From positions 40,005-104,004 of the forward strand of contig CAKREL010000001.1 of assembly GCA_934317205.1 (NCBI GenBank): 64,000 nucleotides of DNA, in the 5' to 3' direction. Shown piece by piece: positions 1-64,000 of this stretch. The stretch is from an uncultured Eubacterium sp. Lineage in GTDB: Bacteria > Bacillota > Clostridia > Lachnospirales > Lachnospiraceae. The notes under the pieces are model-generated. The model made no database searches, was not told the DNA's origin, and worked only from the letters and a program-made list of their open reading frames with translations. The first letter of the stretch is position 1. The number at the start of each line of letters is the position of its first letter. Position numbers and translations under genes: made by a program.

Positions 1-1486
1 CACGGAACAGACCGAACTGGCGGGTGATCTTCTGGGGGATGATCATATCCTGATGGGAAATATAAGTAGCTCCCATGGAATAAAGTTTTGCGGTAAGGTC
101 GACATGTTCATTTTCTTTTAAGGTGGACCATTCCAGATAGATTTTTGCCTTTGGATTTACCATTTTGACACCAAGGGCAAATGCATTGATATTGGCGGTC
201 ATACCATAAATCGGATAATCTGCGATGTAACCAATTTTGTTGGTGTCTGTCATAATGCCGGCCAGTACGCCGATCAGGAATTTTGCCTCATACATGCGGC
301 CGTAATAGGTGCGGATGTATTTGTGGGAAGAATTCAGTGAACAGTTTAAAATTTTTACTTCCGGATGATTGACAGCAGCTCGTAGGCTGGCACTCAAAAA
401 TTCCGGCGATGTGGTAAAAATCATTTCGTATCCGTCTGCAATAGCCTGCTCAATGGTAGCAATGGCATTATCTGTTCCGGAGATGTCATCATAGGCTTTT
501 GTCTGTACGGTGCCGTGAAAGGCATCTTTCAGATAGAGTCTGCCAAGTTCGTGTGCGTAAGTCCAGCTGGAGGTCTCTGGGGTCTTGCGGTTGATAAACG
601 CAATGCGGGTGATTGGTTCCTCCTCGGAAGGGCTTAGAAGTTTGGTCAGAATATTTTTTTTCTGCACCGGCGACGGATCAAATTTTACCGAAGGTGTCTC
701 CTGCGCATTTTTTAGCTCAAATTCCGCCCACATTTTTTTCAGGTTTTCCTTGATCTCAGAAGGTGTTTCGTCTTTTAACTGATCATAGTCGAACAAATCC
801 AGATAAATCAGCAAGGCGTCCCCGACCGTCATATGCAGACGATCGCCACCGAGTTCTTTAAAGGCGTCTGCAAAACGATTGTAGCAGGAGCGGAAAATGA
901 TCCGGTCATCCATGCTCCAGCGCTCATAACGGCGGTGTCCGAGATGATAGGCGAGATGTAGATAAGAGCCCTCTTTGCTGAAAAACAGATAATTAATGCT
1001 GGTAGCATTGTAAAATTCCAGAAATTCGTAGTACAGACGGCTTTCTTTGGTATCTTCTCTGGCTGGGATGATGCGGGTGACGTAACCTGGTACACTGATA
1101 GCGTCAAAAAATTTCAATACACTGACACGTTTGTTACCTTCCTGTACATAATAGTGATTCATGTATTCGTAGGCAACGATCGGATCACGGATTCCTTCCC
1201 GGAGATGTGCGTCGCACAAAGCAGCCCATTTTGCGGCAAATTCAGTATTTTCACCGAGAATAGGCATAAAATTAGGCGCAAAAGAAGATGTGCGCCCAAT
1301 TGTTTTTGTGCCGACAATCAGTTCCGTAGGAATGTCTACCAGTCCAAGAGGAATCTCACCGCTGATGTCTGTATGCTCCAGAATGGCATCCAAAGCAGGC
1401 ATCTCAGTGGGAAGTTTCTGTGCAACCAGTGTCTGTAATTCTTTTTTGCCAGCTTTTTGGGCGGCACGATACTGTTCCATCGACAT
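1..1486 (-). CDS. BMP-family substrate-binding-like protein with N-terminal ParB-like region (C-terminus outside window)
   Basis: The frame runs from an ATG ending at 1486 to the left edge without a stop, 495 residues seen. An AAGGAGTG ribosome site lies 7 nt upstream (1494-1501). Residues 1 to about 290 contain a ParB-like stretch (EGNKR at 116-120). From about 297 (ITRIAFINR) the sequence follows the BMP/Med/PnrA periplasmic-binding fold, with PEFLSASLRAAVNHPEVKIL and an ADYPIYG motif. There is no signal peptide or lipobox at the start, so unlike standard BMP lipoproteins it is probably cytosolic. Related two-part proteins occur in Lachnospiraceae; the ligand, expected to be a nucleoside or similar small molecule from the family, is inferred only. 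It is followed upstream, on the same strand, by galM with a 13-nt gap, so the two may be co-transcribed. Confidence 0.8.
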   Translation of the reverse strand, partial: MSMEQYRAAQKAGKKELQTLVAQKLPTEMPALDAILEHTDISGEIPLGLVDIPTELIVGTKTIGRTSSFAPNFMPILGENTEFAAKWAALCDAHLREGIRDPIVAYEYMNHYYVQEGNKRVSVLKFFDAISVPGYVTRIIPAREDTKESRLYYEFLEFYNATSINYLFFSKEGSYLHLAYHLGHRRYERWSMDDRIIFRSCYNRFADAFKELGGDRLHMTVGDALLIYLDLFDYDQLKDETPSEIKENLKKMWAEFELKNAQETPSVKFDPSPVQKKNILTKLLSPSEEEPITRIAFINRKTPETSSWTYAHELGRLYLKDAFHGTVQTKAYDDISGTDNAIATIEQAIADGYEMIFTTSPEFLSASLRAAVNHPEVKILNCSLNSSHKYIRTYYGRMYEAKFLIGVLAGIMTDTNKIGYIADYPIYGMTANINAFALGVKMVNPKAKIYLEWSTLKENEHVDLTAKLYSMGATYISHQDMIIPQKITRQFGLFR

Positions 1487-1499
1487 AAAAAATCACTCC

Positions 1500-2549
1500 T
1501 TATCGTTTCGGTGATGTTGCAGAAAAATGAAATACGGTTTTAGATTTAAAAGTTTCACCGGCTTTTAAAATAACGGATGGAAAGTTTGGATGGCTGGTTG
1601 CATTTGGAAAATGCTGTGTCTCCAGGCATGCGCTTCCGTAGGCTGGATAAGAAATACCATTTTTTCCATGTGCAGCAGGCGATTGAGCCGGTACATAAAG
1701 CTGCATGCCAGGCTGATCGGTAAAGCAGGTCAGGCGGATGCCTGAATCTTCGGCATATAACGTTGCAGCTTCTTTCAATCCGCTTCCGTTTAATACAAAG
1801 TTATGGTCATAGGTTTTGGAATATTTCAGCTGTGGATGTTCTGCAAAAATATCCTGTCCAATTGGCTTTGGTGTGCGGAAGTCAAACGGTGTGCCCGCCA
1901 CGTCAGAGATCACACCTGTGGTCAGATCGTTCTGATCAGTCTCGGTATATTGCTCAGCATTGATCATCAGAATATGCTCCAGCACAGAACCGGAAGCTTC
2001 ACCGTTCAAATTGAAATAGGAATGGTTTGTCGTGTTGAATACGGTATCCTGATCGCTGAAAGCCTCATAGGTGATAGAAAGTTCATTGTCTTCACTCCAA
2101 CAGTAAGTCACACTCATGGTCAGAGTACCCGGATAACCTTCTTCTCCATCTGGGGAAATACGTGTGAAACGAACGGAATTTCCAACCTGCTCAGAATCCC
2201 AATTATAGTAATGGAATCCGCGGATACCGCCGTGCAGGTGGTTTGGACCGTTGTTGATGGCCAGATGATAAGTTTTATCATTCAGTGTGAATGTACCTTT
2301 TTCAATACGATTTGCATGGCGGCCGACAACGGCACCGAAACTTGCGGTATCTTTTTCATATTCTGCAAGGGTGTCATAGCCAAGGCATACATCCCGTAAT
2401 TCGCCATTTTTGTCCGGCACACAGATGCTTACAATGCGGCAACCAAAGCTTGTAACAGTGATATATGCGCCGGATGCATTTTCCAGTCGATATAAAAATG
2501 CTTCTTCGCCGTCAGTGGTGATTCCAAAAGAACTTTTTGTAATATTCAT
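1500..2549 (-). CDS. galM: Aldose 1-epimerase (galactose mutarotase)
   Basis: A full-length 349-residue galactose mutarotase-like protein, the normal family length. It interconverts alpha and beta anomers of galactose or glucose in the cytoplasm, feeding the Leloir pathway. Visible family signatures are GRHANRIEKG (77-86), NHLHGG with the first catalytic histidine near 106, TNHSYFNL with the second near 176, DHNFVL, and LETQHFP with the likely general base Glu310. A weak GAGGG ribosome site precedes the ATG. A promoter with TTGTCA and TATACT (minus strand, 2586-2615) sits just upstream and overlaps the divergent ywlC promoter. No other sugar gene is adjacent, so physiological coupling to galactose use is inferred from the family only. 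Confidence 0.93.
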   Translation of the reverse strand: MNITKSSFGITTDGEEAFLYRLENASGAYITVTSFGCRIVSICVPDKNGELRDVCLGYDTLAEYEKDTASFGAVVGRHANRIEKGTFTLNDKTYHLAINNGPNHLHGGIRGFHYYNWDSEQVGNSVRFTRISPDGEEGYPGTLTMSVTYCWSEDNELSITYEAFSDQDTVFNTTNHSYFNLNGEASGSVLEHILMINAEQYTETDQNDLTTGVISDVAGTPFDFRTPKPIGQDIFAEHPQLKYSKTYDHNFVLNGSGLKEAATLYAEDSGIRLTCFTDQPGMQLYVPAQSPAAHGKNGISYPAYGSACLETQHFPNATSHPNFPSVILKAGETFKSKTVFHFSATSPKR

Positions 2550-2585
2550 TTCAAAACCCTCATTCTTTCTTCATAAATATACTAT

Positions 2586-2615
2586 AGTATACTCGCAGGT
2601 GACAGGTGCTGACAA
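2586..2615 (-). promoter_or_regulatory. Promoter for galM (minus strand)
   Basis: On the minus strand TTGTCA (2610-2615) and TATACT (2586-2591) are separated by 18 nt, a good sigma-A match placed about 40 nt upstream of the galM start. Its -35 box occupies the same bases as the -35 box of the opposing ywlC promoter, so the two polymerases would compete. Confidence 0.65.
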
Positions 2616-2637
2616 GTAAAATCTTTTGTGGTATACT
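2609..2637 (+). promoter_or_regulatory. Promoter for ywlC
   Basis: CTGACA (2609-2614) and TATACT (2632-2637) are spaced by 17 nt. The expected transcription start falls around 2643-2646, at the ATG chosen for ywlC (2645). If correct, the message would be leaderless or nearly so, unless translation begins at the later ATG at 2708. Confidence 0.6.
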
Positions 2638-2644
2638 GTTTTGC

Positions 2645-3727
2645 ATGAATACGAATATTTTAGATGAAAAAAAGACAATTATTACACAGGTAAAAAAAGT
2701 GGATGCCATGCATCCGGATATGAGTATTATACGGGAAGCTGCCGAAATTATCCGTGAAGGCGGACTGGTTGGCTTTCCGACAGAGACAGTTTATGGACTG
2801 GGAGCAGACGCGTTACTGCCGGAAGGGGCGAAACGAATTTATGCAGCAAAAGGGCGTCCGTCTGACAATCCACTGATCGTACACATTGCTGATTTTGAGG
2901 CGTTGGATAAAATCACTGCGGATATTCCACCGCAGGCAAAAGCACTGGCAGATGCATTCTGGCCGGGACCATTAACGATGATCTTTCGCAAGAGTGATGC
3001 AGTTCCTTATGAGACAACCGGCGGGCTGGATACGGTGGCTGTCCGTATGCCATCGCACCCGACGGCACTGGCATTGATCCGCGAAAGCTGTGGTTATATC
3101 GCGGCACCGAGTGCAAATACTTCAGGCAGACCAAGCCCGACACTTGCAGAGCATGTGTATGAGGATCTGAAAGGTAAGATACCAATGATCCTGGATGGCG
3201 GCGCTGTGGGAATCGGCATTGAATCGACTATTATTGATCTGAGTGAAGAAGTTCCAATGATCCTGCGCCCGGGTTATATTACAAAAGATATGCTTTCAGA
3301 AGTAATCGGGGAAGTACGGGACGATCCTGGATTTACCAGTGCAGATCCAAATGTACATCCGAAAGCACCGGGCATGAAGTACAGACACTATGCGCCGAAG
3401 GCAAATCTGACTATCGTATCCGGTGAGGCGGATGCCGTTGTACAGCGCATCAATGAATTGACCCGGGAGCATCATCAAAAAGGAGAGAAAGTTGGTATCA
3501 TCTGCACCGATGAGACTCGTGCCCGCTATTTTGGAGATGTGATTGAAAGTACCGGAAGCCGTCAGAACGAAGATAGCATTGCCCAGCATCTGTATGCAAT
3601 TTTGCGCGATTTTGATGAGCGGGATGTGGATGTGATCTTTTCCGAGAGTTTTGCGACACCGCGTATCGGGCATGCAATTATGAACCGTTTGCTAAAGGCA
3701 GCAGGACATCAAGTGATCGAAGTCTGA
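2645..3727 (+). CDS. ywlC: L-threonylcarbamoyladenylate synthase, Sua5/YwlC type
   Basis: About 360 residues. The product makes threonylcarbamoyl-AMP from threonine, bicarbonate and ATP for the universal t6A modification of ANN-decoding tRNAs. The N-terminal YrdC domain shows FPTETVYGLGADA, KGRPSDNPLIVHI and SANTSGRPSPT. The linker contains PGMKYRHYAPKA and is followed by the C-terminal Sua5 domain, so this is the long two-domain form rather than short TsaC. The start is uncertain: ATG 2645 has no ribosome site and lies at the predicted transcription start; an ATG at 2708 (MHPDM) is the alternative. An LMW-phosphatase-fold gene lies downstream, paralleling the ywlC/ywlE neighbourhood known from Bacillus. 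Confidence 0.92.
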   Translation: MNTNILDEKKTIITQVKKVDAMHPDMSIIREAAEIIREGGLVGFPTETVYGLGADALLPEGAKRIYAAKGRPSDNPLIVHIADFEALDKITADIPPQAKALADAFWPGPLTMIFRKSDAVPYETTGGLDTVAVRMPSHPTALALIRESCGYIAAPSANTSGRPSPTLAEHVYEDLKGKIPMILDGGAVGIGIESTIIDLSEEVPMILRPGYITKDMLSEVIGEVRDDPGFTSADPNVHPKAPGMKYRHYAPKANLTIVSGEADAVVQRINELTREHHQKGEKVGIICTDETRARYFGDVIESTGSRQNEDSIAQHLYAILRDFDERDVDVIFSESFATPRIGHAIMNRLLKAAGHQVIEV

Positions 3728-3822
3728 CAGGTTTCTGATAAAGCTGTGTAACAGCTAGTGATTAAAATGAGTAGTATACATTAGCTACGAGTATTTGCTC
3801 AAATTAATAATGAGGTGAAAAT

Positions 3823-4278
3823 TTGGAAAAAATAGAGAAGATAATCTTTGTGGGGAAACGTGCAATTTGCCGGGAGCCCATGGCCGCGGCCATTCTGCAG
3901 CGGGAAACGTTAAATTTTCCGGTGGAGATACTGGCACGAGGTTTTGTGGTGCTCTTTCCGGAACCGTTGAATCAGAAAGCGGAAGCAGTTATGATCAGCA
4001 ACGGTATTACATTGGAAAATTATACATCCAGTCAGCTGGAATCAACAGACTTTGGGGGAACGACGTTGATCCTGACTTTTGATCAGACTTCAAAGGAAAA
4101 AGTGCTGGAGATGGATGGCGCACAGAATGTAGAAGTACTGACTGATCTGACCGGAGACGAACTGGAAATTCTGGATCCATATGGAGCAGAGCTGGTAACT
4201 TACGGAATCTGTTATGAGACATTGTCAAATTCGATACATAAACTGGCAAAAATACTAAATGAACGAATGGATAAATAA
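3823..4278 (+). CDS. Low-molecular-weight phosphatase-fold protein lacking the catalytic cysteine (YwlE-like)
   Basis: 151 residues beginning at a TTG preceded by a strong GAGGTGAAAA site. The N-terminus IIFVGKRAICREPMAAAIL aligns with the P-loop of LMW protein-tyrosine/arginine phosphatases, normally VCxxNxCRSPMAEA. Here the nucleophilic Cys is Gly and the Ser after the loop Arg is Glu, while the second Cys and the Arg are kept. The general-acid region (ILDPYG, about residues 127-132) is also retained. The fold is therefore likely preserved but phosphatase chemistry by the known mechanism is not expected. Its position directly after ywlC matches that of ywlE in other Firmicutes. It overlaps the following HAD gene by 20 nt if that gene starts at 4259. 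A binding or regulatory role is inference. Confidence 0.8.
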   Translation: MEKIEKIIFVGKRAICREPMAAAILQRETLNFPVEILARGFVVLFPEPLNQKAEAVMISNGITLENYTSSQLESTDFGGTTLILTFDQTSKEKVLEMDGAQNVEVLTDLTGDELEILDPYGAELVTYGICYETLSNSIHKLAKILNERMDK

Positions 4279-5134
4279 AATGAACTTAGCAGGAAAAAAT
4301 ATAAAATGTATTGCCTTTGACCTGGATCACACGGTGATCAATTCCGATGGTACTATGTCAGATGTCACACGGACAGTCATCGAGCAGGCGATTGCAGATG
4401 GAATTGCGATTGTACCGGTGAGTGGTCGTGCATTTGCGACATTTCCGGAAAATATTTGCCGGCTTGAAGGGATATTATACGCAGTGACTTCTAATGGAGC
4501 TGCGATTTACAATAAGAAAACTGGAGCGAGAATTCACGGAGTTGCCATTGATTCAGTTGATTTACATAGTATATTAGAGGCTTTTGAACCGTATTATCAG
4601 AATGGACAGATTGCTTACGAAGCTTTTGTAGATGGCGTGGCTTATGGTGACAGTAAGTACGTGAAAAATCCAAGTGCGTTTGGTGTGCCGCAGGGAAATG
4701 TGTCGTATGTGCAAAGCACTCGAAAACCGGTAGACGATATTGTGAGATTTATGGTGGAGCATGAAGATGATTTAGACAGCCTGGATATTGTAGCAGCAGA
4801 CCCGGTGCTTTATAGAGCAATTGAGAGTCAGATTCCACTTGTGGCAGATCAGGTCTATACTACATCGGCGGTACCTTATCGTCTGGAAATATCACATAAG
4901 AATTCCGGAAAGGAAACCGGTCTTGCTTACGTCCTGAAGTTGCTTGAAATTGCACCGGAAGAAACCGTTGCTTTTGGAGATGGTGATAATGATGCGGACA
5001 TGCTGGCCTTTGCAGGACTTGGTGTAGCTATGGAAAATGCGACTGAAAGCTGCAAGGCGAGTGCAGATATAATCTGTGACAGTTGTGAAAATAATGGTGT
5101 GGCGAAATTTTTATGTGAGTTTTTGGACATTTGA
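4259..5134 (+). CDS. HAD-superfamily phosphatase, Cof type
   Basis: 291 residues (284 if the second ATG at 4280 is used; neither has a clear ribosome site, so translation is probably coupled to the preceding gene). The four HAD motifs are visible: motif I AFDLDHTVINSDG near the start, motif II VPVSGRAFATF, the motif III lysine in SHKNSGKETGL, and motif IV FGDGDNDADML. The cap lies between motifs II and III as in Cof/YidA-type sugar-phosphate and FMN phosphatases. Substrate cannot be read from the sequence. It is the last gene of the ywlC run and is followed by a bidirectional hairpin terminator. Confidence 0.9.
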   Translation: MNEWINKMNLAGKNIKCIAFDLDHTVINSDGTMSDVTRTVIEQAIADGIAIVPVSGRAFATFPENICRLEGILYAVTSNGAAIYNKKTGARIHGVAIDSVDLHSILEAFEPYYQNGQIAYEAFVDGVAYGDSKYVKNPSAFGVPQGNVSYVQSTRKPVDDIVRFMVEHEDDLDSLDIVAADPVLYRAIESQIPLVADQVYTTSAVPYRLEISHKNSGKETGLAYVLKLLEIAPEETVAFGDGDNDADMLAFAGLGVAMENATESCKASADIICDSCENNGVAKFLCEFLDI

Positions 5135-5182
5135 TTTTTACAAACAGTCACATGAAAAACAAAACAGAAAGCATAAATGAAT

Positions 5183-5250
5183 GAAATCCGTAAATTTTTT
5201 TCTGGAAAGCGATTGTTAGCTGACAGAACAAAATTTACGGATTTCTTTTT
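5183..5250. terminator. Bidirectional intrinsic terminator
   Basis: A 15-bp perfect stem (GAAATCCGTAAATTT at 5183-5197 with AAATTTACGGATTTC at 5231-5245) has a 33-nt loop and is followed by TTTTT on the plus strand. It sits between the convergent HAD and activase genes and can serve both. Confidence 0.75.
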
Positions 5251-5287
5251 ATTAACCTGCAAATTAACTACAAAAGAAGCTAAAAAA

Positions 5288-7084
5288 TTAAAATATCTCT
5301 TCGAGGCCATATAAGGCTGCACCCAGTGCTCCGACAATTTCCGGTTCTTCGGAGATGAAAAGTGGAGCTTTAAGTTGTTCTTCCAGTACTTTAACAACAC
5401 CGGGATTTTTGGCTACGCCGCCAGTCATCATATAACCTGGTTCGAGTCCGACACGGCGTATCAGTGACATGGCTTTAGCTGCAATAGCCATATGGATGCC
5501 ATGGGCGATATCGGAAGTTTCTTTGTTTTGTGCAATCAGTGAAATAACTTCGGATTCTGCAAATACAGAGCACATACTGCTGATTTCAATATTCTTGGTG
5601 GATTGCAGAGATAAGGGTCCAAGTTCTGTAATATCTACTTCCAGTGTCCGCGCCATCATTTCCAGAAATCGGCCAGTTCCGGCTGCGCATTTGTCATTCA
5701 TGACAAAATCTGTCACATCACCTTTTTCATTCAGATGAATGGCTTTGCTGTCCTGACCGCCAATGTCAAGAATCGTGCGGATTTCCGGATTCAGATAATG
5801 CGCACCTTTTCCGTGGCAGCTGATTTCAGTTATAGTTTCATCTGCAAACGGGATGCTGACACGTCCGTATCCTGTGGACACGATTTTTGACAGATCAGAG
5901 CGCTGCAGGTTTGCTTTTTGCAATATTTCTTCTAAAATACGCTGTGCACTTTCACCACTTTTTGCTCCGGTGCGGATAACAGCGGAGGCAATAAGTTCTC
6001 GTTTCTCATTTAAAATGACAGCGTTTGTAGAAGTGGAACCGCTGTCAATTCCCATGACATAGACAGGTATATCCGTTTGAACCTTCTGTTTTTCATCGGC
6101 AGCCACGGAATCAGAGACAGAGTCCTTTGTTTCATCAGAACAGTTTTCCGACTGCTGTCGTTTATTTTTAAATAACATAGATTCTCCTTTTTGTATACGC
6201 AGGGATTCTAAAAATGCTTCCAGCCGGGTCAGAATCTGACCACCGCACTGTGCAGTTGCATCGGTTTCAATTTTTAGAATCGGCAAGTTAGATGTTTCGT
6301 GCAGTTTAGTATATTCATAAGCATAAATATCACAGAATTTAACTGTGTGGTAAATGATGCCATCAATGCGATCCTCATAAGCTTCCAGAATACGCTGGCG
6401 GTTCGATGCAGCAGCCATACGCATGCAGGGAAGCTGATCCAGCAGGGCATGTGCATAGGCATGCAGCGTCTGGTCAGAAGGCAGATTATAATTTCGTTCC
6501 ATGCCGGTGCAGGTCAGATCCAGTGTGATCTCTGTCTGATGATCAATAATGAGCTGACGGATCTCGCTGCCCGGGCGTGCACCGACAAGGGCGATGCGAA
6601 GACCATTTATCTGAGAATCATTTGCCAGTTGTTTTTCAGCAGTATGTTCTTTGCCATTTTCACTGAGTTTCTGTTCCGCCAACCGTTTTTTACAGATTTC
6701 CAGCAACTTCTGCTCAGAAAAAGTTTTTCCGGAAAATGCTGCGTATGCATCAATGAGTTTCTGTAATTGTTTTGTGTAAAGTGTTACAGCAAAATCATTG
6801 ATTTTCCGTGGCAGATCCAGACAGAAGAAAAATTTATCCGGAAACTGCCGGCACAAAATGTCATAGAGGCGACGGGAACTGTCACAGCAGGAGGTAAAGA
6901 TCATTCCCTCATAATCCTGTTTTTCAAATTCTTCCAGAACTGCCTTGGAGAAGGAGCACATGTTTGGATGCATCAGGGCATCAGCCTGGGTGAAATTCGT
7001 TACATGTGGTTCGATACAGACGAGTTCTGTATCAAAAGCCTGCAACAGTTCTTCCGGAACATATTTACAAAAATAAGCCAGCAT
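5288..7084 (-). CDS. Fused 2-hydroxyacyl-CoA dehydratase-like / BadF-BcrA activase ATPase
   Basis: 598 residues. The N-terminal ~300 residues resemble the HgdB/FldC-type dehydratase subunit fold (CSFSKAVLEEFE, FTSCCDSSRRLYDIL). The C-terminal part from about 340 is a complete BadF/BadG/BcrA/BcrD ATPase: GIDSGSTSTNAVI phosphate loop, ILDIGGQDSKAI, and the two cysteine motifs NDKCAAGTG and SSMCSVFAESEV that hold the bridging [4Fe-4S] cluster of acyl-CoA dehydratase activases. The family hydrolyses ATP to inject an electron into the partner dehydratase. The start codon shares one base with the stop of the upstream gene (TAATG), implying translational coupling. The actual acyl-CoA substrate is unknown, and no CoA transferase is nearby. 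Confidence 0.88.
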   Translation of the reverse strand: MLAYFCKYVPEELLQAFDTELVCIEPHVTNFTQADALMHPNMCSFSKAVLEEFEKQDYEGMIFTSCCDSSRRLYDILCRQFPDKFFFCLDLPRKINDFAVTLYTKQLQKLIDAYAAFSGKTFSEQKLLEICKKRLAEQKLSENGKEHTAEKQLANDSQINGLRIALVGARPGSEIRQLIIDHQTEITLDLTCTGMERNYNLPSDQTLHAYAHALLDQLPCMRMAAASNRQRILEAYEDRIDGIIYHTVKFCDIYAYEYTKLHETSNLPILKIETDATAQCGGQILTRLEAFLESLRIQKGESMLFKNKRQQSENCSDETKDSVSDSVAADEKQKVQTDIPVYVMGIDSGSTSTNAVILNEKRELIASAVIRTGAKSGESAQRILEEILQKANLQRSDLSKIVSTGYGRVSIPFADETITEISCHGKGAHYLNPEIRTILDIGGQDSKAIHLNEKGDVTDFVMNDKCAAGTGRFLEMMARTLEVDITELGPLSLQSTKNIEISSMCSVFAESEVISLIAQNKETSDIAHGIHMAIAAKAMSLIRRVGLEPGYMMTGGVAKNPGVVKVLEEQLKAPLFISEEPEIVGALGAALYGLEEIF

Positions 7085-8358
7085 TATGCATCCTCCTTTC
7101 GCTGTTTCAATACTTCCAGAAATGCTTCAAAACGGGTACGGATCTGCCCGTCATGGCTGTTTCTGCGATCCATGCCGTCCCCATCCAGAATCAGAAGTGG
7201 AATGTCTTTTTTATCCAGTTCTTCTTTCAGTAACATGACACCGCCTGAGGATTGCTTACAGCCCCAATGACAGAAGTTGATGACACCGTCAGATCCTAAT
7301 TCCTGTGCCAGTTCTGATACCAGTTTTGCTTTCCGTTCATAAGGTCCGTTATAGACATTTAAAATCATTTTATCTGCAAGTGCTTCCAGAGGATGTTCCG
7401 TATCCAGAGGTGTGCGGTAATCGAGATTCATTTCGATTGCCTGAATCTGATCATCATCGGTCAGGTTAAAGTATTCCTTTAAGGTTTCCTGATAATATGG
7501 CAGCAGATGAACCCAGAGAATATTGGTGCCGTGAAATTTTGGTGCGGCAGCAGTTTCAGCCTCCATCTGTTGATAAAAATGCAGGATTTCTGGTGTTCCA
7601 ATATTCATATGTGATGCAAATAACATATACATCTGCATGGTCAGCGTGGACGGATAATGATGTGTCCGCAGATTCTTTAAGCAGCGCTCATAGCAGGCTT
7701 TGGATTTATTTTCACGTTCCAGGATAGAAACAAGTTCTTTTTGCTGAAATTTTTTATGAAACGTGTCCTCCAGCATTGCAATCAGTTCTTTTAACTGCTC
7801 CGTGACATATTCTTTCGCATCGTGGGTGTCATACTGTGGAACATCGATGAAAAATGATGGCACCTGATGCTTTTCTGACAGATGTCGGAAGGTGTTGATG
7901 TTTCCGTCACAGATGGTTGAAGTTGTCACAGCAAATGCTGCCGGCGGAATGATTCCACTGTCAATGGACCCAATGAAATTTTTATGATAGGAGCACAATG
8001 TGGATGCAAGACCTTCATTTTCAGCATAATCGAGAAAATAGTCTTCGATGGTAAAACCGGATAAGAAAGAAGACAGACACTCGATGGACAGGCTGTGCAG
8101 ACCAAAACACTGCAGCAGTTCCACTGGAGCGAAAATATTTGCCCAGACGGAAGTTTCCGGATGTTTCAGTGCTTCCAGAACTTCTCCAACTGCATAAGTA
8201 TTTAAATACTGATAAGCGCCGGGCAGCTTTTTTGCTGCCAGATGTTTACTGCGAAATTGCTCCAGAGCCAGACCGGCTTTGATCATGCGAAAAGCAGCCA
8301 GCGGATGGTCGGGAGCATATTTTTTTATGATATTTCCATAAGTACGAATTAATTCCAT
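7084..8358 (-). CDS. 2-hydroxyacyl-CoA dehydratase family protein (HgdB/BcrC-like)
   Basis: 424 residues of the 2-hydroxyglutaryl-CoA dehydratase D-component family. Conserved features include cysteines in LLQCFGLHSLSIECLSSF, TLCSYHKNF, and the late INFCHWGCKQSSGG, all candidates for [4Fe-4S] ligands; LDGDGMDRR near the C-terminus is also typical. It is the first gene of a two-gene minus-strand operon with the fused activase. In characterised systems the dehydratase is a heterodimer activated by the ATPase; here the second dehydratase-like half is fused to the activase, so the pair may form the complete machine. The start ATG at 8358 has only a poor ribosome site. Confidence 0.88.
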   Translation of the reverse strand: MELIRTYGNIIKKYAPDHPLAAFRMIKAGLALEQFRSKHLAAKKLPGAYQYLNTYAVGEVLEALKHPETSVWANIFAPVELLQCFGLHSLSIECLSSFLSGFTIEDYFLDYAENEGLASTLCSYHKNFIGSIDSGIIPPAAFAVTTSTICDGNINTFRHLSEKHQVPSFFIDVPQYDTHDAKEYVTEQLKELIAMLEDTFHKKFQQKELVSILERENKSKACYERCLKNLRTHHYPSTLTMQMYMLFASHMNIGTPEILHFYQQMEAETAAAPKFHGTNILWVHLLPYYQETLKEYFNLTDDDQIQAIEMNLDYRTPLDTEHPLEALADKMILNVYNGPYERKAKLVSELAQELGSDGVINFCHWGCKQSSGGVMLLKEELDKKDIPLLILDGDGMDRRNSHDGQIRTRFEAFLEVLKQRKEDA

Positions 8359-8680
8359 AGATTACGTTCACTTTCAAAGTTTTGGTATAAAGTTCATTCT
8401 GTTTTTTCGATAGCATTCTACAGGAAAACGGAGGAAATAGCAAGATGGCGGGGAATGTGTCAATACCTATGAAATGTAGATAGAGTTTAGTTCAAGAATG
8501 CCATCGGCATACTTACTGGTATTTAAGAAAATTTTAACTGTAAACGCGAGAATGGTTATGGTAAACTATAAGAAATATGAAATGATTCAGAGTCAGACAG
8601 AGGAACATTTTCCTGCTTTAGGAGGAAAATCGTATTGAGATGACTGTGAGTTTATACGAAATATAGAAGGAGTTTTGGCA
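8359..8680. other. Divergent intergenic region without a gene
   Basis: 322 nt between the dehydratase operon (minus) and the DUF362 gene (plus). It contains a short palindrome ATGCCATCGGCAT and a weak plus-strand promoter candidate, TTAACT with TATGGT spaced by 17 nt around 8537-8565. No coding frame or structured RNA could be supported. Confidence 0.4.
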
Positions 8681-9820
8681 ATGGAAAAATCAAAAGTATA
8701 TTTTACATCCTTTAAGACAAGTTTTACTGAAAATCTGATGCAGAAGCTGGCGCGTCTGGTAAAGACCGCAGGCATTGAAACCATAGATTTTCAGGATCAT
8801 TATGCAGCAATCAAAATTCATTTTGGCGAGTATGGAAATCTGGCATTTCTTCGTCCAAATTATGCAAAAGTCATTGCAGATATTGTAAAAGAGCAGGGCG
8901 GAAAAGCCTTCCTGACAGACTGCAACACATTATATGTCGGAAGTCGTAAAAATGCAGTGGATCATCTGGAGACAGCTTACATGAACGGATTTACGCCATA
9001 TGCAACCGGATGTCCGGTCATTATCGCGGACGGACTGAAAGGTACGGATGAGGTACTGGTTCCGGTGGATGGTGAATATGTCAAAGAAGCAAAAATCGGT
9101 CGTGCACTGATGGATGCGGATATTCTGATCTCACTGACTCACTTCAAAGGCCATGAGGCAACCGGTTTTGGCGGTGCCATCAAAAATATCGGTATGGGCG
9201 GCGGTTCACGTGCAGGTAAGATGGAACAGCACAGTGCCGGAAAGCCATATGTACGGCAGAGAGTCTGCGTTGGATGTGGTATGTGTACAAGAGTGTGTGC
9301 CCATGATGCAATTACTATTGAAGAACGCAAGGCGCAGATCGACCATGATAAATGTGTGGGCTGTGGAAGATGTGTCGGTGTCTGTCCGAAAGATGCAGTG
9401 ACTCCGGAATATTCCGAATCAAATGATATCTTAAACTGCAAAATGGCAGAGTATACACTGGCTATTTGCAAAGATCGTCCATGTTTTCACATTTCACTGA
9501 TCTGTGACGTGTCACCAAACTGTGACTGTCATTCAGAAAATGACCGTCCGATCATTCCAAACGTCGGCATGCTGGCTTCTTTTGATCCGGTAGCACTGGA
9601 TATGGCATGTGCCGATCTGTGTAATCAGCAACCGGTTCTTTCAAACAGTGTGCTGGCAGAAAATATGGAGCAGCACAAACATGAACATGGGGATTGTGAT
9701 TGTGCTCATGGACACGATCATTTTTATTACAATCACCCGGATACCAACTGGAGAAGCTGCATCGAGCATGCAGTAAAAATCGGACTTGGTACAGATCAGT
9801 ACGAACTGATCGAGGTATAG
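8681..9820 (+). CDS. DUF362 protein with two [4Fe-4S] ferredoxin motifs and His/Cys-rich tail
   Basis: 379 residues from the ATG at 8681 (AGAAGGAG 8 nt upstream). An N-terminal DUF362 domain (IKIHFGEYGN, HFKGHEATGFGGAIKNIG) surrounds two consecutive CxxCxxCxxxC motifs, CVGCGMCTRVC and CVGCGRCVGVC, near residues 195-235. These should bind two [4Fe-4S] clusters in the cytoplasm. A later stretch (CDVSPNCDCHSEND) adds cysteines, and residues around 330-350 are rich in His and Cys (HKHEHGDCDCAHGHDH), an apparent extra metal site. The family is common in anaerobes, but its reaction is not established. The gene appears monocistronic, with about 120 nt before the next gene. Confidence 0.9.
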   Translation: MEKSKVYFTSFKTSFTENLMQKLARLVKTAGIETIDFQDHYAAIKIHFGEYGNLAFLRPNYAKVIADIVKEQGGKAFLTDCNTLYVGSRKNAVDHLETAYMNGFTPYATGCPVIIADGLKGTDEVLVPVDGEYVKEAKIGRALMDADILISLTHFKGHEATGFGGAIKNIGMGGGSRAGKMEQHSAGKPYVRQRVCVGCGMCTRVCAHDAITIEERKAQIDHDKCVGCGRCVGVCPKDAVTPEYSESNDILNCKMAEYTLAICKDRPCFHISLICDVSPNCDCHSENDRPIIPNVGMLASFDPVALDMACADLCNQQPVLSNSVLAENMEQHKHEHGDCDCAHGHDHFYYNHPDTNWRSCIEHAVKIGLGTDQYELIEV

Positions 9821-9939
9821 AAGGGCATTAGAATCTGAAGAACAGAATGTTTTAATCTGGTAGGAAAAAACTCTGTATGTTATATCCGAAAATTTGTTAT
9901 TCAGGAAAGGAAAAAGAAGAAGGAGAAATTAAGGAAAGA

Positions 9940-10869
9940 ATGAGTCCACAGGATAAAGTAGAGCGGGTGTTAAAAGAGATTCATGTCACATTTTCCAAAA
10001 GTGAAATGGTAGATGGACATCCGGATAAAGTAATTATTGACCGCAAGAAATTTTTGAATCTGCTGGATCGTTTAAATCAGGGGATTTACGATATGATGGA
10101 TCAGTACGAGCAGACGCGACAGAGCAGAAACAATGCGGAGCGGGCATTTCAGAAAAAAGGAAATGAGATCATTGAGGCGGCGAATGCCAATGCAGAAGAT
10201 GTTTACGCTGCTTCCGTTATTTACACGGCGGATATGATCGGAGCAATCCGGGATCTGATGGATCAGACCAATGATTCCATGAACGATCTGTTTTTGCAGT
10301 TTAAAAAGGATCTGCGGGAGCAGAAAGATAAATTGCAGTCTCATGAAAATGAACTCCAGGGACAGCTGGCAGATCTGTCAGATACAAAGAAATATCTGTC
10401 TATCATAGACGATATCAACCGCCAGCGGGCACGCAAAAACCGTGATCTGGAAGCCGAGAAGGAAGCCGGTGTGCAGTATGCCAGAAGTATGATGTACATC
10501 CCGCCATCAGAGCCGGACATTAAAGTAAACGAACAGTATTTTGAAAATTCAGGTACAAAACGGCCGGAGGAACTTGCCAGAGAACCACTTCCGGCAGAAA
10601 AACCAGATATTAAGATTAACACAGATGCAGCTTATTTTAAGTGGAAAGCAAACCAGGGGGCAGAGCAGAGTAGTCAGGGAAACAATCCGGAGCAGGAAGA
10701 AGAAACGCTGACGCATCCAAATCCGGAATTCCCGGATGAAGAATCCATTCGTCAGGCAGTATTGGAGGACGAGTTTGCACAGGAATGGGATCAGACAAAA
10801 CATCAGAAACGGGAAAAGCGGGATGCAAGTGCAATCTTAAAAGATTTGATTTTCGGCAGAGAAGAATAG
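9940..10869 (+). CDS. Coiled-coil protein of unknown function preceding a two-component system
   Basis: 309 residues from the ATG at 9940 (AAGG 5 nt upstream; an in-frame ATG at 9877 without a ribosome site would add 21 residues). Residues about 10-180 are charged and heptad-like, suggesting a long coiled coil; the C-terminal ~130 residues are acidic, proline-containing and likely disordered, with a repeated PDIKxN pattern (SEPDIKVNEQYF and EKPDIKINTDAAYF). There is no signal peptide or membrane span. Superficially it resembles DivIVA-like scaffolding proteins, but I cannot assign a family. The stop is immediately followed by AGGAGG and the response-regulator start, so it is the first gene of that operon. 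Confidence 0.75.
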   Translation: MSPQDKVERVLKEIHVTFSKSEMVDGHPDKVIIDRKKFLNLLDRLNQGIYDMMDQYEQTRQSRNNAERAFQKKGNEIIEAANANAEDVYAASVIYTADMIGAIRDLMDQTNDSMNDLFLQFKKDLREQKDKLQSHENELQGQLADLSDTKKYLSIIDDINRQRARKNRDLEAEKEAGVQYARSMMYIPPSEPDIKVNEQYFENSGTKRPEELAREPLPAEKPDIKINTDAAYFKWKANQGAEQSSQGNNPEQEEETLTHPNPEFPDEESIRQAVLEDEFAQEWDQTKHQKREKRDASAILKDLIFGREE

Positions 10870-10880
10870 GAGGAAATCCA

Positions 10881-11579
10881 TTGAACAATATATTAGTATG
10901 TGATGATGATACTTCCATTGTTGATTCCATTGAAATTTACCTGCAGCAGGAAGGGTATCATATTTATAAGGCATATGACGGAGTACAGGCTTTGGATGTG
11001 TTGAAAAAAGAGGACATACAGCTTGTTATTATTGATGTCATGATGCCTCGGCTGGATGGTATTCGGGCAATTTTAAAGATCCGTGAGGAGAGCAATCTGC
11101 CGATTATTGTATTGTCTGCAAAAACGGCAGATTCTGACAAAATACTTGGTCTGAATGTAGGCGCAGATGATTATGTATCCAAGCCTTTTAATCCGTTGGA
11201 ACTGGTGGCAAGAGTCAATTCGCAGATGCGCCGTTATACCAGACTTGGAAACATGGCTGAATCGAGCAAAGTATTTCAGACTGGCGGGCTTGCCATCAAT
11301 GATGATCTGAAAGAAGTAACTGTAGATGGACAGAATGTACGTCTGACACCGATTGAATACAATATTCTGCTTTTACTTGTAAAGAATCAGGGGAAAGTTT
11401 TTTCCATCAATCAGATTTACGAAAGTATCTGGAATGAGGAAGCAATCGGAGCAGATAATACGGTAGCTGTGCATATCCGTCATATCAGGGAAAAAATTGA
11501 GATCAATCCAAAAGATCCGCAGTATCTGAAAGTGGTCTGGGGAGTTGGATACAAAATCGAGAAAATAGAACCGAGGTAG
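10881..11579 (+). CDS. OmpR/PhoB-family response regulator
   Basis: 232 residues starting at TTG 10881, preceded by AGGAGG 7 nt upstream. The receiver domain has the acidic pair in VCDDD (N-terminus), the phosphoacceptor Asp52 in IDVMMPRLDG, and the switch lysine in DDYVSKPFNP. The C-terminal winged helix shows LTPIEYNILLLL and VAVHIRHIREKI, typical of VanR/PhoB DNA-binding domains. It ends 3 nt before the histidine kinase start, so they form a cognate pair. The signal and target genes are not evident. Confidence 0.95.
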   Translation: MNNILVCDDDTSIVDSIEIYLQQEGYHIYKAYDGVQALDVLKKEDIQLVIIDVMMPRLDGIRAILKIREESNLPIIVLSAKTADSDKILGLNVGADDYVSKPFNPLELVARVNSQMRRYTRLGNMAESSKVFQTGGLAINDDLKEVTVDGQNVRLTPIEYNILLLLVKNQGKVFSINQIYESIWNEEAIGADNTVAVHIRHIREKIEINPKDPQYLKVVWGVGYKIEKIEPR

Positions 11580-11582
11580 TCG

Positions 11583-13610
11583 ATGGAACAGAACAGAAAG
11601 CGATATTCATCACTGGCAAAGGCCATTGTGATCGGATTGCAGATGATCGCAGCCGTTGTAGCTGCTGTCAGCATTGTACTGTTCAGCACCTGTGTTAATC
11701 AGAATATGCTGAACATGGGAGATCTGCAGAATTCATCCTTTGTGGAATCCGGATATTTTGAGCGGACCTTTTCCAAACAGATGGTGCAATTGTTGGAGTA
11801 TCTGAATCTGAAAGAACAGTTTGAGACAGACGGCGTATATGATGAGAATCGTCCGGAGACCGTGAATGCTTCACCGGAGAAAATCGCGGATTATAAAGTC
11901 TATAATAATAAATATGATCAGAACAATACGAACATATATTACTGGCTCAGTGACTTCAAAAATGGTACCTGTGTGACCAATATGAAGGGCATAAAGAAGC
12001 AGGAGGATGCTTATGAGGCGGCAGTAAACTATGGCCGTTATCTGAGTTACAATAATAAGACATTCCGTTTTGAGACAAATATCGGCGGCATGGAGAATAA
12101 TTATTACCAGAATATGGCGCAGTATAATGAACTGCAAAAAGGTGATTTTACACTGATCGTTGCAGTGGATATTAAATTTCCGCAGGAGGATGACCTTGCG
12201 GTTGCAAAGCGGGAATTTGACAAATTATTCCCTTGGGCGCAGCGAAGCCTTGTACTGGCAACTGTCGGTATCGTGATCTGGCTCATAGGTTTGTGCTATA
12301 TGACTGTTGCAGCAGCAAAGCGCAGCGAGGATAAGGAGATTCATCTGGCAAACTTTGACAAACTGCGGACGGAGATCCCAATCGCTTTACTATTCGTATT
12401 CAGTGTGGCATTAGCTGCTCTTGGCATGCGTGTACATAATCAGGATTACGGTGTGATGGGGCGCATGGTAGTGGTTGGAACTTTTACCGTACTTGGTGAT
12501 TGTGTATTTATGGGAATGTATCTGAGTTTGGTGCGACGGGTAAAGGCAGATACCTTTATTGAAAACAGCTATCTGCACTGGTTGATGGTGAATTTGAAAG
12601 CCACATTGAATAACCGCTATCTTGGAAATCGGATGACGGTGATTATCTGGGCGATACTTTTATCCAATGTAGCAATTGCTTATCTGGCTTTTCACTGTGG
12701 ATTTATCTGGGCATATATTCTGCTGATCATTTTTCTGATATTTACGCTGCTCTATTTTTCACAGCGTGTCATTCAACGGCGGAAGATACTGGAAGGAATC
12801 GACCAGATCACCCAGGGGAAATTTGATTATAAGCTGAATCTGGAAGAATATCAGGGCGATGAATATCAGCTGGCAGAGGGCATCAACCATATTGGCGAGG
12901 GACTGGCCAGTGCCATTGGTGAGAGTGTACGGGATGAGCGCATGAAGGCAAATATGATCACAAATATTTCCCATGATATTAAGACACCGTTGACTTCCAT
13001 TATTAACTATATCGGACTGCTGCGTCGGGAAAAAATCGATAATCCGAATGCAGAAGCATATATAGAAGTGTTGGAATCCAAGGCATTACGTTTAAAACAG
13101 CTGATGGAAGACCTGGTGGATGTATCCCGTATTTCTTCAGGTAATATTATCCTTCAGATGGATGATATCGATCTGGTGGAACTGGTGCGCCAGACCGGTG
13201 GTGAGTTCAATGAAAAGCTGGAGCAGAAAGGGCTGAATGTGATCAGCAAGTTCCCCAAGGAAGCTGTGATGATCTATGCGGATGGACGTCAATTATGGCG
13301 TGTGATCGGAAACCTTTATAACAATACAGCAAAATATGCCATGTCTGATACCCGCGTGTATGTGGAAGTGGCAAAGGAAGGCTACGAAGCCTCTTTCATA
13401 ATGAAAAATATATCCGAAAAATTGTTGAACGTGGATGCGGACAGCCTGACGGAGCGGTTTGTGCGTGGCGATGAATCACGCAGCACCGAAGGAAGTGGAC
13501 TGGGGCTTTCGATTTCCAAAATGCTTACGGAACTTATGGGCGGAAAATTTGAACTGAGTCTGGAGGATGATCTCTTCCGGGTGAAGATCACGTTTCGGTG
13601 TAAAGAGTAG
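11583..13610 (+). CDS. Membrane sensor histidine kinase
   Basis: 675 residues. One membrane span lies near 14-36, an extracytoplasmic sensor region of about 180 residues follows (no cysteine clusters, many Asn/Tyr), then several further spans between about 218 and 395. A HAMP-like linker (QRVIQRRKILEGIDQITQGK) leads to HisKA with the phosphoacceptor near residue 463 in NISHDIKTPLTSIINYIG. The HATPase domain includes NLYNNTAKYA (N box), and GSGLGLSISKML (G box). The multi-span N-terminal organisation resembles VanS-like kinases with extra helices found in clostridia. It ends the operon at a strong terminator. The stimulus is unknown. Confidence 0.94.
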   Translation: MEQNRKRYSSLAKAIVIGLQMIAAVVAAVSIVLFSTCVNQNMLNMGDLQNSSFVESGYFERTFSKQMVQLLEYLNLKEQFETDGVYDENRPETVNASPEKIADYKVYNNKYDQNNTNIYYWLSDFKNGTCVTNMKGIKKQEDAYEAAVNYGRYLSYNNKTFRFETNIGGMENNYYQNMAQYNELQKGDFTLIVAVDIKFPQEDDLAVAKREFDKLFPWAQRSLVLATVGIVIWLIGLCYMTVAAAKRSEDKEIHLANFDKLRTEIPIALLFVFSVALAALGMRVHNQDYGVMGRMVVVGTFTVLGDCVFMGMYLSLVRRVKADTFIENSYLHWLMVNLKATLNNRYLGNRMTVIIWAILLSNVAIAYLAFHCGFIWAYILLIIFLIFTLLYFSQRVIQRRKILEGIDQITQGKFDYKLNLEEYQGDEYQLAEGINHIGEGLASAIGESVRDERMKANMITNISHDIKTPLTSIINYIGLLRREKIDNPNAEAYIEVLESKALRLKQLMEDLVDVSRISSGNIILQMDDIDLVELVRQTGGEFNEKLEQKGLNVISKFPKEAVMIYADGRQLWRVIGNLYNNTAKYAMSDTRVYVEVAKEGYEASFIMKNISEKLLNVDADSLTERFVRGDESRSTEGSGLGLSISKMLTELMGGKFELSLEDDLFRVKITFRCKE

Positions 13611-13630
13611 TAACGAAAAATAAAATCTTG

Positions 13631-13680
13631 AAAAAGAGAAGAAGAATGCAAGGAGATAAGCATTGTTCTTCTCTTTTTTT
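13631..13680 (+). terminator. Intrinsic terminator after the histidine kinase
   Basis: AAAAAGAGAAGAAGAATGC pairs with GCATTGTTCTTCTCTTTTT (one G-G mismatch) around a 10-nt loop and ends in a run of T. It separates the two-component operon from the accessory island. Confidence 0.85.
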
Positions 13681-13715
13681 GTTGGATTTTTTACAAATGC
13701 ATAGTTTATTTTATA

Positions 13716-13769
13716 CAGTTTCAAAATTTCCGTGTATCCGGTATCAGTTTCAAAAAAGTGGTTTCAAAG
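13716..13769 (+). promoter_or_regulatory. Three TTTCAAA motifs upstream of the island's first operon
   Basis: CAGTTTCAAAA occurs at 13716-13726 and 13745-13755, and GGTTTCAAAG at 13760-13769. The first copy is part of TATACAGTTTCAAAA, which recurs exactly at 30888-30902. Related pairs lie upstream of two other island operons (30870-30902 and 39433-39478). They are candidate operators for a shared regulator; no family is recognised. A TATAGT at about 13811 could be the -10 box. Confidence 0.5.
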
Positions 13770-13856
13770 CAGTCTTATGGCTGTGCTGTTTGAACCTGTA
13801 AAAAATGCCTATAGTAAAGTTGTCCGAAGGGAACGATGCACCGAAAGGAGAGAAAA

Positions 13857-15140
13857 ATGGGCAACAGACGAAAGGTTACATTTGCATGTGAAGAATTAAA
13901 TCAAAATAGAAACGTGTTTGAAGGCACAATTGACAGACGCAGTTTTTTTCAAAATATGCGTGGAGACTTGCTGATTGCGGGAGAAAATGCAGGAGATCAG
14001 AATCTGATACTGAGTCTGATCAATAGCTGTGTAGAGAAAGCAGACATGCCGACAATCCTGCTGTCCGGGCATCTGGAATTATTTGAGGAACTACAAAGAT
14101 GCAGAAGCCGGGGCGAAATTGCGAATGTGAGAATTTCCGGTCCTTCTGAGAAAAGTTATCATCCGCTTCTTGGCATGTCAAAACAACAGATTCAGAGAAT
14201 GGTGAGCTTGACAGCACAGGAAATTGGCATAGGTGTGGCAATTGAAAAAGTAATCATTTACACAGAGGCATTGCTGGATATCATCGCCGTGAAATATCCG
14301 CTTTCCCTGCCGGCTATGACGGAGATTCTGCGTGAGGAGGATCATGTGATCTCAGAACTTGCCTTGCAATATGGACTTTCCAGTGCAGTGGCCGACAATA
14401 TACGAGGCAATCATGAAGCCGGAAAGATTTTGCGAAAAATCTGTGCACAGCTAGAAGAAATTTTTAAAAACGTATCAGCACCGGGAAACGATACATTATG
14501 TAATCTTCCAAATGGAATCAAGGAAAATATCAGCCTGTTTGCTTTTTATGCCATATCTGGAAATAACCGGATATTAAATGCTTATCTAAAAGAAGAAATA
14601 TACAACTGCCTGGAACTGGGTATGCGCTTTCGTGTACTTCTGGATGAAATGACATTTGAAGCAGAAAGAGATGAACTGTTGCAATATCTGCTGCAGGAGA
14701 AAGGCAGAGGAAGAATAGAGCTTATATTTCTGGCACAGAACCCAGTGAATGCTTTGAAAAATCCAGGAGATATGTCATTTGCGAATATTGTGATGTTTTC
14801 CCAGTCAACACCTGCAGCAACAGAAGAACTGTCAGACCGGTTATTTGGCAAATATCAATACTATTTTCCAGTGCCGACAGAAGGGACACCGCCCCATCTT
14901 TTATTTACTTTTCAGCGGACAGTCACCTGGCAGATCCATTCAGAATCGCGCCTGCGGGTACGCAGCCAGGATCTGCATGTATTTCCATTTCGCCTGGCGA
15001 CACAGGTTACCTATGTGGCATTAAAAACCATGGAGGGAGATGCTGTTTACCTGGTTCGTGCAGATGAATTTATGCAGAATAAAGCAGGAAGTCAAAAGGC
15101 AATTGATATTCACGGAGGAGAGATGAGAGATGAGACGTAG
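13857..15140 (+). CDS. Degenerate P-loop ATPase-like protein, unknown function
   Basis: 427 residues from the ATG at 13857 (AAAGGAGAG ribosome site; an ATG 21 nt earlier is less likely). The layout recalls VirD4/TraG/HerA-type ATPases: an early FQNMRGDLLIAGENAGDQN where a Walker A would be, and RVLLDEMTFEA (about 259-269) in the position of Walker B. The P-loop lacks the GKT/S signature, so nucleotide binding is doubtful. LIFLAQNPVNALKNPGDMSF followed by ANIVMFSQST resembles the region after Walker B in coupling ATPases. It opens the island operon and overlaps the next small membrane protein by 11 nt. The ATPase relationship is inference; no database family could be checked. Confidence 0.6.
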   Translation: MGNRRKVTFACEELNQNRNVFEGTIDRRSFFQNMRGDLLIAGENAGDQNLILSLINSCVEKADMPTILLSGHLELFEELQRCRSRGEIANVRISGPSEKSYHPLLGMSKQQIQRMVSLTAQEIGIGVAIEKVIIYTEALLDIIAVKYPLSLPAMTEILREEDHVISELALQYGLSSAVADNIRGNHEAGKILRKICAQLEEIFKNVSAPGNDTLCNLPNGIKENISLFAFYAISGNNRILNAYLKEEIYNCLELGMRFRVLLDEMTFEAERDELLQYLLQEKGRGRIELIFLAQNPVNALKNPGDMSFANIVMFSQSTPAATEELSDRLFGKYQYYFPVPTEGTPPHLLFTFQRTVTWQIHSESRLRVRSQDLHVFPFRLATQVTYVALKTMEGDAVYLVRADEFMQNKAGSQKAIDIHGGEMRDET

Positions 15141-15408
15141 AAGAAATATTTTTCAAAATCAGTCAGACAGAATGGCTGGAATCCGGAACCTTTCGCCGGC
15201 GCAGATTGTGACAAGAGTGCTGGGAATTTTATCAGTGATCGGAGCAGTGCTCATAATGGTGAATCTGAACAAGATCATGGCTGCCATGGCCGTTTTTGCA
15301 GCAAAGATATGTTCCGGTGGAATCGTAGCTTTTGTGGCACTTGCGATAATTATATATTTGCTGCTTCGCCTGCGCTGGCGGATCAGAAACAGATTTTGGA
15401 GGTGGTAA
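15130..15408 (+). CDS. Small two-span membrane protein
   Basis: 92 residues, with a GGAGGAGAG ribosome site inside the 3' end of the preceding gene and an 11-nt overlap, so it is co-translated. An Arg-rich N-terminus precedes two hydrophobic spans (about 27-50 and 58-82), and the C-terminus is again Arg/Trp rich (LRWRIRNRFWRW). It resembles the small inner-membrane subunits seen beside secretion ATPases in size and topology only; no family is recognised. Confidence 0.7.
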   Translation: MRRRRNIFQNQSDRMAGIRNLSPAQIVTRVLGILSVIGAVLIMVNLNKIMAAMAVFAAKICSGGIVAFVALAIIIYLLLRLRWRIRNRFWRW

Positions 15409-15410
15409 AA

Positions 15411-15632
15411 ATGATGAGTTATGAATTGTGGGACATATGGATGTCTGTTCGCCGTTTCCTGATTGGATGGGGCGTTGGAATTGGAATTTTGTTTGTTGCG
15501 AGTTGTATACGATACAGGGCGTTTATCGGACAGGCCTTTGTGAATCATATCGGAGCATTGATCAACGGCATTATGCCGATTCTGATCATTTTGTTTGGCA
15601 TCGGATATGCATTGAAAATGGCCTTTAAATAG
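15411..15632 (+). CDS. Small two-span membrane protein
   Basis: 73 residues from the ATG at 15411, preceded by GGAGGTGG and only 2 nt after the previous stop. Hydrophobic spans lie at about 16-34 and 46-68. It is paired with the preceding protein of similar size and topology, suggesting a membrane anchor made of two small subunits for the operon's soluble proteins. This role is inference. Confidence 0.7.
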   Translation: MMSYELWDIWMSVRRFLIGWGVGIGILFVASCIRYRAFIGQAFVNHIGALINGIMPILIILFGIGYALKMAFK

Positions 15633-15714
15633 AATTTATAAAATGGAATGGTGTAAGTGTCATCAGTATTTACTTTTAACATTCACACCATAGGATGAGA
15701 AAGGAGCGTATAAA

Positions 15715-17280
15715 ATGGCAATAAAAATGGATACAAAACCGACTGTGATCGGACTGGACTTTGGAAACTGTAACTCTTTTCCGTGTTTTATTTCAGAGTT
15801 TGACAGTGACACAAAGATTGGAGGAAATGTGCATGATCTTCTTCCGGGTGGAATGAATGATGGAATACCGAGTGTGTTTTTTTATTCTGATAAAACCGGG
15901 GTTCTATGCGGAGAAAATGCAGTGCGGAGCCGGGCCAGACCGGTACAAAACAGAAAACGTTATCTGAAGCGTCATCTTGGTAAGACGATGACATTGGATA
16001 AGAGAGAGTTCTCATACGACGAGGCCATTACAGAAGTAATACAGCATTGTGTACGCGTGGCCAACAGACAATTACAGTCGGGCTGGCAGTTATCGACAAA
16101 CCTGCTTTCTCTGGCTTATCCGGCTTCTTATACCTTTGCACAGAGACAGTATCTGATCGAGCAGGCCGAGAAAGCAACTCTGGCCGATGGAACACCTGTA
16201 AAGGTATATGGCACGATTGCAGAACCGGCCGCAGCAGCTCTGGATTATCTGGCAGAATCAGGTGACAGCAAAGAAGCAGCAGTGCTTGTGTATGACCTTG
16301 GTGGGGGAACCTTTGATCTTGCACTGGTGGCGGTTTATCCACAGGGCAGAAAAAATAGTGAGGGGGATACCTACTACTACGATATTGTTGATGTTGGTGG
16401 GCTGGATGACGTCGGTGGTGCAGAATTTGATGAAATTATGTATCAGCTGCTTACGAAAAAATTTCAGGTATCGTTAAAACCGTCACATAAGGAAAAATTA
16501 CGTGCTGAATCTGAAAGAATCAAGAAAGACTTAAGTACTGATTCGTATGCGGAGGCAGAGCTGCTTTATAACGATGAGTATCTGTCTGTCCAGGTAACCA
16601 GAGAGGAGTTCGAAGACGCATCCAGGGATCTGCTGCAAAAAACCATTGCAGCTACAAAGACAATGCTTGCAGAACATTCCAATCAGCAACCTGACTATAT
16701 TGTTCTGACCGGCGGAGCGAGTCAGATGCCAATGATTCGAAAAACATTGGAAACAGAGATTCCGGAGTTTAAAGAAAAAATCAGAGATTTTCGACCGAAT
16801 CGGGCAATTGCTTACGGCGCCGCGCGCTATGGCACAACGGAACTGATCAGTGAAATCAGGACAGAAGAGAATGGATCAATGATTCAGCGCAGAACCGCAT
16901 ATGATCTGGGAATCCGGTTTTTTCATAGTAAGGATGATGAAAAAGGGTATATCTCGACCTACATTCCGGCAGGAACGCCAATACCGTATAAAACTGATTT
17001 TCAGAGCTCCCATACACTTCTCGAAAAACAACGCTATTCTATGTTTCGGGTAAATGAAGCAAAAACAGCGCATCCAAATACTGAGAATGTATCTGACGAT
17101 TATACGGAAATCATGCGGGTCCAATTAGATCGCGGGAAGGAAGTACCGAAAGGAACCAAAAGTGAAACACGCCTGTGCATTGACAAACTTGGGGTACTTA
17201 CGATTGAAGCGAGAGAGGTTGATCATCCGGAGAATAAAATTCAGAACAATGTGGAACTGACCAATCTCAGAAAATCATAA
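15715..17280 (+). CDS. Divergent Hsp70-family protein (first copy)
   Basis: 521 residues, shorter than DnaK (about 610-640). The actin-like ATPase domain is intact: phosphate 1 loop GLDFGNCNS near the start, phosphate 2 DLGGGTFDLALV near 194, and the adenosine motif LTGGASQMPMIRK near 331, plus EPAAAALDYL. After about residue 385 the substrate-binding region is short and unlike DnaK; the C-terminal EEVD-type tail and long lid are missing. An AAAGGAG site precedes the ATG. A second Hsp70 gene follows after 12 nt and a GrpE-like gene after that, but no J-domain protein was seen. A dedicated client-specific chaperone is the likely role. Confidence 0.88.
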   Translation: MAIKMDTKPTVIGLDFGNCNSFPCFISEFDSDTKIGGNVHDLLPGGMNDGIPSVFFYSDKTGVLCGENAVRSRARPVQNRKRYLKRHLGKTMTLDKREFSYDEAITEVIQHCVRVANRQLQSGWQLSTNLLSLAYPASYTFAQRQYLIEQAEKATLADGTPVKVYGTIAEPAAAALDYLAESGDSKEAAVLVYDLGGGTFDLALVAVYPQGRKNSEGDTYYYDIVDVGGLDDVGGAEFDEIMYQLLTKKFQVSLKPSHKEKLRAESERIKKDLSTDSYAEAELLYNDEYLSVQVTREEFEDASRDLLQKTIAATKTMLAEHSNQQPDYIVLTGGASQMPMIRKTLETEIPEFKEKIRDFRPNRAIAYGAARYGTTELISEIRTEENGSMIQRRTAYDLGIRFFHSKDDEKGYISTYIPAGTPIPYKTDFQSSHTLLEKQRYSMFRVNEAKTAHPNTENVSDDYTEIMRVQLDRGKEVPKGTKSETRLCIDKLGVLTIEAREVDHPENKIQNNVELTNLRKS

Positions 17281-17292
17281 AAGGAGGCAGTT

Positions 17293-18912
17293 ATGGATTA
17301 CATGGATGATGAAAAATATATATTAGGATTGGATATCGGGAATGGATATGGATATGCATCCGTGGTTCAAAATCCGAATACAGATCCAATTCCCCTGCTC
17401 CCGGCTTCTCTGGCGAATCTCGGAATGTCAACAGTGGCCTATGTAGAGGCTCCGTCGGGAGAGCATATAGAAGTATTTTCAAATGGAAGAGAGGCAAAGC
17501 GAAAATTTGCCAGAACTCCGCAGCAGCTGGTCCATGCTGTAAAAACACGGCTCAAGGAGGGAACCATTGCGGTTCCACAAGTCACGGAACCGGTAGAAGT
17601 GAATCGCATCTATGCAGCAATTGTACGTGATCTGCTTACGTTGGCAGAAGCGGAACTTGCCAATAAGGGAATTCCAAGGATCTACGATGTGGTGTTTACA
17701 TTTCCGGCGTCCATTGCAGATGATGTGGTGATGTTGGACGCAATGCAGAAAAGTATTGAGCAGGTTGTCATTGATGAGAAACCGATCCGGGTACTTGGCC
17801 GGATACCGGAACCGGCGGCGGTAGCACTTGATTACCTGCACTATATGCAGCATGTTGCTCCGGAGGAGATCCGTATCAAAAAGAAAGACTTTACCGTTCT
17901 GGTCTATGATCTGGGGCATGGAACCTTCGACACGGCTGTAGTGACTGCACAGAGTGAGGGAACTCCCTATAAACTCCACCTGAAGGATGGTCTGGAACAG
18001 GTAGGCGGAAAAGATTTCGATGAACTGCTGTTTCGTGAAATCCTGTCTCTGCTCCAGAAAAAATATCAGTTTTCACCAAGCAATGAAAGGCAGCGGGAAG
18101 AAATAAGGCAGGAAGCTGTAAATGCAAAAATAGCATTGTCCGATACAGAGTCTTATACCGCGACGATATTGAACCAGGAAGGGGAATATTATCAGGTGGA
18201 ACTTACGCGGGAGCGTTTTGAAAAGCTCGGACAATACTTAGTATATCAGACACTGGAAATGGTCTGGCAAATGCTGAATCAGGCAAATGCAGATGGGCTT
18301 TCTATTGATGCAGTTGTACTGGCTGGAGGAGCGAGTAAAATTCCGATGATCCGCGAAAATTTAGAAGTATTGCTGGAGAAGAAGTGTCCGGTTGTAATGC
18401 ACCGTCCTTCGGAAGCTGTGGCTTATGGTGCGGCTCTCTTTGCGTATGGTATTGCACAACAGGAGAAAAAACAGGAACAGAAAGCGGAAGTACCAGGTGA
18501 GAAAAAGGCAGTTATCCAAACGGCAAATCCGGTGCTTGAGCAGCTGACAGATTGCTGCTACGGCATCTGGTATCCGTCTGAGGAAAAGCTGGAAGGTGAA
18601 ATAAAATTTCTTATAAAAAATGGTCAGTCGAGACCGTGCAGCGCTGCGCCAGTTCCTTTTGTCAGTCAGTCTTCCAGAGTTGTGTTTCGGATTTATAAAT
18701 CAAGGAAGAAAAATCAGGAGCTGGAAAAAGCTGATATGCAGGAATGTGATTCTATTTTGTGGATCCCATTTGAGGTGAAAAAAGGGCTTAAATACAGATT
18801 AACATTAACCGCGTTGGAAAATTATGGATTACAGGCTGAACTTCGGTCAGATGAAGGTGATTATTACAAAAAAACGACAGCTGACACCTGGGAAGTACTG
18901 ACAGGAAAATAG
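17293..18912 (+). CDS. Divergent Hsp70-family protein (second copy)
   Basis: 539 residues, preceded by AAAGGAGG. It has GLDIGNGYG, IPEPAAVALDYL, the phosphate 2 loop DLGHGTFDTAVV (His replacing the middle Gly) near 205, and LAGGASKIPMIR near 342. The last ~150 residues are a divergent substrate-binding-like domain beginning with a charged linker (EKKQEQKAEVPGEKK). It differs substantially from the neighbouring Hsp70, so the pair is not a recent duplication and may act as a heteromer, as Hsp70/Hsp110 pairs do. Both genes lie in one operon with a 12-nt gap. Function is inferred from the family. Confidence 0.87.
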   Translation: MDYMDDEKYILGLDIGNGYGYASVVQNPNTDPIPLLPASLANLGMSTVAYVEAPSGEHIEVFSNGREAKRKFARTPQQLVHAVKTRLKEGTIAVPQVTEPVEVNRIYAAIVRDLLTLAEAELANKGIPRIYDVVFTFPASIADDVVMLDAMQKSIEQVVIDEKPIRVLGRIPEPAAVALDYLHYMQHVAPEEIRIKKKDFTVLVYDLGHGTFDTAVVTAQSEGTPYKLHLKDGLEQVGGKDFDELLFREILSLLQKKYQFSPSNERQREEIRQEAVNAKIALSDTESYTATILNQEGEYYQVELTRERFEKLGQYLVYQTLEMVWQMLNQANADGLSIDAVVLAGGASKIPMIRENLEVLLEKKCPVVMHRPSEAVAYGAALFAYGIAQQEKKQEQKAEVPGEKKAVIQTANPVLEQLTDCCYGIWYPSEEKLEGEIKFLIKNGQSRPCSAAPVPFVSQSSRVVFRIYKSRKKNQELEKADMQECDSILWIPFEVKKGLKYRLTLTALENYGLQAELRSDEGDYYKKTTADTWEVLTGK

Positions 18913-18922
18913 GAGAAAAAAG

Positions 18923-19819
18923 ATGCTTAGAAACGAAAAAAATGTAGCGATACAGGATACAAATACAAAAGAATATGAGGAAAAAGAGAGTGCATTTATC
19001 GATGCAGTAAAGGAAGAAAGGAATAAGATTATAAATAACGCAGAGAGGGAGGCTTGGCAGATCATAGAACAGGCCAGAACCGAAGCGGAAGAAATAAAAA
19101 GTGCAGCAGAAGCAGAAATGCAGCAGAAAAGAGAGAGTCTTCGTGAAGAAGAGGAAAAGATGAGAGCACGGATGCACGAGTATTGGGAGAACCAGCAAAA
19201 GCAGGACAGAGAAAAACTGAATGCAGAAATGGCCCGATTGTCAGAAGACTATCTGAAAGAGACAAAACGGATGGAGCAGATTCATGATCAAATGTGTGAT
19301 GATACCAACATTCTTCAGGTAAGTTGGAACATTGCAATGAATAGTGTGATTTCCACGATCCAGGAGACAACAACAGATTTTTATTCATATCTTCAGAAAT
19401 GGAAGACATCATTATATCCTGGTGAAGTGGAGCGACTGGCACGGTGTTATGTGGATCTTTATCGGATCATCAATGTAAATGTAGATGGGGTGCTCGGTGA
19501 AGAACTTCTTGGAGAGAATTTCTCAGAAAAAACGCTGAACGGGTTGCAGAAATTGAAAAGTACATTATCAGTTTTTTTAAATCAATATCAAACGGCTTTA
19601 CATGGGCTTGACTTGTATGTTTATTCCCCGAAAGAGGGGGAAGTATTTGACGATTATTTTCACACCCTTGCAGAAAATATCGATGGTACAGAAAAGCGGA
19701 TTGTAGAATGCAGCACACCTGGCATTATGAAAAAGGCTCAGAATGAAAATGACGATGATGTTGTGATCAGAGCAGTTGTCAGAGTACAAGGTGTAGATAA
19801 GCGGGAGGATAAAGGATGA
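18923..19819 (+). CDS. GrpE-like nucleotide exchange factor candidate
   Basis: 298 residues, AGGAGAAAAAAG ribosome site, 10 nt after the second Hsp70. Residues about 15-115 are a highly charged coiled coil. A helical middle follows, and the C-terminus has the GrpE pattern: GEVFDDYFHTL, then a short beta segment and DVVIRAVVRVQGVD, comparable with FDP.(L/Y)HEAV ... VLRPAMVKV of GrpE. Length is greater than typical GrpE (about 190) because of the extended coiled coil. The position immediately after two Hsp70 genes supports an exchange-factor role. Similarity is structural and weak, so this is an inference to be tested by profile search. Confidence 0.6.
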   Translation: MLRNEKNVAIQDTNTKEYEEKESAFIDAVKEERNKIINNAEREAWQIIEQARTEAEEIKSAAEAEMQQKRESLREEEEKMRARMHEYWENQQKQDREKLNAEMARLSEDYLKETKRMEQIHDQMCDDTNILQVSWNIAMNSVISTIQETTTDFYSYLQKWKTSLYPGEVERLARCYVDLYRIINVNVDGVLGEELLGENFSEKTLNGLQKLKSTLSVFLNQYQTALHGLDLYVYSPKEGEVFDDYFHTLAENIDGTEKRIVECSTPGIMKKAQNENDDDVVIRAVVRVQGVDKREDKG

Positions 19820-20439
19820 AGCCCCATAATACGGAAGCTGAAAAACAGATTGCGCAGCATACATATCAACTGATTGTCTATGACAGGGAAAAATTGTCAG
19901 AGACAGGGCTTCTTCTGTCAGAAAAAGGGCAGGATCTGCAAAACCTGTCTTATACAGAACCGGTTCTGTTTCAGGCAGATAGTCGAATCCGGTTTCATAT
20001 CGATCACGAAGAAAAGGAATATATTTTGCCGGAACCGCTGACAGAACCGTTGGAACTGCTTGCATTTACCATTGGAAAGCAGGATGGATCAGATGTATTG
20101 CTGGTTCGCAGATATGAGCATTCTGATCATGTATATACGATCAGGCTCGAGGAAGAATTTGAAGCAGATATCCAGACGGTGCTCCGTGATGTCAAAAAAG
20201 CAACAGATGCTCATAAGGAACTGTCCGCGTATCGGACAGAATTAGAAAGAATCCAGGCTGCAGTGCAGGAGAATGGATATGTCAATACGGAAGATTTTAC
20301 GAAAAAACTCAGAGAAATGAATCAGCAGGCAGAGGTATTGATCACTCAGTATGACAGCTTTCTGAAAGCTGTCAGTCAGGATGTTATAGATTTGCAGAAA
20401 AAGATTGAGATCAGAAGAAAAGCAGGAGGTGAAAAGTAA
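19816..20439 (+). CDS. Hypothetical protein with C-terminal coiled coil
   Basis: 207 residues. Its ATG overlaps the preceding stop (ATGA), so translation is coupled. The N-terminal ~110 residues look like a beta-rich domain (RIRFHIDHEEKEYILPEPL, VLLVRRYEHSDHVYTIRLEE); residues about 120-207 are charged helices with heptad spacing. No signal peptide or membrane span. I do not recognise the family. It sits between the GrpE-like and radical SAM genes, suggesting an accessory subunit of the same complex. Confidence 0.75.
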   Translation: MKPHNTEAEKQIAQHTYQLIVYDREKLSETGLLLSEKGQDLQNLSYTEPVLFQADSRIRFHIDHEEKEYILPEPLTEPLELLAFTIGKQDGSDVLLVRRYEHSDHVYTIRLEEEFEADIQTVLRDVKKATDAHKELSAYRTELERIQAAVQENGYVNTEDFTKKLREMNQQAEVLITQYDSFLKAVSQDVIDLQKKIEIRRKAGGEK

Positions 20440-20443
20440 ACTT

Positions 20444-21052
20444 ATGCAGATTCAGTTACATGCCATCAGGGATGGTGTTACAAAACTGGGACCGGGAATC
20501 CGGTTTGTTCTTTGGACACAGGGCTGCCAGCGCAGATGCCCAGGATGTATGACGCCGGAGAGCCAGCGTATGAATGGCGGATTTTCGGCAGATACAACGC
20601 AGCTGGCCAGGCAAATTTTAAAAAGCGAAAGAAAAGGACTGACTATCAGCGGTGGGGAACCTTTTTTACAGGCAAAGGCACTGGCAGAACTGATCCGCGA
20701 GATCCGAAAAGAAGCGGATCCTGGGGTGATGATCTACACTGGTTTTACGATACAGGAGCTTCAGGAATCAGAAAATCCAGATTACAAAGAACTGCTGGGG
20801 CAGTGTGATCTGCTGGTGGATGGACCTTACATGCAGGAGCTGAACGATTCAAAAAATCTCAGGGGATCTTCCAATCAGAGAGCCATTGCGCTGACAGACA
20901 GATATCGAAATTTTGCAAAAGAAATTGGAACTAAGCCGGCAGAGGCAGAAATATTCTATGAGGAAGAACGCATAAGCATGGTTGGAATCCCGCCAAAAGG
21001 ATTAGTTGAAAAAATGAGACAAAAAGAAGTTACAGGAAATTCAGGGATTTAG
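20444..21052 (+). CDS. Radical SAM activating-enzyme-like protein (NrdG family)
   Basis: 202 residues from ATG 20444, which follows GGAGGTG at slightly long spacing and lies just after the preceding stop. The radical SAM motif is C28-x3-C32-x2-C35 (CQRRCPGC), and LTISGGEPF (about 66-75) is the SAM-contacting GGE motif. Size and layout match the anaerobic ribonucleotide reductase activase NrdG and related 4Fe-4S single-cluster activases. No glycyl-radical partner (NrdD, PFL-like) is encoded in the operon. Its neighbours are Hsp70-type chaperones and coiled-coil proteins, so it may modify a protein of this system. That role is inference. Confidence 0.87.
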   Translation: MQIQLHAIRDGVTKLGPGIRFVLWTQGCQRRCPGCMTPESQRMNGGFSADTTQLARQILKSERKGLTISGGEPFLQAKALAELIREIRKEADPGVMIYTGFTIQELQESENPDYKELLGQCDLLVDGPYMQELNDSKNLRGSSNQRAIALTDRYRNFAKEIGTKPAEAEIFYEEERISMVGIPPKGLVEKMRQKEVTGNSGI

Positions 21053-21065
21053 AAAGGGGATACAT

Positions 21066-22646
21066 ATGAGTTATTACGAAACCGCAGAGCAGCGCATGAT
21101 CAGAGAGCAGAGAAGCCGAATTGAGAGACTGACCGCTGAATTAAACAGCAGAAGCTCAATTGGTAACATATGGAGACGGGATATGGATGTTGTTTCCAGA
21201 CGGATACGAGATGAGAATGCACGTCTGGCGCGGCAGATGCGTCAGCAGCAGGCGGCTGCAGACAGAAAACAGAGCCAGATGAGTGCACAAGTGCAGAGGC
21301 TGGATGCACAGCTGAAGGAAAAAGAGCGACTGCAGAATGCAAAAATCCAGGCAATGCAGCAACAGCATGCGCAGCAGATCCAGCGCATGGAAGCGGATTT
21401 TCAGGAGGAACAGCAGTCACTTCAGTCAGAAATCAGTCGAAACAGAAGAGAAATGCGGCGTGGTATCGAGCAGCTCAGAACGGAAACTGATCAGAAGCTT
21501 CAGGATCATAAAGAAGAGAATGCCCGTGCACTGGCGCAGGTAAGCAGCAGACTAGAACGTGAGATGAATGAGGTAAACAAAAATGTCAATTCCCTTGCGC
21601 AGCAGATTGCGGAAAGGGAGCAGGGAGACAGAGAACTGGCAGTCTACTGGGCGCAGGAAGCAGCACGCATGGCAGTTCAGATTCGGGAGACGTTTCAGAG
21701 TCAGCTGCTGGATGATCATAAAATGGCACTTCTGGATCGTAAGATCCGTCAGGCAAATGATGATATAAAAGGTGGCCAGTATCAGGCGGCGCTCACAGTA
21801 GGACGGGAAGCATTTTATAATGCGCTGGACATGAAAGAAGAATTGTCTCTGGAAGCTCTGGAGTGGAATTATCAGTACAACAGTCTTCGAAAGAGAGAGG
21901 AAAAATTTCTGGAGGCGCTGGATGATGCAGAACGCAGAGTTTATGAAATAGAGACAGAAGAGGGCACCTATCAGTATACAAATGGTATTGATTACTGGAC
22001 CTTTGGCCAGCTGTCTGTTTTGCAGGAACAGGTCACATCTGTACGAACTGAACTGGAAGATGCGGAGAAAATGACACGGGTACAGCTTAAAGAGGCAGAA
22101 GAACAGATCCACTCGCTGCAGGAACAGCTTGTACTGGTCGAGAATGCAGCACATATCAATGTGGCAATGTCAGTATCCCGCTACGAAACGGCTTCCAAAA
22201 TTGCCAGTATCCTGGATGATAACTACGAGATGTCAGACGCGGATGGTGAGTTTTTCGGAAGAGAGGATCGTGAAGAGTATCATGCCATTTTCCAGAATCC
22301 GGTTACCCGGGATCAGGTGGCAGTTGTCATTACACCGATCCCGGATGATACCGGGGTGGTAACGAACCATATAGAGCTGATCGTTGGGAATGCTGACAAT
22401 AATCCAGTGACCAGAGACCGTATCGCAAAAGAAGTGGCGGAAAAACTCAGAAGTGCTGGTTTGGAAGGCTGTTCCTTCCCTTGTGCCGGACGTTATGGGG
22501 ATGCGACGCATCAGGAAGTTGCCCGGGTAAGTGATATGACAGCCGTAGAAAATGGCGATGAAAAGGCCCGGGCCGCAAAACCTGTGGGAGCAGCACAGAC
22601 AGATTCAGTAGTTTCCCATGTAAAGAGACGCACACAGATGAGTTGA
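21066..22646 (+). CDS. Long coiled-coil protein, unknown function
   Basis: 526 residues, AAAGGGGATACAT upstream. Residues 1 to about 200 are Gln/Arg/Glu-rich continuous coiled coil; a second helical region continues to about 370, including LEWNYQYNSLRKREEKFLE. The C-terminal domain (about 375-490) is mixed alpha/beta, with DREEYHAIFQNPVTRDQVAV and IELIVGNADNNPVTRDRI, a duplicated NPVTRD motif about 40 residues apart. No membrane segment. It could scaffold the Hsp70 and AAA proteins encoded beside it. The family is not recognised. Confidence 0.8.
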   Translation: MSYYETAEQRMIREQRSRIERLTAELNSRSSIGNIWRRDMDVVSRRIRDENARLARQMRQQQAAADRKQSQMSAQVQRLDAQLKEKERLQNAKIQAMQQQHAQQIQRMEADFQEEQQSLQSEISRNRREMRRGIEQLRTETDQKLQDHKEENARALAQVSSRLEREMNEVNKNVNSLAQQIAEREQGDRELAVYWAQEAARMAVQIRETFQSQLLDDHKMALLDRKIRQANDDIKGGQYQAALTVGREAFYNALDMKEELSLEALEWNYQYNSLRKREEKFLEALDDAERRVYEIETEEGTYQYTNGIDYWTFGQLSVLQEQVTSVRTELEDAEKMTRVQLKEAEEQIHSLQEQLVLVENAAHINVAMSVSRYETASKIASILDDNYEMSDADGEFFGREDREEYHAIFQNPVTRDQVAVVITPIPDDTGVVTNHIELIVGNADNNPVTRDRIAKEVAEKLRSAGLEGCSFPCAGRYGDATHQEVARVSDMTAVENGDEKARAAKPVGAAQTDSVVSHVKRRTQMS

Positions 22647-22669
22647 TAAAAAGAAGGAGAAGTATAAGA

Positions 22670-25600
22670 ATGGCAAAAAATTATTTTACGGCAGAACAAT
22701 CCTGGAAAAGACTGTATTTTATTACCGGAAAGACAGCAGACGAGTTTTATCCGGACAGCATTTCCAAATTGAACATTGAACAGCTTACATGGCAGGAATT
22801 AAAAAACAGTGGATATGAACGGATTGTATTTTTTGATCCGGATAATAAATTGTACTGTTATGATGATATGTCATATGCATTGCTGCGGAAGGATTCGAAG
22901 GAAGATGCTCAAAGCAGCAGCGAGGAAGATACCAATCAGACAGTATCCCGCACTTGTGGCGGATTAAGACGTGGTCGTAATGCCTGCCGTGTATCAGAAA
23001 AATCTGCGATACAGAAATCAGAGAATCCAAAGAATTTGCAGAGGAAGAGCGGTGACGGACCACTTCATCTCGGGATGAGAGATTCCACCTTTGTTAAACG
23101 TCAGTTGGATGCATATATGTACAATGCATCCATCAAAACTGCAATTGTCATCAACGATCCAACCTCATTTCTTCAGGAATTTGGGGAAGATCCTCTTCAT
23201 TCACTGACAGCAGGATACGAGCGTCTGGGAAGTGAGAATCAAAATATCATTGTGTTCATTTATACGGATGCGGATATGGCAAATATTTACGAAGTACGAC
23301 AGGCAAGTGCGGAAAAGAAAGATGCCAACATCATTAATATTCCTTGTCCGAACGCGCTCGAACTCAAAAACATGCTGATGTATATGAAAATCAATTATAA
23401 CCTGAAGTTTCCGCTCAGTGAACTGACGGAGCTGGCGGTGGCACTTCACCAGGCATTGCAGCTGAGCGAGCAGCCGGTTCGTATCAAAGAACTGTATACA
23501 AGACTACGTGGTTTTGGAACGGAAAAAACGCTGGATAAAGACAATTGCTATGAAGTGTTCGGAAAGAAGAAACCGGAGCCTGCAAAAGAACAGCTTACAA
23601 GGCTTATCGGGATGGATTCGGTGAAAAAAACACTGTCAGAATATGAAACCGCAGAAAAATCCCCGTTATCAGCAGTTCCATATCTGACCGCATCCAGACT
23701 GCAGCCGGATTTTAAAAATCCTGTCGAGAAAAAAGAAATGATGCATGCAGTCATTACCGGCCCGCCAGGAACGGGTAAGACGACAGTGGCGGAACTTCTG
23801 GGACAGCTTTTCTTTGAAATGGGGTATCTGGAAAGCGGACATGTAGTAAAAGCAGACCGCTCAAAGCTGGTCGGCAGTCATATTGGGGAAACTGCTATTC
23901 TGGTGCGGCAGAAGGTAGAAGAAGCACTGGGAGGTGTGCTGTTTATCGACGAAGCATATAGCCTGAAACGTGAGGAGAGCAGTGGAAATGATTTCGGACA
24001 GGAAGCTATCGACACGTTATGTAAGCTCATGGATGAATATAAGGGCCGTGTGGTTGTGGTGGCAGCAGGTTATCAGGATGAGATGGACACATTTATAAAG
24101 GCAAATGATGGGCTTGCAAGCCGTTTTACCATGAAGCTGAATATTGAGCCATATACATCTTCTGAGATGGTTGAGATTTTGAAACTGCATGCACAAAAAA
24201 GTAAATTCCGTTTTTCCGGGGAACTGGAAAAACAGCTTCCGGATTTCTGTGAGAACTGGGTGGATACGGCGGATCCGGAAAGTTGGGGGAATGCCCGTGA
24301 AGCCGGAAATCTGATAAATCATATGGATCGGGCATACAGTAAGGATCCACAGAAGGAGACAATCTGTGAGAATAACGTTACATATGGCATCCTCGAGGTA
24401 CGGCATATTCCGAAGGAACTTCAGAAAAACCTGCAGCCTGTTTCGGAAGTAAGAGAAAAAGTGTTACAGAATCTGAATGCGATGATTGGATTAGAGTATG
24501 TAAAAAGGATGGTAGAAATAATCCGCAGAAGAATGCTGACAGGGAAGTTAAAAGAACCGGGGCATTATGTGTATCTTGGAAATCCCGGAACTGGAAAGAC
24601 AACAGTAGCCCGTTACATGGGACAGATTCTGAGAAATTTAGGGATGCTAAAGCGGGGGCAAATTGTGGAATATACGGCAACAGATTTGATGGCAGAAGTA
24701 TTTAACAAGGAAAATCAGGGAGATTTTTCAAAAATTGCAAGGAAGGCACTTGACGGTATTTTATTTATAGATGAAGCCTATCAACTGGCGCAGGATCACA
24801 CGGGACGTGGTCAGGCTATTCTGGCAGCACTTCTTCCGTATATGGAAAATAATTATAAAAGACTTTGTGTGATCGTTGCAGGATATGAAGACGAAATGAG
24901 AGAATTTATGAAAGATAATCCGGGATACAAAGATCGTTTTACAGAGACAATCCGATTTGATAATTATACAGGAAAAGAACTGACAGAGATTTTACTTCAA
25001 ATGCTGGAAGAGAAAGGAATCACTGCAGATGAAGAGTACAGAGAAAATGCACTGCGTGCATTAACCAGGTATATCCGAGTGCATGGAAAGGAACGCGATT
25101 TTGGAAATGCACGTTATATCAGAAATACATTTCTCCCAGCTTCACTGGATGCACAGATAGATCGCCTGATTGGTGCGTTTGGGGAAGATTTCCCACAGGA
25201 ATTGGGAAATGTGCTGACTGGTGAAGATATTCCGGCAGATATGGTACGTTATACAAGAACACCACTGAAAAAGGAGGATACAAGGACAGCAATGGAAGAG
25301 ATAACACAATTAATCGGATGCAAAGAAATTAAGACAAGACTGAAAGACTTACTGGAATTGCAGCAAATGGCAACAAAAGAAGGAAGAGAAGAACTTCTGG
25401 ATGATCTGAATCTGCATATGGTACTTCGCGGAAATCCGGGCGTGGGTAAGACAACGATAGCAAAACTTATCGGAAAAGCTTATAAGGAAGCTGGAATTTT
25501 GCCGCGGGGACATGTGGTAAAGGTGACAAGGGCAGATCTGGTAGCAGGATATATTGGTCAGACAGAGAAGAAGACAAAGAAGGCAATTGAAAGTGCAATG

Positions 25601-26200
25601 GGTGGTGTCCTTTTTATAGACGAGGCTTATACGTTAAAAAGAAGTGAGAACACAGGAAACGATTACGGACAGGTGGCGATTGATCTCATTTTAGAGCAGA
25701 TGAGTGACCGAAACGGAGAGTTTGCCGTCATAGTGGCCGGATACCCGGATGAGATGGAAGTATTTCTTGACAGTAATCCTGGATTTCGCTCCCGATATGA
25801 AAATGATTATCTGCTCCCGGATTATACCGCAGAAGAACTTTTGCAGATTTTTACAGGAAAATGTGAGAGTAAAAAGTTTTATCTGGAGGATGATATGAGA
25901 GAAGCAGTCAGAACAATTTTTGAAAATATGATAGCAGCTAAGCTCCCGAACTTTGCAAATGGCCGCGAAGCGGAAAATCTCGAAAAACGTATGCGAATGA
26001 ACTGGGTAAAAAATCCGGTAAACAAGGTGGATGAAGCCACCGGAGAAAAACGCAGCTACTATACCAGAGAGCATATTCCACAACAGTATCACATTTATCT
26101 GAAAGAAAACGTGGATGCAGAGAATCTGGAGCATGTGACGATGGAAAATAAAGACGAAAATAGGCTTCATATTTCCGTGGATAAACGTGCTGCTGTTTAA
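22670..26200 (+). CDS. Triple AAA+ ATPase of the CbxX/CfqX (SpoVK) type
   Basis: 1176 residues from ATG 22670 (AAGGAG site). An N-terminal ~320-residue region has no recognised motif. Three AAA modules follow: Walker A GPPGTGKTT (~363), GNPGTGKTT (~637) and GNPGVGKTT (~920), each with a matching Walker B, VLFIDEAYSL, ILFIDEAYQL and VLFIDEAYTL. Downstream signatures VVAAGYQDEMDTF, VIVAGYEDEM and VIVAGYPDEM are typical of the CbxX/SpoVK/EccA family. All three modules appear catalytically competent. CbxX is a rubisco activase and EccA a type VII secretion ATPase, so the family remodels protein complexes; with Hsp70s alongside, a remodelling role is plausible. Substrate unknown. Confidence 0.93.
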   Translation: MAKNYFTAEQSWKRLYFITGKTADEFYPDSISKLNIEQLTWQELKNSGYERIVFFDPDNKLYCYDDMSYALLRKDSKEDAQSSSEEDTNQTVSRTCGGLRRGRNACRVSEKSAIQKSENPKNLQRKSGDGPLHLGMRDSTFVKRQLDAYMYNASIKTAIVINDPTSFLQEFGEDPLHSLTAGYERLGSENQNIIVFIYTDADMANIYEVRQASAEKKDANIINIPCPNALELKNMLMYMKINYNLKFPLSELTELAVALHQALQLSEQPVRIKELYTRLRGFGTEKTLDKDNCYEVFGKKKPEPAKEQLTRLIGMDSVKKTLSEYETAEKSPLSAVPYLTASRLQPDFKNPVEKKEMMHAVITGPPGTGKTTVAELLGQLFFEMGYLESGHVVKADRSKLVGSHIGETAILVRQKVEEALGGVLFIDEAYSLKREESSGNDFGQEAIDTLCKLMDEYKGRVVVVAAGYQDEMDTFIKANDGLASRFTMKLNIEPYTSSEMVEILKLHAQKSKFRFSGELEKQLPDFCENWVDTADPESWGNAREAGNLINHMDRAYSKDPQKETICENNVTYGILEVRHIPKELQKNLQPVSEVREKVLQNLNAMIGLEYVKRMVEIIRRRMLTGKLKEPGHYVYLGNPGTGKTTVARYMGQILRNLGMLKRGQIVEYTATDLMAEVFNKENQGDFSKIARKALDGILFIDEAYQLAQDHTGRGQAILAALLPYMENNYKRLCVIVAGYEDEMREFMKDNPGYKDRFTETIRFDNYTGKELTEILLQMLEEKGITADEEYRENALRALTRYIRVHGKERDFGNARYIRNTFLPASLDAQIDRLIGAFGEDFPQELGNVLTGEDIPADMVRYTRTPLKKEDTRTAMEEITQLIGCKEIKTRLKDLLELQQMATKEGREELLDDLNLHMVLRGNPGVGKTTIAKLIGKAYKEAGILPRGHVVKVTRADLVAGYIGQTEKKTKKAIESAMGGVLFIDEAYTLKRSENTGNDYGQVAIDLILEQMSDRNGEFAVIVAGYPDEMEVFLDSNPGFRSRYENDYLLPDYTAEELLQIFTGKCESKKFYLEDDMREAVRTIFENMIAAKLPNFANGREAENLEKRMRMNWVKNPVNKVDEATGEKRSYYTREHIPQQYHIYLKENVDAENLEHVTMENKDENRLHISVDKRAAV

Positions 26201-26216
26201 CGCGAGGAGGATATTT

Positions 26217-27185
26217 ATGGATAAAAAGGATATTTTATATTTTGCAAATGCAGATACATACGATCAGTGGATGAAGCAGGTGGAAGGAGAAAAGAAGAAT
26301 CTGCTGAATCAAAAACGAAAAAAGATGGCTGCCCGGAGACTCTTCCGGGCAGAGGGAGGCTGCATTGTATATTTAGATGATCTGAAAGGGCAGATGACTA
26401 TTATACACAGCAGTGGAGATATTCAAAAAGAAGAGCATGTACAGGCATTTTCAGCCAGTGAACGCAATTATGCCGTGCTTTATACAGACGGTTCTGTCAA
26501 AGTGTTTGGTGAGGATAATGGTTATGGCCAGAAAGACACCGAGAACTGGAGTGATATCATACAGATTCTGGCAGCACCGAATTGTACTTACGGAATTACG
26601 AAAAATGGTGAGATCATATATGCAGGTTTGGCACAAAAGGATGTTTTAGGCTGGAAAAATATAAAAATGCTCCAGGCTGGGAAAAACAGGATTGTAGGTC
26701 TTGAGAAAGATGGTAAAATAAAAATAAGTGATAATGGAAATGCTGACATTGAATTAACAGGACAGCCGGATAACTGGCCAGAGATAAAAGAGATAGCACT
26801 GTCTGGTAATTGTATTGCCGGGCTGACGAAAGATGGCCGGGTTCTGTTTTGCGGGAAACAGGATGATGCGAGACGGCAGGCAGAAGAATGGGCCGATGTG
26901 ATCACACTGACGGCAGACAGTTCCTTTGTATATGGCCTGACATCGGATGGACAGATAAAAGTTGCCGGCACCTGTGCAGCATATTTTGATCGTGGGAGAT
27001 CAGATGTTTCGCAATGGTCAAAGCAGGAACGGGTACTTGCGCTGACGGGCAATCCGTCAGGTGGTGTGGCAGCAGTCACAGAAAGTGGTGAACTTAAAAT
27101 GGCAGGTGCAATAAGCGCTGATTCGGACACGATCTGTGAATCCTGGAATCATACCATCAGACCGTTTTTATCAGAGCAGGTTTAA
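26217..27185 (+). CDS. RCC1-like beta-propeller protein
   Basis: 322 residues, CGAGGAGGAT upstream. Residues about 80-315 contain at least six imperfect repeats with an hhGLTxDGxhhhhG core, for example YGITKNGEIIYAG, IVGLEKDGKIKISD, IAGLTKDGRVLFCG, VYGLTSDGQIKVAG and VAAVTESGELKMAG, typical of RCC1-type propeller blades. The first 60 residues are charged and helical (QVEGEKKNLLNQKRKKMAAR). No signal peptide. Such propellers usually bind proteins, so it may be a recognition or scaffold subunit of the operon's complex. That role is inferred. Confidence 0.8.
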   Translation: MDKKDILYFANADTYDQWMKQVEGEKKNLLNQKRKKMAARRLFRAEGGCIVYLDDLKGQMTIIHSSGDIQKEEHVQAFSASERNYAVLYTDGSVKVFGEDNGYGQKDTENWSDIIQILAAPNCTYGITKNGEIIYAGLAQKDVLGWKNIKMLQAGKNRIVGLEKDGKIKISDNGNADIELTGQPDNWPEIKEIALSGNCIAGLTKDGRVLFCGKQDDARRQAEEWADVITLTADSSFVYGLTSDGQIKVAGTCAAYFDRGRSDVSQWSKQERVLALTGNPSGGVAAVTESGELKMAGAISADSDTICESWNHTIRPFLSEQV

Positions 27186-27204
27186 GCAGAGAAGGAGGTA
27201 AATA

Positions 27205-27759
27205 ATGTATAAAGTGATCAAAAATCATGGAAAAACAGTGCAGGCTTATCAGCTTGGAGGTGACAGCAGCGTAATTCAGGAGCTGATTTGCAGCAGAAAA
27301 ATAATTCCTTTAGATAATGATAAATATGAGATTTTTTCGCAGGAAGTGCTGCAGGCGGGAGCCGAACATGGCCAGATTGCATCGCGTGGTGACTGGATCA
27401 AGATAGACAGCACAGGAAATCCGTATCCCAATGATCAGGCGTTTTTTCAAAAGAATCACAGACATGTCGAAGGTGATACCTTTGAACAGATTCCGCAGCC
27501 TCTCTGGGCCTGGGACGCAGAGTGTGAGATGTGCAAAGAAATTGAGTTTCTGATCCGGGAGAAAGGATTGCAGATCATACCGGATTCGAAGGAACAGTAT
27601 TATACCGCCCCTCTCTGGGGGACTGTAGAGAGTGCGAAAAAAGATGCAGTCATTATTTTTTACAGTATAAGCTATGATGCAGCTGGAAATGTCATGGATG
27701 CAGATTTTAATTTTGTGGAACGTGGAGAATTTGAGCGGACGTATTCCAGATACAAATAA
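27205..27759 (+). CDS. Hypothetical protein, possibly PGDYG-like
   Basis: 184 residues, AGAAGGAGG ribosome site. Contains HGQIASRGDWIKIDSTGNPY followed by an aromatic-rich stretch (WAWDAECEMCKEIEF) with two cysteines three residues apart. The GDWI...NPYP segment loosely resembles small phage-associated PGDYG proteins; I am not sure of this. Soluble, no membrane span. It is the last gene before the TIR gene, which seems to have its own promoter. Confidence 0.65.
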   Translation: MYKVIKNHGKTVQAYQLGGDSSVIQELICSRKIIPLDNDKYEIFSQEVLQAGAEHGQIASRGDWIKIDSTGNPYPNDQAFFQKNHRHVEGDTFEQIPQPLWAWDAECEMCKEIEFLIREKGLQIIPDSKEQYYTAPLWGTVESAKKDAVIIFYSISYDAAGNVMDADFNFVERGEFERTYSRYK

Positions 27760-27774
27760 ATGGAACTTATTCAT

Positions 27775-27814
27775 ACTCTATCAAAAATAAAACATTGTAA
27801 AATAGACATAGAGT
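27775..27814 (+). promoter_or_regulatory. Inverted repeat and promoter before the TIR gene
   Basis: ACTCTAT (27775-27781) and ATAGAGT (27808-27814) form a 7-bp inverted repeat enclosing an AT-rich segment with TAAAAT near 27798, a likely -10 box. It may be an operator for separate control of the TIR gene. Confidence 0.4.
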
Positions 27815-27853
27815 GTGATACAGGTAAACGGGATAGGTATAAGGGGTGTTTTG

Positions 27854-30754
27854 ATGAAAGAATTTGAATATATGATCAGAGGAAAAGGAGATCCTTATGG
27901 GCGGCAGAATGTTTTTTTTACGTGTCATCCAAGTGACTTTCATTTATATTTTGAACAGATTTCCCAGATCATTTTAAAAAAATATGATTGTACAATATGG
28001 TACTGTCAAGAAAAACCGGATGATGAAAAAGAGTACACCATCAGAATTAGTGAAATGCAGTTGCTGGTTATTCCAGTGACGGAAAAATTTCTGACGGGAA
28101 AAAACCGCGCACGTGACTTTGATCTTCCATTTGCATTGGAACACCATATACCTGTTCTGCCTTTATTGCTGACATCTGGACTTGAGGAACAGTTTGCTAA
28201 AAAATGCGGTGACATCCATTTTATTGATAGAAATGCATGTGATACAACCACGTTGACTTTTGAAGAAAAGATCATCAAATTTCTTTCTGCTACTTTAGTT
28301 AGTGATGAACTTATGCAGAAAATAAAAGAAGCTTTTTATGCCCGTATATTTTTGAGTTATCGAAAAAAAGATCGCGTATTAGCAAATAAACTCATGAAAT
28401 TAATTCATGATATTCCGTTTTGCTGGGATATATCCATTTGGTTTGATGAATATCTGGTGCCGGGAGAGAGTTTCAACCATGCCATTGCGGAGGCTATGCG
28501 CAATAGTCATCTTTTTGTACTTTGTGTTACAGAAAATCTGATAGAAGAGGGAAATTATGTTCAATTGGTGGAATATCCTAAAGCCAGAGAAATGTCACTG
28601 CCTGTGCTTCCAATCATTCCGGAAAAGATGACTTTTGAACAGAGAGAGTTATTAAAGAAAAAATACGAAGATATCCCTGACGGCATTGAGGCTGGGAATA
28701 CAGAGCAGCTTGAAAATTGCTTTTATAAAAACTTCACGGATATTGCAGTGTCTGCAAGAACGGATGATCCAATGCATCTTTTTTTTATTGGACTGGCATA
28801 TCTGAATGGAATTGATGTAGAACTGGATTATGATCGTGCGACTGAATTGATCAGTCAGGCAAGTAACGCGAATTATGCTCCAGCGATGGAAAAACTTGCC
28901 AACATGTACAGAATCGGGGAAGGTGTTTCGCGAAACTACGAAATGGCACTTAGCATGTACGAAAAGCTAATAAATGTGATAAGTAAAACTGGAGACAAGA
29001 AAAAAAGCTATGAGATTCATTGTGAAATCCTGAGACTTTTACTGGATTCAGATATTCTTTTCCGAGTTGAACATGTGGATAGTTCAAGAAAACACACATC
29101 CGAGGTTCTTGACCTGGCATCAAAAATTGATTTGAGTAATCCTGAAATTTTTAAGCTGTTTTCGCTGCTGGCATTTGTGAATGAGCACGATGAACAGGTG
29201 TCTGATCAATTTGTATCTGCTGCTTTGGAGGCTCTTTCGACGGTTTGTGAGAATGATGACGATATCATGGTAGAGAAGGCATATTTTTATAGCCGACTGG
29301 CGGATCTGTATTATCGGAGAAATGCCGGATTGTTAGTGTATCATATCACATCTGATGACACGCATGAAATCCGGCGAAAGCAAAGTAGACAATACATGGA
29401 AAAGGCAATCGATTTGCTTGAGATACTGTATGAGAAAGATCCTATCCGATGGAAAGTTAACTATGCGTATGCGTTGAACATTTTTTGCAGAATGAATTAT
29501 GCAGAACCATTCAGCAGTGAACAGATCATAGTAGATAGTATGGAACGGGCAATTGAATTATATCGGGAACTGTACGAAGAAAATGCATTATTATATGCTG
29601 AAAAGCTTGCTTCATTGTGCAGAATTAGTGGCAACTATCTTGCGGTTGAATATGATATGATATGGGAAAATGACTTGGGAATTCTGATAAATCTTAATTC
29701 TGAACAGTTTGTTCCCAATAAACCAGAACAGAAAATTTTGCTGGAACAACAAATGGATCAAGATGATGAAGTGTGTGATATTCGCAGGATACGCAAGGCA
29801 TTGTCGCTAATCAGATATAGTGTCACTGTGTATGAGAATTATGTGGAAAAAGGGCAGGACGATTGCTGGGTAGAACTGGCAGAGGCATATTTTGACCTTT
29901 CAATGTTACTAAATTACTTCTCGCAGTGGATTGATAATGTACAGCAGGACAATATTGATGAAATATATGCACAGTTACTTACAGACGGGTTTGACGGATA
30001 TAAAAAGATGCTTATCGCAATGCGCAAATATGCTTTCATTATATCATCAAAATGCCATGATATTAAGGAAAAAAAATTCAATCGTGTCAGCTGTGCTAAG
30101 AATGGTTCCTATTCGGAAAAGGAACTTGTGGATCTTGAATATAAGGCATATGACAGAGATCCATTTGTGGAATGCTATAATTTTGCTTTAAGACTTTATG
30201 ATAACGATCTTCAAGAGGAAGCAAACCAACTTCATGAAGCACTTTATCATTTCTTTAAGGAGGTTGATAAAGATACAGATTCAGCTCTGGTATTGATGAA
30301 TCTTTCAGCCTATGCATCCGGTAAAAATGATATGGACGAAAGATTAGCCTTGTTGTTAGAATTTGATGATTCAGATGAGGACGATGTATTATCTGACTGG
30401 CAGGGAAGAGAGACATTATTTTCGCATTATTGTGAAATCGCAGAATGCTATATGAAGAAAGATTGTTTTTCCAACGCCGATAAATATTTTGGAAAAGCAA
30501 AAAAAATCAGTCATTTTTTCAGAAATCCGCGTCAGGCCATATTCAATAAAAAATGGTCAGAGTGCAAAAGAAATATGGGAGATTTTGCAGGAGCTGAGAA
30601 TAAGATCTGGGAAGGTCTTGAAAGTTTGCTTTCAATGAAGCATATTCCAAAGGATATATGGAATGATCTGTCTCATGAATATGTGTCGCTATTAATACAA
30701 ACAGGCAGAGAGAAAGAAGCAAATGAGTGGAGAAATGAAATGTTTATCAATTAG
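27854..30754 (+). CDS. Tandem TIR-domain protein with Sel1/TPR repeats
   Basis: 966 residues from ATG 27854 (AAGGGGTG upstream). Two TIR-like domains are arranged in tandem: residues about 15-150 (NVFFTCHPSDFHLYFEQ, LLVIPVTEKFL) and about 162-300 (ARIFLSYRKKDRVLANKL, SIWFDEYLVPGESF, LFVLCVTENLIEEG, LVEYPKAREM). The second keeps the serine-rich loop and the Glu of the usual NADase position (near 239); the first looks degenerate. Sel1-like repeats follow (FFIGLAYLNGIDVELDYDRA, LANMYRIGEGVSRNYEMAL) and TPR-type helices reach the end. TIR-TPR proteins often act in bacterial immunity by NAD cleavage. Base composition is visibly AT-richer than the preceding genes. Confidence 0.88.
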   Translation: MKEFEYMIRGKGDPYGRQNVFFTCHPSDFHLYFEQISQIILKKYDCTIWYCQEKPDDEKEYTIRISEMQLLVIPVTEKFLTGKNRARDFDLPFALEHHIPVLPLLLTSGLEEQFAKKCGDIHFIDRNACDTTTLTFEEKIIKFLSATLVSDELMQKIKEAFYARIFLSYRKKDRVLANKLMKLIHDIPFCWDISIWFDEYLVPGESFNHAIAEAMRNSHLFVLCVTENLIEEGNYVQLVEYPKAREMSLPVLPIIPEKMTFEQRELLKKKYEDIPDGIEAGNTEQLENCFYKNFTDIAVSARTDDPMHLFFIGLAYLNGIDVELDYDRATELISQASNANYAPAMEKLANMYRIGEGVSRNYEMALSMYEKLINVISKTGDKKKSYEIHCEILRLLLDSDILFRVEHVDSSRKHTSEVLDLASKIDLSNPEIFKLFSLLAFVNEHDEQVSDQFVSAALEALSTVCENDDDIMVEKAYFYSRLADLYYRRNAGLLVYHITSDDTHEIRRKQSRQYMEKAIDLLEILYEKDPIRWKVNYAYALNIFCRMNYAEPFSSEQIIVDSMERAIELYRELYEENALLYAEKLASLCRISGNYLAVEYDMIWENDLGILINLNSEQFVPNKPEQKILLEQQMDQDDEVCDIRRIRKALSLIRYSVTVYENYVEKGQDDCWVELAEAYFDLSMLLNYFSQWIDNVQQDNIDEIYAQLLTDGFDGYKKMLIAMRKYAFIISSKCHDIKEKKFNRVSCAKNGSYSEKELVDLEYKAYDRDPFVECYNFALRLYDNDLQEEANQLHEALYHFFKEVDKDTDSALVLMNLSAYASGKNDMDERLALLLEFDDSDEDDVLSDWQGRETLFSHYCEIAECYMKKDCFSNADKYFGKAKKISHFFRNPRQAIFNKKWSECKRNMGDFAGAENKIWEGLESLLSMKHIPKDIWNDLSHEYVSLLIQTGREKEANEWRNEMFIN

Positions 30755-30803
30755 TATCTGTTCCTGGTACAGAGATTTTTAAATAAGTATCAGAAGACGG
30801 TCG

Positions 30804-30855
30804 AAGCTGTCGTTTACAGGAATCAATGAAGTTCCTGTAAACGACAGCTTTTTTG
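30804..30855 (+). terminator. Strong intrinsic terminator after the TIR gene
   Basis: A perfect 19-bp stem, AAGCTGTCGTTTACAGGAA with its complement at 30832-30850, has a 9-nt loop and is followed by TTTT. It ends the first island operon. Confidence 0.92.
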
Positions 30856-30869
30856 TGCCTTTAAATGGG

Positions 30870-30902
30870 CAGTTTCAAAAGGAGTTGTATACAGTTTCAA
30901 AA
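30870..30902 (+). promoter_or_regulatory. Paired CAGTTTCAAAA motifs
   Basis: CAGTTTCAAAA occurs at 30870-30880 and 30892-30902, 22 bp apart (about two helical turns). The second copy lies in TATACAGTTTCAAAA, identical to one at 13712-13726. It precedes the second island operon, supporting shared control. Confidence 0.5.
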
Positions 30903-30972
30903 GAAAAATCTGTCTCTGATGATGAAAGCAGCTACACATGTTTAAATTTAGATAAAAGAAAGGAGGCTGTTC

Positions 30973-31281
30973 ATGATGAAACAGATTGAAACAGAAAAAC
31001 TTGTGGCAAAGATTATTGAGGATTATGGCATTTCAAGAAAGGCGGCACTTGAGAAAGCGGCATGGATAGAGCAGGAATGCCCAAAGGTATTGATGCAGAA
31101 TGTGGAGGAATGGATCGAAGGAAAAGAATTTACAGAGATCTGTATCGAAAATCATTCCATACCATTGATTCTTTTCCTCTGGCATAACAGAGACTTTCTT
31201 GAGGCTATTGCTGTGATGAAGGAATTGGAAGATGGTGAAATAACCACGGCAAAAGAAAAAATCTGGCTCTTTCGGATGTAA
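30973..31281 (+). CDS. Small hypothetical protein
   Basis: 102 residues, AAAGGAGG ribosome site before two consecutive ATGs. Predicted mostly alpha-helical, with ISRKAALEKAAWIEQECPKV and an acidic C-terminal helix. No membrane span or recognised family. First gene of the second island operon and ends 6 nt before the HExxH protein, so the two may work together. Confidence 0.7.
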   Translation: MMKQIETEKLVAKIIEDYGISRKAALEKAAWIEQECPKVLMQNVEEWIEGKEFTEICIENHSIPLILFLWHNRDFLEAIAVMKELEDGEITTAKEKIWLFRM

Positions 31282-31287
31282 CCGCCT

Positions 31288-32406
31288 ATGGAAAAGAATG
31301 GATACGGAGTACATCCGACACAATATGGAAAATTAAGCAATGATGAGCTTTATGGCATGTTTCGTGAATCTGTATACACTAAATTAAACGAATCCGAAAA
31401 ACGGGATCTGCTTCAGGAGACAGTAAACCGGGATGCCATGGAGAAAGGGATGGTTGGCGCTCCACTGGTGCAGTTTGCAGATCTCCCGGCAATAGAAAGC
31501 GGCAATGCTAAAAATGGTTATATCAATGTAAATCGCGATATTGCGACACGCGGTATCCAGTCCGTTGAATACAATGGTCAGATTCAGGAAAATCAGATAA
31601 AAGATTATAATGTTCAGGCATTAAATACAGTGCTGCATGAAGAGGAGCATTGCCTTCAGGAGCAGATTATCAATGGCACTGTCATAATAGATGATACGGA
31701 TCTGACACAGGAGTATATTGCCAACGATTTTACAACAAGTGCGGTATTGAAAGATGGCAGTTACAAGCTTGGTTCTCAGTATGTGACCGGAGAAACACCG
31801 GGAGGATACTATTTTTACTATTTTCAGCCGACAGAGCGGGATGCTTATCTGAATGCAGAAAATAAGACGGCATCGATTTTAACACAGCTCACCTCAAAAT
31901 TTGGGACGGAAGACTCATTTGCAGCATACGAAACATCTGTTCTGACAAAGGGATATCAGGCAACCGAACAGAACGCCATTCAATTATTTCAAAATCCTGA
32001 GTTTGTAAAAGATGTCAGTGCCACACTGCAAAATGAATATTACAAAACAAATATCCCGGTAAATGATATTTACACGCAGAATGCCATGAAAGCAGAGATG
32101 ATCGCAAGTTATCAGGCGGAACAGCTGCAAAACGGAACATTCAACAAAGCAGATATAAAGGAGGATACCAAAATGGACTTTAGCACAAAAACAACAGAAC
32201 TGGATGAAAACAACATTCTGGCTGAATCAGTAAATGAAAGTGAACCTGCCGTTGAAACAGAAGGCTTACGGGAAGGAGGTATTTCTGACGATTCGGCTGC
32301 CGCACATGCAGGCAGTTCTGCCGGAGTATCAAATGAGGGGGAATCCGCTGGCGATGGGATTGATATGGATGGCGGTGAAGGTGCGGACGATGGACTTGAT
32401 CTGTAA
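31288..32406 (+). CDS. Putative HExxH metallopeptidase-like protein
   Basis: 372 residues. There is no good ribosome site; translation is probably coupled to the gene ending 6 nt earlier. A zincin-type motif HEEEH lies at 117-121 (TVLHEEEHCLQEQ), and TERDAYLNAEN supplies a possible third ligand at Glu183. Residues 1-110 carry YINVNRDIATRG and similar soluble-domain features. The C-terminal ~70 residues are acidic, Gly/Ser/Asp rich and likely disordered, ending in EGADDGLDL, an arrangement seen in some secreted or recruited substrates. No signal peptide. Protease activity is inferred only from the motif. Confidence 0.72.
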   Translation: MEKNGYGVHPTQYGKLSNDELYGMFRESVYTKLNESEKRDLLQETVNRDAMEKGMVGAPLVQFADLPAIESGNAKNGYINVNRDIATRGIQSVEYNGQIQENQIKDYNVQALNTVLHEEEHCLQEQIINGTVIIDDTDLTQEYIANDFTTSAVLKDGSYKLGSQYVTGETPGGYYFYYFQPTERDAYLNAENKTASILTQLTSKFGTEDSFAAYETSVLTKGYQATEQNAIQLFQNPEFVKDVSATLQNEYYKTNIPVNDIYTQNAMKAEMIASYQAEQLQNGTFNKADIKEDTKMDFSTKTTELDENNILAESVNESEPAVETEGLREGGISDDSAAAHAGSSAGVSNEGESAGDGIDMDGGEGADDGLDL

Positions 32407-32429
32407 AGAAATGGAGGCAGAAAAATATC

Positions 32430-33848
32430 ATGGCATACGATTATGGACAGAAACAGTTCAGAATAACTGACAGCAATAATAGCACTAATAAAACATACGT
32501 ACAAACACTTCTGGGACAGGCGATTGATGAAAATCCGGTGCCTGAATGGACAACAGATCCGGACAAGGATCCGTTTGTAATATTTAAAAATCCAAAAAAT
32601 GGAAACGTCTGGGGATTAAGTAAAAAGCATCTGGCGTATGGACTGTTGGCTGTCGGTACACCTGGAAGTGGAAAAACGAACTTTTTTCAATGGGTTCTGC
32701 AGCAGCTTCTGAAAACGCTAAAAAGCGGAGAGGTCGTAGTTATATTTGATACCAAGGGAGATTACCTGCGAGAATTTGGACCGCATATTCCGGCAAATGA
32801 AAAAATTGTAATCGGTAACGGAGAAATTTATAAAGATATCACCAGTTACCACAATTTGTTTGCAGAAGTTATGCCTCGCGGCATGGATGGCAGACTTATA
32901 TATACTTCAGAATCAGATGAGGATGCTTTTGAACTGGCCTTGCAATTATCTAAAACCATGGACAGTCAGATCCAGCCGGTATTCCCTGCTATGGCTGCGC
33001 AGATGTTCGCATCAGGAATGATCTACCTGATGCGGACTTACTGGAGATTAGATCCATCGAAGCTGAATAACAGAGAACTGGTCAATTTTTTCCAGCAAAA
33101 AACAGTAGAGGATCTGCGAAAAATTTTTGAAGAGGAGAGGATGAAAGACTTGCGAAGCTGTCTGGATTACATTGGAAACAAAGGAAACCAGACGCAGGGC
33201 GTAATGAGCTATCTGGGAGCCATGATCCGAAAACTTTTTGTCGGTCCTTTTGCGCAGGCAGATCCTGCCAGAGAATTTTCCATGCGTGAAGTGATGAACA
33301 GCGGACAGCGAAAGGTAATCTTTATTGAATATGACTTGCGAAAAGGACAGCTGATGGCACCGATGTATGGAATGCTCATTGACAGAGCACTTGCAAATGC
33401 ACTTGGCGGCAGATCCGGATACAATGGAAACAAATATTTTCTTCTGGATGAAGCACTATTATTGCCCCGGCTTGAACATTTAGCTAATAGCAATAATTTT
33501 GGCAGATCCCCTTCAGGGACAGAAGAGGGTGTTCGCTTAATGTGTGGTTTGCAAAATATTGCCGGCATCAAGGAAGTGTATGGAGAGGCTGGAGCAGACA
33601 ACGTGCTTTCCTCTTTCCAGAATCTCATTACTTTCAAATTATGTGATTACGATACGCGTCAATTTGTGGTAAATCGTCTGGGTGAAAATTACCAGAACTT
33701 CAGTGTCAGTCCGCAACAGAATAATTTGGATATTCAGCGGGAAGGTCACACGGTGGAAGACTGGCAATTATTAAATCTTGGACTAGGGGAAGCTGTTATT
33801 TCCCTACAGGATGAAAAGCCGTTTTTATTTACCATGCCAAAATACTAA
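32430..33848 (+). CDS. VirD4/TraD-like conjugation-type ATPase
   Basis: 472 residues; GGAGG lies 12 nt before the ATG. Walker A is GTPGSGKT (76-83), followed by the FDTKGDYLREFG motif typical of TraD/VirD4/HerA ATPases, a Walker B-like FLLDEALLLPRLEHL and a late GLQNIAGIKEVYG corresponding to the sensor/glutamine motif. The N-terminus lacks transmembrane helices, unlike classical VirD4 coupling proteins. No relaxase or mating-pore genes are nearby. It may be a pump motor for protein or DNA in a non-conjugative system. Confidence 0.85.
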   Translation: MAYDYGQKQFRITDSNNSTNKTYVQTLLGQAIDENPVPEWTTDPDKDPFVIFKNPKNGNVWGLSKKHLAYGLLAVGTPGSGKTNFFQWVLQQLLKTLKSGEVVVIFDTKGDYLREFGPHIPANEKIVIGNGEIYKDITSYHNLFAEVMPRGMDGRLIYTSESDEDAFELALQLSKTMDSQIQPVFPAMAAQMFASGMIYLMRTYWRLDPSKLNNRELVNFFQQKTVEDLRKIFEEERMKDLRSCLDYIGNKGNQTQGVMSYLGAMIRKLFVGPFAQADPAREFSMREVMNSGQRKVIFIEYDLRKGQLMAPMYGMLIDRALANALGGRSGYNGNKYFLLDEALLLPRLEHLANSNNFGRSPSGTEEGVRLMCGLQNIAGIKEVYGEAGADNVLSSFQNLITFKLCDYDTRQFVVNRLGENYQNFSVSPQQNNLDIQREGHTVEDWQLLNLGLGEAVISLQDEKPFLFTMPKY

Positions 33849-33861
33849 GGAGTGATGTAAG

Positions 33862-34314
33862 TTGAGGAAAATGATAGAAATTTTGAATGCACTTTATGTA
33901 CAGGTGAGTGGATTAGAATTTTATAAATACATAGGGTTGTTTACAGGAATTATAGTCGTAGCTGCTGTGATAATATGTCTTTGCAGAAAAAGAGGACAAA
34001 AAAGCGGTCAGACAGATGCTAGGGCTATGGATTTGAATATAAAGAAAGCACCTGAGATAATACCAGAGAGTGAACCGGACGAAGAAGATTGGAGAGACAT
34101 TTTTACAGAGATAGAAGCAGAATTAGCGCTACGCTCAAGACAGAAGAAAAATACTGAGGTGATAGCAGAGAATGAATCGAGTGTGGATGTCTGGTATGAT
34201 GATTTTGAAGATAATGATTTGGAATTTGACAGTTTCTTGAATCAGATGGGAGAAACACAGGATTTGGAAGTTTCAACAGAAGAAATTTACAGGTATGGCG
34301 AGACACAGGAATGA
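33862..34314 (+). CDS. Single-span membrane protein with acidic tail
   Basis: 150 residues from TTG 33862 (AAGGAG 9 nt upstream). One transmembrane helix at about 24-42 is preceded by a short N-terminus and followed by a basic stop-transfer segment (CRKRGQKSGQ). The remaining ~100 residues are strongly acidic and likely cytoplasmic. It directly follows the VirD4-like ATPase and could anchor it, since that ATPase lacks its own membrane helices. No family recognised. Confidence 0.72.
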   Translation: MRKMIEILNALYVQVSGLEFYKYIGLFTGIIVVAAVIICLCRKRGQKSGQTDARAMDLNIKKAPEIIPESEPDEEDWRDIFTEIEAELALRSRQKKNTEVIAENESSVDVWYDDFEDNDLEFDSFLNQMGETQDLEVSTEEIYRYGETQE

Positions 34315-34331
34315 TACAGGAGAAAAATACT

Positions 34332-35114
34332 ATGGAACATACCGAAATCGTAGAAATTGACGGTGTACTGTTTTCGCAGGATATGACTCATCTGATCCGA
34401 TATCCGAGTGAACGGACAGGAGATTCTTATTTTGTTCCACATACAGTGAAGGTAATTGATGAGGAAGCCTTTGCGAAAAACAAGAACCTCTATCAGGTGA
34501 TCTTACCGGATTCGTTAAAGCGGATTGAGGATGGTGCATTCCTGGAGTGCGCAAAACTGACAAAGATTAATTTCCCGGATCGTCTGGAATATATTGGCGC
34601 AGGCAGTTTTGGACGTTCCATGAATATCAGGCGGTTACATATTCCGGCGGGAGTGAAAGCGGACACTTCTGTATTTGCAACGGGCTGTGTGATTTGGAGT
34701 TCCGAAAGCAGCAAAGGGGATGTTTATGATTGCCTTTCCAATGACTGGCTTTCCATATCGTATGCGGGTCCTGCCATTATCAGTCGTGACTATAAAAAAT
34801 TGCATGATTTCATAAGAACGAATGAGTATGATCATTTTGAACATTGCCATAAGGATAAGAATGGTATCCTATGGGCGGATCATGGAAAAACGCTTATCTG
34901 TTTTCCGGAGACCTGGAAATCGGATATTTATAAACTTCCAGACCATGTGGAAAAAGTCTATGTAAAAGCGTTTTGTGGAACAAAAATAAAATATTTCTGG
35001 TCCGAGCATGATGTGTTGATCACAGGGGAAAAAAGGGTAACACCGGAAGGGATGCAGCCGACACATGGAAACAGATTCCGTCTTACAGAATTTGGTATTT
35101 GTAGTGAGGTATAA
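34332..35114 (+). CDS. Leucine-rich repeat (BspA/LRR_5) protein
   Basis: 260 residues from ATG 34332 (CAGGAG upstream; a second ATG 21 nt earlier overlaps the preceding stop). Residues about 30-115 show BspA-type repeats: VKVIDEEAFAKNKNLYQVIL, SLKRIEDGAFLECAKLTKI and LEYIGAGSFGRSMNIRRLHI. The C-terminal half is not repetitive but continues with beta/aromatic segments (VEKVYVKAFCGTKIKYF). No signal peptide, unlike surface BspA proteins, so it is probably cytoplasmic. Last gene of the second island operon before a convergent terminator. Confidence 0.82.
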   Translation: MEHTEIVEIDGVLFSQDMTHLIRYPSERTGDSYFVPHTVKVIDEEAFAKNKNLYQVILPDSLKRIEDGAFLECAKLTKINFPDRLEYIGAGSFGRSMNIRRLHIPAGVKADTSVFATGCVIWSSESSKGDVYDCLSNDWLSISYAGPAIISRDYKKLHDFIRTNEYDHFEHCHKDKNGILWADHGKTLICFPETWKSDIYKLPDHVEKVYVKAFCGTKIKYFWSEHDVLITGEKRVTPEGMQPTHGNRFRLTEFGICSEV

Positions 35115-35116
35115 TA

Positions 35117-35158
35117 AATTACCGGAAGAAACGTTCTGTACAGTTTCTTCCGGTAATT
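35117..35158. terminator. Convergent bidirectional terminator
   Basis: AATTACCGGAAGAAAC (35117-35132) pairs perfectly with GTTTCTTCCGGTAATT (35143-35158) around a 10-nt loop. It separates the plus-strand LRR gene from the minus-strand gene ending at 35161. Confidence 0.75.
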
Positions 35159-35160
35159 GG

Positions 35161-35760
35161 TTATTTGTCTTTTTTGAGTAAAGTTTCTTTTTTGGCATTC
35201 AGCCGCTGTCGGATTTGAACCAACGTATCGAGACTGTTGCTTTCTTCAATATAGGCTTCAAGCTGTTTTCCCAATAGCTCATATTCCTGTTGAAGTTCCG
35301 TTTCCGTCAGAATGCCGTTTTCACCACACATTTCAAAATAGGAAATCTGTGCCAGAAAATATTCAAAGGAAAGCGCATTTCTGATTTCGGTGTGGAATGA
35401 AGTTTTCCTCAGTCAGCGTTCTCTGATTGGAATTACTGTTTGAAACAGTGTGTAAGCCTGCTTTGAATCACCAAGTGATACATAGGTTCTGGCCATATTA
35501 TAGTACAAAAATCCACCCCAAATCTGCATGGATGTATCATAGACACGTTTTTCATACTCAGCGGCATGGCGAAAAGCCCTGTTTGCAGCCGCAGCATCCG
35601 ACAGTAATTCCCTTGTCAGAATGGATTCCATGATAAGTCTGGAGCATATCGGATATCTCTCATCTTCGGAAATTTTCGAAATGGATTTATGAAAGATATC
35701 GGCATATTTCCGGCCTTTTCCACTATAAACGACAGCTACATTTTTATATTTGGATATCAT
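35161..35760 (-). pseudogene. Small TPR-like gene interrupted by an in-frame TGA
   Basis: Starting at ATG 35760 (AGGTG site) the frame encodes 115 residues and meets TGA at 35413-35415. The same frame then stays open for another 83 codons to TAA at 35161-35163, and the second part reads like protein (ALSFEYFLAQISYF, TLVQIRQRLNAKK). With TGA bridged the product would be about 199 residues, with TPR-like helices (GGFLYYNMARTYVSLGDSKQ). Either a recent nonsense mutation or a sequencing error is likely; no selenocysteine element was seen. It is 31 nt downstream of the 1184-residue gene and in the same operon. Confidence 0.75.
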
Positions 35761-35791
35761 GTTTTTCACCTGCCTTTTAACTTAGTGATAG

Positions 35792-38700
35792 TTATAGTGA
35801 TTTGCCATATTCAATATTGTTTTCCAGTTCCCGGTGAGGTAACGGTTCCGCAAGTAATATGTCACTGGTTTGGTTTATATTATCGGTGTCCAAAAACTGG
35901 AAATATTCAGGAATGTCAGCGGCAAAATTAGCAAATTTGTCATTATGTTTTTCTTTGCCATATACATCCATTGTTCCAATGTATGCCTGGTGCAGTACAT
36001 TATAAAGCTGGATTAAATCTTCCCAGGAACACAGGCATGGATGGAGCCGGGCAATCTGGAACGTATGTCGGTCAACACCGTTGTTCATATAATAGCGGGT
36101 TTCTTCCGGAGTTGCAGGAAGCCATCCTGTACTTAGCAAATAGGCACAGAATCGATTGTGCTCCCATTTATTTACCGTAACCAAGTGCTCTGAATGTTTT
36201 TCCCTTGTGTCATTAAAACGCTTGGCAAGGGTTTCTCGGTTTTCCATACACCAGAAAGAAGAAGCATCTTTAAAGTTCCATTCATAGGGACGCAATGTGA
36301 TACCTGATTCAAATAACCGATATGGTAAGGACATTGCAGCTGCATAACTGGAATCTCTGTTGTAAAAACGTTTGTAGTAGGACCAAACGTAATCAGCAGG
36401 TGCATCTTTTGTATAATCATATGCTTCGGCCGTAGGGGTGCAATATTGAAAATGTATGCATTTGGACATAAACTCAATTGTGCCGCCGGTCAGTTCATCC
36501 CAGGAAAAAAGCTGTTCTGTCGAACCAAAAGAAATCAGCTTATAATCATTATACCAGCGGTTTTCGTGTTCTTTTTCCTTCGGAACAATTAACTGTTTTG
36601 TCAGACCTGCACAATCGGAATCCTCGCAGCGGACAGCAATAACAGTTTCGTCGCAGGCGTAGTAGGTCAGATTCTTTTTTTGTAAAGCCTGACGAATTGC
36701 TGTTTCTCGAATACGGATACCGATATTAATTGCATCAAGGTCAGTAGAAGAATCTACTACATAATACATAAAGCACGGATTCTTGCTATTGGCTTTTATG
36801 TAGGTCTCAAGGTTGGCTGCATCTGTATGAAATGTTATAAAGTTAATTTCCGGAAGCCCGTCAATTCGTACTTCTCTCAGGTTGCTTTCTACATTATTGC
36901 CATTCGCACATGGACTCTGGTCTATTTCACAAAACTGTGTAAGGCCAGGGCAGAGAGAAAGTGTTTTCTGGGCAATTTCTTTGGCATATGGAGATAAAAC
37001 TGTTATTTTTGATTTTATATTTACTCGTGTATGCGGAAGCAGCCAGAAGGCCTGACGTATCAGCCAAACGGAATAATCAATGTCATGGTTATCAGAGATA
37101 ATGGTGAGATTGAATTCCTGTTTTCGTTTTGCAATTTCGTCCTGAGGCAGTGTTAAGGCATAAAATAATGGATGTTGCGCATAAAGCAAGTCTGCGGAAC
37201 GTTTCTTTTCATCCAAAAGATGGATCATGACAGGATTGTTTTTAAAAACGGGGGATCCATCATCATTTTTCTGATCGAGAAAACTGCAGGCTGTATCCAG
37301 TAAAGGGGTTACTTTTTCTTGTTCGCAACGAATCACGATTTCAATATGTCCCCAGAGGTCTGGTGATAGTACTCTGTCGTTCGCAATAGATTTCAGTTTT
37401 GCAAGTACGGAAAGAGCATCATTTAAATTTTGCGTATAATCATCTTCCATGAAAATGAAACGAAGATTGTTTTGCAGATTTTTCCAGAGTGTGTTGCCAG
37501 AGAAATCCTGCAGAAAAATCTTTCCATCTGGCCAGGGCTTCCAATCTTCCGGGGCAGTGTCATTTATCCAGCTGAAAATTCGTTTGTTTGAGCATTTGCT
37601 AAAATAGTAGCCACTTTCTGAGGAGATATTTTTTACTTTTGGGCTTTTTATTTCGAAAGATGTTTTATTAATCGTAGATTGTCCATATTTTTGAGCTTCA
37701 CATCTCATTTCCTCAATGGATCCCATACAAGCCGGAGTTCCACGGTATCCTGATTCTCTGCATCTTATCAGCATGTCATAAGCTTTTCTCAAGGTACTGT
37801 TTGACGCAAGAGAGCGGTGGTGAATGATTAATTCAATTAATTTTTCAGCAGCAGCTTTAATCTGATTGCTGTTGTCAAGTAAAGCAATGGCATCTGCTAA
37901 CAGTTCGTCCGCACTTTCGGAAGAATATGTTTGGGATATAGTATTGTTATCGTCATTTTCGCGAGGGAAGATTAATGAAACAAGCGTTTTTAATGCAATT
38001 CGATTCTGTTCCGTTTTTGGTGTTATTTTTTGCGTTTCTTCGTTATTTTTACCATCTGTATAGATATCAACATCATTACATGCCTGCCATACTGGCCATG
38101 TCATTCCTATAATAGAAAACACAGACAGCTGATAGATAAAATAATCTCCCCACGTTTGATCCCAGCTAGCGGGTTTTTCTCTTATACTGTACAGTTCCGC
38201 TATCAGATCAATATCCTGCTTTTCACAGATAAAATGTACAGACCATATGTAGTGATCGAAACTATCGTAGAAAGATGAGAGCAGTGTAGTGAGCGAGTCT
38301 TTCACATCGGGAGTATCTGACAAATACTTTTTCCAAATTTCCATATACTCGTGTATCAGAGGATAGTTTTTATATGTGCGCAGTTCTTTTGAATAAGGGT
38401 CTGCTGCAACATTTGATTCTGTAATGATTTTCAGATAGTCTTCGGCACGTTTTAGCGATTTCGCGCTGCAAAACTGTGAAAGCGCACGGTCGTTTTGAGA
38501 ATTATAGTGAAAAATCTTCCAGTAATTCTCTATAGCGGCATCAGAGTAACTTTCCGTATTTTTGGTATTTCCCTGTTCTTTTTGCCTTTTTAATGCTATA
38601 TATTTCTCTTTATTATCAGTACGGAGGCAATCTTCTAAGGGTGGGACAATTTGTTTCGTAACAAAAGCATATTTTGAACAGTATGGACTCAGAACATCAG

Positions 38701-39346
38701 CAATACTGTTCAGTGTGATTCTTTTTGGAATAACTGCATTAATGAGTACATCTAATTGATTACATAGTTTATCCCGATCAAGATGATACGATTGCCACAA
38801 ATTGTCTTTGGTACATTTGGAGACAATCTCCCAGATTGGCCAGGTAGCGGCAATCATTGTATATACAGAAAGCCTATAAGAAATATCATCATACTCAAGG
38901 GCTTTCAGGCTATTTCCTAAATGAAATTCATATTCATCGGGCCAGGTAAAAGTAAGATGACAGGGTTGTTGCGTAAGATTTATCAAGAGTTTCTTAACCG
39001 TTTTATAGCGGATGTCTTGTTTCCCGTATTTTTTCTCAAGTCGATTAAAATATTTTTTCCATATTTTTTGTGTGTCAATAATTCCTTTACAGTTTTCACC
39101 TACAAAAAAATAATTTTTTACAGATCCGTCTGAAAGTGTTTTTCTTACATCTATATCGGCGCAGTATTTTTCTAGTATTTTTCCAGATAAAGAAATATTT
39201 TTCCCATCTATGAAATCAGCATATGTCTTAGATGAGACTGGGTCGCTGAAAGAAACGGGAATTGACTGGCAGATTAATTCGTCTGGGAAAGGTTCGGTTT
39301 TTAGTATGTCTTTGATTACACCCCAGGTTATTTTTTGAATCTCCAT
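35792..39346 (-). CDS. Large protein with TrkA-N/Rossmann-like and RyR-like regions
   Basis: 1184 residues, GGAGGT 7 nt before the ATG. The first ~500 residues are helical and contain an internal duplication: YRLSVYTMIAATWPIWEIV (near 155) matches YQLSVFSIIGMTWPVWQAC (near 405). Around 745-790 a Rossmann-like stretch (NLTIISDNHDIDYSVWLI, ITVLSPYAKEIAQ) suggests a TrkA-N-type nucleotide-binding fold. Near 1061-1110, EHNRFCAYLLSTGW and a downstream ARLHPCLCSWEDL resemble the prokaryotic RyR domain. TrkA-N/RyR combinations have been discussed in conflict-system contexts. The Rossmann and RyR calls are pattern-based and unverified. Composition is AT-rich compared with flanking core genes. Confidence 0.65.
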   Translation of the reverse strand: MEIQKITWGVIKDILKTEPFPDELICQSIPVSFSDPVSSKTYADFIDGKNISLSGKILEKYCADIDVRKTLSDGSVKNYFFVGENCKGIIDTQKIWKKYFNRLEKKYGKQDIRYKTVKKLLINLTQQPCHLTFTWPDEYEFHLGNSLKALEYDDISYRLSVYTMIAATWPIWEIVSKCTKDNLWQSYHLDRDKLCNQLDVLINAVIPKRITLNSIADVLSPYCSKYAFVTKQIVPPLEDCLRTDNKEKYIALKRQKEQGNTKNTESYSDAAIENYWKIFHYNSQNDRALSQFCSAKSLKRAEDYLKIITESNVAADPYSKELRTYKNYPLIHEYMEIWKKYLSDTPDVKDSLTTLLSSFYDSFDHYIWSVHFICEKQDIDLIAELYSIREKPASWDQTWGDYFIYQLSVFSIIGMTWPVWQACNDVDIYTDGKNNEETQKITPKTEQNRIALKTLVSLIFPRENDDNNTISQTYSSESADELLADAIALLDNSNQIKAAAEKLIELIIHHRSLASNSTLRKAYDMLIRCRESGYRGTPACMGSIEEMRCEAQKYGQSTINKTSFEIKSPKVKNISSESGYYFSKCSNKRIFSWINDTAPEDWKPWPDGKIFLQDFSGNTLWKNLQNNLRFIFMEDDYTQNLNDALSVLAKLKSIANDRVLSPDLWGHIEIVIRCEQEKVTPLLDTACSFLDQKNDDGSPVFKNNPVMIHLLDEKKRSADLLYAQHPLFYALTLPQDEIAKRKQEFNLTIISDNHDIDYSVWLIRQAFWLLPHTRVNIKSKITVLSPYAKEIAQKTLSLCPGLTQFCEIDQSPCANGNNVESNLREVRIDGLPEINFITFHTDAANLETYIKANSKNPCFMYYVVDSSTDLDAINIGIRIRETAIRQALQKKNLTYYACDETVIAVRCEDSDCAGLTKQLIVPKEKEHENRWYNDYKLISFGSTEQLFSWDELTGGTIEFMSKCIHFQYCTPTAEAYDYTKDAPADYVWSYYKRFYNRDSSYAAAMSLPYRLFESGITLRPYEWNFKDASSFWCMENRETLAKRFNDTREKHSEHLVTVNKWEHNRFCAYLLSTGWLPATPEETRYYMNNGVDRHTFQIARLHPCLCSWEDLIQLYNVLHQAYIGTMDVYGKEKHNDKFANFAADIPEYFQFLDTDNINQTSDILLAEPLPHRELENNIEYGKSL

Positions 39347-39432
39347 ATAAAATACCTCCGTTTATGTTACGAATACAAGTTCTTAATTTAAAGTCTAACA
39401 TTGCTGATAAGAAAAGACAATGTTTCGTTATT

Positions 39433-39478
39433 AAGTTTCAAAATACCCCATTATTAAATTTCAAAACGGGTTTCAGAG
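39433..39478. promoter_or_regulatory. TTTCAAAA motifs between divergent operons
   Basis: AAGTTTCAAAA (39433-39443), AAATTTCAAAA (39456-39466) and GGTTTCAGAG (39469-39478) lie between the minus-strand 1184-residue gene and the plus-strand 124-residue gene. Arrangement parallels the motifs at 13716-13769 and 30870-30902. Confidence 0.45.
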
Positions 39479-39555
39479 TGGAGCTGTCTGCTTGCTTTTT
39501 GAAAGAATATTTCTAATGGTACAACAATGTTATCAAAGTTAAGGAGGCCTACACC

Positions 39556-39930
39556 ATGAAAAAAATCCACGCAAATGTAAATGAAAATGACCGTATTATG
39601 ATTGAACTTGTCGACTATCGCACCATCCAGTACGTACATATGGAAGCACGTACTGGAAAGAAGCAGTCACTTGGTGATCCAATCCGTTTTTCACTGTCTG
39701 TTAAAAATTATTTCGGTGAACAGGGCAGAACCATTCGCCAGCTTTATGATTTCCATGAATGGCATAACAAAAAACTCCAGACAGAGCGGAACCGTATCTG
39801 GCGTCTGCTGGACAATAAGAACTGCAAACAGAATGCACATACTTATGGAACACATAGAAAACGTAAGCGGCACAAAAATAAATATTTTGAAACTTATCTT
39901 GAAACTTACGACGAGGCAGCAATGTTTTGA
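39556..39930 (+). CDS. Small basic hypothetical protein
   Basis: 124 residues, AAGGAGG ribosome site. The N-terminal ~75 residues look beta-rich (RIMIELVDYRTIQYVHMEAR) and the C-terminus is very basic (GTHRKRKRHKNKYFETYLE), suggesting nucleic-acid contact. No family recognised. Its stop codon overlaps the left edge of the first structured repeat, after which the nuclease gene begins. Confidence 0.7.
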   Translation: MKKIHANVNENDRIMIELVDYRTIQYVHMEARTGKKQSLGDPIRFSLSVKNYFGEQGRTIRQLYDFHEWHNKKLQTERNRIWRLLDNKNCKQNAHTYGTHRKRKRHKNKYFETYLETYDEAAMF

Positions 39931-40092
39931 ACGCAGAATAAGCATTCCCCCGCTTCAAGTGCGTAGAGCACTAAGCGGTGGGTAAGGGGGGATGCTTATG
40001 TCAGTGGGAGTTAAAAGCTCCCACTGACAGGTCGCAAAGCGACTGCGTTCATAAGCAAGTAGCAAAAGCGGATTGCGAATGTCCGCTTTACA
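39929..40092 (+). repeat. Structured ~164-bp repeat, copy 1 (omega/HEARO-like RNA candidate)
   Basis: Contains a series of hairpins: AAGCATTCCCC paired with GGGGGATGCTT enclosing AGTGC/GCACT; CAGTGGGAG with CTCCCACTG and loop TTAAAAG; GTCGC/GCGAC; and AAAGCGGA/TCCGCTTT. A near-identical copy lies at 45028-45189, and a 5' fragment at 47590-47642. Length differences in the outer stem are balanced on both arms, supporting RNA structure. The layout recalls HEARO/IscB omega RNAs, but no nuclease of that kind is present; this is inference. It starts at the stop codon of the upstream gene and ends before the ribosome site of the next. Confidence 0.7.
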
Positions 40093-40117
40093 AATCAGAA
40101 GAAGGAGGACAAGCCTT

Positions 40118-40990
40118 ATGTTAAAAGCAAAAGCACTTTGTGCAGTTCCGGTTTCTACGGAAGAAATAAATTCCAATATTGTTCAGAATAATATGGCTCA
40201 GAAAGTGAGTGCAGGGAGGGCAAAAAAAGGTCCGAACCTGAATTCGCTGGTTGGTAATAGGCAGAACCTCATCGTAGAACTTCAGGAAGAGGAACGGAAA
40301 GTCCCTCAGTCGGTGGTTAATCTGGCTGCCAGAATGACAGATCAGATAGCCCTGATACAGGATCTGCTATATGAATTTCGGAACTGTTATTCAGAGAACA
40401 GAAACCGGTTCAAATTTTCTTTAAAAGATAAATCACAGGAGGAGCGAAAAGCGATTGCTGCCTTGCTTTTTAGTATGAACGATCTCATCAATGGAGTGGG
40501 AACCGATAAGAAGAATAAGTTGCTGGAAGGAACTTTGCTGATGACAACTACGGCCAGACGTTTCCTGGATGGAAAATTCCTGGAGCTTGGTGTCTATAAA
40601 AAAACACAAAAGGTGGTAGAAGACCTGGCAAAAAGATATCAAATAGATACTTATGGTGTATACCGCAACGTAAAAATAAAAAACAGATCGAAATGTCAGA
40701 TAAAAAATGAATTCGATATCGTGATCCGGTTTGGTGATTATTTTTACATTCTGGAATGTAAATCTGGAAGAAACTTTAAGGACTGGTCGTTATTATACGA
40801 TTTGGGAAAGACTTACAATATTGTTCCGGACCGTCTGATGCTTGTGGATCCATATTTGTCAGAAGAAAAAGCAGAAACAATTGAATACTTCTGTGAGTAT
40901 TATATCTGCAATTTGAACGGAGATTCCCTGCGGGAGAAGATTACCCGGATGATAGGCAAAGACCAGACACCCAATAATGTTATCAGATAA
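40118..40990 (+). CDS. Putative PD-(D/E)XK nuclease
   Basis: 290 residues from ATG 40118 (AAGGAGGAC upstream). Residues 199-217 carry the core FDIVIRFGDYFYILECKSG, with Asp200, Glu213 and Lys215 in the D-x12-ExK spacing of PD-(D/E)XK nucleases; the ECK form resembles Card1/Can2- and restriction-like enzymes. The N-terminal ~180 residues are charged and helical, including RKVPQSVVNLAARMTDQIA. First gene of the cassette between the two structured repeats. Cleavage activity and substrate are inferred. Confidence 0.75.
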   Translation: MLKAKALCAVPVSTEEINSNIVQNNMAQKVSAGRAKKGPNLNSLVGNRQNLIVELQEEERKVPQSVVNLAARMTDQIALIQDLLYEFRNCYSENRNRFKFSLKDKSQEERKAIAALLFSMNDLINGVGTDKKNKLLEGTLLMTTTARRFLDGKFLELGVYKKTQKVVEDLAKRYQIDTYGVYRNVKIKNRSKCQIKNEFDIVIRFGDYFYILECKSGRNFKDWSLLYDLGKTYNIVPDRLMLVDPYLSEEKAETIEYFCEYYICNLNGDSLREKITRMIGKDQTPNNVIR

Positions 40991-41013
40991 AGGAAAGCAA
41001 GAGGTGGAGAACT

Positions 41014-42045
41014 ATGAGAAAAATTTCACGTTATAATAATCCGAAAAATTATACACACCGTTTTTTTGCCAATGGCCTGTCAGAAGAGAAGACTCCAATT
41101 GCAGTATATGCAATGCGAGAGAAGGAAGTGGTTTCACAGAACATCAAGCCCAATGAATGGACTCCCTGGCAGGATTTATTCCAGGAACTGGGTGCCCTGG
41201 ATCTTGCAATCATAGAGGAAGTCGCCCGCAGCAGATATTTAAGTTCTTTTTTGATCTACCAGCTGGTTTCCCTTCGGGGATTCTCAACCAACAGAAACAT
41301 GATCAAGAAACATCTGAAAATACTTCGGGATAAGCGCATCCTGATGCAGCTGGAAATTGGAGAGCCGGACAGTACATTTAAGCAGTTCTGCTATGAACTG
41401 GAATACAAAGGTCATGAAATTGCAGTTGCGAAGCGCGTGGATTTTCATTCCGGAAATCAGTTTGTCGGCAGTGAGCGAAGACGACGTGAGAATCGCTATC
41501 CGACTGCTGAGGAGATCAAACGAATCCTGGTTGGAAACATGATCATTACCAACATGCTTTATAACGGCTGCTCCATGAAGCGGTTCGGTATTTTGGAGAC
41601 CATGCGGCCGAACCAGGAACTTCCAATAACAAATAACTGTATTTTGCGAACCGCAGCAAATGTTCTGCTGGATGATGAGTCACAGCTTTTGTATGAAGTG
41701 GTCCGATCAGCACCTGGAGCGTTGCAAAAACTTGCTGATAAGGTGGAACGTTATTACACCCTGATAAACAGTGAAACTTATCTGAAAACCAATTATTACG
41801 GCTATAAAGCAATTCCACAGCTTGTAATATGCGGAGAAAATTACGAGCATAATCTGGAAATTGACCGTTATCTGCGCAGTCATGGTCTGTACAGTGAGCA
41901 GGACAGTTTGTTGTATACCGAAGACTTATTACATATGAAAAAAACGTTAACAAATCTTTATGAGCTGGATGAAAAGGGAAATCAGTCCTGGTATCGTTTG
42001 CCGGGAGGAGAGCCACAGCAAAAAGAAACAGGAAGAACCGCATAG
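41014..42045 (+). CDS. Winged-helix protein, possibly replication-relaxation-like
   Basis: 343 residues, AAGAGGTGGAG upstream. A helix-turn-helix/winged-helix region lies at about 65-115 (LDLAIIEEVARSRYLSSFL followed by MIKKHLKILRDKRIL). The C-terminal half is mixed alpha/beta with LVICGENYEHNLEIDRYLRS. The order of a wHTH and a nuclease-like C-terminal region recalls the replication-relaxation family found on mobile elements, without a confirmed match. Likely DNA-binding; may regulate or position the cassette's ATPase. Confidence 0.65.
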   Translation: MRKISRYNNPKNYTHRFFANGLSEEKTPIAVYAMREKEVVSQNIKPNEWTPWQDLFQELGALDLAIIEEVARSRYLSSFLIYQLVSLRGFSTNRNMIKKHLKILRDKRILMQLEIGEPDSTFKQFCYELEYKGHEIAVAKRVDFHSGNQFVGSERRRRENRYPTAEEIKRILVGNMIITNMLYNGCSMKRFGILETMRPNQELPITNNCILRTAANVLLDDESQLLYEVVRSAPGALQKLADKVERYYTLINSETYLKTNYYGYKAIPQLVICGENYEHNLEIDRYLRSHGLYSEQDSLLYTEDLLHMKKTLTNLYELDEKGNQSWYRLPGGEPQQKETGRTA

Positions 42046-42060
42046 AGAGGAGAAAAAAAG

Positions 42061-42672
42061 ATGCAGGTACAGGTACCGGTAAAGAGTTCTAATGGGACTA
42101 TGCCAATGGACATAGAAACAACATTGTTGGGAGAAAAAAGAAAAATTTTTCTTCAGGGAGCGATTAATGAAGAGACAGCAATGAATTTTATCAAGCAGGT
42201 TATGTGGCTTAACACACAGAGTGCGAAGAAACCGATTTTCGTCTACATAAACAGCAAGGGGGGCGAGATCCAGAGCAGTGGCCTTCTTATCTACGATGTG
42301 ATCGTTTCTTCACAGGCTCCGATCATCACTTGTTGTGTGGGTGCAGCTTACAGCATGGCAGCAGTGCTTTTTGCAGCCGGAAAACAGCGTTATATGCTGC
42401 CTAACTCAGAGCTCATGCTGCATCAGCCGCTGCTTGGAGGAAATGTCAGCGGAAATGCGTCCAGTATTCAGTCTATCTCAGACACTCTGCTTCATATGAA
42501 GGAACGCATCAATAAAATCCTTTCGAAACATACGAAAAGATCAGTGGAAGAAATCGATCGGCAAACAGGCTACGATCACTATTTTTCACCGGAACAGGCC
42601 ATTTCCTTTGGATTATGCGATGGTATCAAACGTTTTGATGAAATGCTGAAGATGGAAGAAGATAATCTGTAA
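42061..42672 (+). CDS. ClpP-family serine protease
   Basis: 203 residues, AGAGAGGAG ribosome site. The full ClpP triad is present with canonical spacing: Ser98 in GAAYSMAAVLFAAG, His121 in LMLHQPLLGG and Asp172 in TGYDHYFSPEQA. PIFVYINSKGGEIQSSGLLI is also typical. Residues 1-40 are unlike the standard ClpP N-terminal axial loops. No ClpX/ClpA ATPase adjoins; the nearest ATPases are conjugation-type. Prophage and mobile-element ClpP paralogues often process structural proteins; a dedicated protease for this cassette is inferred. Confidence 0.9.
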   Translation: MQVQVPVKSSNGTMPMDIETTLLGEKRKIFLQGAINEETAMNFIKQVMWLNTQSAKKPIFVYINSKGGEIQSSGLLIYDVIVSSQAPIITCCVGAAYSMAAVLFAAGKQRYMLPNSELMLHQPLLGGNVSGNASSIQSISDTLLHMKERINKILSKHTKRSVEEIDRQTGYDHYFSPEQAISFGLCDGIKRFDEMLKMEEDNL

Positions 42673-42691
42673 AAACGGGAAGGAGGAACAG

Positions 42692-43996
42692 ATGGAAAAA
42701 AGAAAAAATAACATGGAAATGATGGAAGAATCGGACAGAATGATCCTGGGAGATGGAGTGATTTTCAGTACGGACTCTGAGAAGACCGGGATAAATAATA
42801 ATGGCGTGATCGTGGGTAGCAGTGGTTCGGGCAAGACGGTGAGTGTTACAGAGCCGAAAATTTTGGAAACAAGAAATCATAATCTCATTGTGACAGTCAC
42901 CAAACGGCCTATCGTGGAGAAATATGCACCCGTATTGAGCAAGAAGAGGGATTATCATGTGTGGGATCTGAATTTTGTGGATCCGAAAACCGGAAACGTA
43001 GGATTCGACCTGATGGATCAGATTTCAGCTTATACAGATATACCACATATTGCAAGAAGTATTGTATATGCCGATAAAAAGGGGAATTTTGCGATGGATC
43101 CATACTGGGACAAGGCCGCTACCAGTTTATTATCAGCTGAAATCGCATATGTACTTGAAACCAAGGAAAAGGCTACGTTTAGTGATGTACTTGAGTTCCA
43201 TGACGATCTGGAATTTACATCAAGAAATGGATTAATATATACAAATCATGATTATTTGTTTGAGGATTTGGAAGAAAAGGATCCATCCTGCTATGCTGTC
43301 CGATGCTGGAAGACGTTCCATTCCGTACCGATCAAAACAGCTGGCTGTATTTTTTCATCATTGAACACAATGCTGGATGAAGTATTTACTCCGGAACTAC
43401 GAAGTATGTTTACTATGAAAAAAAGAGTGAACTTTGATGAATTAGCCACACAAAAAACGGTACTTTTTATCACAACAAGCCCGGTGAATCCGGCAATCAA
43501 TACCTTTATCGCCATGTTTTACAGCATTGCTTTTAAGCGGCTTTTCGAGCTGGCGGAAAAACAGCCGGATAAGCGTCTGCCGATCCCGGTAGATTTTCTG
43601 GCAGATGACTTCGCAACCGGAGGTAAAGTGGATGCATTTCAGGAACACATTAGTGTCTTCCGTGAAAAGGGAATTTCGGCAACTATCATGCTTCAGTCAG
43701 AAAGCCAGCTCTCCTCCATGTATGGCGAAGACGGTGCGCAAACGATCATAAACAACTGTGATACTTATGTTTACCTCGGCGGAATGGATCTCAATACATG
43801 CCGAAATATTTCATTGAAAGCAAACCTGCCGCTGGAAGACGTCCTTTATATGCCAGTGGGATCTGAAATGATCTTCCGGCGTGGACAGAAACCGATTTTT
43901 ACGGAGCGCTACCACACGATGGAGGACGAACGTTACCGAAAGATTACAGACGCATATGAACGACATATTGAAAAGATGAAAAATAAGGAGCACTGA
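42692..43996 (+). CDS. TraG/VirD4-type coupling ATPase
   Basis: 434 residues, GGAAGGAGG upstream. Walker A is GSSGSGKT (42-49), Walker B region VDFLADDFATGG (about residues 305-316), preceded by VLFITTSPVNPAINTF and followed by SATIMLQSESQLSSMYGEDG, TIINNCDTYVYLGGMD and a basic FRRGQKPIF, all standard VirD4/TraG elements. The usual N-terminal transmembrane helices are absent, so it may depend on the membrane protein encoded next (2-nt gap). No relaxase or other conjugation genes are seen. Confidence 0.9.
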   Translation: MEKRKNNMEMMEESDRMILGDGVIFSTDSEKTGINNNGVIVGSSGSGKTVSVTEPKILETRNHNLIVTVTKRPIVEKYAPVLSKKRDYHVWDLNFVDPKTGNVGFDLMDQISAYTDIPHIARSIVYADKKGNFAMDPYWDKAATSLLSAEIAYVLETKEKATFSDVLEFHDDLEFTSRNGLIYTNHDYLFEDLEEKDPSCYAVRCWKTFHSVPIKTAGCIFSSLNTMLDEVFTPELRSMFTMKKRVNFDELATQKTVLFITTSPVNPAINTFIAMFYSIAFKRLFELAEKQPDKRLPIPVDFLADDFATGGKVDAFQEHISVFREKGISATIMLQSESQLSSMYGEDGAQTIINNCDTYVYLGGMDLNTCRNISLKANLPLEDVLYMPVGSEMIFRRGQKPIFTERYHTMEDERYRKITDAYERHIEKMKNKEH

Positions 43997-43998
43997 TT

Positions 43999-45024
43999 AT
44001 GGAAAAATTATCAAAAAAAAGAATAGTAAATGCAGTTATGTTAATTGTATGCTGGATGATTCTGCTTTACTGCAGCTCTCTGGCAGGCATATGGGATGAG
44101 GGACAGGTGAGCTACCGGGCAGCATACCTATATGATCTGATGGCACTTTTTGTATTCCCACTCTGGACAGGCTTTGCTGTGAAAAAAATGCGGGACAGTC
44201 AGTTTCAGACAGGTACCGTGGTTTCCGGTGTGATACAGATTTTGGCATTAAGTATTGTAGAAATACTGTTGTTTAAAAATTTATCAGGAAACTTTATGTT
44301 TCGGCTTCTGTTTTTAAATTTCAGTACCGTTTTAGCGGAAATCCGACTTTTTCTCTGGAAGAATTGTAATTATAAAATGAGATGGATCGCAGGACTGTTA
44401 TCTTTTGCATATGGAGTTTTCCTGACAGGAGTTCTCCTTGTACTGGCCGGGAGTGCAGAAGCATTACCTGCTTATATCGGAATCGCAATGGCCGGGGATG
44501 CATCTTCCTCTTATTATCATGCAAATGTCACGAAATTATTAGATTTTACAACTTCGAGGGGAGCCAGCTCAGTGCTGACCAATGATCCCGGCGTCGTAAA
44601 CTTTGTTGCAGCAAGCCGCAATCCGTTGTTTTATGCAATTTATTATAACGGCTGGCGGGGAGCATATTTATTGGTGACGATTGAATTTTTGTTTTTGATC
44701 TCTATTATATTTCTGATGGAGAAAGAGCCTGGCGAAAATACAACACCGCTGGATGTGGCAGCTCATACGGCGGCAATGTTTTTGGCAATCAGAGTGATTT
44801 TCGGAGTGCTCTACTCTCTCTTGGCAGATATTTCTTTTGGGGTGTGTCTTCCGTTTGTAGGTGTAAGGGGTGTTATCATGGACAGTGCGGCTATGGGCCT
44901 GGTACTTTATTATGGCATGTCGGAACATATAGCTGCGATTGGAAAGCATTTTATATCATTTGTAAAAGAAGCAGATGAAGAAAATGATGAAGAAGATGTG
45001 AAAGACGATAATTTACTGCACTAA
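43999..45024 (+). CDS. Polytopic membrane protein, faintly SEDS-like
   Basis: 341 residues, AAGGAG 8 nt upstream of the ATG. About seven to eight hydrophobic segments are spread from residue 10 to 315, with an extracytoplasmic loop near 165-210 rich in polar residues and a strongly acidic C-terminus (EEDVKDDNLLH). The segment ISFGVCLPFVGVRG recalls the LPF-x-GG motif of FtsW/RodA proteins, but the rest does not match well. It probably anchors the preceding coupling ATPase. The second structured repeat begins 3 nt after the stop. Confidence 0.7.
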   Translation: MEKLSKKRIVNAVMLIVCWMILLYCSSLAGIWDEGQVSYRAAYLYDLMALFVFPLWTGFAVKKMRDSQFQTGTVVSGVIQILALSIVEILLFKNLSGNFMFRLLFLNFSTVLAEIRLFLWKNCNYKMRWIAGLLSFAYGVFLTGVLLVLAGSAEALPAYIGIAMAGDASSSYYHANVTKLLDFTTSRGASSVLTNDPGVVNFVAASRNPLFYAIYYNGWRGAYLLVTIEFLFLISIIFLMEKEPGENTTPLDVAAHTAAMFLAIRVIFGVLYSLLADISFGVCLPFVGVRGVIMDSAAMGLVLYYGMSEHIAAIGKHFISFVKEADEENDEEDVKDDNLLH

Positions 45025-45027
45025 AGT

Positions 45028-45189
45028 GAACGTAGAATAAGCATTCCCACGCTTCAAGTGCGTAGAGCACTAAGCGGTGGGTAAGGGGATGCTTATGTCA
45101 GTGGGAGTTAAAATCTCCCACTGACAGGTCGCAAAGCGACTGCGTTCATGAGCAAGTAGTGAAAACGGATTGCGAATGTCCGCTTTACA
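45028..45189 (+). repeat. Structured ~162-bp repeat, copy 2
   Basis: Near-identical to 39929-40092, same strand. The outer stem is shortened symmetrically (AAGCATTCCC with GGGGATGCTT) and a single mismatch appears in the last hairpin (AAAACGGA/TCCGCTTT). Left edge follows GTGA. Together with copy 1 it brackets the five-gene nuclease-ClpP-TraG cassette. Confidence 0.7.
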
Positions 45190-45193
45190 TGAC

Positions 45194-45222
45194 TTGCTTT
45201 TTATGGTATGCCTTATTATAAT
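45194..45222 (+). promoter_or_regulatory. Promoter of the aconitase-family gene
   Basis: TTGCTT (45194-45199) and a perfect TATAAT (45217-45222) are 17 nt apart. Downstream in the leader, TGCCGGATCATACCGGCA (45236-45253) is a 6-bp inverted repeat that could be an operator or small hairpin. Confidence 0.8.
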
Positions 45223-45298
45223 AGAAAAGAATTACTGCCGGATCATACCGGCATACATGAGAGTTTGTAAAAAAGATTTTTAAGGAGGGCCAGAAACC

Positions 45299-47587
45299 AT
45301 GATAAAATTACATGAGAATGGTGTATATCTGCTGAATGGAACAGAGATTATCGAAGATAGTCACGAAGCAGCAGCATGTCTTGAGGCAAAAACAGGAAAG
45401 AAAGTGACTACTGCTGAAGCTGCAGCAGGTACAATGGCATATCGTATTTTGAAAGCGCACAATACTTCAGGAAACATGGCTCAGCTGCAGATTAAATTTG
45501 ACAAGCTGACTTCCCATGATATTACTTTTGTCGGTATCATTCAGACTGCCCGTGCATCAGGACTGGAAAAATTCCCTGTTCCGTATGTACTAACAAACTG
45601 CCACAACAGTTTATGTGCTGTTGGTGGAACAATTAACGAAGATGACCATATGTTTGGACTGAGCTGTGCAAAGAGATACGGTGGAATCTATGTACCGCCT
45701 CATCAGGCAGTTATCCATCAGTTTGCCCGTGAGATGCTGGCTGGCGGTGGCAAAATGATCCTTGGTTCTGACTCCCATACACGTTACGGTGCCCTTGGTA
45801 CTATGGCAATGGGTGAGGGTGGCCCGGAGCTTGTAAAGCAGCTGCTTTGCAAAACTTATGATATCAAAATGCCGGGTGTTGTAGCCATCTATCTGACCGG
45901 CGAGCCGATGAAAGGTGTCGGACCGCAGGATGTGGCTCTGGCTATTATCGGTGCTGTATTTAAAAATGGTTATGTAAATAATAAAGTCATGGAATTTGTT
46001 GGACCGGGTGTGGCTTCTTTAAGTGCTGATTTCCGTATCGGTGTGGATGTCATGACCACAGAGACCACCTGCCTGTCCTCCATCTGGGTAACCGATGAGA
46101 AGATTAAAGAGTTTTATGATATCCATGGCAGATCTGCAGATTATGCAGAACTGAAACCAGAGGCTGTTGCTTACTATGATGGATGCGTTGAAGTGAACTT
46201 AAGCGAGATCAAACCAATGATCGCAATGCCGTTCCACCCGAGCAACACCTATACTATTGATGAAGTAAATGCAAATCTGGAAGACATTCTGGCTGAAGTT
46301 GAGAAGAATGCGTTAGTAAGTCTGGACGGAGCCGTAGAGTACAAATTAAGAGATAAGATCCGCAATGGAAAACTGTATGTAGATCAGGGTATCATTGCAG
46401 GATGTGCCGGCGGCGGATTTGAAAATATCTGTGCAGCAGCAGACATTCTGAATGGCAAGAGCATCGGACCGGATGAGTTTACCTTAAGTGTATATCCGGC
46501 AAGTATGCCAGTTTACATGGAATTAGTGAGAAATGGTGCAGCAGCCAAGATCATGGAGACAGGTGCAATCATGAAGACAGCATTCTGCGGACCATGTTTC
46601 GGTGCAGGTGATACACCGAACAACAACGGATTCAGTATCCGTCATACTACGAGAAACTTCCCGAACCGTGAAGGTTCCAAACTTCAGAACGGTCAGATCG
46701 CTTCCGTAGCACTGATGGATGCACGCTCTATCGCTGCAACCGCTGCAAATAAAGGATATCTGACACCTGCAACTGCTCTGGATGTAGAATATACAGGACC
46801 GAAATATTTCTTCGACAAGACAATTTACGATAATCGTGTATTTGACAGTAAAGGTGTGGCAGATCCGAACGAGGAACTCAAATTCGGACCAAACATCAAA
46901 GACTGGCCGGCAATGAGCGCTCTGACAGATAACCTAGTACTGAAAGTAGTATCCGAGATTCACGATCCGGTTACTACAACTGACGAACTGATTCCGTCCG
47001 GTGAGACTTCATCTTATCGTTCCAATCCACTGGCACTGGCTGAATTTGCCCTGTCCAGAAAGGATCCGGAGTACGTAGGCCGTGCAAAAGAGGTTCAGAG
47101 AGCAGAGAAAGCAAGAGTTGCCGGTGAAAAACCAGTCGAGGCACTTCCGGAGCTTGCACCGGTCATCGAGACGATCAAGACAAAATACCCGGATCTCAAC
47201 CGTGAGAACTTCGGTATCGGAAGTACGATCTTTGCAGTAAAACCGGGTGACGGTTCTGCCAGAGAACAGGCTGCTTCCTGCCAGAAAGTATTGGGCGGCT
47301 GGGCAAATATCGCAAATGAATACGCAACGAAACGTTATCGTTCCAACCTGATCAACTGGGGTATGCTTCCATTCCTGATTCCAGAAGGAGATCTCCCGTT
47401 TGCAAACGGTGATTATCTGTTTGTACCGAATGTGCGTAAAGCGATCGAAGACAAGCTGACAGATATCGAGGCGTATGTGGTAAAAGACGGTGAGATGAAA
47501 CCGTTTACTCTGAAAATGGGTGATCTGACAGAGGATGAGAGAACCATCATTCTGAAAGGCTGTCTGATCAATTATTACAGAGATTAA
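45299..47587 (+). CDS. Aconitase-superfamily hydratase (YbhJ-like)
   Basis: 762 residues, AAGGAGGGCC ribosome site. Shows the aconitase arrangement: [20 protein letters not shown], cluster-ligand cysteines in [14 protein letters not shown] and [14 protein letters not shown], the [14 protein letters not shown] motif, and a C-terminal swivel domain with [20 protein letters not shown] containing the substrate-binding SNLINWGM. A [4Fe-4S] cluster is therefore expected. Total length and sequence features fit the YbhJ-type branch better than AcnA (about 890) or AcnB (about 865), so citrate/isocitrate as substrate should not be assumed. It has its own promoter, and a terminator follows. Confidence 0.87.
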
Positions 47588-47589
47588 AT

Positions 47590-47642
47590 GCAGAATAAGC
47601 TTTCCACGCTTCTGGTGCGTAGAGTAAGAAATGGGAAAGTTA
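47590..47642 (+). repeat. Partial third copy of the structured repeat (5' part)
   Basis: GCAGAATAAGC...CACGCTTC...GTGCGTAGAG matches the first ~55 nt of the repeats at 39929 and 45028. The outer stem changes to CTTTCC/GGAAAG, a compensatory change relative to CATTCC/GGATGC that supports RNA pairing. It begins 2 nt after the hydratase stop. Confidence 0.55.
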
Positions 47643-47673
47643 AGGTTGTATAAACAACTGATAAAGGAAAACG

Positions 47674-47712
47674 AAAAGAATCCTGGAAACGGGATTCTTT
47701 TTGATTTTTTTG
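47674..47712 (+). terminator. Intrinsic terminator after the hydratase
   Basis: AAAAGAATCC pairs with GGATTCTTTT around an 8-nt loop and is followed by TGATTTTTTTG. Confidence 0.85.
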
Positions 47713-47742
47713 TGAACAATTCTGTTATATGCAGAAAAATTA

Positions 47743-47751
47743 TGGTATACT
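47743..47751 (+). promoter_or_regulatory. Extended -10 promoter for the AI-2E family gene
   Basis: TGGTATACT gives an extended -10 (TGn + TATACT). The -35 region is poor, as is common for extended -10 promoters. It lies about 65 nt upstream of the start at 47816. Confidence 0.5.
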
Positions 47752-47815
47752 TATTGCATATTTTAACAGGATTTCCAAAAAAGGATTCCGAGAATTTTAG
47801 AAAGGCAATTTTAGT

Positions 47816-49165
47816 ATGCAGCAAGAAACAAAAAAAGAATATACTGCAACCGAAAAACAACAGAAACATAACAAAGTAAATCTCGATATACGACCGTATC
47901 TCGCAATTGGTTTAACCGCCATTTTGGTAGTGATGGTCTGTATCGCAATCTTTTTTGTAATCCTGCGATTTGATGGATTGTTTGCCGGATTTCAGAGGAT
48001 TATACAGAGCCTTCAGGCTATCCTGGTTGGTTTAGTCGTGGCATATCTTGTTAATCCGATCATGAAATGGTTTGAACGTTTTTTATATAAGAAAAGTAGA
48101 GCAAAAGGGAAAGAACTGACAGCAAAGCAGTGTCAGAAGATCAGGGCTGCATCTGTAGGTTTTGCGATGGCGGTATTTCTTGCAATCATCGTTGGATTGA
48201 TCTGGCTGATCATCCCTCAGCTTGTAGTCTGTATCGAAGATATTGTACTTAGTATGAACGAAAAAGTTCAGAATTTAACTGAGTGGATCGATCGTCTGAT
48301 GAGACAGGACAGTCCACTTGCCGGAAAATTGGATACATTTATTGCAGATGCATCTGTTTATCTGGAAAACTGGCTGCGTAAAAGTGTGTTGGAACAGTCC
48401 GATTTTGTGGCAAATATTACCACTGGAGTATATAACGTAGTAAAAACTATTTTCAATGTGATCATCGGATTTATTGTTGCTGTTTATGTATTGATGACGA
48501 AGGAAAAATTTATTGGTCAACTCAAGAAAATAGTATATGCGATTTTTCGTCCACGTCTGGGCAATGTAGCTATGGAAGTGATCAGAAAAGCTGACGAGGT
48601 CTTCGGAGGTTTCTTCATTGGAAAAATTATCGATTCAATGATCATTGGATGTATTTGTTTTGTTTGCCTGGCGATTTTACGGATGCCATATGTGGCACTG
48701 GTCAGTGTGATCGTCGGCGTGACAAATGTTATTCCGTTTTTTGGACCTTATATCGGTGCAATCCCGAGTGCGATTTTAATATTCCTGGTGGATCCGATGA
48801 AAGGAATTTATTTCATCATATTTATCATTATTCTACAGCAGGTAGATGGAAATGTAATAGGTCCCAAAATCCTTGGGAATACGACTGGTCTGAGTCCATT
48901 CTGGGTTATTTTTGCAATTCTGCTTTTCGGTGGAAGTTTCGGCGTAGTTGGAATGCTTTTCGGTGTACCGATTTTCGCAGTTTTATATTATGTTATTAAA
49001 CGAGTGGTTGAACATATATTAAAAAAACGACAGCTGCCGGAAGAGACGGAACAATATACGGAACTGGATACGGTAGATATCGTGACAAATCAAGTCAAAA
49101 TGAAAGTGACAGATGAGCCGGAAGAATCAATTCGCAGATCTGAAGAAAAAAAAGAAAAAAAGTAA
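47816..49165 (+). CDS. AI-2E/PerM-family membrane transporter
   Basis: 449 residues with a weak AAAGG site. Membrane spans cluster near 30-75, 120-145, 205-225 and 270-400, the standard topology of the AI-2E (UPF0118/PerM) family. The conserved GCICFVCLAILRMPYVALVS and GVTNVIPFFGPYIGAIPSA motifs are present, as is VGMLFGVPIFAVLYYV near the end. Members export autoinducer-2, indole acetate or Na+/H+; the substrate cannot be predicted. The soluble C-terminus is highly charged. It is followed after 49 nt by the TPR/AAA gene. Confidence 0.93.
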   Translation: MQQETKKEYTATEKQQKHNKVNLDIRPYLAIGLTAILVVMVCIAIFFVILRFDGLFAGFQRIIQSLQAILVGLVVAYLVNPIMKWFERFLYKKSRAKGKELTAKQCQKIRAASVGFAMAVFLAIIVGLIWLIIPQLVVCIEDIVLSMNEKVQNLTEWIDRLMRQDSPLAGKLDTFIADASVYLENWLRKSVLEQSDFVANITTGVYNVVKTIFNVIIGFIVAVYVLMTKEKFIGQLKKIVYAIFRPRLGNVAMEVIRKADEVFGGFFIGKIIDSMIIGCICFVCLAILRMPYVALVSVIVGVTNVIPFFGPYIGAIPSAILIFLVDPMKGIYFIIFIIILQQVDGNVIGPKILGNTTGLSPFWVIFAILLFGGSFGVVGMLFGVPIFAVLYYVIKRVVEHILKKRQLPEETEQYTELDTVDIVTNQVKMKVTDEPEESIRRSEEKKEKK

Positions 49166-49214
49166 ACTTTTGTATATAACGCAATAAAAAATAACAGTTA
49201 TGAGGTGAAAAACG

Positions 49215-51956
49215 GTGGATAAGTATGAGTATAAGTTAAAACTTGAGCAGCTTCAGAATTTAGTGGCTGCAGGCGATTACACTACAGCAGCAACGATGGC
49301 AGATACCATTAATTGGCAAAAGGTCAGAAGTGTAAATACGCTTTGTATGGTTGCGGATATCTATGAACAGACAGGCAATTATGAGGCATGCAGAACCGTA
49401 TTACTGCAGGCCTATGACCATTCTCCGATTGGAAGAAATATTGTCAGCAAACTGGCAGAGGTTTCTATCAAAGCAAAGAAAATTGATGAGGCAGAGGAAT
49501 ACTATAATGAGTTTCTGGAGATTGCACCGAAGGACAATATGCGGTATGTGCTGGCTTATGAGATCAGCTGTCTGAAGGATGAGCCGCTTCCGGTCCGCAT
49601 TGCAATTCTGGAAGATTTAAAGGATCATGAGTACTCAGAAAAGTGGGCCTATGAGCTGGCTGTTCTGTATGGACAGGCTCAGATGCGTGACAAATGTGTG
49701 GAGGCTTGTGATGAACTGATCCTCTGGTTTGGTGATGGCGAGTATGTGGAGAAAGCACTGGATCTGAAAAGACAATATCAGCCATTGACCGCATCACAGG
49801 AGGAAAAGTACAAGCAATTCCGTGAGAAAAAAGGAATGGTGGAGATCAGCATTCCACAGACAGCAGAGCCAAAGAATGTGATCCATGAGATGGTAAAATC
49901 TGCGGAAAATACTGTGACAGCAAGTAAGTTTAATACTTCCAACCTGGAGGAAGAACTTGCAAAGAGCATGCAGCAGATCATGAATGCTACAGAGAAAGAG
50001 ACAGTTACAGATACGATGGAAAGCATCAAGAAGATTGTTAGTGATATTCCTTATCTCAATGGCGAGCATGAAGAAGCTGCAGAGCCGGCTTTTGATACAG
50101 AAAAAATCAACGCTCAGGTTGATAAAACTCTGAAAAAAGACTTTAAAGAACTTCTAAGTGAGACGACAGAGCAGGAAAATGCTTCAGAGCAGCCGAAACA
50201 AGTTCCGGTTGTAGTAAAAGCATCTGAGAAAAAAACTGCAGAGGAGGAGACAGCAGCGCAGGTTGCTTCTGCACAGGCAAGTATTGAAGAAATTCTTGAG
50301 GACTGGAATAAGACTAAACGGGCAGCTGAAGCCGCTATTGCAGCTGCAGAGCAGAAAAAGCTGGAGATGGCGAAAGAAAATGCGCTGGTCGAGGCAGGAC
50401 AGATTATGGAGCGTCTAAAGACACTGATTCCGATTTTGGATGCAACACCTGGCGAAGATCTTCCGGCACCGGAGGATACTACCGTAGCGGCAGCACTTGC
50501 TTCTGATGAGACATTTGCAGAAGATAGCAGCGAAGCGCAGGAAGAGACAGAAGTTGAAGAAGCTGTGGCAGAATCAGAAGAGAAAGAGTCTGAAGAACCA
50601 CAGGAAGCAGAACCTGAGAAAGCAAAGGAAGCCAAGGAAGAAGAAATCCAGACCGCTTCCGAAGAAGTACAGGACGTAGAGGCAGATGAAGCACAGCGAG
50701 AAGAGGCATCTGAGACAGAAGTTGAAGAAGTGACAAAATCTGAGGCAGATTCAAAAGAGGTTATTTCTCCTGATGACACATCAGCAGATGAATCTGAGAA
50801 TAATGAAGTAGCTGAAGATGCAGAAGAAAATGCAGAAGAAGGTATCGGGGAAGAAACAGCAGATATCACAGAAGAAACTGCACAAGAAACTGCAGAAGAA
50901 GCTTCAGAAGCGGAAGAAAATATAGTGGATGAAATTATCGAGGAGACGATAGAAGAAACAACAGAATGCGTTGAGTCTTCCGAGGAAGCTCAGACAGCAG
51001 AGGAAGATCATCTTCATGTAATAGAGCCGGTTCCGGACGAAGAACTTGAGAAGACATTGGCACAGGCGACACAGATGTTTATGGAAAACTCCAACGTGGA
51101 AGTTCCGGTTGGAAAGGCAGCTCTTTCGCAGAATACCGCTGTATTACCGGAAATTAAAATGCCGGAAGATATTGAGACAGAGCAGAATGAATACCAGCTG
51201 ACAGAGGAGCAGAAAGAATTATTCTCCTACTTCCTTCCGGTTCCTGGTATGGAAGATCAGATTCGACAGGTTTTACTTGGCGCGAAATCCAGAATTGGTA
51301 ATTCCGTGACATCTCTGGCAGGAAATATCCTGGTTCAGGGCGAAGAGGGAAGTGGAAAAACTGTATTTGCAACAAGCCTGATCAAAGCTATTCAGCAGGA
51401 AATTGGAAATGAGGATGCCAAGATTGGAAAAATCAGTGCAGATTCTCTGAATAAAAAAGATTTTGCACAACTGATCCCTAAAATTGCAGGTGGTTATCTG
51501 ATTGTTGATAAAGCAGGTGAACTGACCCGCGAGACAGTTTTGCGTATGTCACAGCTGATGGAGCAGAATACACAGGGAATGGTTGTAGTTTTGGAAGATA
51601 CAAGGGCAGGGATCCGCAAAGCAATGAACATTGACTTTGGCTTCACGAAGAAGTTTACAGAAAAAATTGACATTCCAATCTTTACAATTGATGAATTAGT
51701 ACAATTTGGCAAATCCTATGCAAAAGAGATGGAGTGTACCATTGATGAGATGGGTGTACTTGCTTTGTATAACCGTATCAACAATATCCAGAAACTGGAG
51801 CGGGCAACGACACTGGCAGAGGTAAAAGATATAGTGGATGAAGCGATTGAGAGTGCAGAGGGCGGCGGAATCAAGAAAGCATTTGGTTCTATTTTCTCAA
51901 AGAAGTATAATGAGAATGATTATCTGATTCTTCGTGAGAAGGATTTTGAGCATTAA
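49215..51956 (+). CDS. TPR - acidic linker - AAA+ ATPase protein
   Basis: 913 residues from GTG 49215 (GAGGTG 7 nt upstream). Residues 1-200 are TPR-like helices (TLCMVADIYEQTGNYEACRT, AEVSIKAKKIDEAEEYYNEF). About 225-620 is an exceptionally Glu/Ala/Ser-rich acidic region with coiled-coil parts, likely extended. The C-terminal domain contains Walker A GEEGSGKT (about 709-716), YLIVDKAGELTRETV in place of Walker B with Lys for the usual Glu, and GMVVVLEDTRAGIRKAM, resembling the CbxX/SpoVK AAA fold. Nucleotide binding is likely, hydrolysis less certain. It lies directly before glgB, which hints at, but does not prove, a link with glycogen. Confidence 0.82.
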   Translation: MDKYEYKLKLEQLQNLVAAGDYTTAATMADTINWQKVRSVNTLCMVADIYEQTGNYEACRTVLLQAYDHSPIGRNIVSKLAEVSIKAKKIDEAEEYYNEFLEIAPKDNMRYVLAYEISCLKDEPLPVRIAILEDLKDHEYSEKWAYELAVLYGQAQMRDKCVEACDELILWFGDGEYVEKALDLKRQYQPLTASQEEKYKQFREKKGMVEISIPQTAEPKNVIHEMVKSAENTVTASKFNTSNLEEELAKSMQQIMNATEKETVTDTMESIKKIVSDIPYLNGEHEEAAEPAFDTEKINAQVDKTLKKDFKELLSETTEQENASEQPKQVPVVVKASEKKTAEEETAAQVASAQASIEEILEDWNKTKRAAEAAIAAAEQKKLEMAKENALVEAGQIMERLKTLIPILDATPGEDLPAPEDTTVAAALASDETFAEDSSEAQEETEVEEAVAESEEKESEEPQEAEPEKAKEAKEEEIQTASEEVQDVEADEAQREEASETEVEEVTKSEADSKEVISPDDTSADESENNEVAEDAEENAEEGIGEETADITEETAQETAEEASEAEENIVDEIIEETIEETTECVESSEEAQTAEEDHLHVIEPVPDEELEKTLAQATQMFMENSNVEVPVGKAALSQNTAVLPEIKMPEDIETEQNEYQLTEEQKELFSYFLPVPGMEDQIRQVLLGAKSRIGNSVTSLAGNILVQGEEGSGKTVFATSLIKAIQQEIGNEDAKIGKISADSLNKKDFAQLIPKIAGGYLIVDKAGELTRETVLRMSQLMEQNTQGMVVVLEDTRAGIRKAMNIDFGFTKKFTEKIDIPIFTIDELVQFGKSYAKEMECTIDEMGVLALYNRINNIQKLERATTLAEVKDIVDEAIESAEGGGIKKAFGSIFSKKYNENDYLILREKDFEH

Positions 51957-51982
51957 AGTGGTTTTTAAGGAGGAGAAACACT

Positions 51983-53884
51983 ATGGGGAACATTTCCGAG
52001 TATGACATGTATCTGTTTGGCGCAGGTGTACATTATGATATGTACATGAAACTTGGGGCACATCCATGCAAAAAAGGCAGATGGCAGGGTGTCAACTTTG
52101 CAGTCTGGGCACCAAATGCGAAGCGTGTCTGGGTCATCGGTTCTTTTAATGACTGGAACGAAACTTCACATGAAATGAAGCGTCTGGAGCCAAACGGAAT
52201 TTACGAATTATTTGTCAGCAGGGCGAAAGTCGGAGATATGTACAAATATCTTATTGAGACACAGGACGGACGCAAGCTGTACAAGGCAGATCCCTATGCA
52301 AATTATGCGGAAATGCGTCCGGGAACAGCATCAAAAGTTGCAGATATCAGTAAGTTGAAATGGTCCGATGAAAAGTGGATGGAAGCCCGTGCAGCGCACA
52401 AAGAGGATGATGTATATCGTCAGCCAATGTCTATTTATGAAGTGCATCCGGGTTCATGGAAACGCCATGCCGGATACGAAGAAGATAACGGCTTTTATAC
52501 ATATCGTGAACTGGCAGTAGAGCTGACAAAATATGTGAAAGAAATGGGATACACCCATGTAGAACTGATGGGAATTTCCGAGTATCCTTTTGATGGTTCC
52601 TGGGGCTATCAGGTAACTGGATACTTTGCACCGACATCCCGTTATGGAACGCCGGAGGACTTTGCATATCTGGTAAATTACCTGCACAAACACAAAATTG
52701 GTGTTATCCTCGACTGGGTTCCGGCACATTTTCCGAGAGATGCACATGGACTGGCTGAGTTTGACGGATCTTGCCTGTATGAATATGCTGATCCGAGAAA
52801 GGGTGAGCATCCGGACTGGGGAACCAAGATTTTTGACTATGGAAAGACAGAAGTTAAAAACTTTCTGTTGAATTCTGCATTGCTCTGGGTAGAAAAGTAT
52901 CACATCGATGGACTTCGTGTGGATGCCGTTGCTTCCATGTTGTATCTGGATTATGGCAAAGAGGCTGGTCAATGGGTACCAAACGAATATGGAGAAAATA
53001 AAAACCTGGAGGCTATTGAGTTCTTCCGCCATTTAAATACACTGGTTTGTGGCAGAAATCCGGGAGCAATTATGATTGCAGAAGAATCCACTGCATGGCC
53101 GATGGTAACCGGAAAAGCCGAAGATGGTGGTTTGAATTTCACATATAAGTGGAATATGGGATGGATGCATGATTTTCTCGATTATATGAAACTGGATCCG
53201 TATTTCCGTAAAGATAACCATCATAAGATGACATTTGCTATGAGTTACAATTATAGTGAGAAGTACATTCTGGTGCTTTCTCATGATGAAGTAGTGCATC
53301 TGAAGTGCTCCATGCTCAACAAAATGCCGGGACTTGGTATTGATAAATACCGCAACCTGATGGCTGGATATGCTTTTATGATGGGACATCCGGGCAAGAA
53401 ACTGTTATTTATGGGACAGGATTTCGGACAGCTGCGGGAATGGAGTGAAAAGCGCGAACTTGACTGGAATCTTCTGGAAGATGAAAAACACAGCCACTTA
53501 CAGGCATTTGTGAAAGAATTGCTGACCATTTATAAAAAATATCCGGCTATGTACGAACTGGACGATCAGCTGGAAGGATTTGAATGGATCAACCCGAATG
53601 ATGGATATCGAAGCATTTACAGTTTTGTTCGTCATGGAAAATCCGGCAGAAACAGCCTGCTGTTTGTATGTAACTTTACACCGATGGCACGTCCGGATTA
53701 TCGTGTAGGTGTACCTAAAAAGAAAAAATACACCTTGTTGCTAAACAGTGATGATGCGAAATTCGGCGGTGAAGGCGCAGAGCGACCAACTGTTTACCAG
53801 TCAGAAAAATCAGAATGTGATGGCAGACCGTATTCCTTTGCATATGAACTTCCGCCGTATGGAGTAGCGATATTTAAATTCTGA
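51983..53884 (+). CDS. glgB: 1,4-alpha-glucan branching enzyme
   Basis: 633 residues, AAGGAGGAG upstream. N-terminal CBM48 (FAVWAPNAKRVWVIGSFNDW) precedes a GH13 barrel with the catalytic nucleophile Asp314 (GLRVDAV), acid/base Glu367 (AEESTAWP) and transition-state Asp435 (SHDEVVH), then a C-terminal beta domain. It transfers alpha-1,4 segments to alpha-1,6 positions in glycogen. Length matches the short-N-terminus GlgB type. No other glycogen gene is visible, so regulation with the pathway cannot be judged here. Confidence 0.97.
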   Translation: MGNISEYDMYLFGAGVHYDMYMKLGAHPCKKGRWQGVNFAVWAPNAKRVWVIGSFNDWNETSHEMKRLEPNGIYELFVSRAKVGDMYKYLIETQDGRKLYKADPYANYAEMRPGTASKVADISKLKWSDEKWMEARAAHKEDDVYRQPMSIYEVHPGSWKRHAGYEEDNGFYTYRELAVELTKYVKEMGYTHVELMGISEYPFDGSWGYQVTGYFAPTSRYGTPEDFAYLVNYLHKHKIGVILDWVPAHFPRDAHGLAEFDGSCLYEYADPRKGEHPDWGTKIFDYGKTEVKNFLLNSALLWVEKYHIDGLRVDAVASMLYLDYGKEAGQWVPNEYGENKNLEAIEFFRHLNTLVCGRNPGAIMIAEESTAWPMVTGKAEDGGLNFTYKWNMGWMHDFLDYMKLDPYFRKDNHHKMTFAMSYNYSEKYILVLSHDEVVHLKCSMLNKMPGLGIDKYRNLMAGYAFMMGHPGKKLLFMGQDFGQLREWSEKRELDWNLLEDEKHSHLQAFVKELLTIYKKYPAMYELDDQLEGFEWINPNDGYRSIYSFVRHGKSGRNSLLFVCNFTPMARPDYRVGVPKKKKYTLLLNSDDAKFGGEGAERPTVYQSEKSECDGRPYSFAYELPPYGVAIFKF

Positions 53885-53958
53885 TCATAGATCTGAGAAG
53901 AGAAAGTGTTCACCTCTATAAAGGGTGAGAAATAAAATGCGCAGAGCATTTTGAATTA

Positions 53959-54008
53959 GGGAGTCCCATTGCTGATCATTTTTGATGTTCATACAGTGGG
54001 GCTCCTTT
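53959..54008 (+). terminator. Hairpin after glgB, probable terminator
   Basis: GGAGTCCCATTG pairs with CAGTGGGGCTCC (two G-U pairs) over a 23-nt loop, followed by only TTT, so termination may be partial. Confidence 0.5.
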
Positions 54009-54039
54009 CAAAAAATACGATAGGAAAGGAATGGATGAA

Positions 54040-54615
54040 ATGTCTATTTTAGACACGATACTTCAACAACTGAATCTATGGGATGGACAGATTCTGCTGT
54101 TTATTCAGAACCATCTGCGTTCTGAAACTTTGAATCCGATCGTGATTGCCATTACAAACCTTGGCAATTTCGGAATTGTGTGGATCGTGCTGTCCGTTGT
54201 TCTACTTTTCCCGAAAAAGACAAGACGTGCAGGGCTTTTGTCATTGCTGGCGCTGCTTGGCTCCCTTTGCGTGACAAATTTTCTGTTGAAAAATTATGTG
54301 GCCCGGGTTCGGCCTTATGAAGTCGTACAGGGATTACAGTGTCTGATTGCGGCGCAGCCGGACTGGTCATTCCCTTCCGGACATGCATCGGCTTCCTTCG
54401 CGTCGGCGGTGGTAATCTACAAGAGCTGTAACCGGGGAATCGGAGTGCCGGCGCTGATTTTGGCTTTTGCGATATCATTGTCCAGACTTTATGTGGGGGT
54501 TCACTATCCGAGTGATGTTCTTGTCGGAATGCTCATCGGAACGTTGATCGCGCTGATTTTGTTTTGGATCTTTGGTGAAAAGAAATATAAGGCGCGGGCA
54601 CGGCAAAGACGCTAG
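54040..54615 (+). CDS. PAP2-superfamily membrane phosphatase
   Basis: 191 residues from ATG 54040, 9 nt after AAGGA (an ATG at 54031 lies too close to it). The three acid-phosphatase motifs are complete: KNYVARVRP, PSGHASASF and SRLYVGVHYPSDVLVG. Five or six transmembrane spans match the undecaprenyl pyrophosphate/lipid phosphatase group. Active site would face outward. It ends 3 nt before the convergent small gene. Confidence 0.93.
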   Translation: MSILDTILQQLNLWDGQILLFIQNHLRSETLNPIVIAITNLGNFGIVWIVLSVVLLFPKKTRRAGLLSLLALLGSLCVTNFLLKNYVARVRPYEVVQGLQCLIAAQPDWSFPSGHASASFASAVVIYKSCNRGIGVPALILAFAISLSRLYVGVHYPSDVLVGMLIGTLIALILFWIFGEKKYKARARQRR

Positions 54616-54618
54616 AAA

Positions 54619-54903
54619 TTATGACAGCGAATCCTTATCCTTTTTCAGCAGTGGCGGCGCGAAAGGAAATACATCCTGATAGGATTCAATTTCATCATCA
54701 TTCTGCGGTCCAGATGGAATCAGACCGGTCTGGTCATTGGCAGAAGCTGATTTCCCCAGATAATCATAGTCAAAATCATCGGTTTTATCTGCCTGCTCAA
54801 ATGTACCAGTGGTAACGGCATCCCTACTTGGACCGCCATAATTTCTGTGACAATTTGTATCATGTGTATTTCTATGCGTACTTTTATTACTATTATTGCT
54901 CAT
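54619..54903 (-). CDS. Small Asn/Asp-rich hypothetical protein
   Basis: 94 residues from ATG 54903, preceded by TTGGAGGAAAAC; an upstream in-frame ATG at 54924 lacks a ribosome site. The sequence is hydrophilic, Asn/Ser/Asp rich, and probably disordered, ending in PFAPPLLKKDKDSLS. It might be spore- or small-acid-soluble-like only by composition, so no function is claimed. The clear ribosome site argues it is translated. Confidence 0.6.
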   Translation of the reverse strand: MSNNSNKSTHRNTHDTNCHRNYGGPSRDAVTTGTFEQADKTDDFDYDYLGKSASANDQTGLIPSGPQNDDEIESYQDVFPFAPPLLKKDKDSLS

Positions 54904-55130
54904 GTTTTCCTCCAACTTATGCAAATTTTCAACTAACAGTATTAGTATGATAAGAAAAATAAAAATTATGCAGGTTGGAATAATGATAATGTGTTTTGCA
55001 ATGTAAAAGGAGAAGAAAGAACTGCAGTATGGACAGCGAGTTAAGAACGTGAAAGGGAAAGGAACATAGATTAGTGCCGAAAGGCATGTCTCGGGCCGGA
55101 ATAAGCGACAGCGTGCTCACAACGTAAAAA

Positions 55131-55195
55131 GGAGAAGAACTCAGATTAGTGATGAAGGGCGTCTTAGCCCAAAGCACTCATCTGAGTTCTTCTCC
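55131..55195 (-). terminator. Terminator of the trigger-factor-like gene
   Basis: A 16-bp perfect stem (GGAGAAGAACTCAGAT at 55131-55146 with 55180-55195) encloses a smaller GGGC/GCCC hairpin; on the minus strand it is followed by TTTTT. A degenerate similar sequence sits at about 55009-55080. The region 54904-55130 holds no other gene. Confidence 0.85.
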
Positions 55196-55197
55196 TC

Positions 55198-56142
55198 TTA
55201 ATCCTCAAAAACCACGCTGTCCAATATGAAGGCCATCGTTTTATCCATCGTAAGCTGATCCGCGATATTTTCCACATCATCTTCTTCCAATGTCTCTACG
55301 AATTCCTTCGGATCTTCTTCCTCTTCCAGTGCAATATTTCGCAATTCATCAGCCAGCTCTTCCGGTGTGATGCTGATATGTTCCGCAGCAGCAACTGCAT
55401 GCAGTACGCTCTGTGCCTGAATAGCCTCAATCGCTTCCTGTTCTTTATCTGCGTAGATTTCATCTTCGCTATGACCGGAGCGTTTGCAGTAAAGTTCCAG
55501 TGGAATCTGATTCATTTCCAGTTCATCCAGGAAATCATCATAATAAATCTGTGTCATTTCTTCTTTCAGATCATCGTCAATCGGAATATCAGAATCGGCA
55601 ATGATTTTTGCCATCACTTCCCGTGCAAATTTTTCCCGAACGGAGGTTTCACGGCGTGCCTGCAAGGTTGCGAGAATTTCATCTTTCCATTCATTCAATG
55701 TTTCATATCCGGAAAAATCTTTTGCAAACTCATCATCAATTGGCTGATAGTCTATCAGACGAAGCTTTTTTAAGGTTGTATGAAATACAACGCTGCGGTT
55801 TTGCATGACGCTGATGCGATAATCAGCCGGAAAAGTAACGTTGATATCAAAGGTATCACCGATATTTTTCCCAACTAATGCATCATCAAATTCCGGCAAA
55901 AAGGCTTTGGCACCAATGGTCAGGGCAAAGTTTTCGCCATTTCCATGGGGGATTGTCTGGCCGTTATAGCTGCCTTCAAAATCAAGAATGGCCTGATCTC
56001 CGGGCTGCGCACATCGATCATCGATATTTGTGGCAACGGCGTATTCTTTCTGTTTCTTCTTTAAAATGTTCATGACTTCATGCTCTGTCACTTCAGTGTT
56101 TGGTCTGGGCATGCGAATGCCTTTGTATGTTCCTAATCTCAT
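55198..56142 (-). CDS. Trigger-factor-like peptidyl-prolyl isomerase without ribosome-binding domain
   Basis: 314 residues, AAAGGA upstream. A PPIase FKBP-type domain (DQAILDFEGSYNGQTI, FALTIGAKAFLPEF) is followed by the helical trigger-factor C-terminal chaperone region (NEWKDEILATLQARRETSV, EELADELRNIALEEEED). Canonical trigger factor is about 430 residues with an N-terminal ribosome-binding domain carrying the GFRxGKxP signature, which is missing here; the ATG-to-PPIase distance shows the loss is real, not a start error. It is probably a ribosome-independent folding helper. Monocistronic. Confidence 0.9.
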   Translation of the reverse strand: MRLGTYKGIRMPRPNTEVTEHEVMNILKKKQKEYAVATNIDDRCAQPGDQAILDFEGSYNGQTIPHGNGENFALTIGAKAFLPEFDDALVGKNIGDTFDINVTFPADYRISVMQNRSVVFHTTLKKLRLIDYQPIDDEFAKDFSGYETLNEWKDEILATLQARRETSVREKFAREVMAKIIADSDIPIDDDLKEEMTQIYYDDFLDELEMNQIPLELYCKRSGHSEDEIYADKEQEAIEAIQAQSVLHAVAAAEHISITPEELADELRNIALEEEEDPKEFVETLEEDDVENIADQLTMDKTMAFILDSVVFED

Positions 56143-56237
56143 AAGAGTATATTTCCTTTCTCGTTATTATGTATACAGACATCATAGCACAGAAGTGCCG
56201 ATATCGTATAGAAATATAAAAAAATGTTTTTTATCTA

Positions 56238-56298
56238 TTGACAAAATGACTCGTGAGTATTATTGTATTAATCAAGTAATACAACAGTACAATAATAC
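56238..56298 (+). promoter_or_regulatory. GntR promoter and palindromic operator
   Basis: TTGACA (56238-56243) and TATTGT (56261-56266) are 17 nt apart. GTATTATTGTA (56257-56267) is an exact inverted match to TACAATAATAC (56288-56298), and TTGTATTA/TAATACAA (56263-56270, 56277-56284) is nested inside. This overlaps the -10 box and fits autorepression by the GntR protein encoded just downstream. Confidence 0.75.
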
Positions 56299-56338
56299 AA
56301 AAGATACATGAAATAAAAAGAAAGGGCAGTGGGATGAT

Positions 56339-56716
56339 ATGGCATGGAATTTTGTAAATGACCGATCGATTTATCTTCAATTGGTCGATATTATTCAAAA
56401 CAGGATCGCAACCGGCTATTATGAGCCAGGCAGCAAGCTTGCATCGGTGCGTGATCTCGCCAGTGAGGCAGAGGTAAATCCGAATACGATGCAGAAAGCA
56501 CTGGCAGAACTGGAACGCATGGGACTGGTTTATTCTCAGAGAACAAGTGGAAGATTCGTGACAGATGATGAAGGGAGAATTCAGCAAATGAAACGTGAGA
56601 CAGCACGGGAAACCATACAGACATTTTTACAGCAAATGAAAAATATGGGTTTTGAAAAAGAAGAAATTATAGATCTGATCCGAGAGGAGAAAGGGGGAGC
56701 AAGTTATGAGCAGTAG
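56339..56716 (+). CDS. GntR-family regulator, YtrA type
   Basis: 125 residues, an N-terminal winged helix (SIYLQLVDIIQNRIATGYY, KLASVRDLASEAEVNPNTMQ) and a short C-terminal dimer helix rather than a ligand-binding domain, as in YtrA regulators. It overlaps the ABC ATPase start by 11 nt and controls, by inference, its own operon through the palindrome upstream. Similar modules respond to cell-wall antibiotics. Confidence 0.93.
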   Translation: MAWNFVNDRSIYLQLVDIIQNRIATGYYEPGSKLASVRDLASEAEVNPNTMQKALAELERMGLVYSQRTSGRFVTDDEGRIQQMKRETARETIQTFLQQMKNMGFEKEEIIDLIREEKGGASYEQ

Positions 56717-57404
56717 ATTAGAGTGCAGAAATCTGACGAAAGATTATGGAAATGTAATGGCATTGAGTGATGTCAATCTGACACTGGAAAGTGGCAGAAT
56801 CGTGGGTTTACTTGGCCCGAATGGAAGTGGAAAGACCACGATGATTAAACTGGCTAACGGTCTGCTTCAGCCCACATCCGGAGAAATATTATTAAACGGT
56901 TTAAAACCGGGACCGGAGACAAAATCATTTGTTTCTTATCTGCCGGATGCAAACTATTTACCGGACTGGATGAACATAGATGGACTGGTTGGAATGTTTG
57001 CTGATTTTTATGCGGACTTTGACCGGGAAAAAGCGAAAGAAATGATAAGACAGTTAAACCTTCGTGAAAAAGACAGGTTAAAAACATTATCAAAAGGGAA
57101 TAAAGAAAAAGTGCAGCTGATTCTGGCAATGAGCCGAAAGGCAGAGATTTATTTTCTTGATGAGCCGATCGGTGGTGTCGATCCGGCAGCAAGAGATTAT
57201 ATTTTAAATACGATCATTCGCAATTATTCAGAAGATGCTCTGGTTATAATGTCCACACATTTAATCGCAGATATTGAACGTGTATTGGATGAGGCAGTAT
57301 TTATCAACCGTGGAAACATTGTTTTTCATCGCAGTGTCGATGAAATTCGTGAGACGGAACACAAATCAGTAGATGAGTTGTTCAGGGAGGTATTCAGATG
57401 TTAG
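56706..57404 (+). CDS. ABC transporter ATP-binding protein
   Basis: 232 residues. Walker A GPNGSGKTT, Q-loop region replaced by YLPDANYLPDWM, signature LSKGNKEKVQLIL, Walker B EIYFLDEPIGGVDP and the switch His in STHL. The signature carries LSKGN rather than LSGGQ, common in the YtrB/ABC-2 group. It overlaps the permease gene by 7 nt and acts with it; together with the GntR regulator they resemble ytr/bac-type exporters. Confidence 0.95.
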   Translation: MSSRLECRNLTKDYGNVMALSDVNLTLESGRIVGLLGPNGSGKTTMIKLANGLLQPTSGEILLNGLKPGPETKSFVSYLPDANYLPDWMNIDGLVGMFADFYADFDREKAKEMIRQLNLREKDRLKTLSKGNKEKVQLILAMSRKAEIYFLDEPIGGVDPAARDYILNTIIRNYSEDALVIMSTHLIADIERVLDEAVFINRGNIVFHRSVDEIRETEHKSVDELFREVFRC

Positions 57405-58228
57405 GAAAATTATTAAAATATGAGTTGAAATCAACGAGCAGAACGATGGGCGTGTTGTATCTGGCATTGCTTGTTGTAGCAGCAGTAGTAGGATTTGTTG
57501 CCCGAGGAACTATCTGGGAGGCAACGCAGGGAAATGCTATCGCAGTTGTGATCAGTGGACTGATCTATACGTTGCTGATCATGGCTTTATTGATCATAAC
57601 GATTGTAATGATTTTGCAGCGGTTTTACAAAAATCTGCTGAAAGAGGAAGGATATCTGATGCACACGCTTCCGGTTCCGACCTGGATGCTTGTTGCATCA
57701 AAAACGATCTGTTCTCTGATCTGGATTTTACTTAGTATTGCAGTTTTGCTTGCATCTGTATTTGTGATTTTCCTGACGAGTATGATTGGACATGGATTCG
57801 CGCTTGTCGATTGGAATGCCCTTCATCTGGGAGATGTATTCGGATTGTTTCGACAGAACGCAGGAAGCGTGTTTATGACAATTTTGGCAGGAATCATCCA
57901 GATTATCCGCACGATTCTGCTGGTTTATACAGCAATGGCAATCGGTGCCGCAGCAAAGCGTCATAAAGTATTATACAGTGTGGTGACCTTTATCGTAATT
58001 CTGATTATCATAGGAATTATAAGTGCTGTAACAAACATGGATCTGCTCAGCAGTTCGTTTGCCGTAAATGATGCAAATGCATGTATTTCTGTTGAAGCAG
58101 GAGATGGATTGGTTGTTGGGGCTTATATGAAACTTTTGGTGGAACAGTGTATTACCGATGCCATTTACAGTGTTGTATTTTTCTTTGTGACAACCTGGTT
58201 TTTAAAGAATAAATTAAATTTGGAGTAA
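57398..58228 (+). CDS. ABC-2-type membrane permease
   Basis: 276 residues with six predicted membrane spans (near 20-40, 55-78, 105-130, 165-188, 192-215, 250-270) and a large basic loop typical of ABC-2 permeases. Starts inside the 3' end of the ATPase gene. It has no recognisable substrate signature. Last gene of the GntR operon. Confidence 0.88.
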   Translation: MLGKLLKYELKSTSRTMGVLYLALLVVAAVVGFVARGTIWEATQGNAIAVVISGLIYTLLIMALLIITIVMILQRFYKNLLKEEGYLMHTLPVPTWMLVASKTICSLIWILLSIAVLLASVFVIFLTSMIGHGFALVDWNALHLGDVFGLFRQNAGSVFMTILAGIIQIIRTILLVYTAMAIGAAAKRHKVLYSVVTFIVILIIIGIISAVTNMDLLSSSFAVNDANACISVEAGDGLVVGAYMKLLVEQCITDAIYSVVFFFVTTWFLKNKLNLE

Positions 58229-58255
58229 AGTTAACATATCTGATACAGCCTATGC

Positions 58256-58261
58256 TATAAT
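58256..58261 (+). promoter_or_regulatory. Extended -10 promoter of the YbjQ gene
   Basis: A perfect TATAAT preceded by TGC (extended -10). TTAACA lies 19 nt further upstream. It gives the YbjQ gene a leader of about 135 nt. Confidence 0.6.
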
Positions 58262-58279
58262 GACTACATACAGAGTCAG

Positions 58280-58347
58280 AATTTTAAGATGTCAGCTAAT
58301 GCCGGACAAAGTCACACACTAAGTTTCACTTGCGTCCGTCTTAAATT
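58280..58347 (+). ncRNA. Structured 5' leader of unknown type
   Basis: AATTTTAAGA (58280-58289) pairs with TCTTAAATT (58339-58347), and GGAC (58304-58307) with GTCC (58334-58337), giving an elongated stem with internal loops upstream of the YbjQ gene. No known riboswitch class was recognised, and there is no clear terminator or anti-SD element. Confidence 0.4.
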
Positions 58348-58401
58348 GGTCGCTGTACGGGGAGCAAAGAAAAATTCATTGTGAAAATGGGAGGAAAAAT
58401 C

Positions 58402-58719
58402 ATGATATTAGTAAACACAGATTATATTTCAGGAAAAGAATTCGAAATGCTTGAAATGGTAAAAGGAAGCACGATCCAGTGCAAAAATATTGGCAGAGAT
58501 ATCGGAGCTAGTTTCAAAAATCTGGTAGGCGGAGAGATGAAAGCTTACACAGAGATGATGAATGATGCAAGAGATCTGGCCATTCAGCGAATGATAGCAG
58601 AAGCGGAAGGACTTGGTGCAGATGCTATTGTAAACGTACGTTTTGCAACATCTGCGATTATCCAGGGAGCAGCTGAAGTTATCGCATATGGTACAGCTGT
58701 TAAATTTGTAAATAAATAA
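58402..58719 (+). CDS. YbjQ/UPF0145 family protein
   Basis: 105 residues from ATG 58402 (GGGAGGAAAAA upstream; earlier in-frame start unlikely). Contains the family pattern GSTIQCKNIGRDIGASFKNL, GGEMKAYTEMMNDARDLA and EAEGLGADAIVNVRFATSA. These pentameric proteins are common and of unknown function, sometimes called heavy-metal-binding without strong proof. Preceded by a structured leader and followed by a terminator at 58741. Confidence 0.93.
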   Translation: MILVNTDYISGKEFEMLEMVKGSTIQCKNIGRDIGASFKNLVGGEMKAYTEMMNDARDLAIQRMIAEAEGLGADAIVNVRFATSAIIQGAAEVIAYGTAVKFVNK

Positions 58720-58740
58720 TATTGTAGCATGTATTAATAA

Positions 58741-58802
58741 AAATCCTGTATTTTCATCAACGTAAGGTGTCTTAGCCTGCGTGATGTAAAATACAGGATT
58801 TT
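58741..58802. terminator. Bidirectional terminator between YbjQ and DegV genes
   Basis: AATCCTGTATTTT (58742-58754) pairs with AAAATACAGGATT (58788-58800), extended by TCATCA/TGATG and a small AGG/CCT top with GTCTTA loop. T-rich sequence follows on both strands. Confidence 0.8.
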
Positions 58803-58828
58803 CTTATTTACTGGGAAATATAGAATGC

Positions 58829-59686
58829 TTACTCGCAGCATCCAGCCAGTCCGATAGCACCTGGACCACTGTGGCAGCTGATGACGCATCCGGTCATAAC
58901 ATATTCATAACTTTCAAATCCAAAACGGATCGCATTTTCTTTCATCCGGTCAAGTGCCACCTGAGACAGCCCTTTGGAATACATCAGATAGAGACATTTT
59001 CTGGAAACATTATGCTTTTCCAGATATTCTTCCATATAAGTATCTACAAATTTCTCGATAGAACCACGATATTTCTTGGAAGCAAGTAGCTTTCCATCCA
59101 CAATTTCAATCAAAGGTTTCAGGCGGAGTAATGTGGCTCCAAGGTATGCTGCATTGGATACGCGACCGCCGGCTTTCAGATAATCCAGGTTTCCGGGAAT
59201 AAAGGAACAAAAAACTTTCTGATTCCAGGATTCAATTTCATCAGCAAGTGCTTTGTAATCAGTTACGGTATCCTTTTTTTCCTGAATGAGCTCATAAGTT
59301 TTTACAAGGTGAGCGGTGCAGCCTCCAGATACATTTTTGGTATCAATCAGATAGATATCATCAAATTCGCGGATGGCAATCTCTGCATTCTGATAAGTGG
59401 AAGAAGCCAGAGAGGAGTAAGCCAGGTGCATGATGACACAATTTGGGTGTTCTGCACGGATTTCATTAAAAAAGTCAATATACTCGCCGACATTTACTGC
59501 TGAAGTTGTCGGAATTTTTTTCGTTTCGTTGTAGTATTCATAAATATTATCAACGCTGATGGAACCGTCTGGATAAGAAGTATTATCCATGACAATATGC
59601 ATAGGGATAACTTTTATATCATATTTTTTTACAAGATGTTCCGGAAGATCGGAGCCACTTTCTGTGGTAATGATAATCTCTCTCAT
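58829..59686 (-). CDS. DegV-family fatty-acid-binding protein
   Basis: 285 residues from ATG 59686 (AAAGG upstream; the open frame reaches 59773 but lacks a better start). The N-terminus REIIITTESGSDLPE and central TSAVNVGEYIDFF, FCSFIPGNLDYLKAGGRVS and GPGAIGL motifs define DegV (FakB-like) proteins, which bind a fatty acid for phosphorylation by FakA. It ends with GPGAIGLAGCCE, a Gly/Cys tail slightly unlike other members. No FakA gene nearby. Confidence 0.93.
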   Translation of the reverse strand: MREIIITTESGSDLPEHLVKKYDIKVIPMHIVMDNTSYPDGSISVDNIYEYYNETKKIPTTSAVNVGEYIDFFNEIRAEHPNCVIMHLAYSSLASSTYQNAEIAIREFDDIYLIDTKNVSGGCTAHLVKTYELIQEKKDTVTDYKALADEIESWNQKVFCSFIPGNLDYLKAGGRVSNAAYLGATLLRLKPLIEIVDGKLLASKKYRGSIEKFVDTYMEEYLEKHNVSRKCLYLMYSKGLSQVALDRMKENAIRFGFESYEYVMTGCVISCHSGPGAIGLAGCCE

Positions 59687-59808
59687 TTCAGTTGTATGCC
59701 TTTCTGGTCGTCTGCTAAAACGACAACATGTAGTTTTCAATACTAGATTACACCCATGCGAGAGAGGTGTCAATAGAAAAAGAGCAGTAAGCTTCGAAGA
59801 AAATAGAA

Positions 59809-59851
59809 AAGGCTACATCAATACTGTCTATACAGATATCAATGTAGCCTT
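59809..59851 (-). terminator. Terminator downstream of the repeat array/sORF
   Basis: AAGGCTACAT pairs with ATGTAGCCTT, enclosing a small ACTGT/ACAGA hairpin; on the minus strand it is followed by TTCTATTTTCTTC. It would end the transcript started at about 60430. Confidence 0.65.
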
Positions 59852-59875
59852 AATAACATATACTCTCCAAGGGAT

Positions 59876-60010
59876 TTATCCTCCTTCTTCTTTTAGATAT
59901 GTCTCATTATACAATTTTCGATTCAGTTTTTCCTTTGAGTTTTTCCAATACGTCTTCAAATCTCCTTCTACTATGACGATTTGATCCGATTCATATCTGA
60001 ACGTTGCCAT
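59876..60010 (-). CDS. 44-residue small ORF after the repeat array
   Basis: ATG at 60010 to TAA at 59876-59878 on the minus strand. The product starts MATFRYESDQIVIVEGDL and ends LYNETYLKEEGG; it is charged and soluble. The ribosome site is moderate (AAGGATCAAGG). The frame is open back to a TGA 42 nt upstream of the ATG, so it may be either a genuine small gene or the C-terminal relic of a larger one. Lies at the 3' end of the transcript carrying the six repeats. Confidence 0.45.
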   Translation of the reverse strand: MATFRYESDQIVIVEGDLKTYWKNSKEKLNRKLYNETYLKEEGG

Positions 60011-60096
60011 CTGAACCTTGATCCTTTTATTACTATGGTAACTGTCATGTATTCAATTCTGGTATTAAAAAAACTACTCATGACTTAAATTACTGG

Positions 60097-60388
60097 TGGA
60101 CTGTACCTCCAATTATGTAATTCATAAAGTTAAATTAATTCATTTACCTGTCCATTGGTCTATACTCCGTTTCAAAAATTTAAATTATGAAAAGAAAAAT
60201 TACTATGTCATTGGACGATACCTCGTTTTCAAGAATTTAAATAATGAAAGTTTGAATTGCTATGTCATTGGACTGTACCTCTTTCTTAATAATAAATGAA
60301 GTTAAAATTTAAATGTAGATTGGACTGTACCTCCTCTTCTTAGTATCGTTTTGAGTTTTTAAATTAAGTTGCCGGTGGACTGTACCTC
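60097..60388 (-). repeat. Array of six ~56-bp repeats with GAGGTACAGTCCA core
   Basis: On the minus strand GAGGTACAGTCCA or a close variant occurs at 60376-60388, 60321-60334, 60269-60281, 60212-60224, 60156-60168 and 60097-60110, spaced 52-59 nt. Between cores an AT-rich block with AATTTAAA recurs, and two cores are followed by ATGACATAG. The units are imperfect tandem repeats, transcribed from the promoter at 60437-60465. They match no CRISPR form, riboswitch or known RNA that I recognise. Confidence 0.75.
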
Positions 60389-60436
60389 TCTTTCTGTAGA
60401 TTTGTAAGAACTGTAAGTTCTTTATTTGTTGTACTC

Positions 60437-60465
60437 ATAATAACAGACAATATAGTATTTGTCAA
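60437..60465 (-). promoter_or_regulatory. Strong promoter driving the repeat array
   Basis: Minus-strand TTGACA (60460-60465) and TATTAT (60437-60442) are separated by exactly 17 nt, a near-consensus sigma-A promoter reading left into the array. The stretch 60466-60556 is AT-rich and holds nothing else recognisable. Confidence 0.85.
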
Positions 60466-60556
60466 CACAAAATTAGAAAAAAATTAAAAATAATACAAAT
60501 AAACAGAAAAAGAAAAATATACACATAAATTATCGGAATATTAGAAAGAGAAAAAT

Positions 60557-60595
60557 ACCTCTGATAAGCACTTTTAGATGCTGGTTATCAGAGGT
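60557..60595 (-). terminator. Terminator of the TSCPD gene
   Basis: ACCTCTGATAA and TTATCAGAGGT form an 11-bp stem, followed on the minus strand by ATTTTTCTC. Confidence 0.85.
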
Positions 60596-60609
60596 GAGTA
60601 AAACGTCTT

Positions 60610-60867
60610 TTATGCATTTTGTGCTTCCAGGGCAGCACGGCAGGCTTTGGCAAGCTGATCCCCGCAGGAAGTCGGACGTCCGGAACATGAAATGCCGGAA
60701 AGTTTTTCTTCTACCTGCTCTACAGTCAATCCCTGGACCAGTTTAGGAATGGCCTGCAGATTACCGTTGCATCCTCCGGTAAATTTTACATCTTTTACAA
60801 CGTTTCCATCCAGTTCTACTTCAATCATAGTAGAACATGTGCCTTTTGTCTTATATAAATAGCTCAT
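60610..60867 (-). CDS. TSCPD-domain protein
   Basis: 85 residues, GGAGGATTTT upstream. Contains FTGGCNGNLQAIPKLVQG, CSGRPTSCGDQLA (a TSCPD variant) and several conserved Cys, matching the small stand-alone TSCPD family of anaerobes. The domain also ends some class II ribonucleotide reductases; metal binding is suspected. Monocistronic, between the array and secA. Confidence 0.9.
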   Translation of the reverse strand: MSYLYKTKGTCSTMIEVELDGNVVKDVKFTGGCNGNLQAIPKLVQGLTVEQVEEKLSGISCSGRPTSCGDQLAKACRAALEAQNA

Positions 60868-60999
60868 GGTAAAATCCTCCTTTATGATTCTGAGAGTACA
60901 CTCGTTTCAAATGAAAAGTATAGCATAGTCTGACTGGTTTTGCACAGGGAAAATCGTTTCGTTTATAAAAAGTTCACAAATCGTTAACGCTATTTTATA

Positions 61000-61028
61000 T
61001 TGTACGTTATCCTATTCAGTGGTAAAAT
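61000..61028 (+). promoter_or_regulatory. Promoter of secA
   Basis: TTGTAC (61000-61005) and TAAAAT (61023-61028) with 17-nt spacing, about 50 nt before the secA start. Confidence 0.65.
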
Positions 61029-61083
61029 AGAGCTTGTATTTAGCGGTTTTTACCGTAAAGAAAGAAAGGTACAGGGGAAATAC

Positions 61084-63648
61084 ATGAGTATTATAGAAAA
61101 AATCTTTGGAACCCACAGTGAGCGGGAACTGAAATCTGTACATGCAATTGCAGATAAAATTGAAAGTTACCGCCCGCAGATGCAGGCATTATCCGATGAG
61201 GAACTGCGTGGAAAGACAAAAGAATATAAAGAAAGACTTGCAAAAGGAGAGACTTTGGATGATCTGCTTCCGGAAGCATTTGCAACAGTTCGTGAAGCAG
61301 CAAAACGTGTGCTTGGCATGGAGCATTACCGTGTACAGCTTATCGGTGGAATTGTTCTTCATCAGGGACGTATCGCTGAGATGAAGACCGGTGAAGGTAA
61401 GACACTTGTTTCCACAGCTCCGGCATATCTGAATGCATTGGAAGGAAAAGGTGTTCATATTGTTACAGTCAACGACTATCTGGCAAAGCGTGATGCTGAG
61501 TGGATGGGAAAAGTGCATGAGTTTCTTGGACTTACTGTTGGCGTTGTGTTAAATAATATGGAGCATGATGAGCGTAAGAAAGCATATGAGTGCGACATCA
61601 CTTATGTTACTAATAATGAACTTGGTTTCGATTATCTGCGTGACAATATGGTTATTTATAAAGAGCAGCTGGTTCAGCGTGATCTGCACTATGCGATCAT
61701 CGATGAGGTTGACTCTGTTTTGATCGATGAGGCGCGTACACCTCTGATCATTTCCGGTCAGAGCGGAAAATCTACCAAGCTCTATGAAGCATGTGATATT
61801 CTTGCAAGACAGATGAAACGTGGTGAGGCAAGCCAGGAGTTTTCCAAGATGGATGCCATCATGGGTATTGAGATCGAGGAGACAGGTGATTTCATCGTAA
61901 ATGAGAAAGATAAAGTTATCAACCTGACACAGGAAGGTGTGGAGAAGGTTGAGAAATTTTTCAAGATCAACAATCTTGCTGATGCAGAGAACCTTGAAAT
62001 CCAGCACAATATCATTCTTGCCCTGCGTGCGCATAACTTAATGCACCGTGATCAGGATTATGTTGTTGCAAATGATGAGATTCTGATCGTTGATGAATTT
62101 ACCGGACGTATCATGCCGGGACGCCGTTATTCAGATGGTTTGCACCAGGCCATTGAAGCAAAAGAGCATGTAAAAGTAAAACGTGAGAGCAAGACACTTG
62201 CAACGATCACGTTCCAGAACTTCTTTAATAAATATAAGAAAAAAGCCGGTATGACAGGTACAGCCCTGACAGAGGAAAAAGAGTTCCGTGATATCTACGG
62301 CATGGACGTTATTGAAATCCCGACTAACCGTCCGATCGCACGTATTGACAGGGAAGATGCTGTTTACAAGACAAAGCAGGAGAAATTTGAGGCTGTTGTA
62401 CAGGAAGTTGTCAAAGCGCATGCAACAGGTCAGCCAGTTCTGGTTGGTACGATTACCATTGAGACTTCTGAACTTTTAAGCAAGATGCTGAAAAAGGAAG
62501 GAATTGAACACAGCGTATTGAATGCGAAATTCCATGAGCTTGAGGCTGAGATCGTAGCGCAGGCTGGTGTACACGGTGCCGTTACTATTGCAACAAACAT
62601 GGCTGGTCGTGGTACCGATATTAAGCTGGATGATGAGGCAAAAGCTGCCGGTGGTCTGAAAATCATTGGTACAGAGCGTCATGAGTCCCGCCGTATTGAT
62701 AATCAGCTGCGTGGACGTTCCGGTCGACAGGGAGATCCGGGTGAATCCCGTTTCTATATTTCCCTGGAAGATGATCTGATGCGTCTGTTCGGTTCTGAGA
62801 AACTGATCACGATGTTCAACGCAATGGGGGTTCCTTACGGTGAGCAGATTGAGCATAAGATGCTTTCCAGTGCGATTGAAAAAGCCCAGGAGAAGATTGA
62901 GGGTAACAACTTTGGTATCCGTAAAAACTTGCTGGAATACGATCAGGTTATGAACGATCAGAGAGAGATCATCTATGGCGAGCGTCGTCGTGTACTGGAT
63001 GGCGAAAACATGCGCAGTGCAATCTACAAGATGATCACAGACCGCGTGGAAGATACGGTAGATCACTGTGTATCTGATGAGGAAGGAAAGAACTGGGATG
63101 TTCTGGAGTTAAACGAACTGCTGATTCCGGTGATTCCTATGCAGCCACTTGGTGATGATGAGATCCAGAGCCTGAACGCAAATGAGTTAAAACACATGCT
63201 CAAAGAGCGTGCAGTGAAGTTATATGAAGCAAAAGAGGCTGAGTTCCCGGAGGCAGAGATGATCCGTGAGCTGGAGCGTGTGGTTCTGCTGAAAACCATT
63301 GACCGTAAGTGGATGGATCACATCGATGATATGGAGATCCTTCGCGAAGGTATCGGTCTGCAGGCTTATGGCCAGAGAGATCCGCTGGTTGAGTATAAGA
63401 TGGCCGGATTTGAGATGTTTGATGAGATGACAGCAAACATTCAGGAAGAGACCATCCGTCTGCTGTATCATATCAAAGTGGAGCAGAAGGTAGAGCGTGA
63501 AGAAGTTGCCAAAGTAACGGGAACAAACAAAGATGATTCTCTACAGAAAGCACCAAAGACACGCGAGACTAAGAAAGTATATCCGAATGATCCGTGTCCT
63601 TGCGGAAGTGGCAAGAAGTACAAACAGTGCTGCGGAAGAATGGCATAA
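61084..63648 (+). CDS. secA: Preprotein translocase ATPase SecA
   Basis: 854 residues from ATG 61084 (AGGGG upstream; the longer open frame to 61000 lacks a ribosome site). Complete DEAD motor: [10 protein letters not shown] (Walker A), [32 protein letters not shown] and [15 protein letters not shown]. Preprotein cross-linking and scaffold domains follow, and the C-terminal zinc motif [14 protein letters not shown] is present for SecB or lipid/ribosome contact. It drives post-translational export through SecYEG at the membrane. Single SecA of normal length. Confidence 0.98.
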
Positions 63649-63693
63649 ATTCGGCTCGTCTTGGGTGGTTTGACACCCAAATCTATAAAATAT

Positions 63694-63737
63694 AAAAATG
63701 GCATCTGAACGATTATTTCGTCAGGTGCCATTTTTGG
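63694..63737 (+). terminator. Terminator of secA
   Basis: AAAAATGGC..CTGA pairs with TCAG..GCCATTTTT over a 12-nt loop. A second perfect short hairpin (TTGGGTG/CACCCAA, 63661-63680) lies just after the stop. Confidence 0.8.
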
Positions 63738-63810
63738 GTGAAAAGATGTTAATTTTGACAGAAAATATCTTTTATATACAGTGAAAATAATTTCGTTATG
63801 TCATGGAGGA

Positions 63811-64000
63811 TTACGGCAAAGGAAACGTTACTTCGACAAGAAAAAGCGTTTTATCTTTCTGCGTAAAAGTCAGGATTCCATGGTGCATTTTGGCTATTTT
63901 TTCCGCACTTTTTAATCCGATATGGTTGCTTTCAATGCCGGTCAGGTCTTTTTTTACTGCATTGGAAAGTATGATCTGGAAAATATCATTTTTCTGAGAA
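63811..64000 (-). CDS. C-terminal fragment of a GHKL sensor histidine kinase (5' part outside window)
   Basis: The last 63 codons of a minus-strand gene ending at TAA 63811-63813. NHIGLKSAEKIAKMHHG, followed by ILTFTQKDKTLFLVEV, is the C-terminal part of the GHKL ATPase domain (G2 box and final beta strands) seen in AgrC/LytS-like kinases. Everything upstream lies beyond the right edge. Convergent with secA. Confidence 0.8.
   Translation of the reverse strand, partial: SQKNDIFQIILSNAVKKDLTGIESNHIGLKSAEKIAKMHHGILTFTQKDKTLFLVEVTFPLP

Follow-up and report, generated by a model that had tools for sequence, protein, structure and literature searches.

The window analyzed here, the whole 64,000-nucleotide stretch of DNA, carries a 31.6-kb island in which a cassette of chaperone, radical SAM, and AAA genes is followed by two later gene runs. 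Its features are listed below by position and strand, with percentages giving the match to locus L001 of E. ramulus.

13610..45192, no strand: 31.6-kb island bearing the cassette and later gene runs; empty site in the close relative G925
13836..15140, +: 434-aa protein, accessory (61%)
15130..15408, +: small hydrophobic protein, 92 aa, accessory (77%)
15309..15632, +: small hydrophobic protein, 107 aa, accessory (66%)
15715..17280, +: Hsp70a, core (PF00012, 118.5 bits); phosphate and adenosine motifs retained
17293..18912, +: Hsp70b, core (PF00012, 133.1 bits); DLGHGT replaces DLGGGT
18923..19819, +: predicted GrpE-fold protein with long coiled stalk (AlphaFold pLDDT 82.4); core in Clostridia versions
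19816..20439, +: 207-aa protein joining a degenerate third Hsp70 tail (about residues 1-113) to a coiled-coil protein tail (about 115-207)
20405..21052, +: NrdG-like radical SAM protein, core (PF13353, E 1.5e-34)
21066..22646, +: coil526, a long coiled coil with a conserved alpha/beta C-terminal domain, core
22643..26200, +: AAA protein with three SpoVK/CbxX-type domains and Walker motifs, no trypsin-like C-terminus
26187..27185, +: RCC1-like beta-propeller protein (PF13540, E 7.9e-9); core in Clostridia versions
27205..27759, +: 184-aa protein, no Pfam match
27815..30754, +: TIR and Sel1 (TIR-TPR) protein, last gene before the terminator (PF13676, E 1e-9; PF08238, E 1e-8)
30804..30850, +: intrinsic terminator (20-bp stem followed by a run of Ts)
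30973..35114, +: second gene run, starting with a 102-aa protein
31288..32406, +: HExxH-like protein, motif spotted by eye
32430..33848, +: VirD4/TrwB-type ATPase (PF10412, E 5e-27; TrwB, E 6e-13)
33862..34314, +: 150-aa protein, one hydrophobic segment spotted by eye
34311..35114, +: LRR_5 protein (E 8e-17)
39928..40093, no strand: 166-bp repeat, internal copy
40073..45024, +: third gene run, comprising a NERD/Card1-like nuclease, a 343-aa protein, ClpP, a second VirD4-like ATPase, and a 341-aa protein
45027..45192, no strand: right-end copy of the 166-bp repeat, inside the island boundary

Most of the protein families named in an initial annotation of this DNA were recovered. Both divergent Hsp70s belong to the Hsp70 superfamily, with nucleotide-binding motifs and PF00012 matches (E 3e-34 and 1e-38) above the gathering score of 20.6. 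They are not canonical DnaK proteins, as Hsp70a scores 109.7 and Hsp70b 96.9 against an NCBIfam cut-off of 648. The protein annotated as GrpE-like matched no GrpE family among Pfam and NCBIfam sequence models, but its predicted structure has the GrpE fold (helical stalk and beta domain), and the eight best Foldseek rows and six best VIA rows were all GrpE. The cassette thus resembles DnaK-GrpE in pairing nucleotide-binding Hsp70s with a GrpE-fold partner. It differs in that its Hsp70s fall far below the DnaK cut-offs, no DnaJ motif was found, and there are several paralogues, including a degenerate one. In L001, the two halves of the 207-aa protein are separate proteins of 320 and 188 aa, and the 320-aa type aligns with the slot Hsp70s (hhalign probability 96.4, E 1.3e-9).

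The radical SAM protein, initially annotated as an activase, is nearest to the NrdG/PflA activases. It falls outside NrdG itself, scoring 111.6 bits against the TIGR02491 cut-off of 126.1; eight further cassette copies (96.0-108.5) and a Calothrix copy (103.4) also lie below this value. Cassette radical SAM proteins form a single clade (support 98/96) apart from the other NrdG-like proteins of their hosts. Note that 16 host loci were screened with a motif filter for this tree and 11 yielded a row; L055, L057, L063, L076, and L078 yielded none, although two of these, L055 and L057, rank in the top three NrdG matches.

Next in order is coil526, which has at least 77 homologues at E 1e-5 and is present at 12 loci. 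Its model had no row at E 0.001 against PDB folds, and its C-terminal tail may resemble DUF2997/DUF1257. Structure models predict long helices for two of the coiled-coil proteins, which bears out the coiled-coil part of their annotation as coiled-coil scaffolds. The AAA protein is a triple CbxX-type protein as described, with Walker A and Walker B motifs in each domain. It exceeds the cut-offs of the SpoVK, EccA, and CbbX equivalog models (562.4, 495.4, and 485.3, respectively) because its three domains are summed.

Between the first Hsp70 and the TIR gene, neighboring genes overlap or are separated by at most 55 bp, so the operon-like spacing described initially holds for this run. It does not hold for the whole string, because the terminator at 30,804-30,850, the first strong one and downstream of the TIR gene, splits the chaperone run from the run containing VirD4. 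The VirD4-like ATPase is itself confirmed. Its pairing with the HExxH gene recurs beside L002 only among the cassettes read, and the second VirD4 recurs beside L012 only. The upstream membrane and 434-aa genes, in turn, recur in one (L001) of seven loci that extend past the Hsp70s. VirD4 and these upstream genes had been counted as part of the system; we place all of them outside the core. Both small proteins look membrane-spanning, as the initial annotation had it, by sequence reading only. The 341-aa protein of the third run likewise reads as hydrophobic.

A 'degenerate ATPase' identity for the 434-aa protein found no backing: Pfam gave nothing at E 1, the PDB gave nothing at E 10, and hhalign did not link it to VirD4, the last being weak evidence against a remote tie given profiles of only two rows each. 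As none of the three gave a signal, its reading as a dead VirD4 was abandoned. Its reading frame opens at 13,836; position 13,857, given earlier as the start, is an internal in-frame ATG.

The initial annotation staked its claim beforehand on these genes co-occurring across genomes, and the core does so. The window order (Hsp70s, GrpE-slot protein, coiled coil, NrdG-like radical SAM protein, 526-aa coil, tandem SpoVK/CbxX-type AAA protein, RCC1-like protein) recurs at 12 further Clostridia loci as far as each contig extends. The AAA gene follows the coil at 12 of 12 loci. Where coverage allows, the radical SAM gene precedes this pair (11 of 11) and an RCC1-like match follows it (10 of 10, weak in three). 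Hsp70s lie upstream at eight of eight loci, as does the GrpE-slot protein, which in three was recognized by alignment only, at 18-19% identity. Naive open reading frame calling missed some real genes, such as the Hsp70s in G005, and tblastn was used for those loci. Synteny persists down to 31-33% coil identity. Furthermore, the radical SAM, coil, and AAA proteins are co-inherited: Mantel r was 0.84, 0.88, and 0.95 for the three pairs (11 members), and none of 2000 permutations was as high for any pair. The chaperone/AAA/radical SAM core is thus a conserved cassette.

A Calothrix plasmid carries a reduced version (Hsp70, NB-ARC-TPR, radical SAM, coil, AAA). Here, the NB-ARC-TPR gene precedes the radical SAM gene; its product scores 279.4 against the FxSxx-COOH TPR protein model, below the cut-off of 300. 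The opposite strand carries a DO-GTPase gene and a weak second one.

Cassette AAA proteins contain two to four tandem AAA domains. Of the 12 relatives whose AAA gene is complete, 11 have a trypsin-like protease at its end. The H, D, and S residues of this Trypsin_2 tail are retained in the 10 aligned AAA proteins. The G003 entry comes from P0121, a 1727-aa protein on a 5,721-bp contig (PF13365) that stands outside the triad alignment, and the G004 gene is cut by a contig end. The protease domain is missing from the AAA proteins of the window, G006, and Calothrix. It is also missing from P0141 (1176 aa), which is 99% identical to the window AAA protein over the last 111 residues.

The cassette is a rare, patchy, horizontally moving accessory set. 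In the alignment with G925, the HK end lies at 13,609 and the aconitase side resumes at 45,193, with 46 bp between them in G925, whose genome has no coil526 match. No direct repeats of at least 14 bp were found inside either island end, each tested against itself, and Rfam gave no matches over the whole window. Between the window and L001, nine compared genes are 37-77% alike (pN/pS 0.20-0.55), against 85-98% for four flanking genes, a difference that speaks for separate arrivals. Beyond the centre genomes, the cassette occurred in 1 of 393 genomes in one order scan and in 0 of 391, 0 of 390, and 0 of 377 in three others. Viral contigs held no relatives of Hsp70a or coil526, phage records had no coil526 match, and Calothrix gave the only plasmid match.

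As initially supposed, no named system matches this composition in the literature searched, and PADLOC 2023 returned no complete system for the 10 proteins scanned, only single-protein likenesses such as IetA (AAA) and ThsB (TIR, E 7e-8). Among the nearest known systems are the NTP-dependent conflict systems, MoxR-vWA ternary and DO-GTPase/GAP1, of Kaur et al. 2020 (PMC7159879). As described there, these have a chaperone NTPase core and swappable modules also seen in the cassette versions: a trypsin-like peptidase, beta-propeller, TIR, STAND, HSP70 with GrpE, and, in one subset, a radical SAM protein. However, the window proteins scanned include no vWA protein to complete a MoxR-vWA pair, and their AAA protein is of the SpoVK/CbxX type. 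Window scans also found no DO-GTPase/GAP1, and on the Calothrix plasmid, which has a DO-GTPase, GAP1 was not identified. The terms SpoVK, CbbX, EccA, RCC1, and 4Fe-4S are absent from the main text of that paper. CoCoNuT Type III-A superoperons (PMC11090510) similarly combine coiled coils, Hsp70-like domains, and SpoVK-type tandem AAA proteins with LRRs. They are defined by a McrB GTPase with McrC/DUF2357, whereas the window proteins scanned lack McrC, DUF2357, VWA, CARF, and HEPN; the main text of PMC11090510 mentions neither GrpE nor radical SAM. Type VII EccA, SpoVK, and CbbX belong to the same AAA subfamily as the cassette protein, but the latter has tandem copies, mostly with a trypsin-like tail, and no other type VII secretion gene was found.

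We tentatively propose, at a little under an even chance, that this horizontally moving cassette encodes a chaperone-AAA machine plus a radical SAM maturase dedicated to it, most likely with a conflict role, and with swappable outputs. The Hsp70s and their dedicated GrpE-type exchange factor would hold or present a client, and the coiled coils would scaffold the Hsp70s onto the tandem-AAA protein, which would unfold or remodel that client. The RCC1-like propeller may be the recognition element, a part that LRR or NB-ARC-TPR proteins would play in the other versions. The radical SAM protein would covalently modify a cassette protein, setting or arming it under anaerobic conditions. Output would be through the fused protease in most relatives and, in the protease-less window, probably through the TIR-TPR protein of the same run. 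When an invader or other insult is sensed, the cell or invader would be killed or arrested.

This conflict explanation is supported by the synteny, the Calothrix relative, co-inheritance, the single radical SAM clade, patchiness, and the island with its empty site. It is also supported by the divergence from L001, the Trypsin_2 tails with H, D, and S kept, and the position of the TIR gene upstream of the first strong terminator. Counted against it are the lack of viral or phage relatives, the single plasmid match, the lack of a complete PADLOC system, and the TIR gene, for which no relative was found at any other cassette locus read. Also counted against it are the genomic settings of G006, G010, and G007, the protease-less G006 copy, and a radical SAM substrate that is only hypothetical; patchiness and mobility, moreover, suit many accessory roles. 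A bolder version is possible, if on the doubtful side: a novel type of immune or programmed-death machine, common to Clostridia of the gut and a filamentous cyanobacterium, whose dedicated radical SAM protein post-translationally arms an Hsp70-loaded tandem-AAA protein while recognition (RCC1, LRR, NB-ARC-TPR) and output (trypsin-like protease, TIR) are exchanged.

Dedicated protein quality control, in which Hsp70/GrpE pass misfolded or damaged proteins to an AAA unfoldase-protease under gut stress, is an unlikely alternative. In its favor, proteostasis is the common ground of the Hsp70, GrpE-fold, AAA, and protease families, and the G006 and G010 copies stand alone amid transport or housekeeping genes. 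However, the cassette is rare and patchy, three versions have no protease, a motif search found no J-domain HPD in the island proteins tested, and radical SAM, TIR, and NB-ARC proteins would be unusual companions. A secretion or conjugation-derived machine, with VirD4-like ATPase power and an EccA-like AAA protein and chaperones delivering substrates, is improbable. The island does have two VirD4-like genes, with relatives beside two other cassettes, and the AAA protein exceeds the EccA cut-off (495.4 versus 466.65, as a three-domain sum). Yet VirD4 lies past the terminator, no relative of either VirD4 turned up beside the remaining cassettes read, and no VirB4, relaxase, EccC/EssC, or WXG100 was found among the 24 island proteins scanned, a scan that left out some short open reading frames. 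One gene beyond the island has a weak WXG100 match (E 0.0096). CbbX-type AAA proteins act as enzyme activases, and the radical SAM protein is nearest to NrdG/PflA, but radical or metal enzyme maturation, with the NrdG-like protein installing a radical and the chaperones and AAA protein opening or repairing the client, is very improbable, as a separate NrdG scores above cut-off in seven of eight cassette hosts and a crude test found no glycyl-radical-like R[VIT]xG[YFW] motif in 31 window proteins. Of the chaperone-driven roles first suggested, secretion is not supported, and surveillance or defence is a plausible candidate role.

If the conflict role is correct, a chaperone-and-AAA based system would be added to bacterial conflict biology. 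Two of its features are absent from the literature searched: the fusion of a tandem SpoVK/CbxX AAA chain with a trypsin-like protease, and the co-inheritance of Hsp70s and an NrdG-like radical SAM protein dedicated to the cassette. This raises the testable question of what the radical SAM protein targets and whether that modification licenses the chaperone machine. The protease-less copies offer a natural experiment.

The surroundings of individual cassettes vary. G006 and G010 are flanked on both sides by transport or housekeeping genes, and G007 has solute-binding protein and ABC transporter genes downstream; no separate effector is obvious in any of the three. DUF5717 was considered as a cassette-linked lead and dropped: it is present in 3 of 13 cassette genomes, and the matches listed in literature searches on DUF5717/DUF5716 were general Hsp70 papers only. 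Among the cassettes, only that of G007 has DUF5717 as a neighbor, with DUF5716 and TPR genes intervening before the Hsp70s.

Across Clostridia, coil526 (the 526-aa coiled-coil protein of the window) is the most specific marker of the cassette, with at least 77 homologues at E 1e-5 among the matches listed from the protein collection and at least 12 loci in 84,980 species genomes. Note that the latter count is a lower bound, as the pattern-based search overlooked a thirteenth, divergent cassette (G460), which has the gene order of a Ruminococcus locus (L010) and includes an LRR gene. The AAA gene lies 3' of coil526 in 12 of 12 loci, and the radical SAM (rSAM) gene lies 5' in all 11 loci with coverage, L011 being too short there. 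RCC1-like matches follow downstream in 10/10 loci (weak in L010, L011, and L012, E 3e-4 to 2e-7). Hsp70s are found upstream in 8/8 loci, as is a protein in the GrpE slot; tblastn recovered five of the latter, and the other three emerged solely from alignment (18-19% identity). Among the other cassette loci, no relative was found of the window's TIR, 184-, 102-, 150-, and 1184-aa proteins, and the 434-aa protein and two small proteins recur only in L001 (Eubacterium ramulus). For the first VirD4-like ATPase and the HExxH-like protein, recurrence is confined to the genome of L002; for ClpP and the second VirD4, to that of L012.

The cassette rSAMs group together, apart from 11 other rSAMs encoded by their hosts (12 rows, including the long branch of a Calothrix plasmid; support 98/96; 0/500 shuffles). 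A separate NrdG scored above the curated cut-off in seven of the eight hosts searched, and the cassette copies fell below it in all eight. One cassette-bearing genome encodes a further NrdG-like protein (L063, G012:C94), also below the cut-off at 115 bits. Distances among rSAM, coil, and AAA proteins correlate (r 0.84-0.95, 11 members; 0/2000 permutations each) and still do so when G460 and Calothrix are omitted (r 0.65-0.94; 0/2000 permutations; six tests in all).

That Calothrix plasmid was the single record matched by the coil among 72,556 plasmids (tblastn), and the G460 coil matched the same record and no other. Its annotated order is Hsp70, a 1316-aa TPR protein, a 4Fe-4S (radical SAM) protein, coil, a two-domain AAA protein, and a coiled coil. 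Pairwise, its AAA protein is 35% identical to that of G460 (E 2e-144), its rSAM matches at 38-40% (E 7e-43 or better), and its coil at 25-26% (E 6e-19 or better). Its Hsp70 is nearer by far to the slot (third) Hsp70 of G460 and G012 (E 4e-36 and 9e-34) than to Hsp70a of the window (E 3e-5). Given this order and these matches, the oldest common core seen comprises a slot Hsp70 with rSAM, coil, and AAA. The remaining Hsp70s, the GrpE fold, and RCC1 were observed in Clostridia. A scan of the first 420 residues of the TPR protein places NB-ARC at its start (38.1 bits versus 23.5), and a scan of the whole protein gives TPR families only. GTPase genes lie on the opposite strand, one a clear DO-GTPase (56.9 bits versus 27) and one weak.

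The complete AAA proteins of relatives span 1110 to 1727 aa, with two active-looking AAA domains in G008 and G460, three in the window and four relatives, and four in five relatives. Trypsin_2 (Pfam) was found in all three relatives scanned (E 7e-22 to 2e-23), and its H, D, and S are kept in 10/10 aligned relatives. Among 12 relatives with a complete AAA gene (a count that takes in G460), 11 carry the protease, 10 through a match to the protease domain of L001 and G003 through PF13365; G006 is without it. The Calothrix AAA protein gave no trypsin match. The window's AAA protein lacks the domain, and no protease remnant was found across the whole window (best tblastn E 3.1). Loss through assembly error is unlikely, because two further proteins, the 1176-aa P0141 (standing for 34 sequences; its last 111 residues are 99% identical to the window's) and the 1166-aa P0144, also lack PF13365.

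The slot Hsp70 is a site of decay. In L001, L002, L005, and L009, the slot holds proteins of 305-320 aa; a scan of the L001 one found no Pfam match. Aligned with five full slot Hsp70s, these four gave an hhalign probability of 96.4 (E 1.3e-9, 291 columns); the alignment starts at position 161, so their first part is absent. The window copy is further along, its 207-aa gene joining the tail of a short slot protein to that of the next coiled coil. Hsp70 copies multiply elsewhere (L007 398-8236; L009 142-3831), reaching up to four in the cassettes of G007, G010, and G012, a hint that the part binding clients has diversified. A 124-aa Hsp70 fragment lies in L009. Two Ruminococcus versions have two tandem coil526 paralogues (L012 8395-11566; L011 81-2904), suggestive of a heteromer.

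The window is close to E. ramulus (GlgB DNA 88% to G001 and 87% to G925, a close relative), and the island is missing from the corresponding site in G925. No coil526 match was found in the G925 genome, with an indirect positive control (the A1 profile recovers the G001 copy). Between window and E. ramulus, four flanking genes are 85-98% alike in amino acids (E. ramulus and G925 being equally close to the window in these), versus 37-77% over nine cassette genes. Values of pS were 0.60-0.71 in the cassette and 0.37-0.65 in the flanks, and of pN 0.14-0.38 and 0.01-0.08. The simplest reading of these sequences is that the two cassettes were acquired separately; the alternative is faster change of the cassette. 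Scans of genomes drawn evenly per group gave 1/392 (the centre itself), 2/394 (centre and G460), 1/391 (centre), and 1/378 (centre). No recombinase match was found among the 24 island proteins scanned. A 166-bp repeat with hairpin-like stretches (by reading) and copies 95-97% identical flanks a NERD-ClpP-VirD4 block on both sides:

39928-40093: repeat, internal copy, 5 kb inside the island
40073-45024: separate block of NERD/Card1-like nuclease, 343-aa protein, ClpP, second VirD4-like ATPase, and 341-aa protein
45027-45192: repeat, second copy, island right end
L048 18217-18383: repeat, copy elsewhere in G925

Possibly a mobile or regulatory element, the repeat could account for movement of the block. 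In L012, ClpP and a second-type VirD4 together adjoin the cassette. By reading, the window's ClpP retains what we take to be an intact triad.

Judging from its parts, Hsp70 would capture a client, the GrpE-fold protein would then perform exchange, and the client would pass over the coiled coils to the AAA chain, to be cleaved last in versions with a fused protease. The rSAM target must be something constant; our first guess is coil526, which has a strongly conserved tail. Mobility and gene company (TIR in the window, Calothrix with NB-ARC and DO-GTPase, G460 with LRR) tip the evidence towards a role in conflict. G006 and G010 hold the copies that argue most strongly for a self-contained machine, and these also form the main argument against an obligatory toxin-like effector. 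In G006 the cassette sits between ABC transporter and BacA/HD-domain genes; in G010 it has LysR/transport genes on one side and a solute-binding/permease set on the other. The cassette does not show the defining features of any named system tested, and resembles chaperone-based conflict systems in manner of working. Among the open-licence papers listed, we recognised no description of this composition. If the rSAM-armed reading is true, the cassette would merit its own class.

In G007, DUF5717, DUF5716, and TPR genes lie immediately upstream of the Hsp70 genes (L026 10695-16362), with transporter genes downstream; DUF5717 occurs in 3/13 cassette genomes and is cassette-adjacent in G007 only. 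Other neighbours in the window are:

31288-32406: HEEEH-motif protein of 372 aa, without a Pfam match, adjoining VirD4
35792-39346, minus strand: 1184-aa island protein, for which Pfam gives nothing above cut-off
49215-51956: 913-aa TPR protein lying directly beyond the island, with a weak AAA/NACHT-like match

A protein 23% identical to the 372-aa HEEEH protein lies next to the VirD4 of L002.
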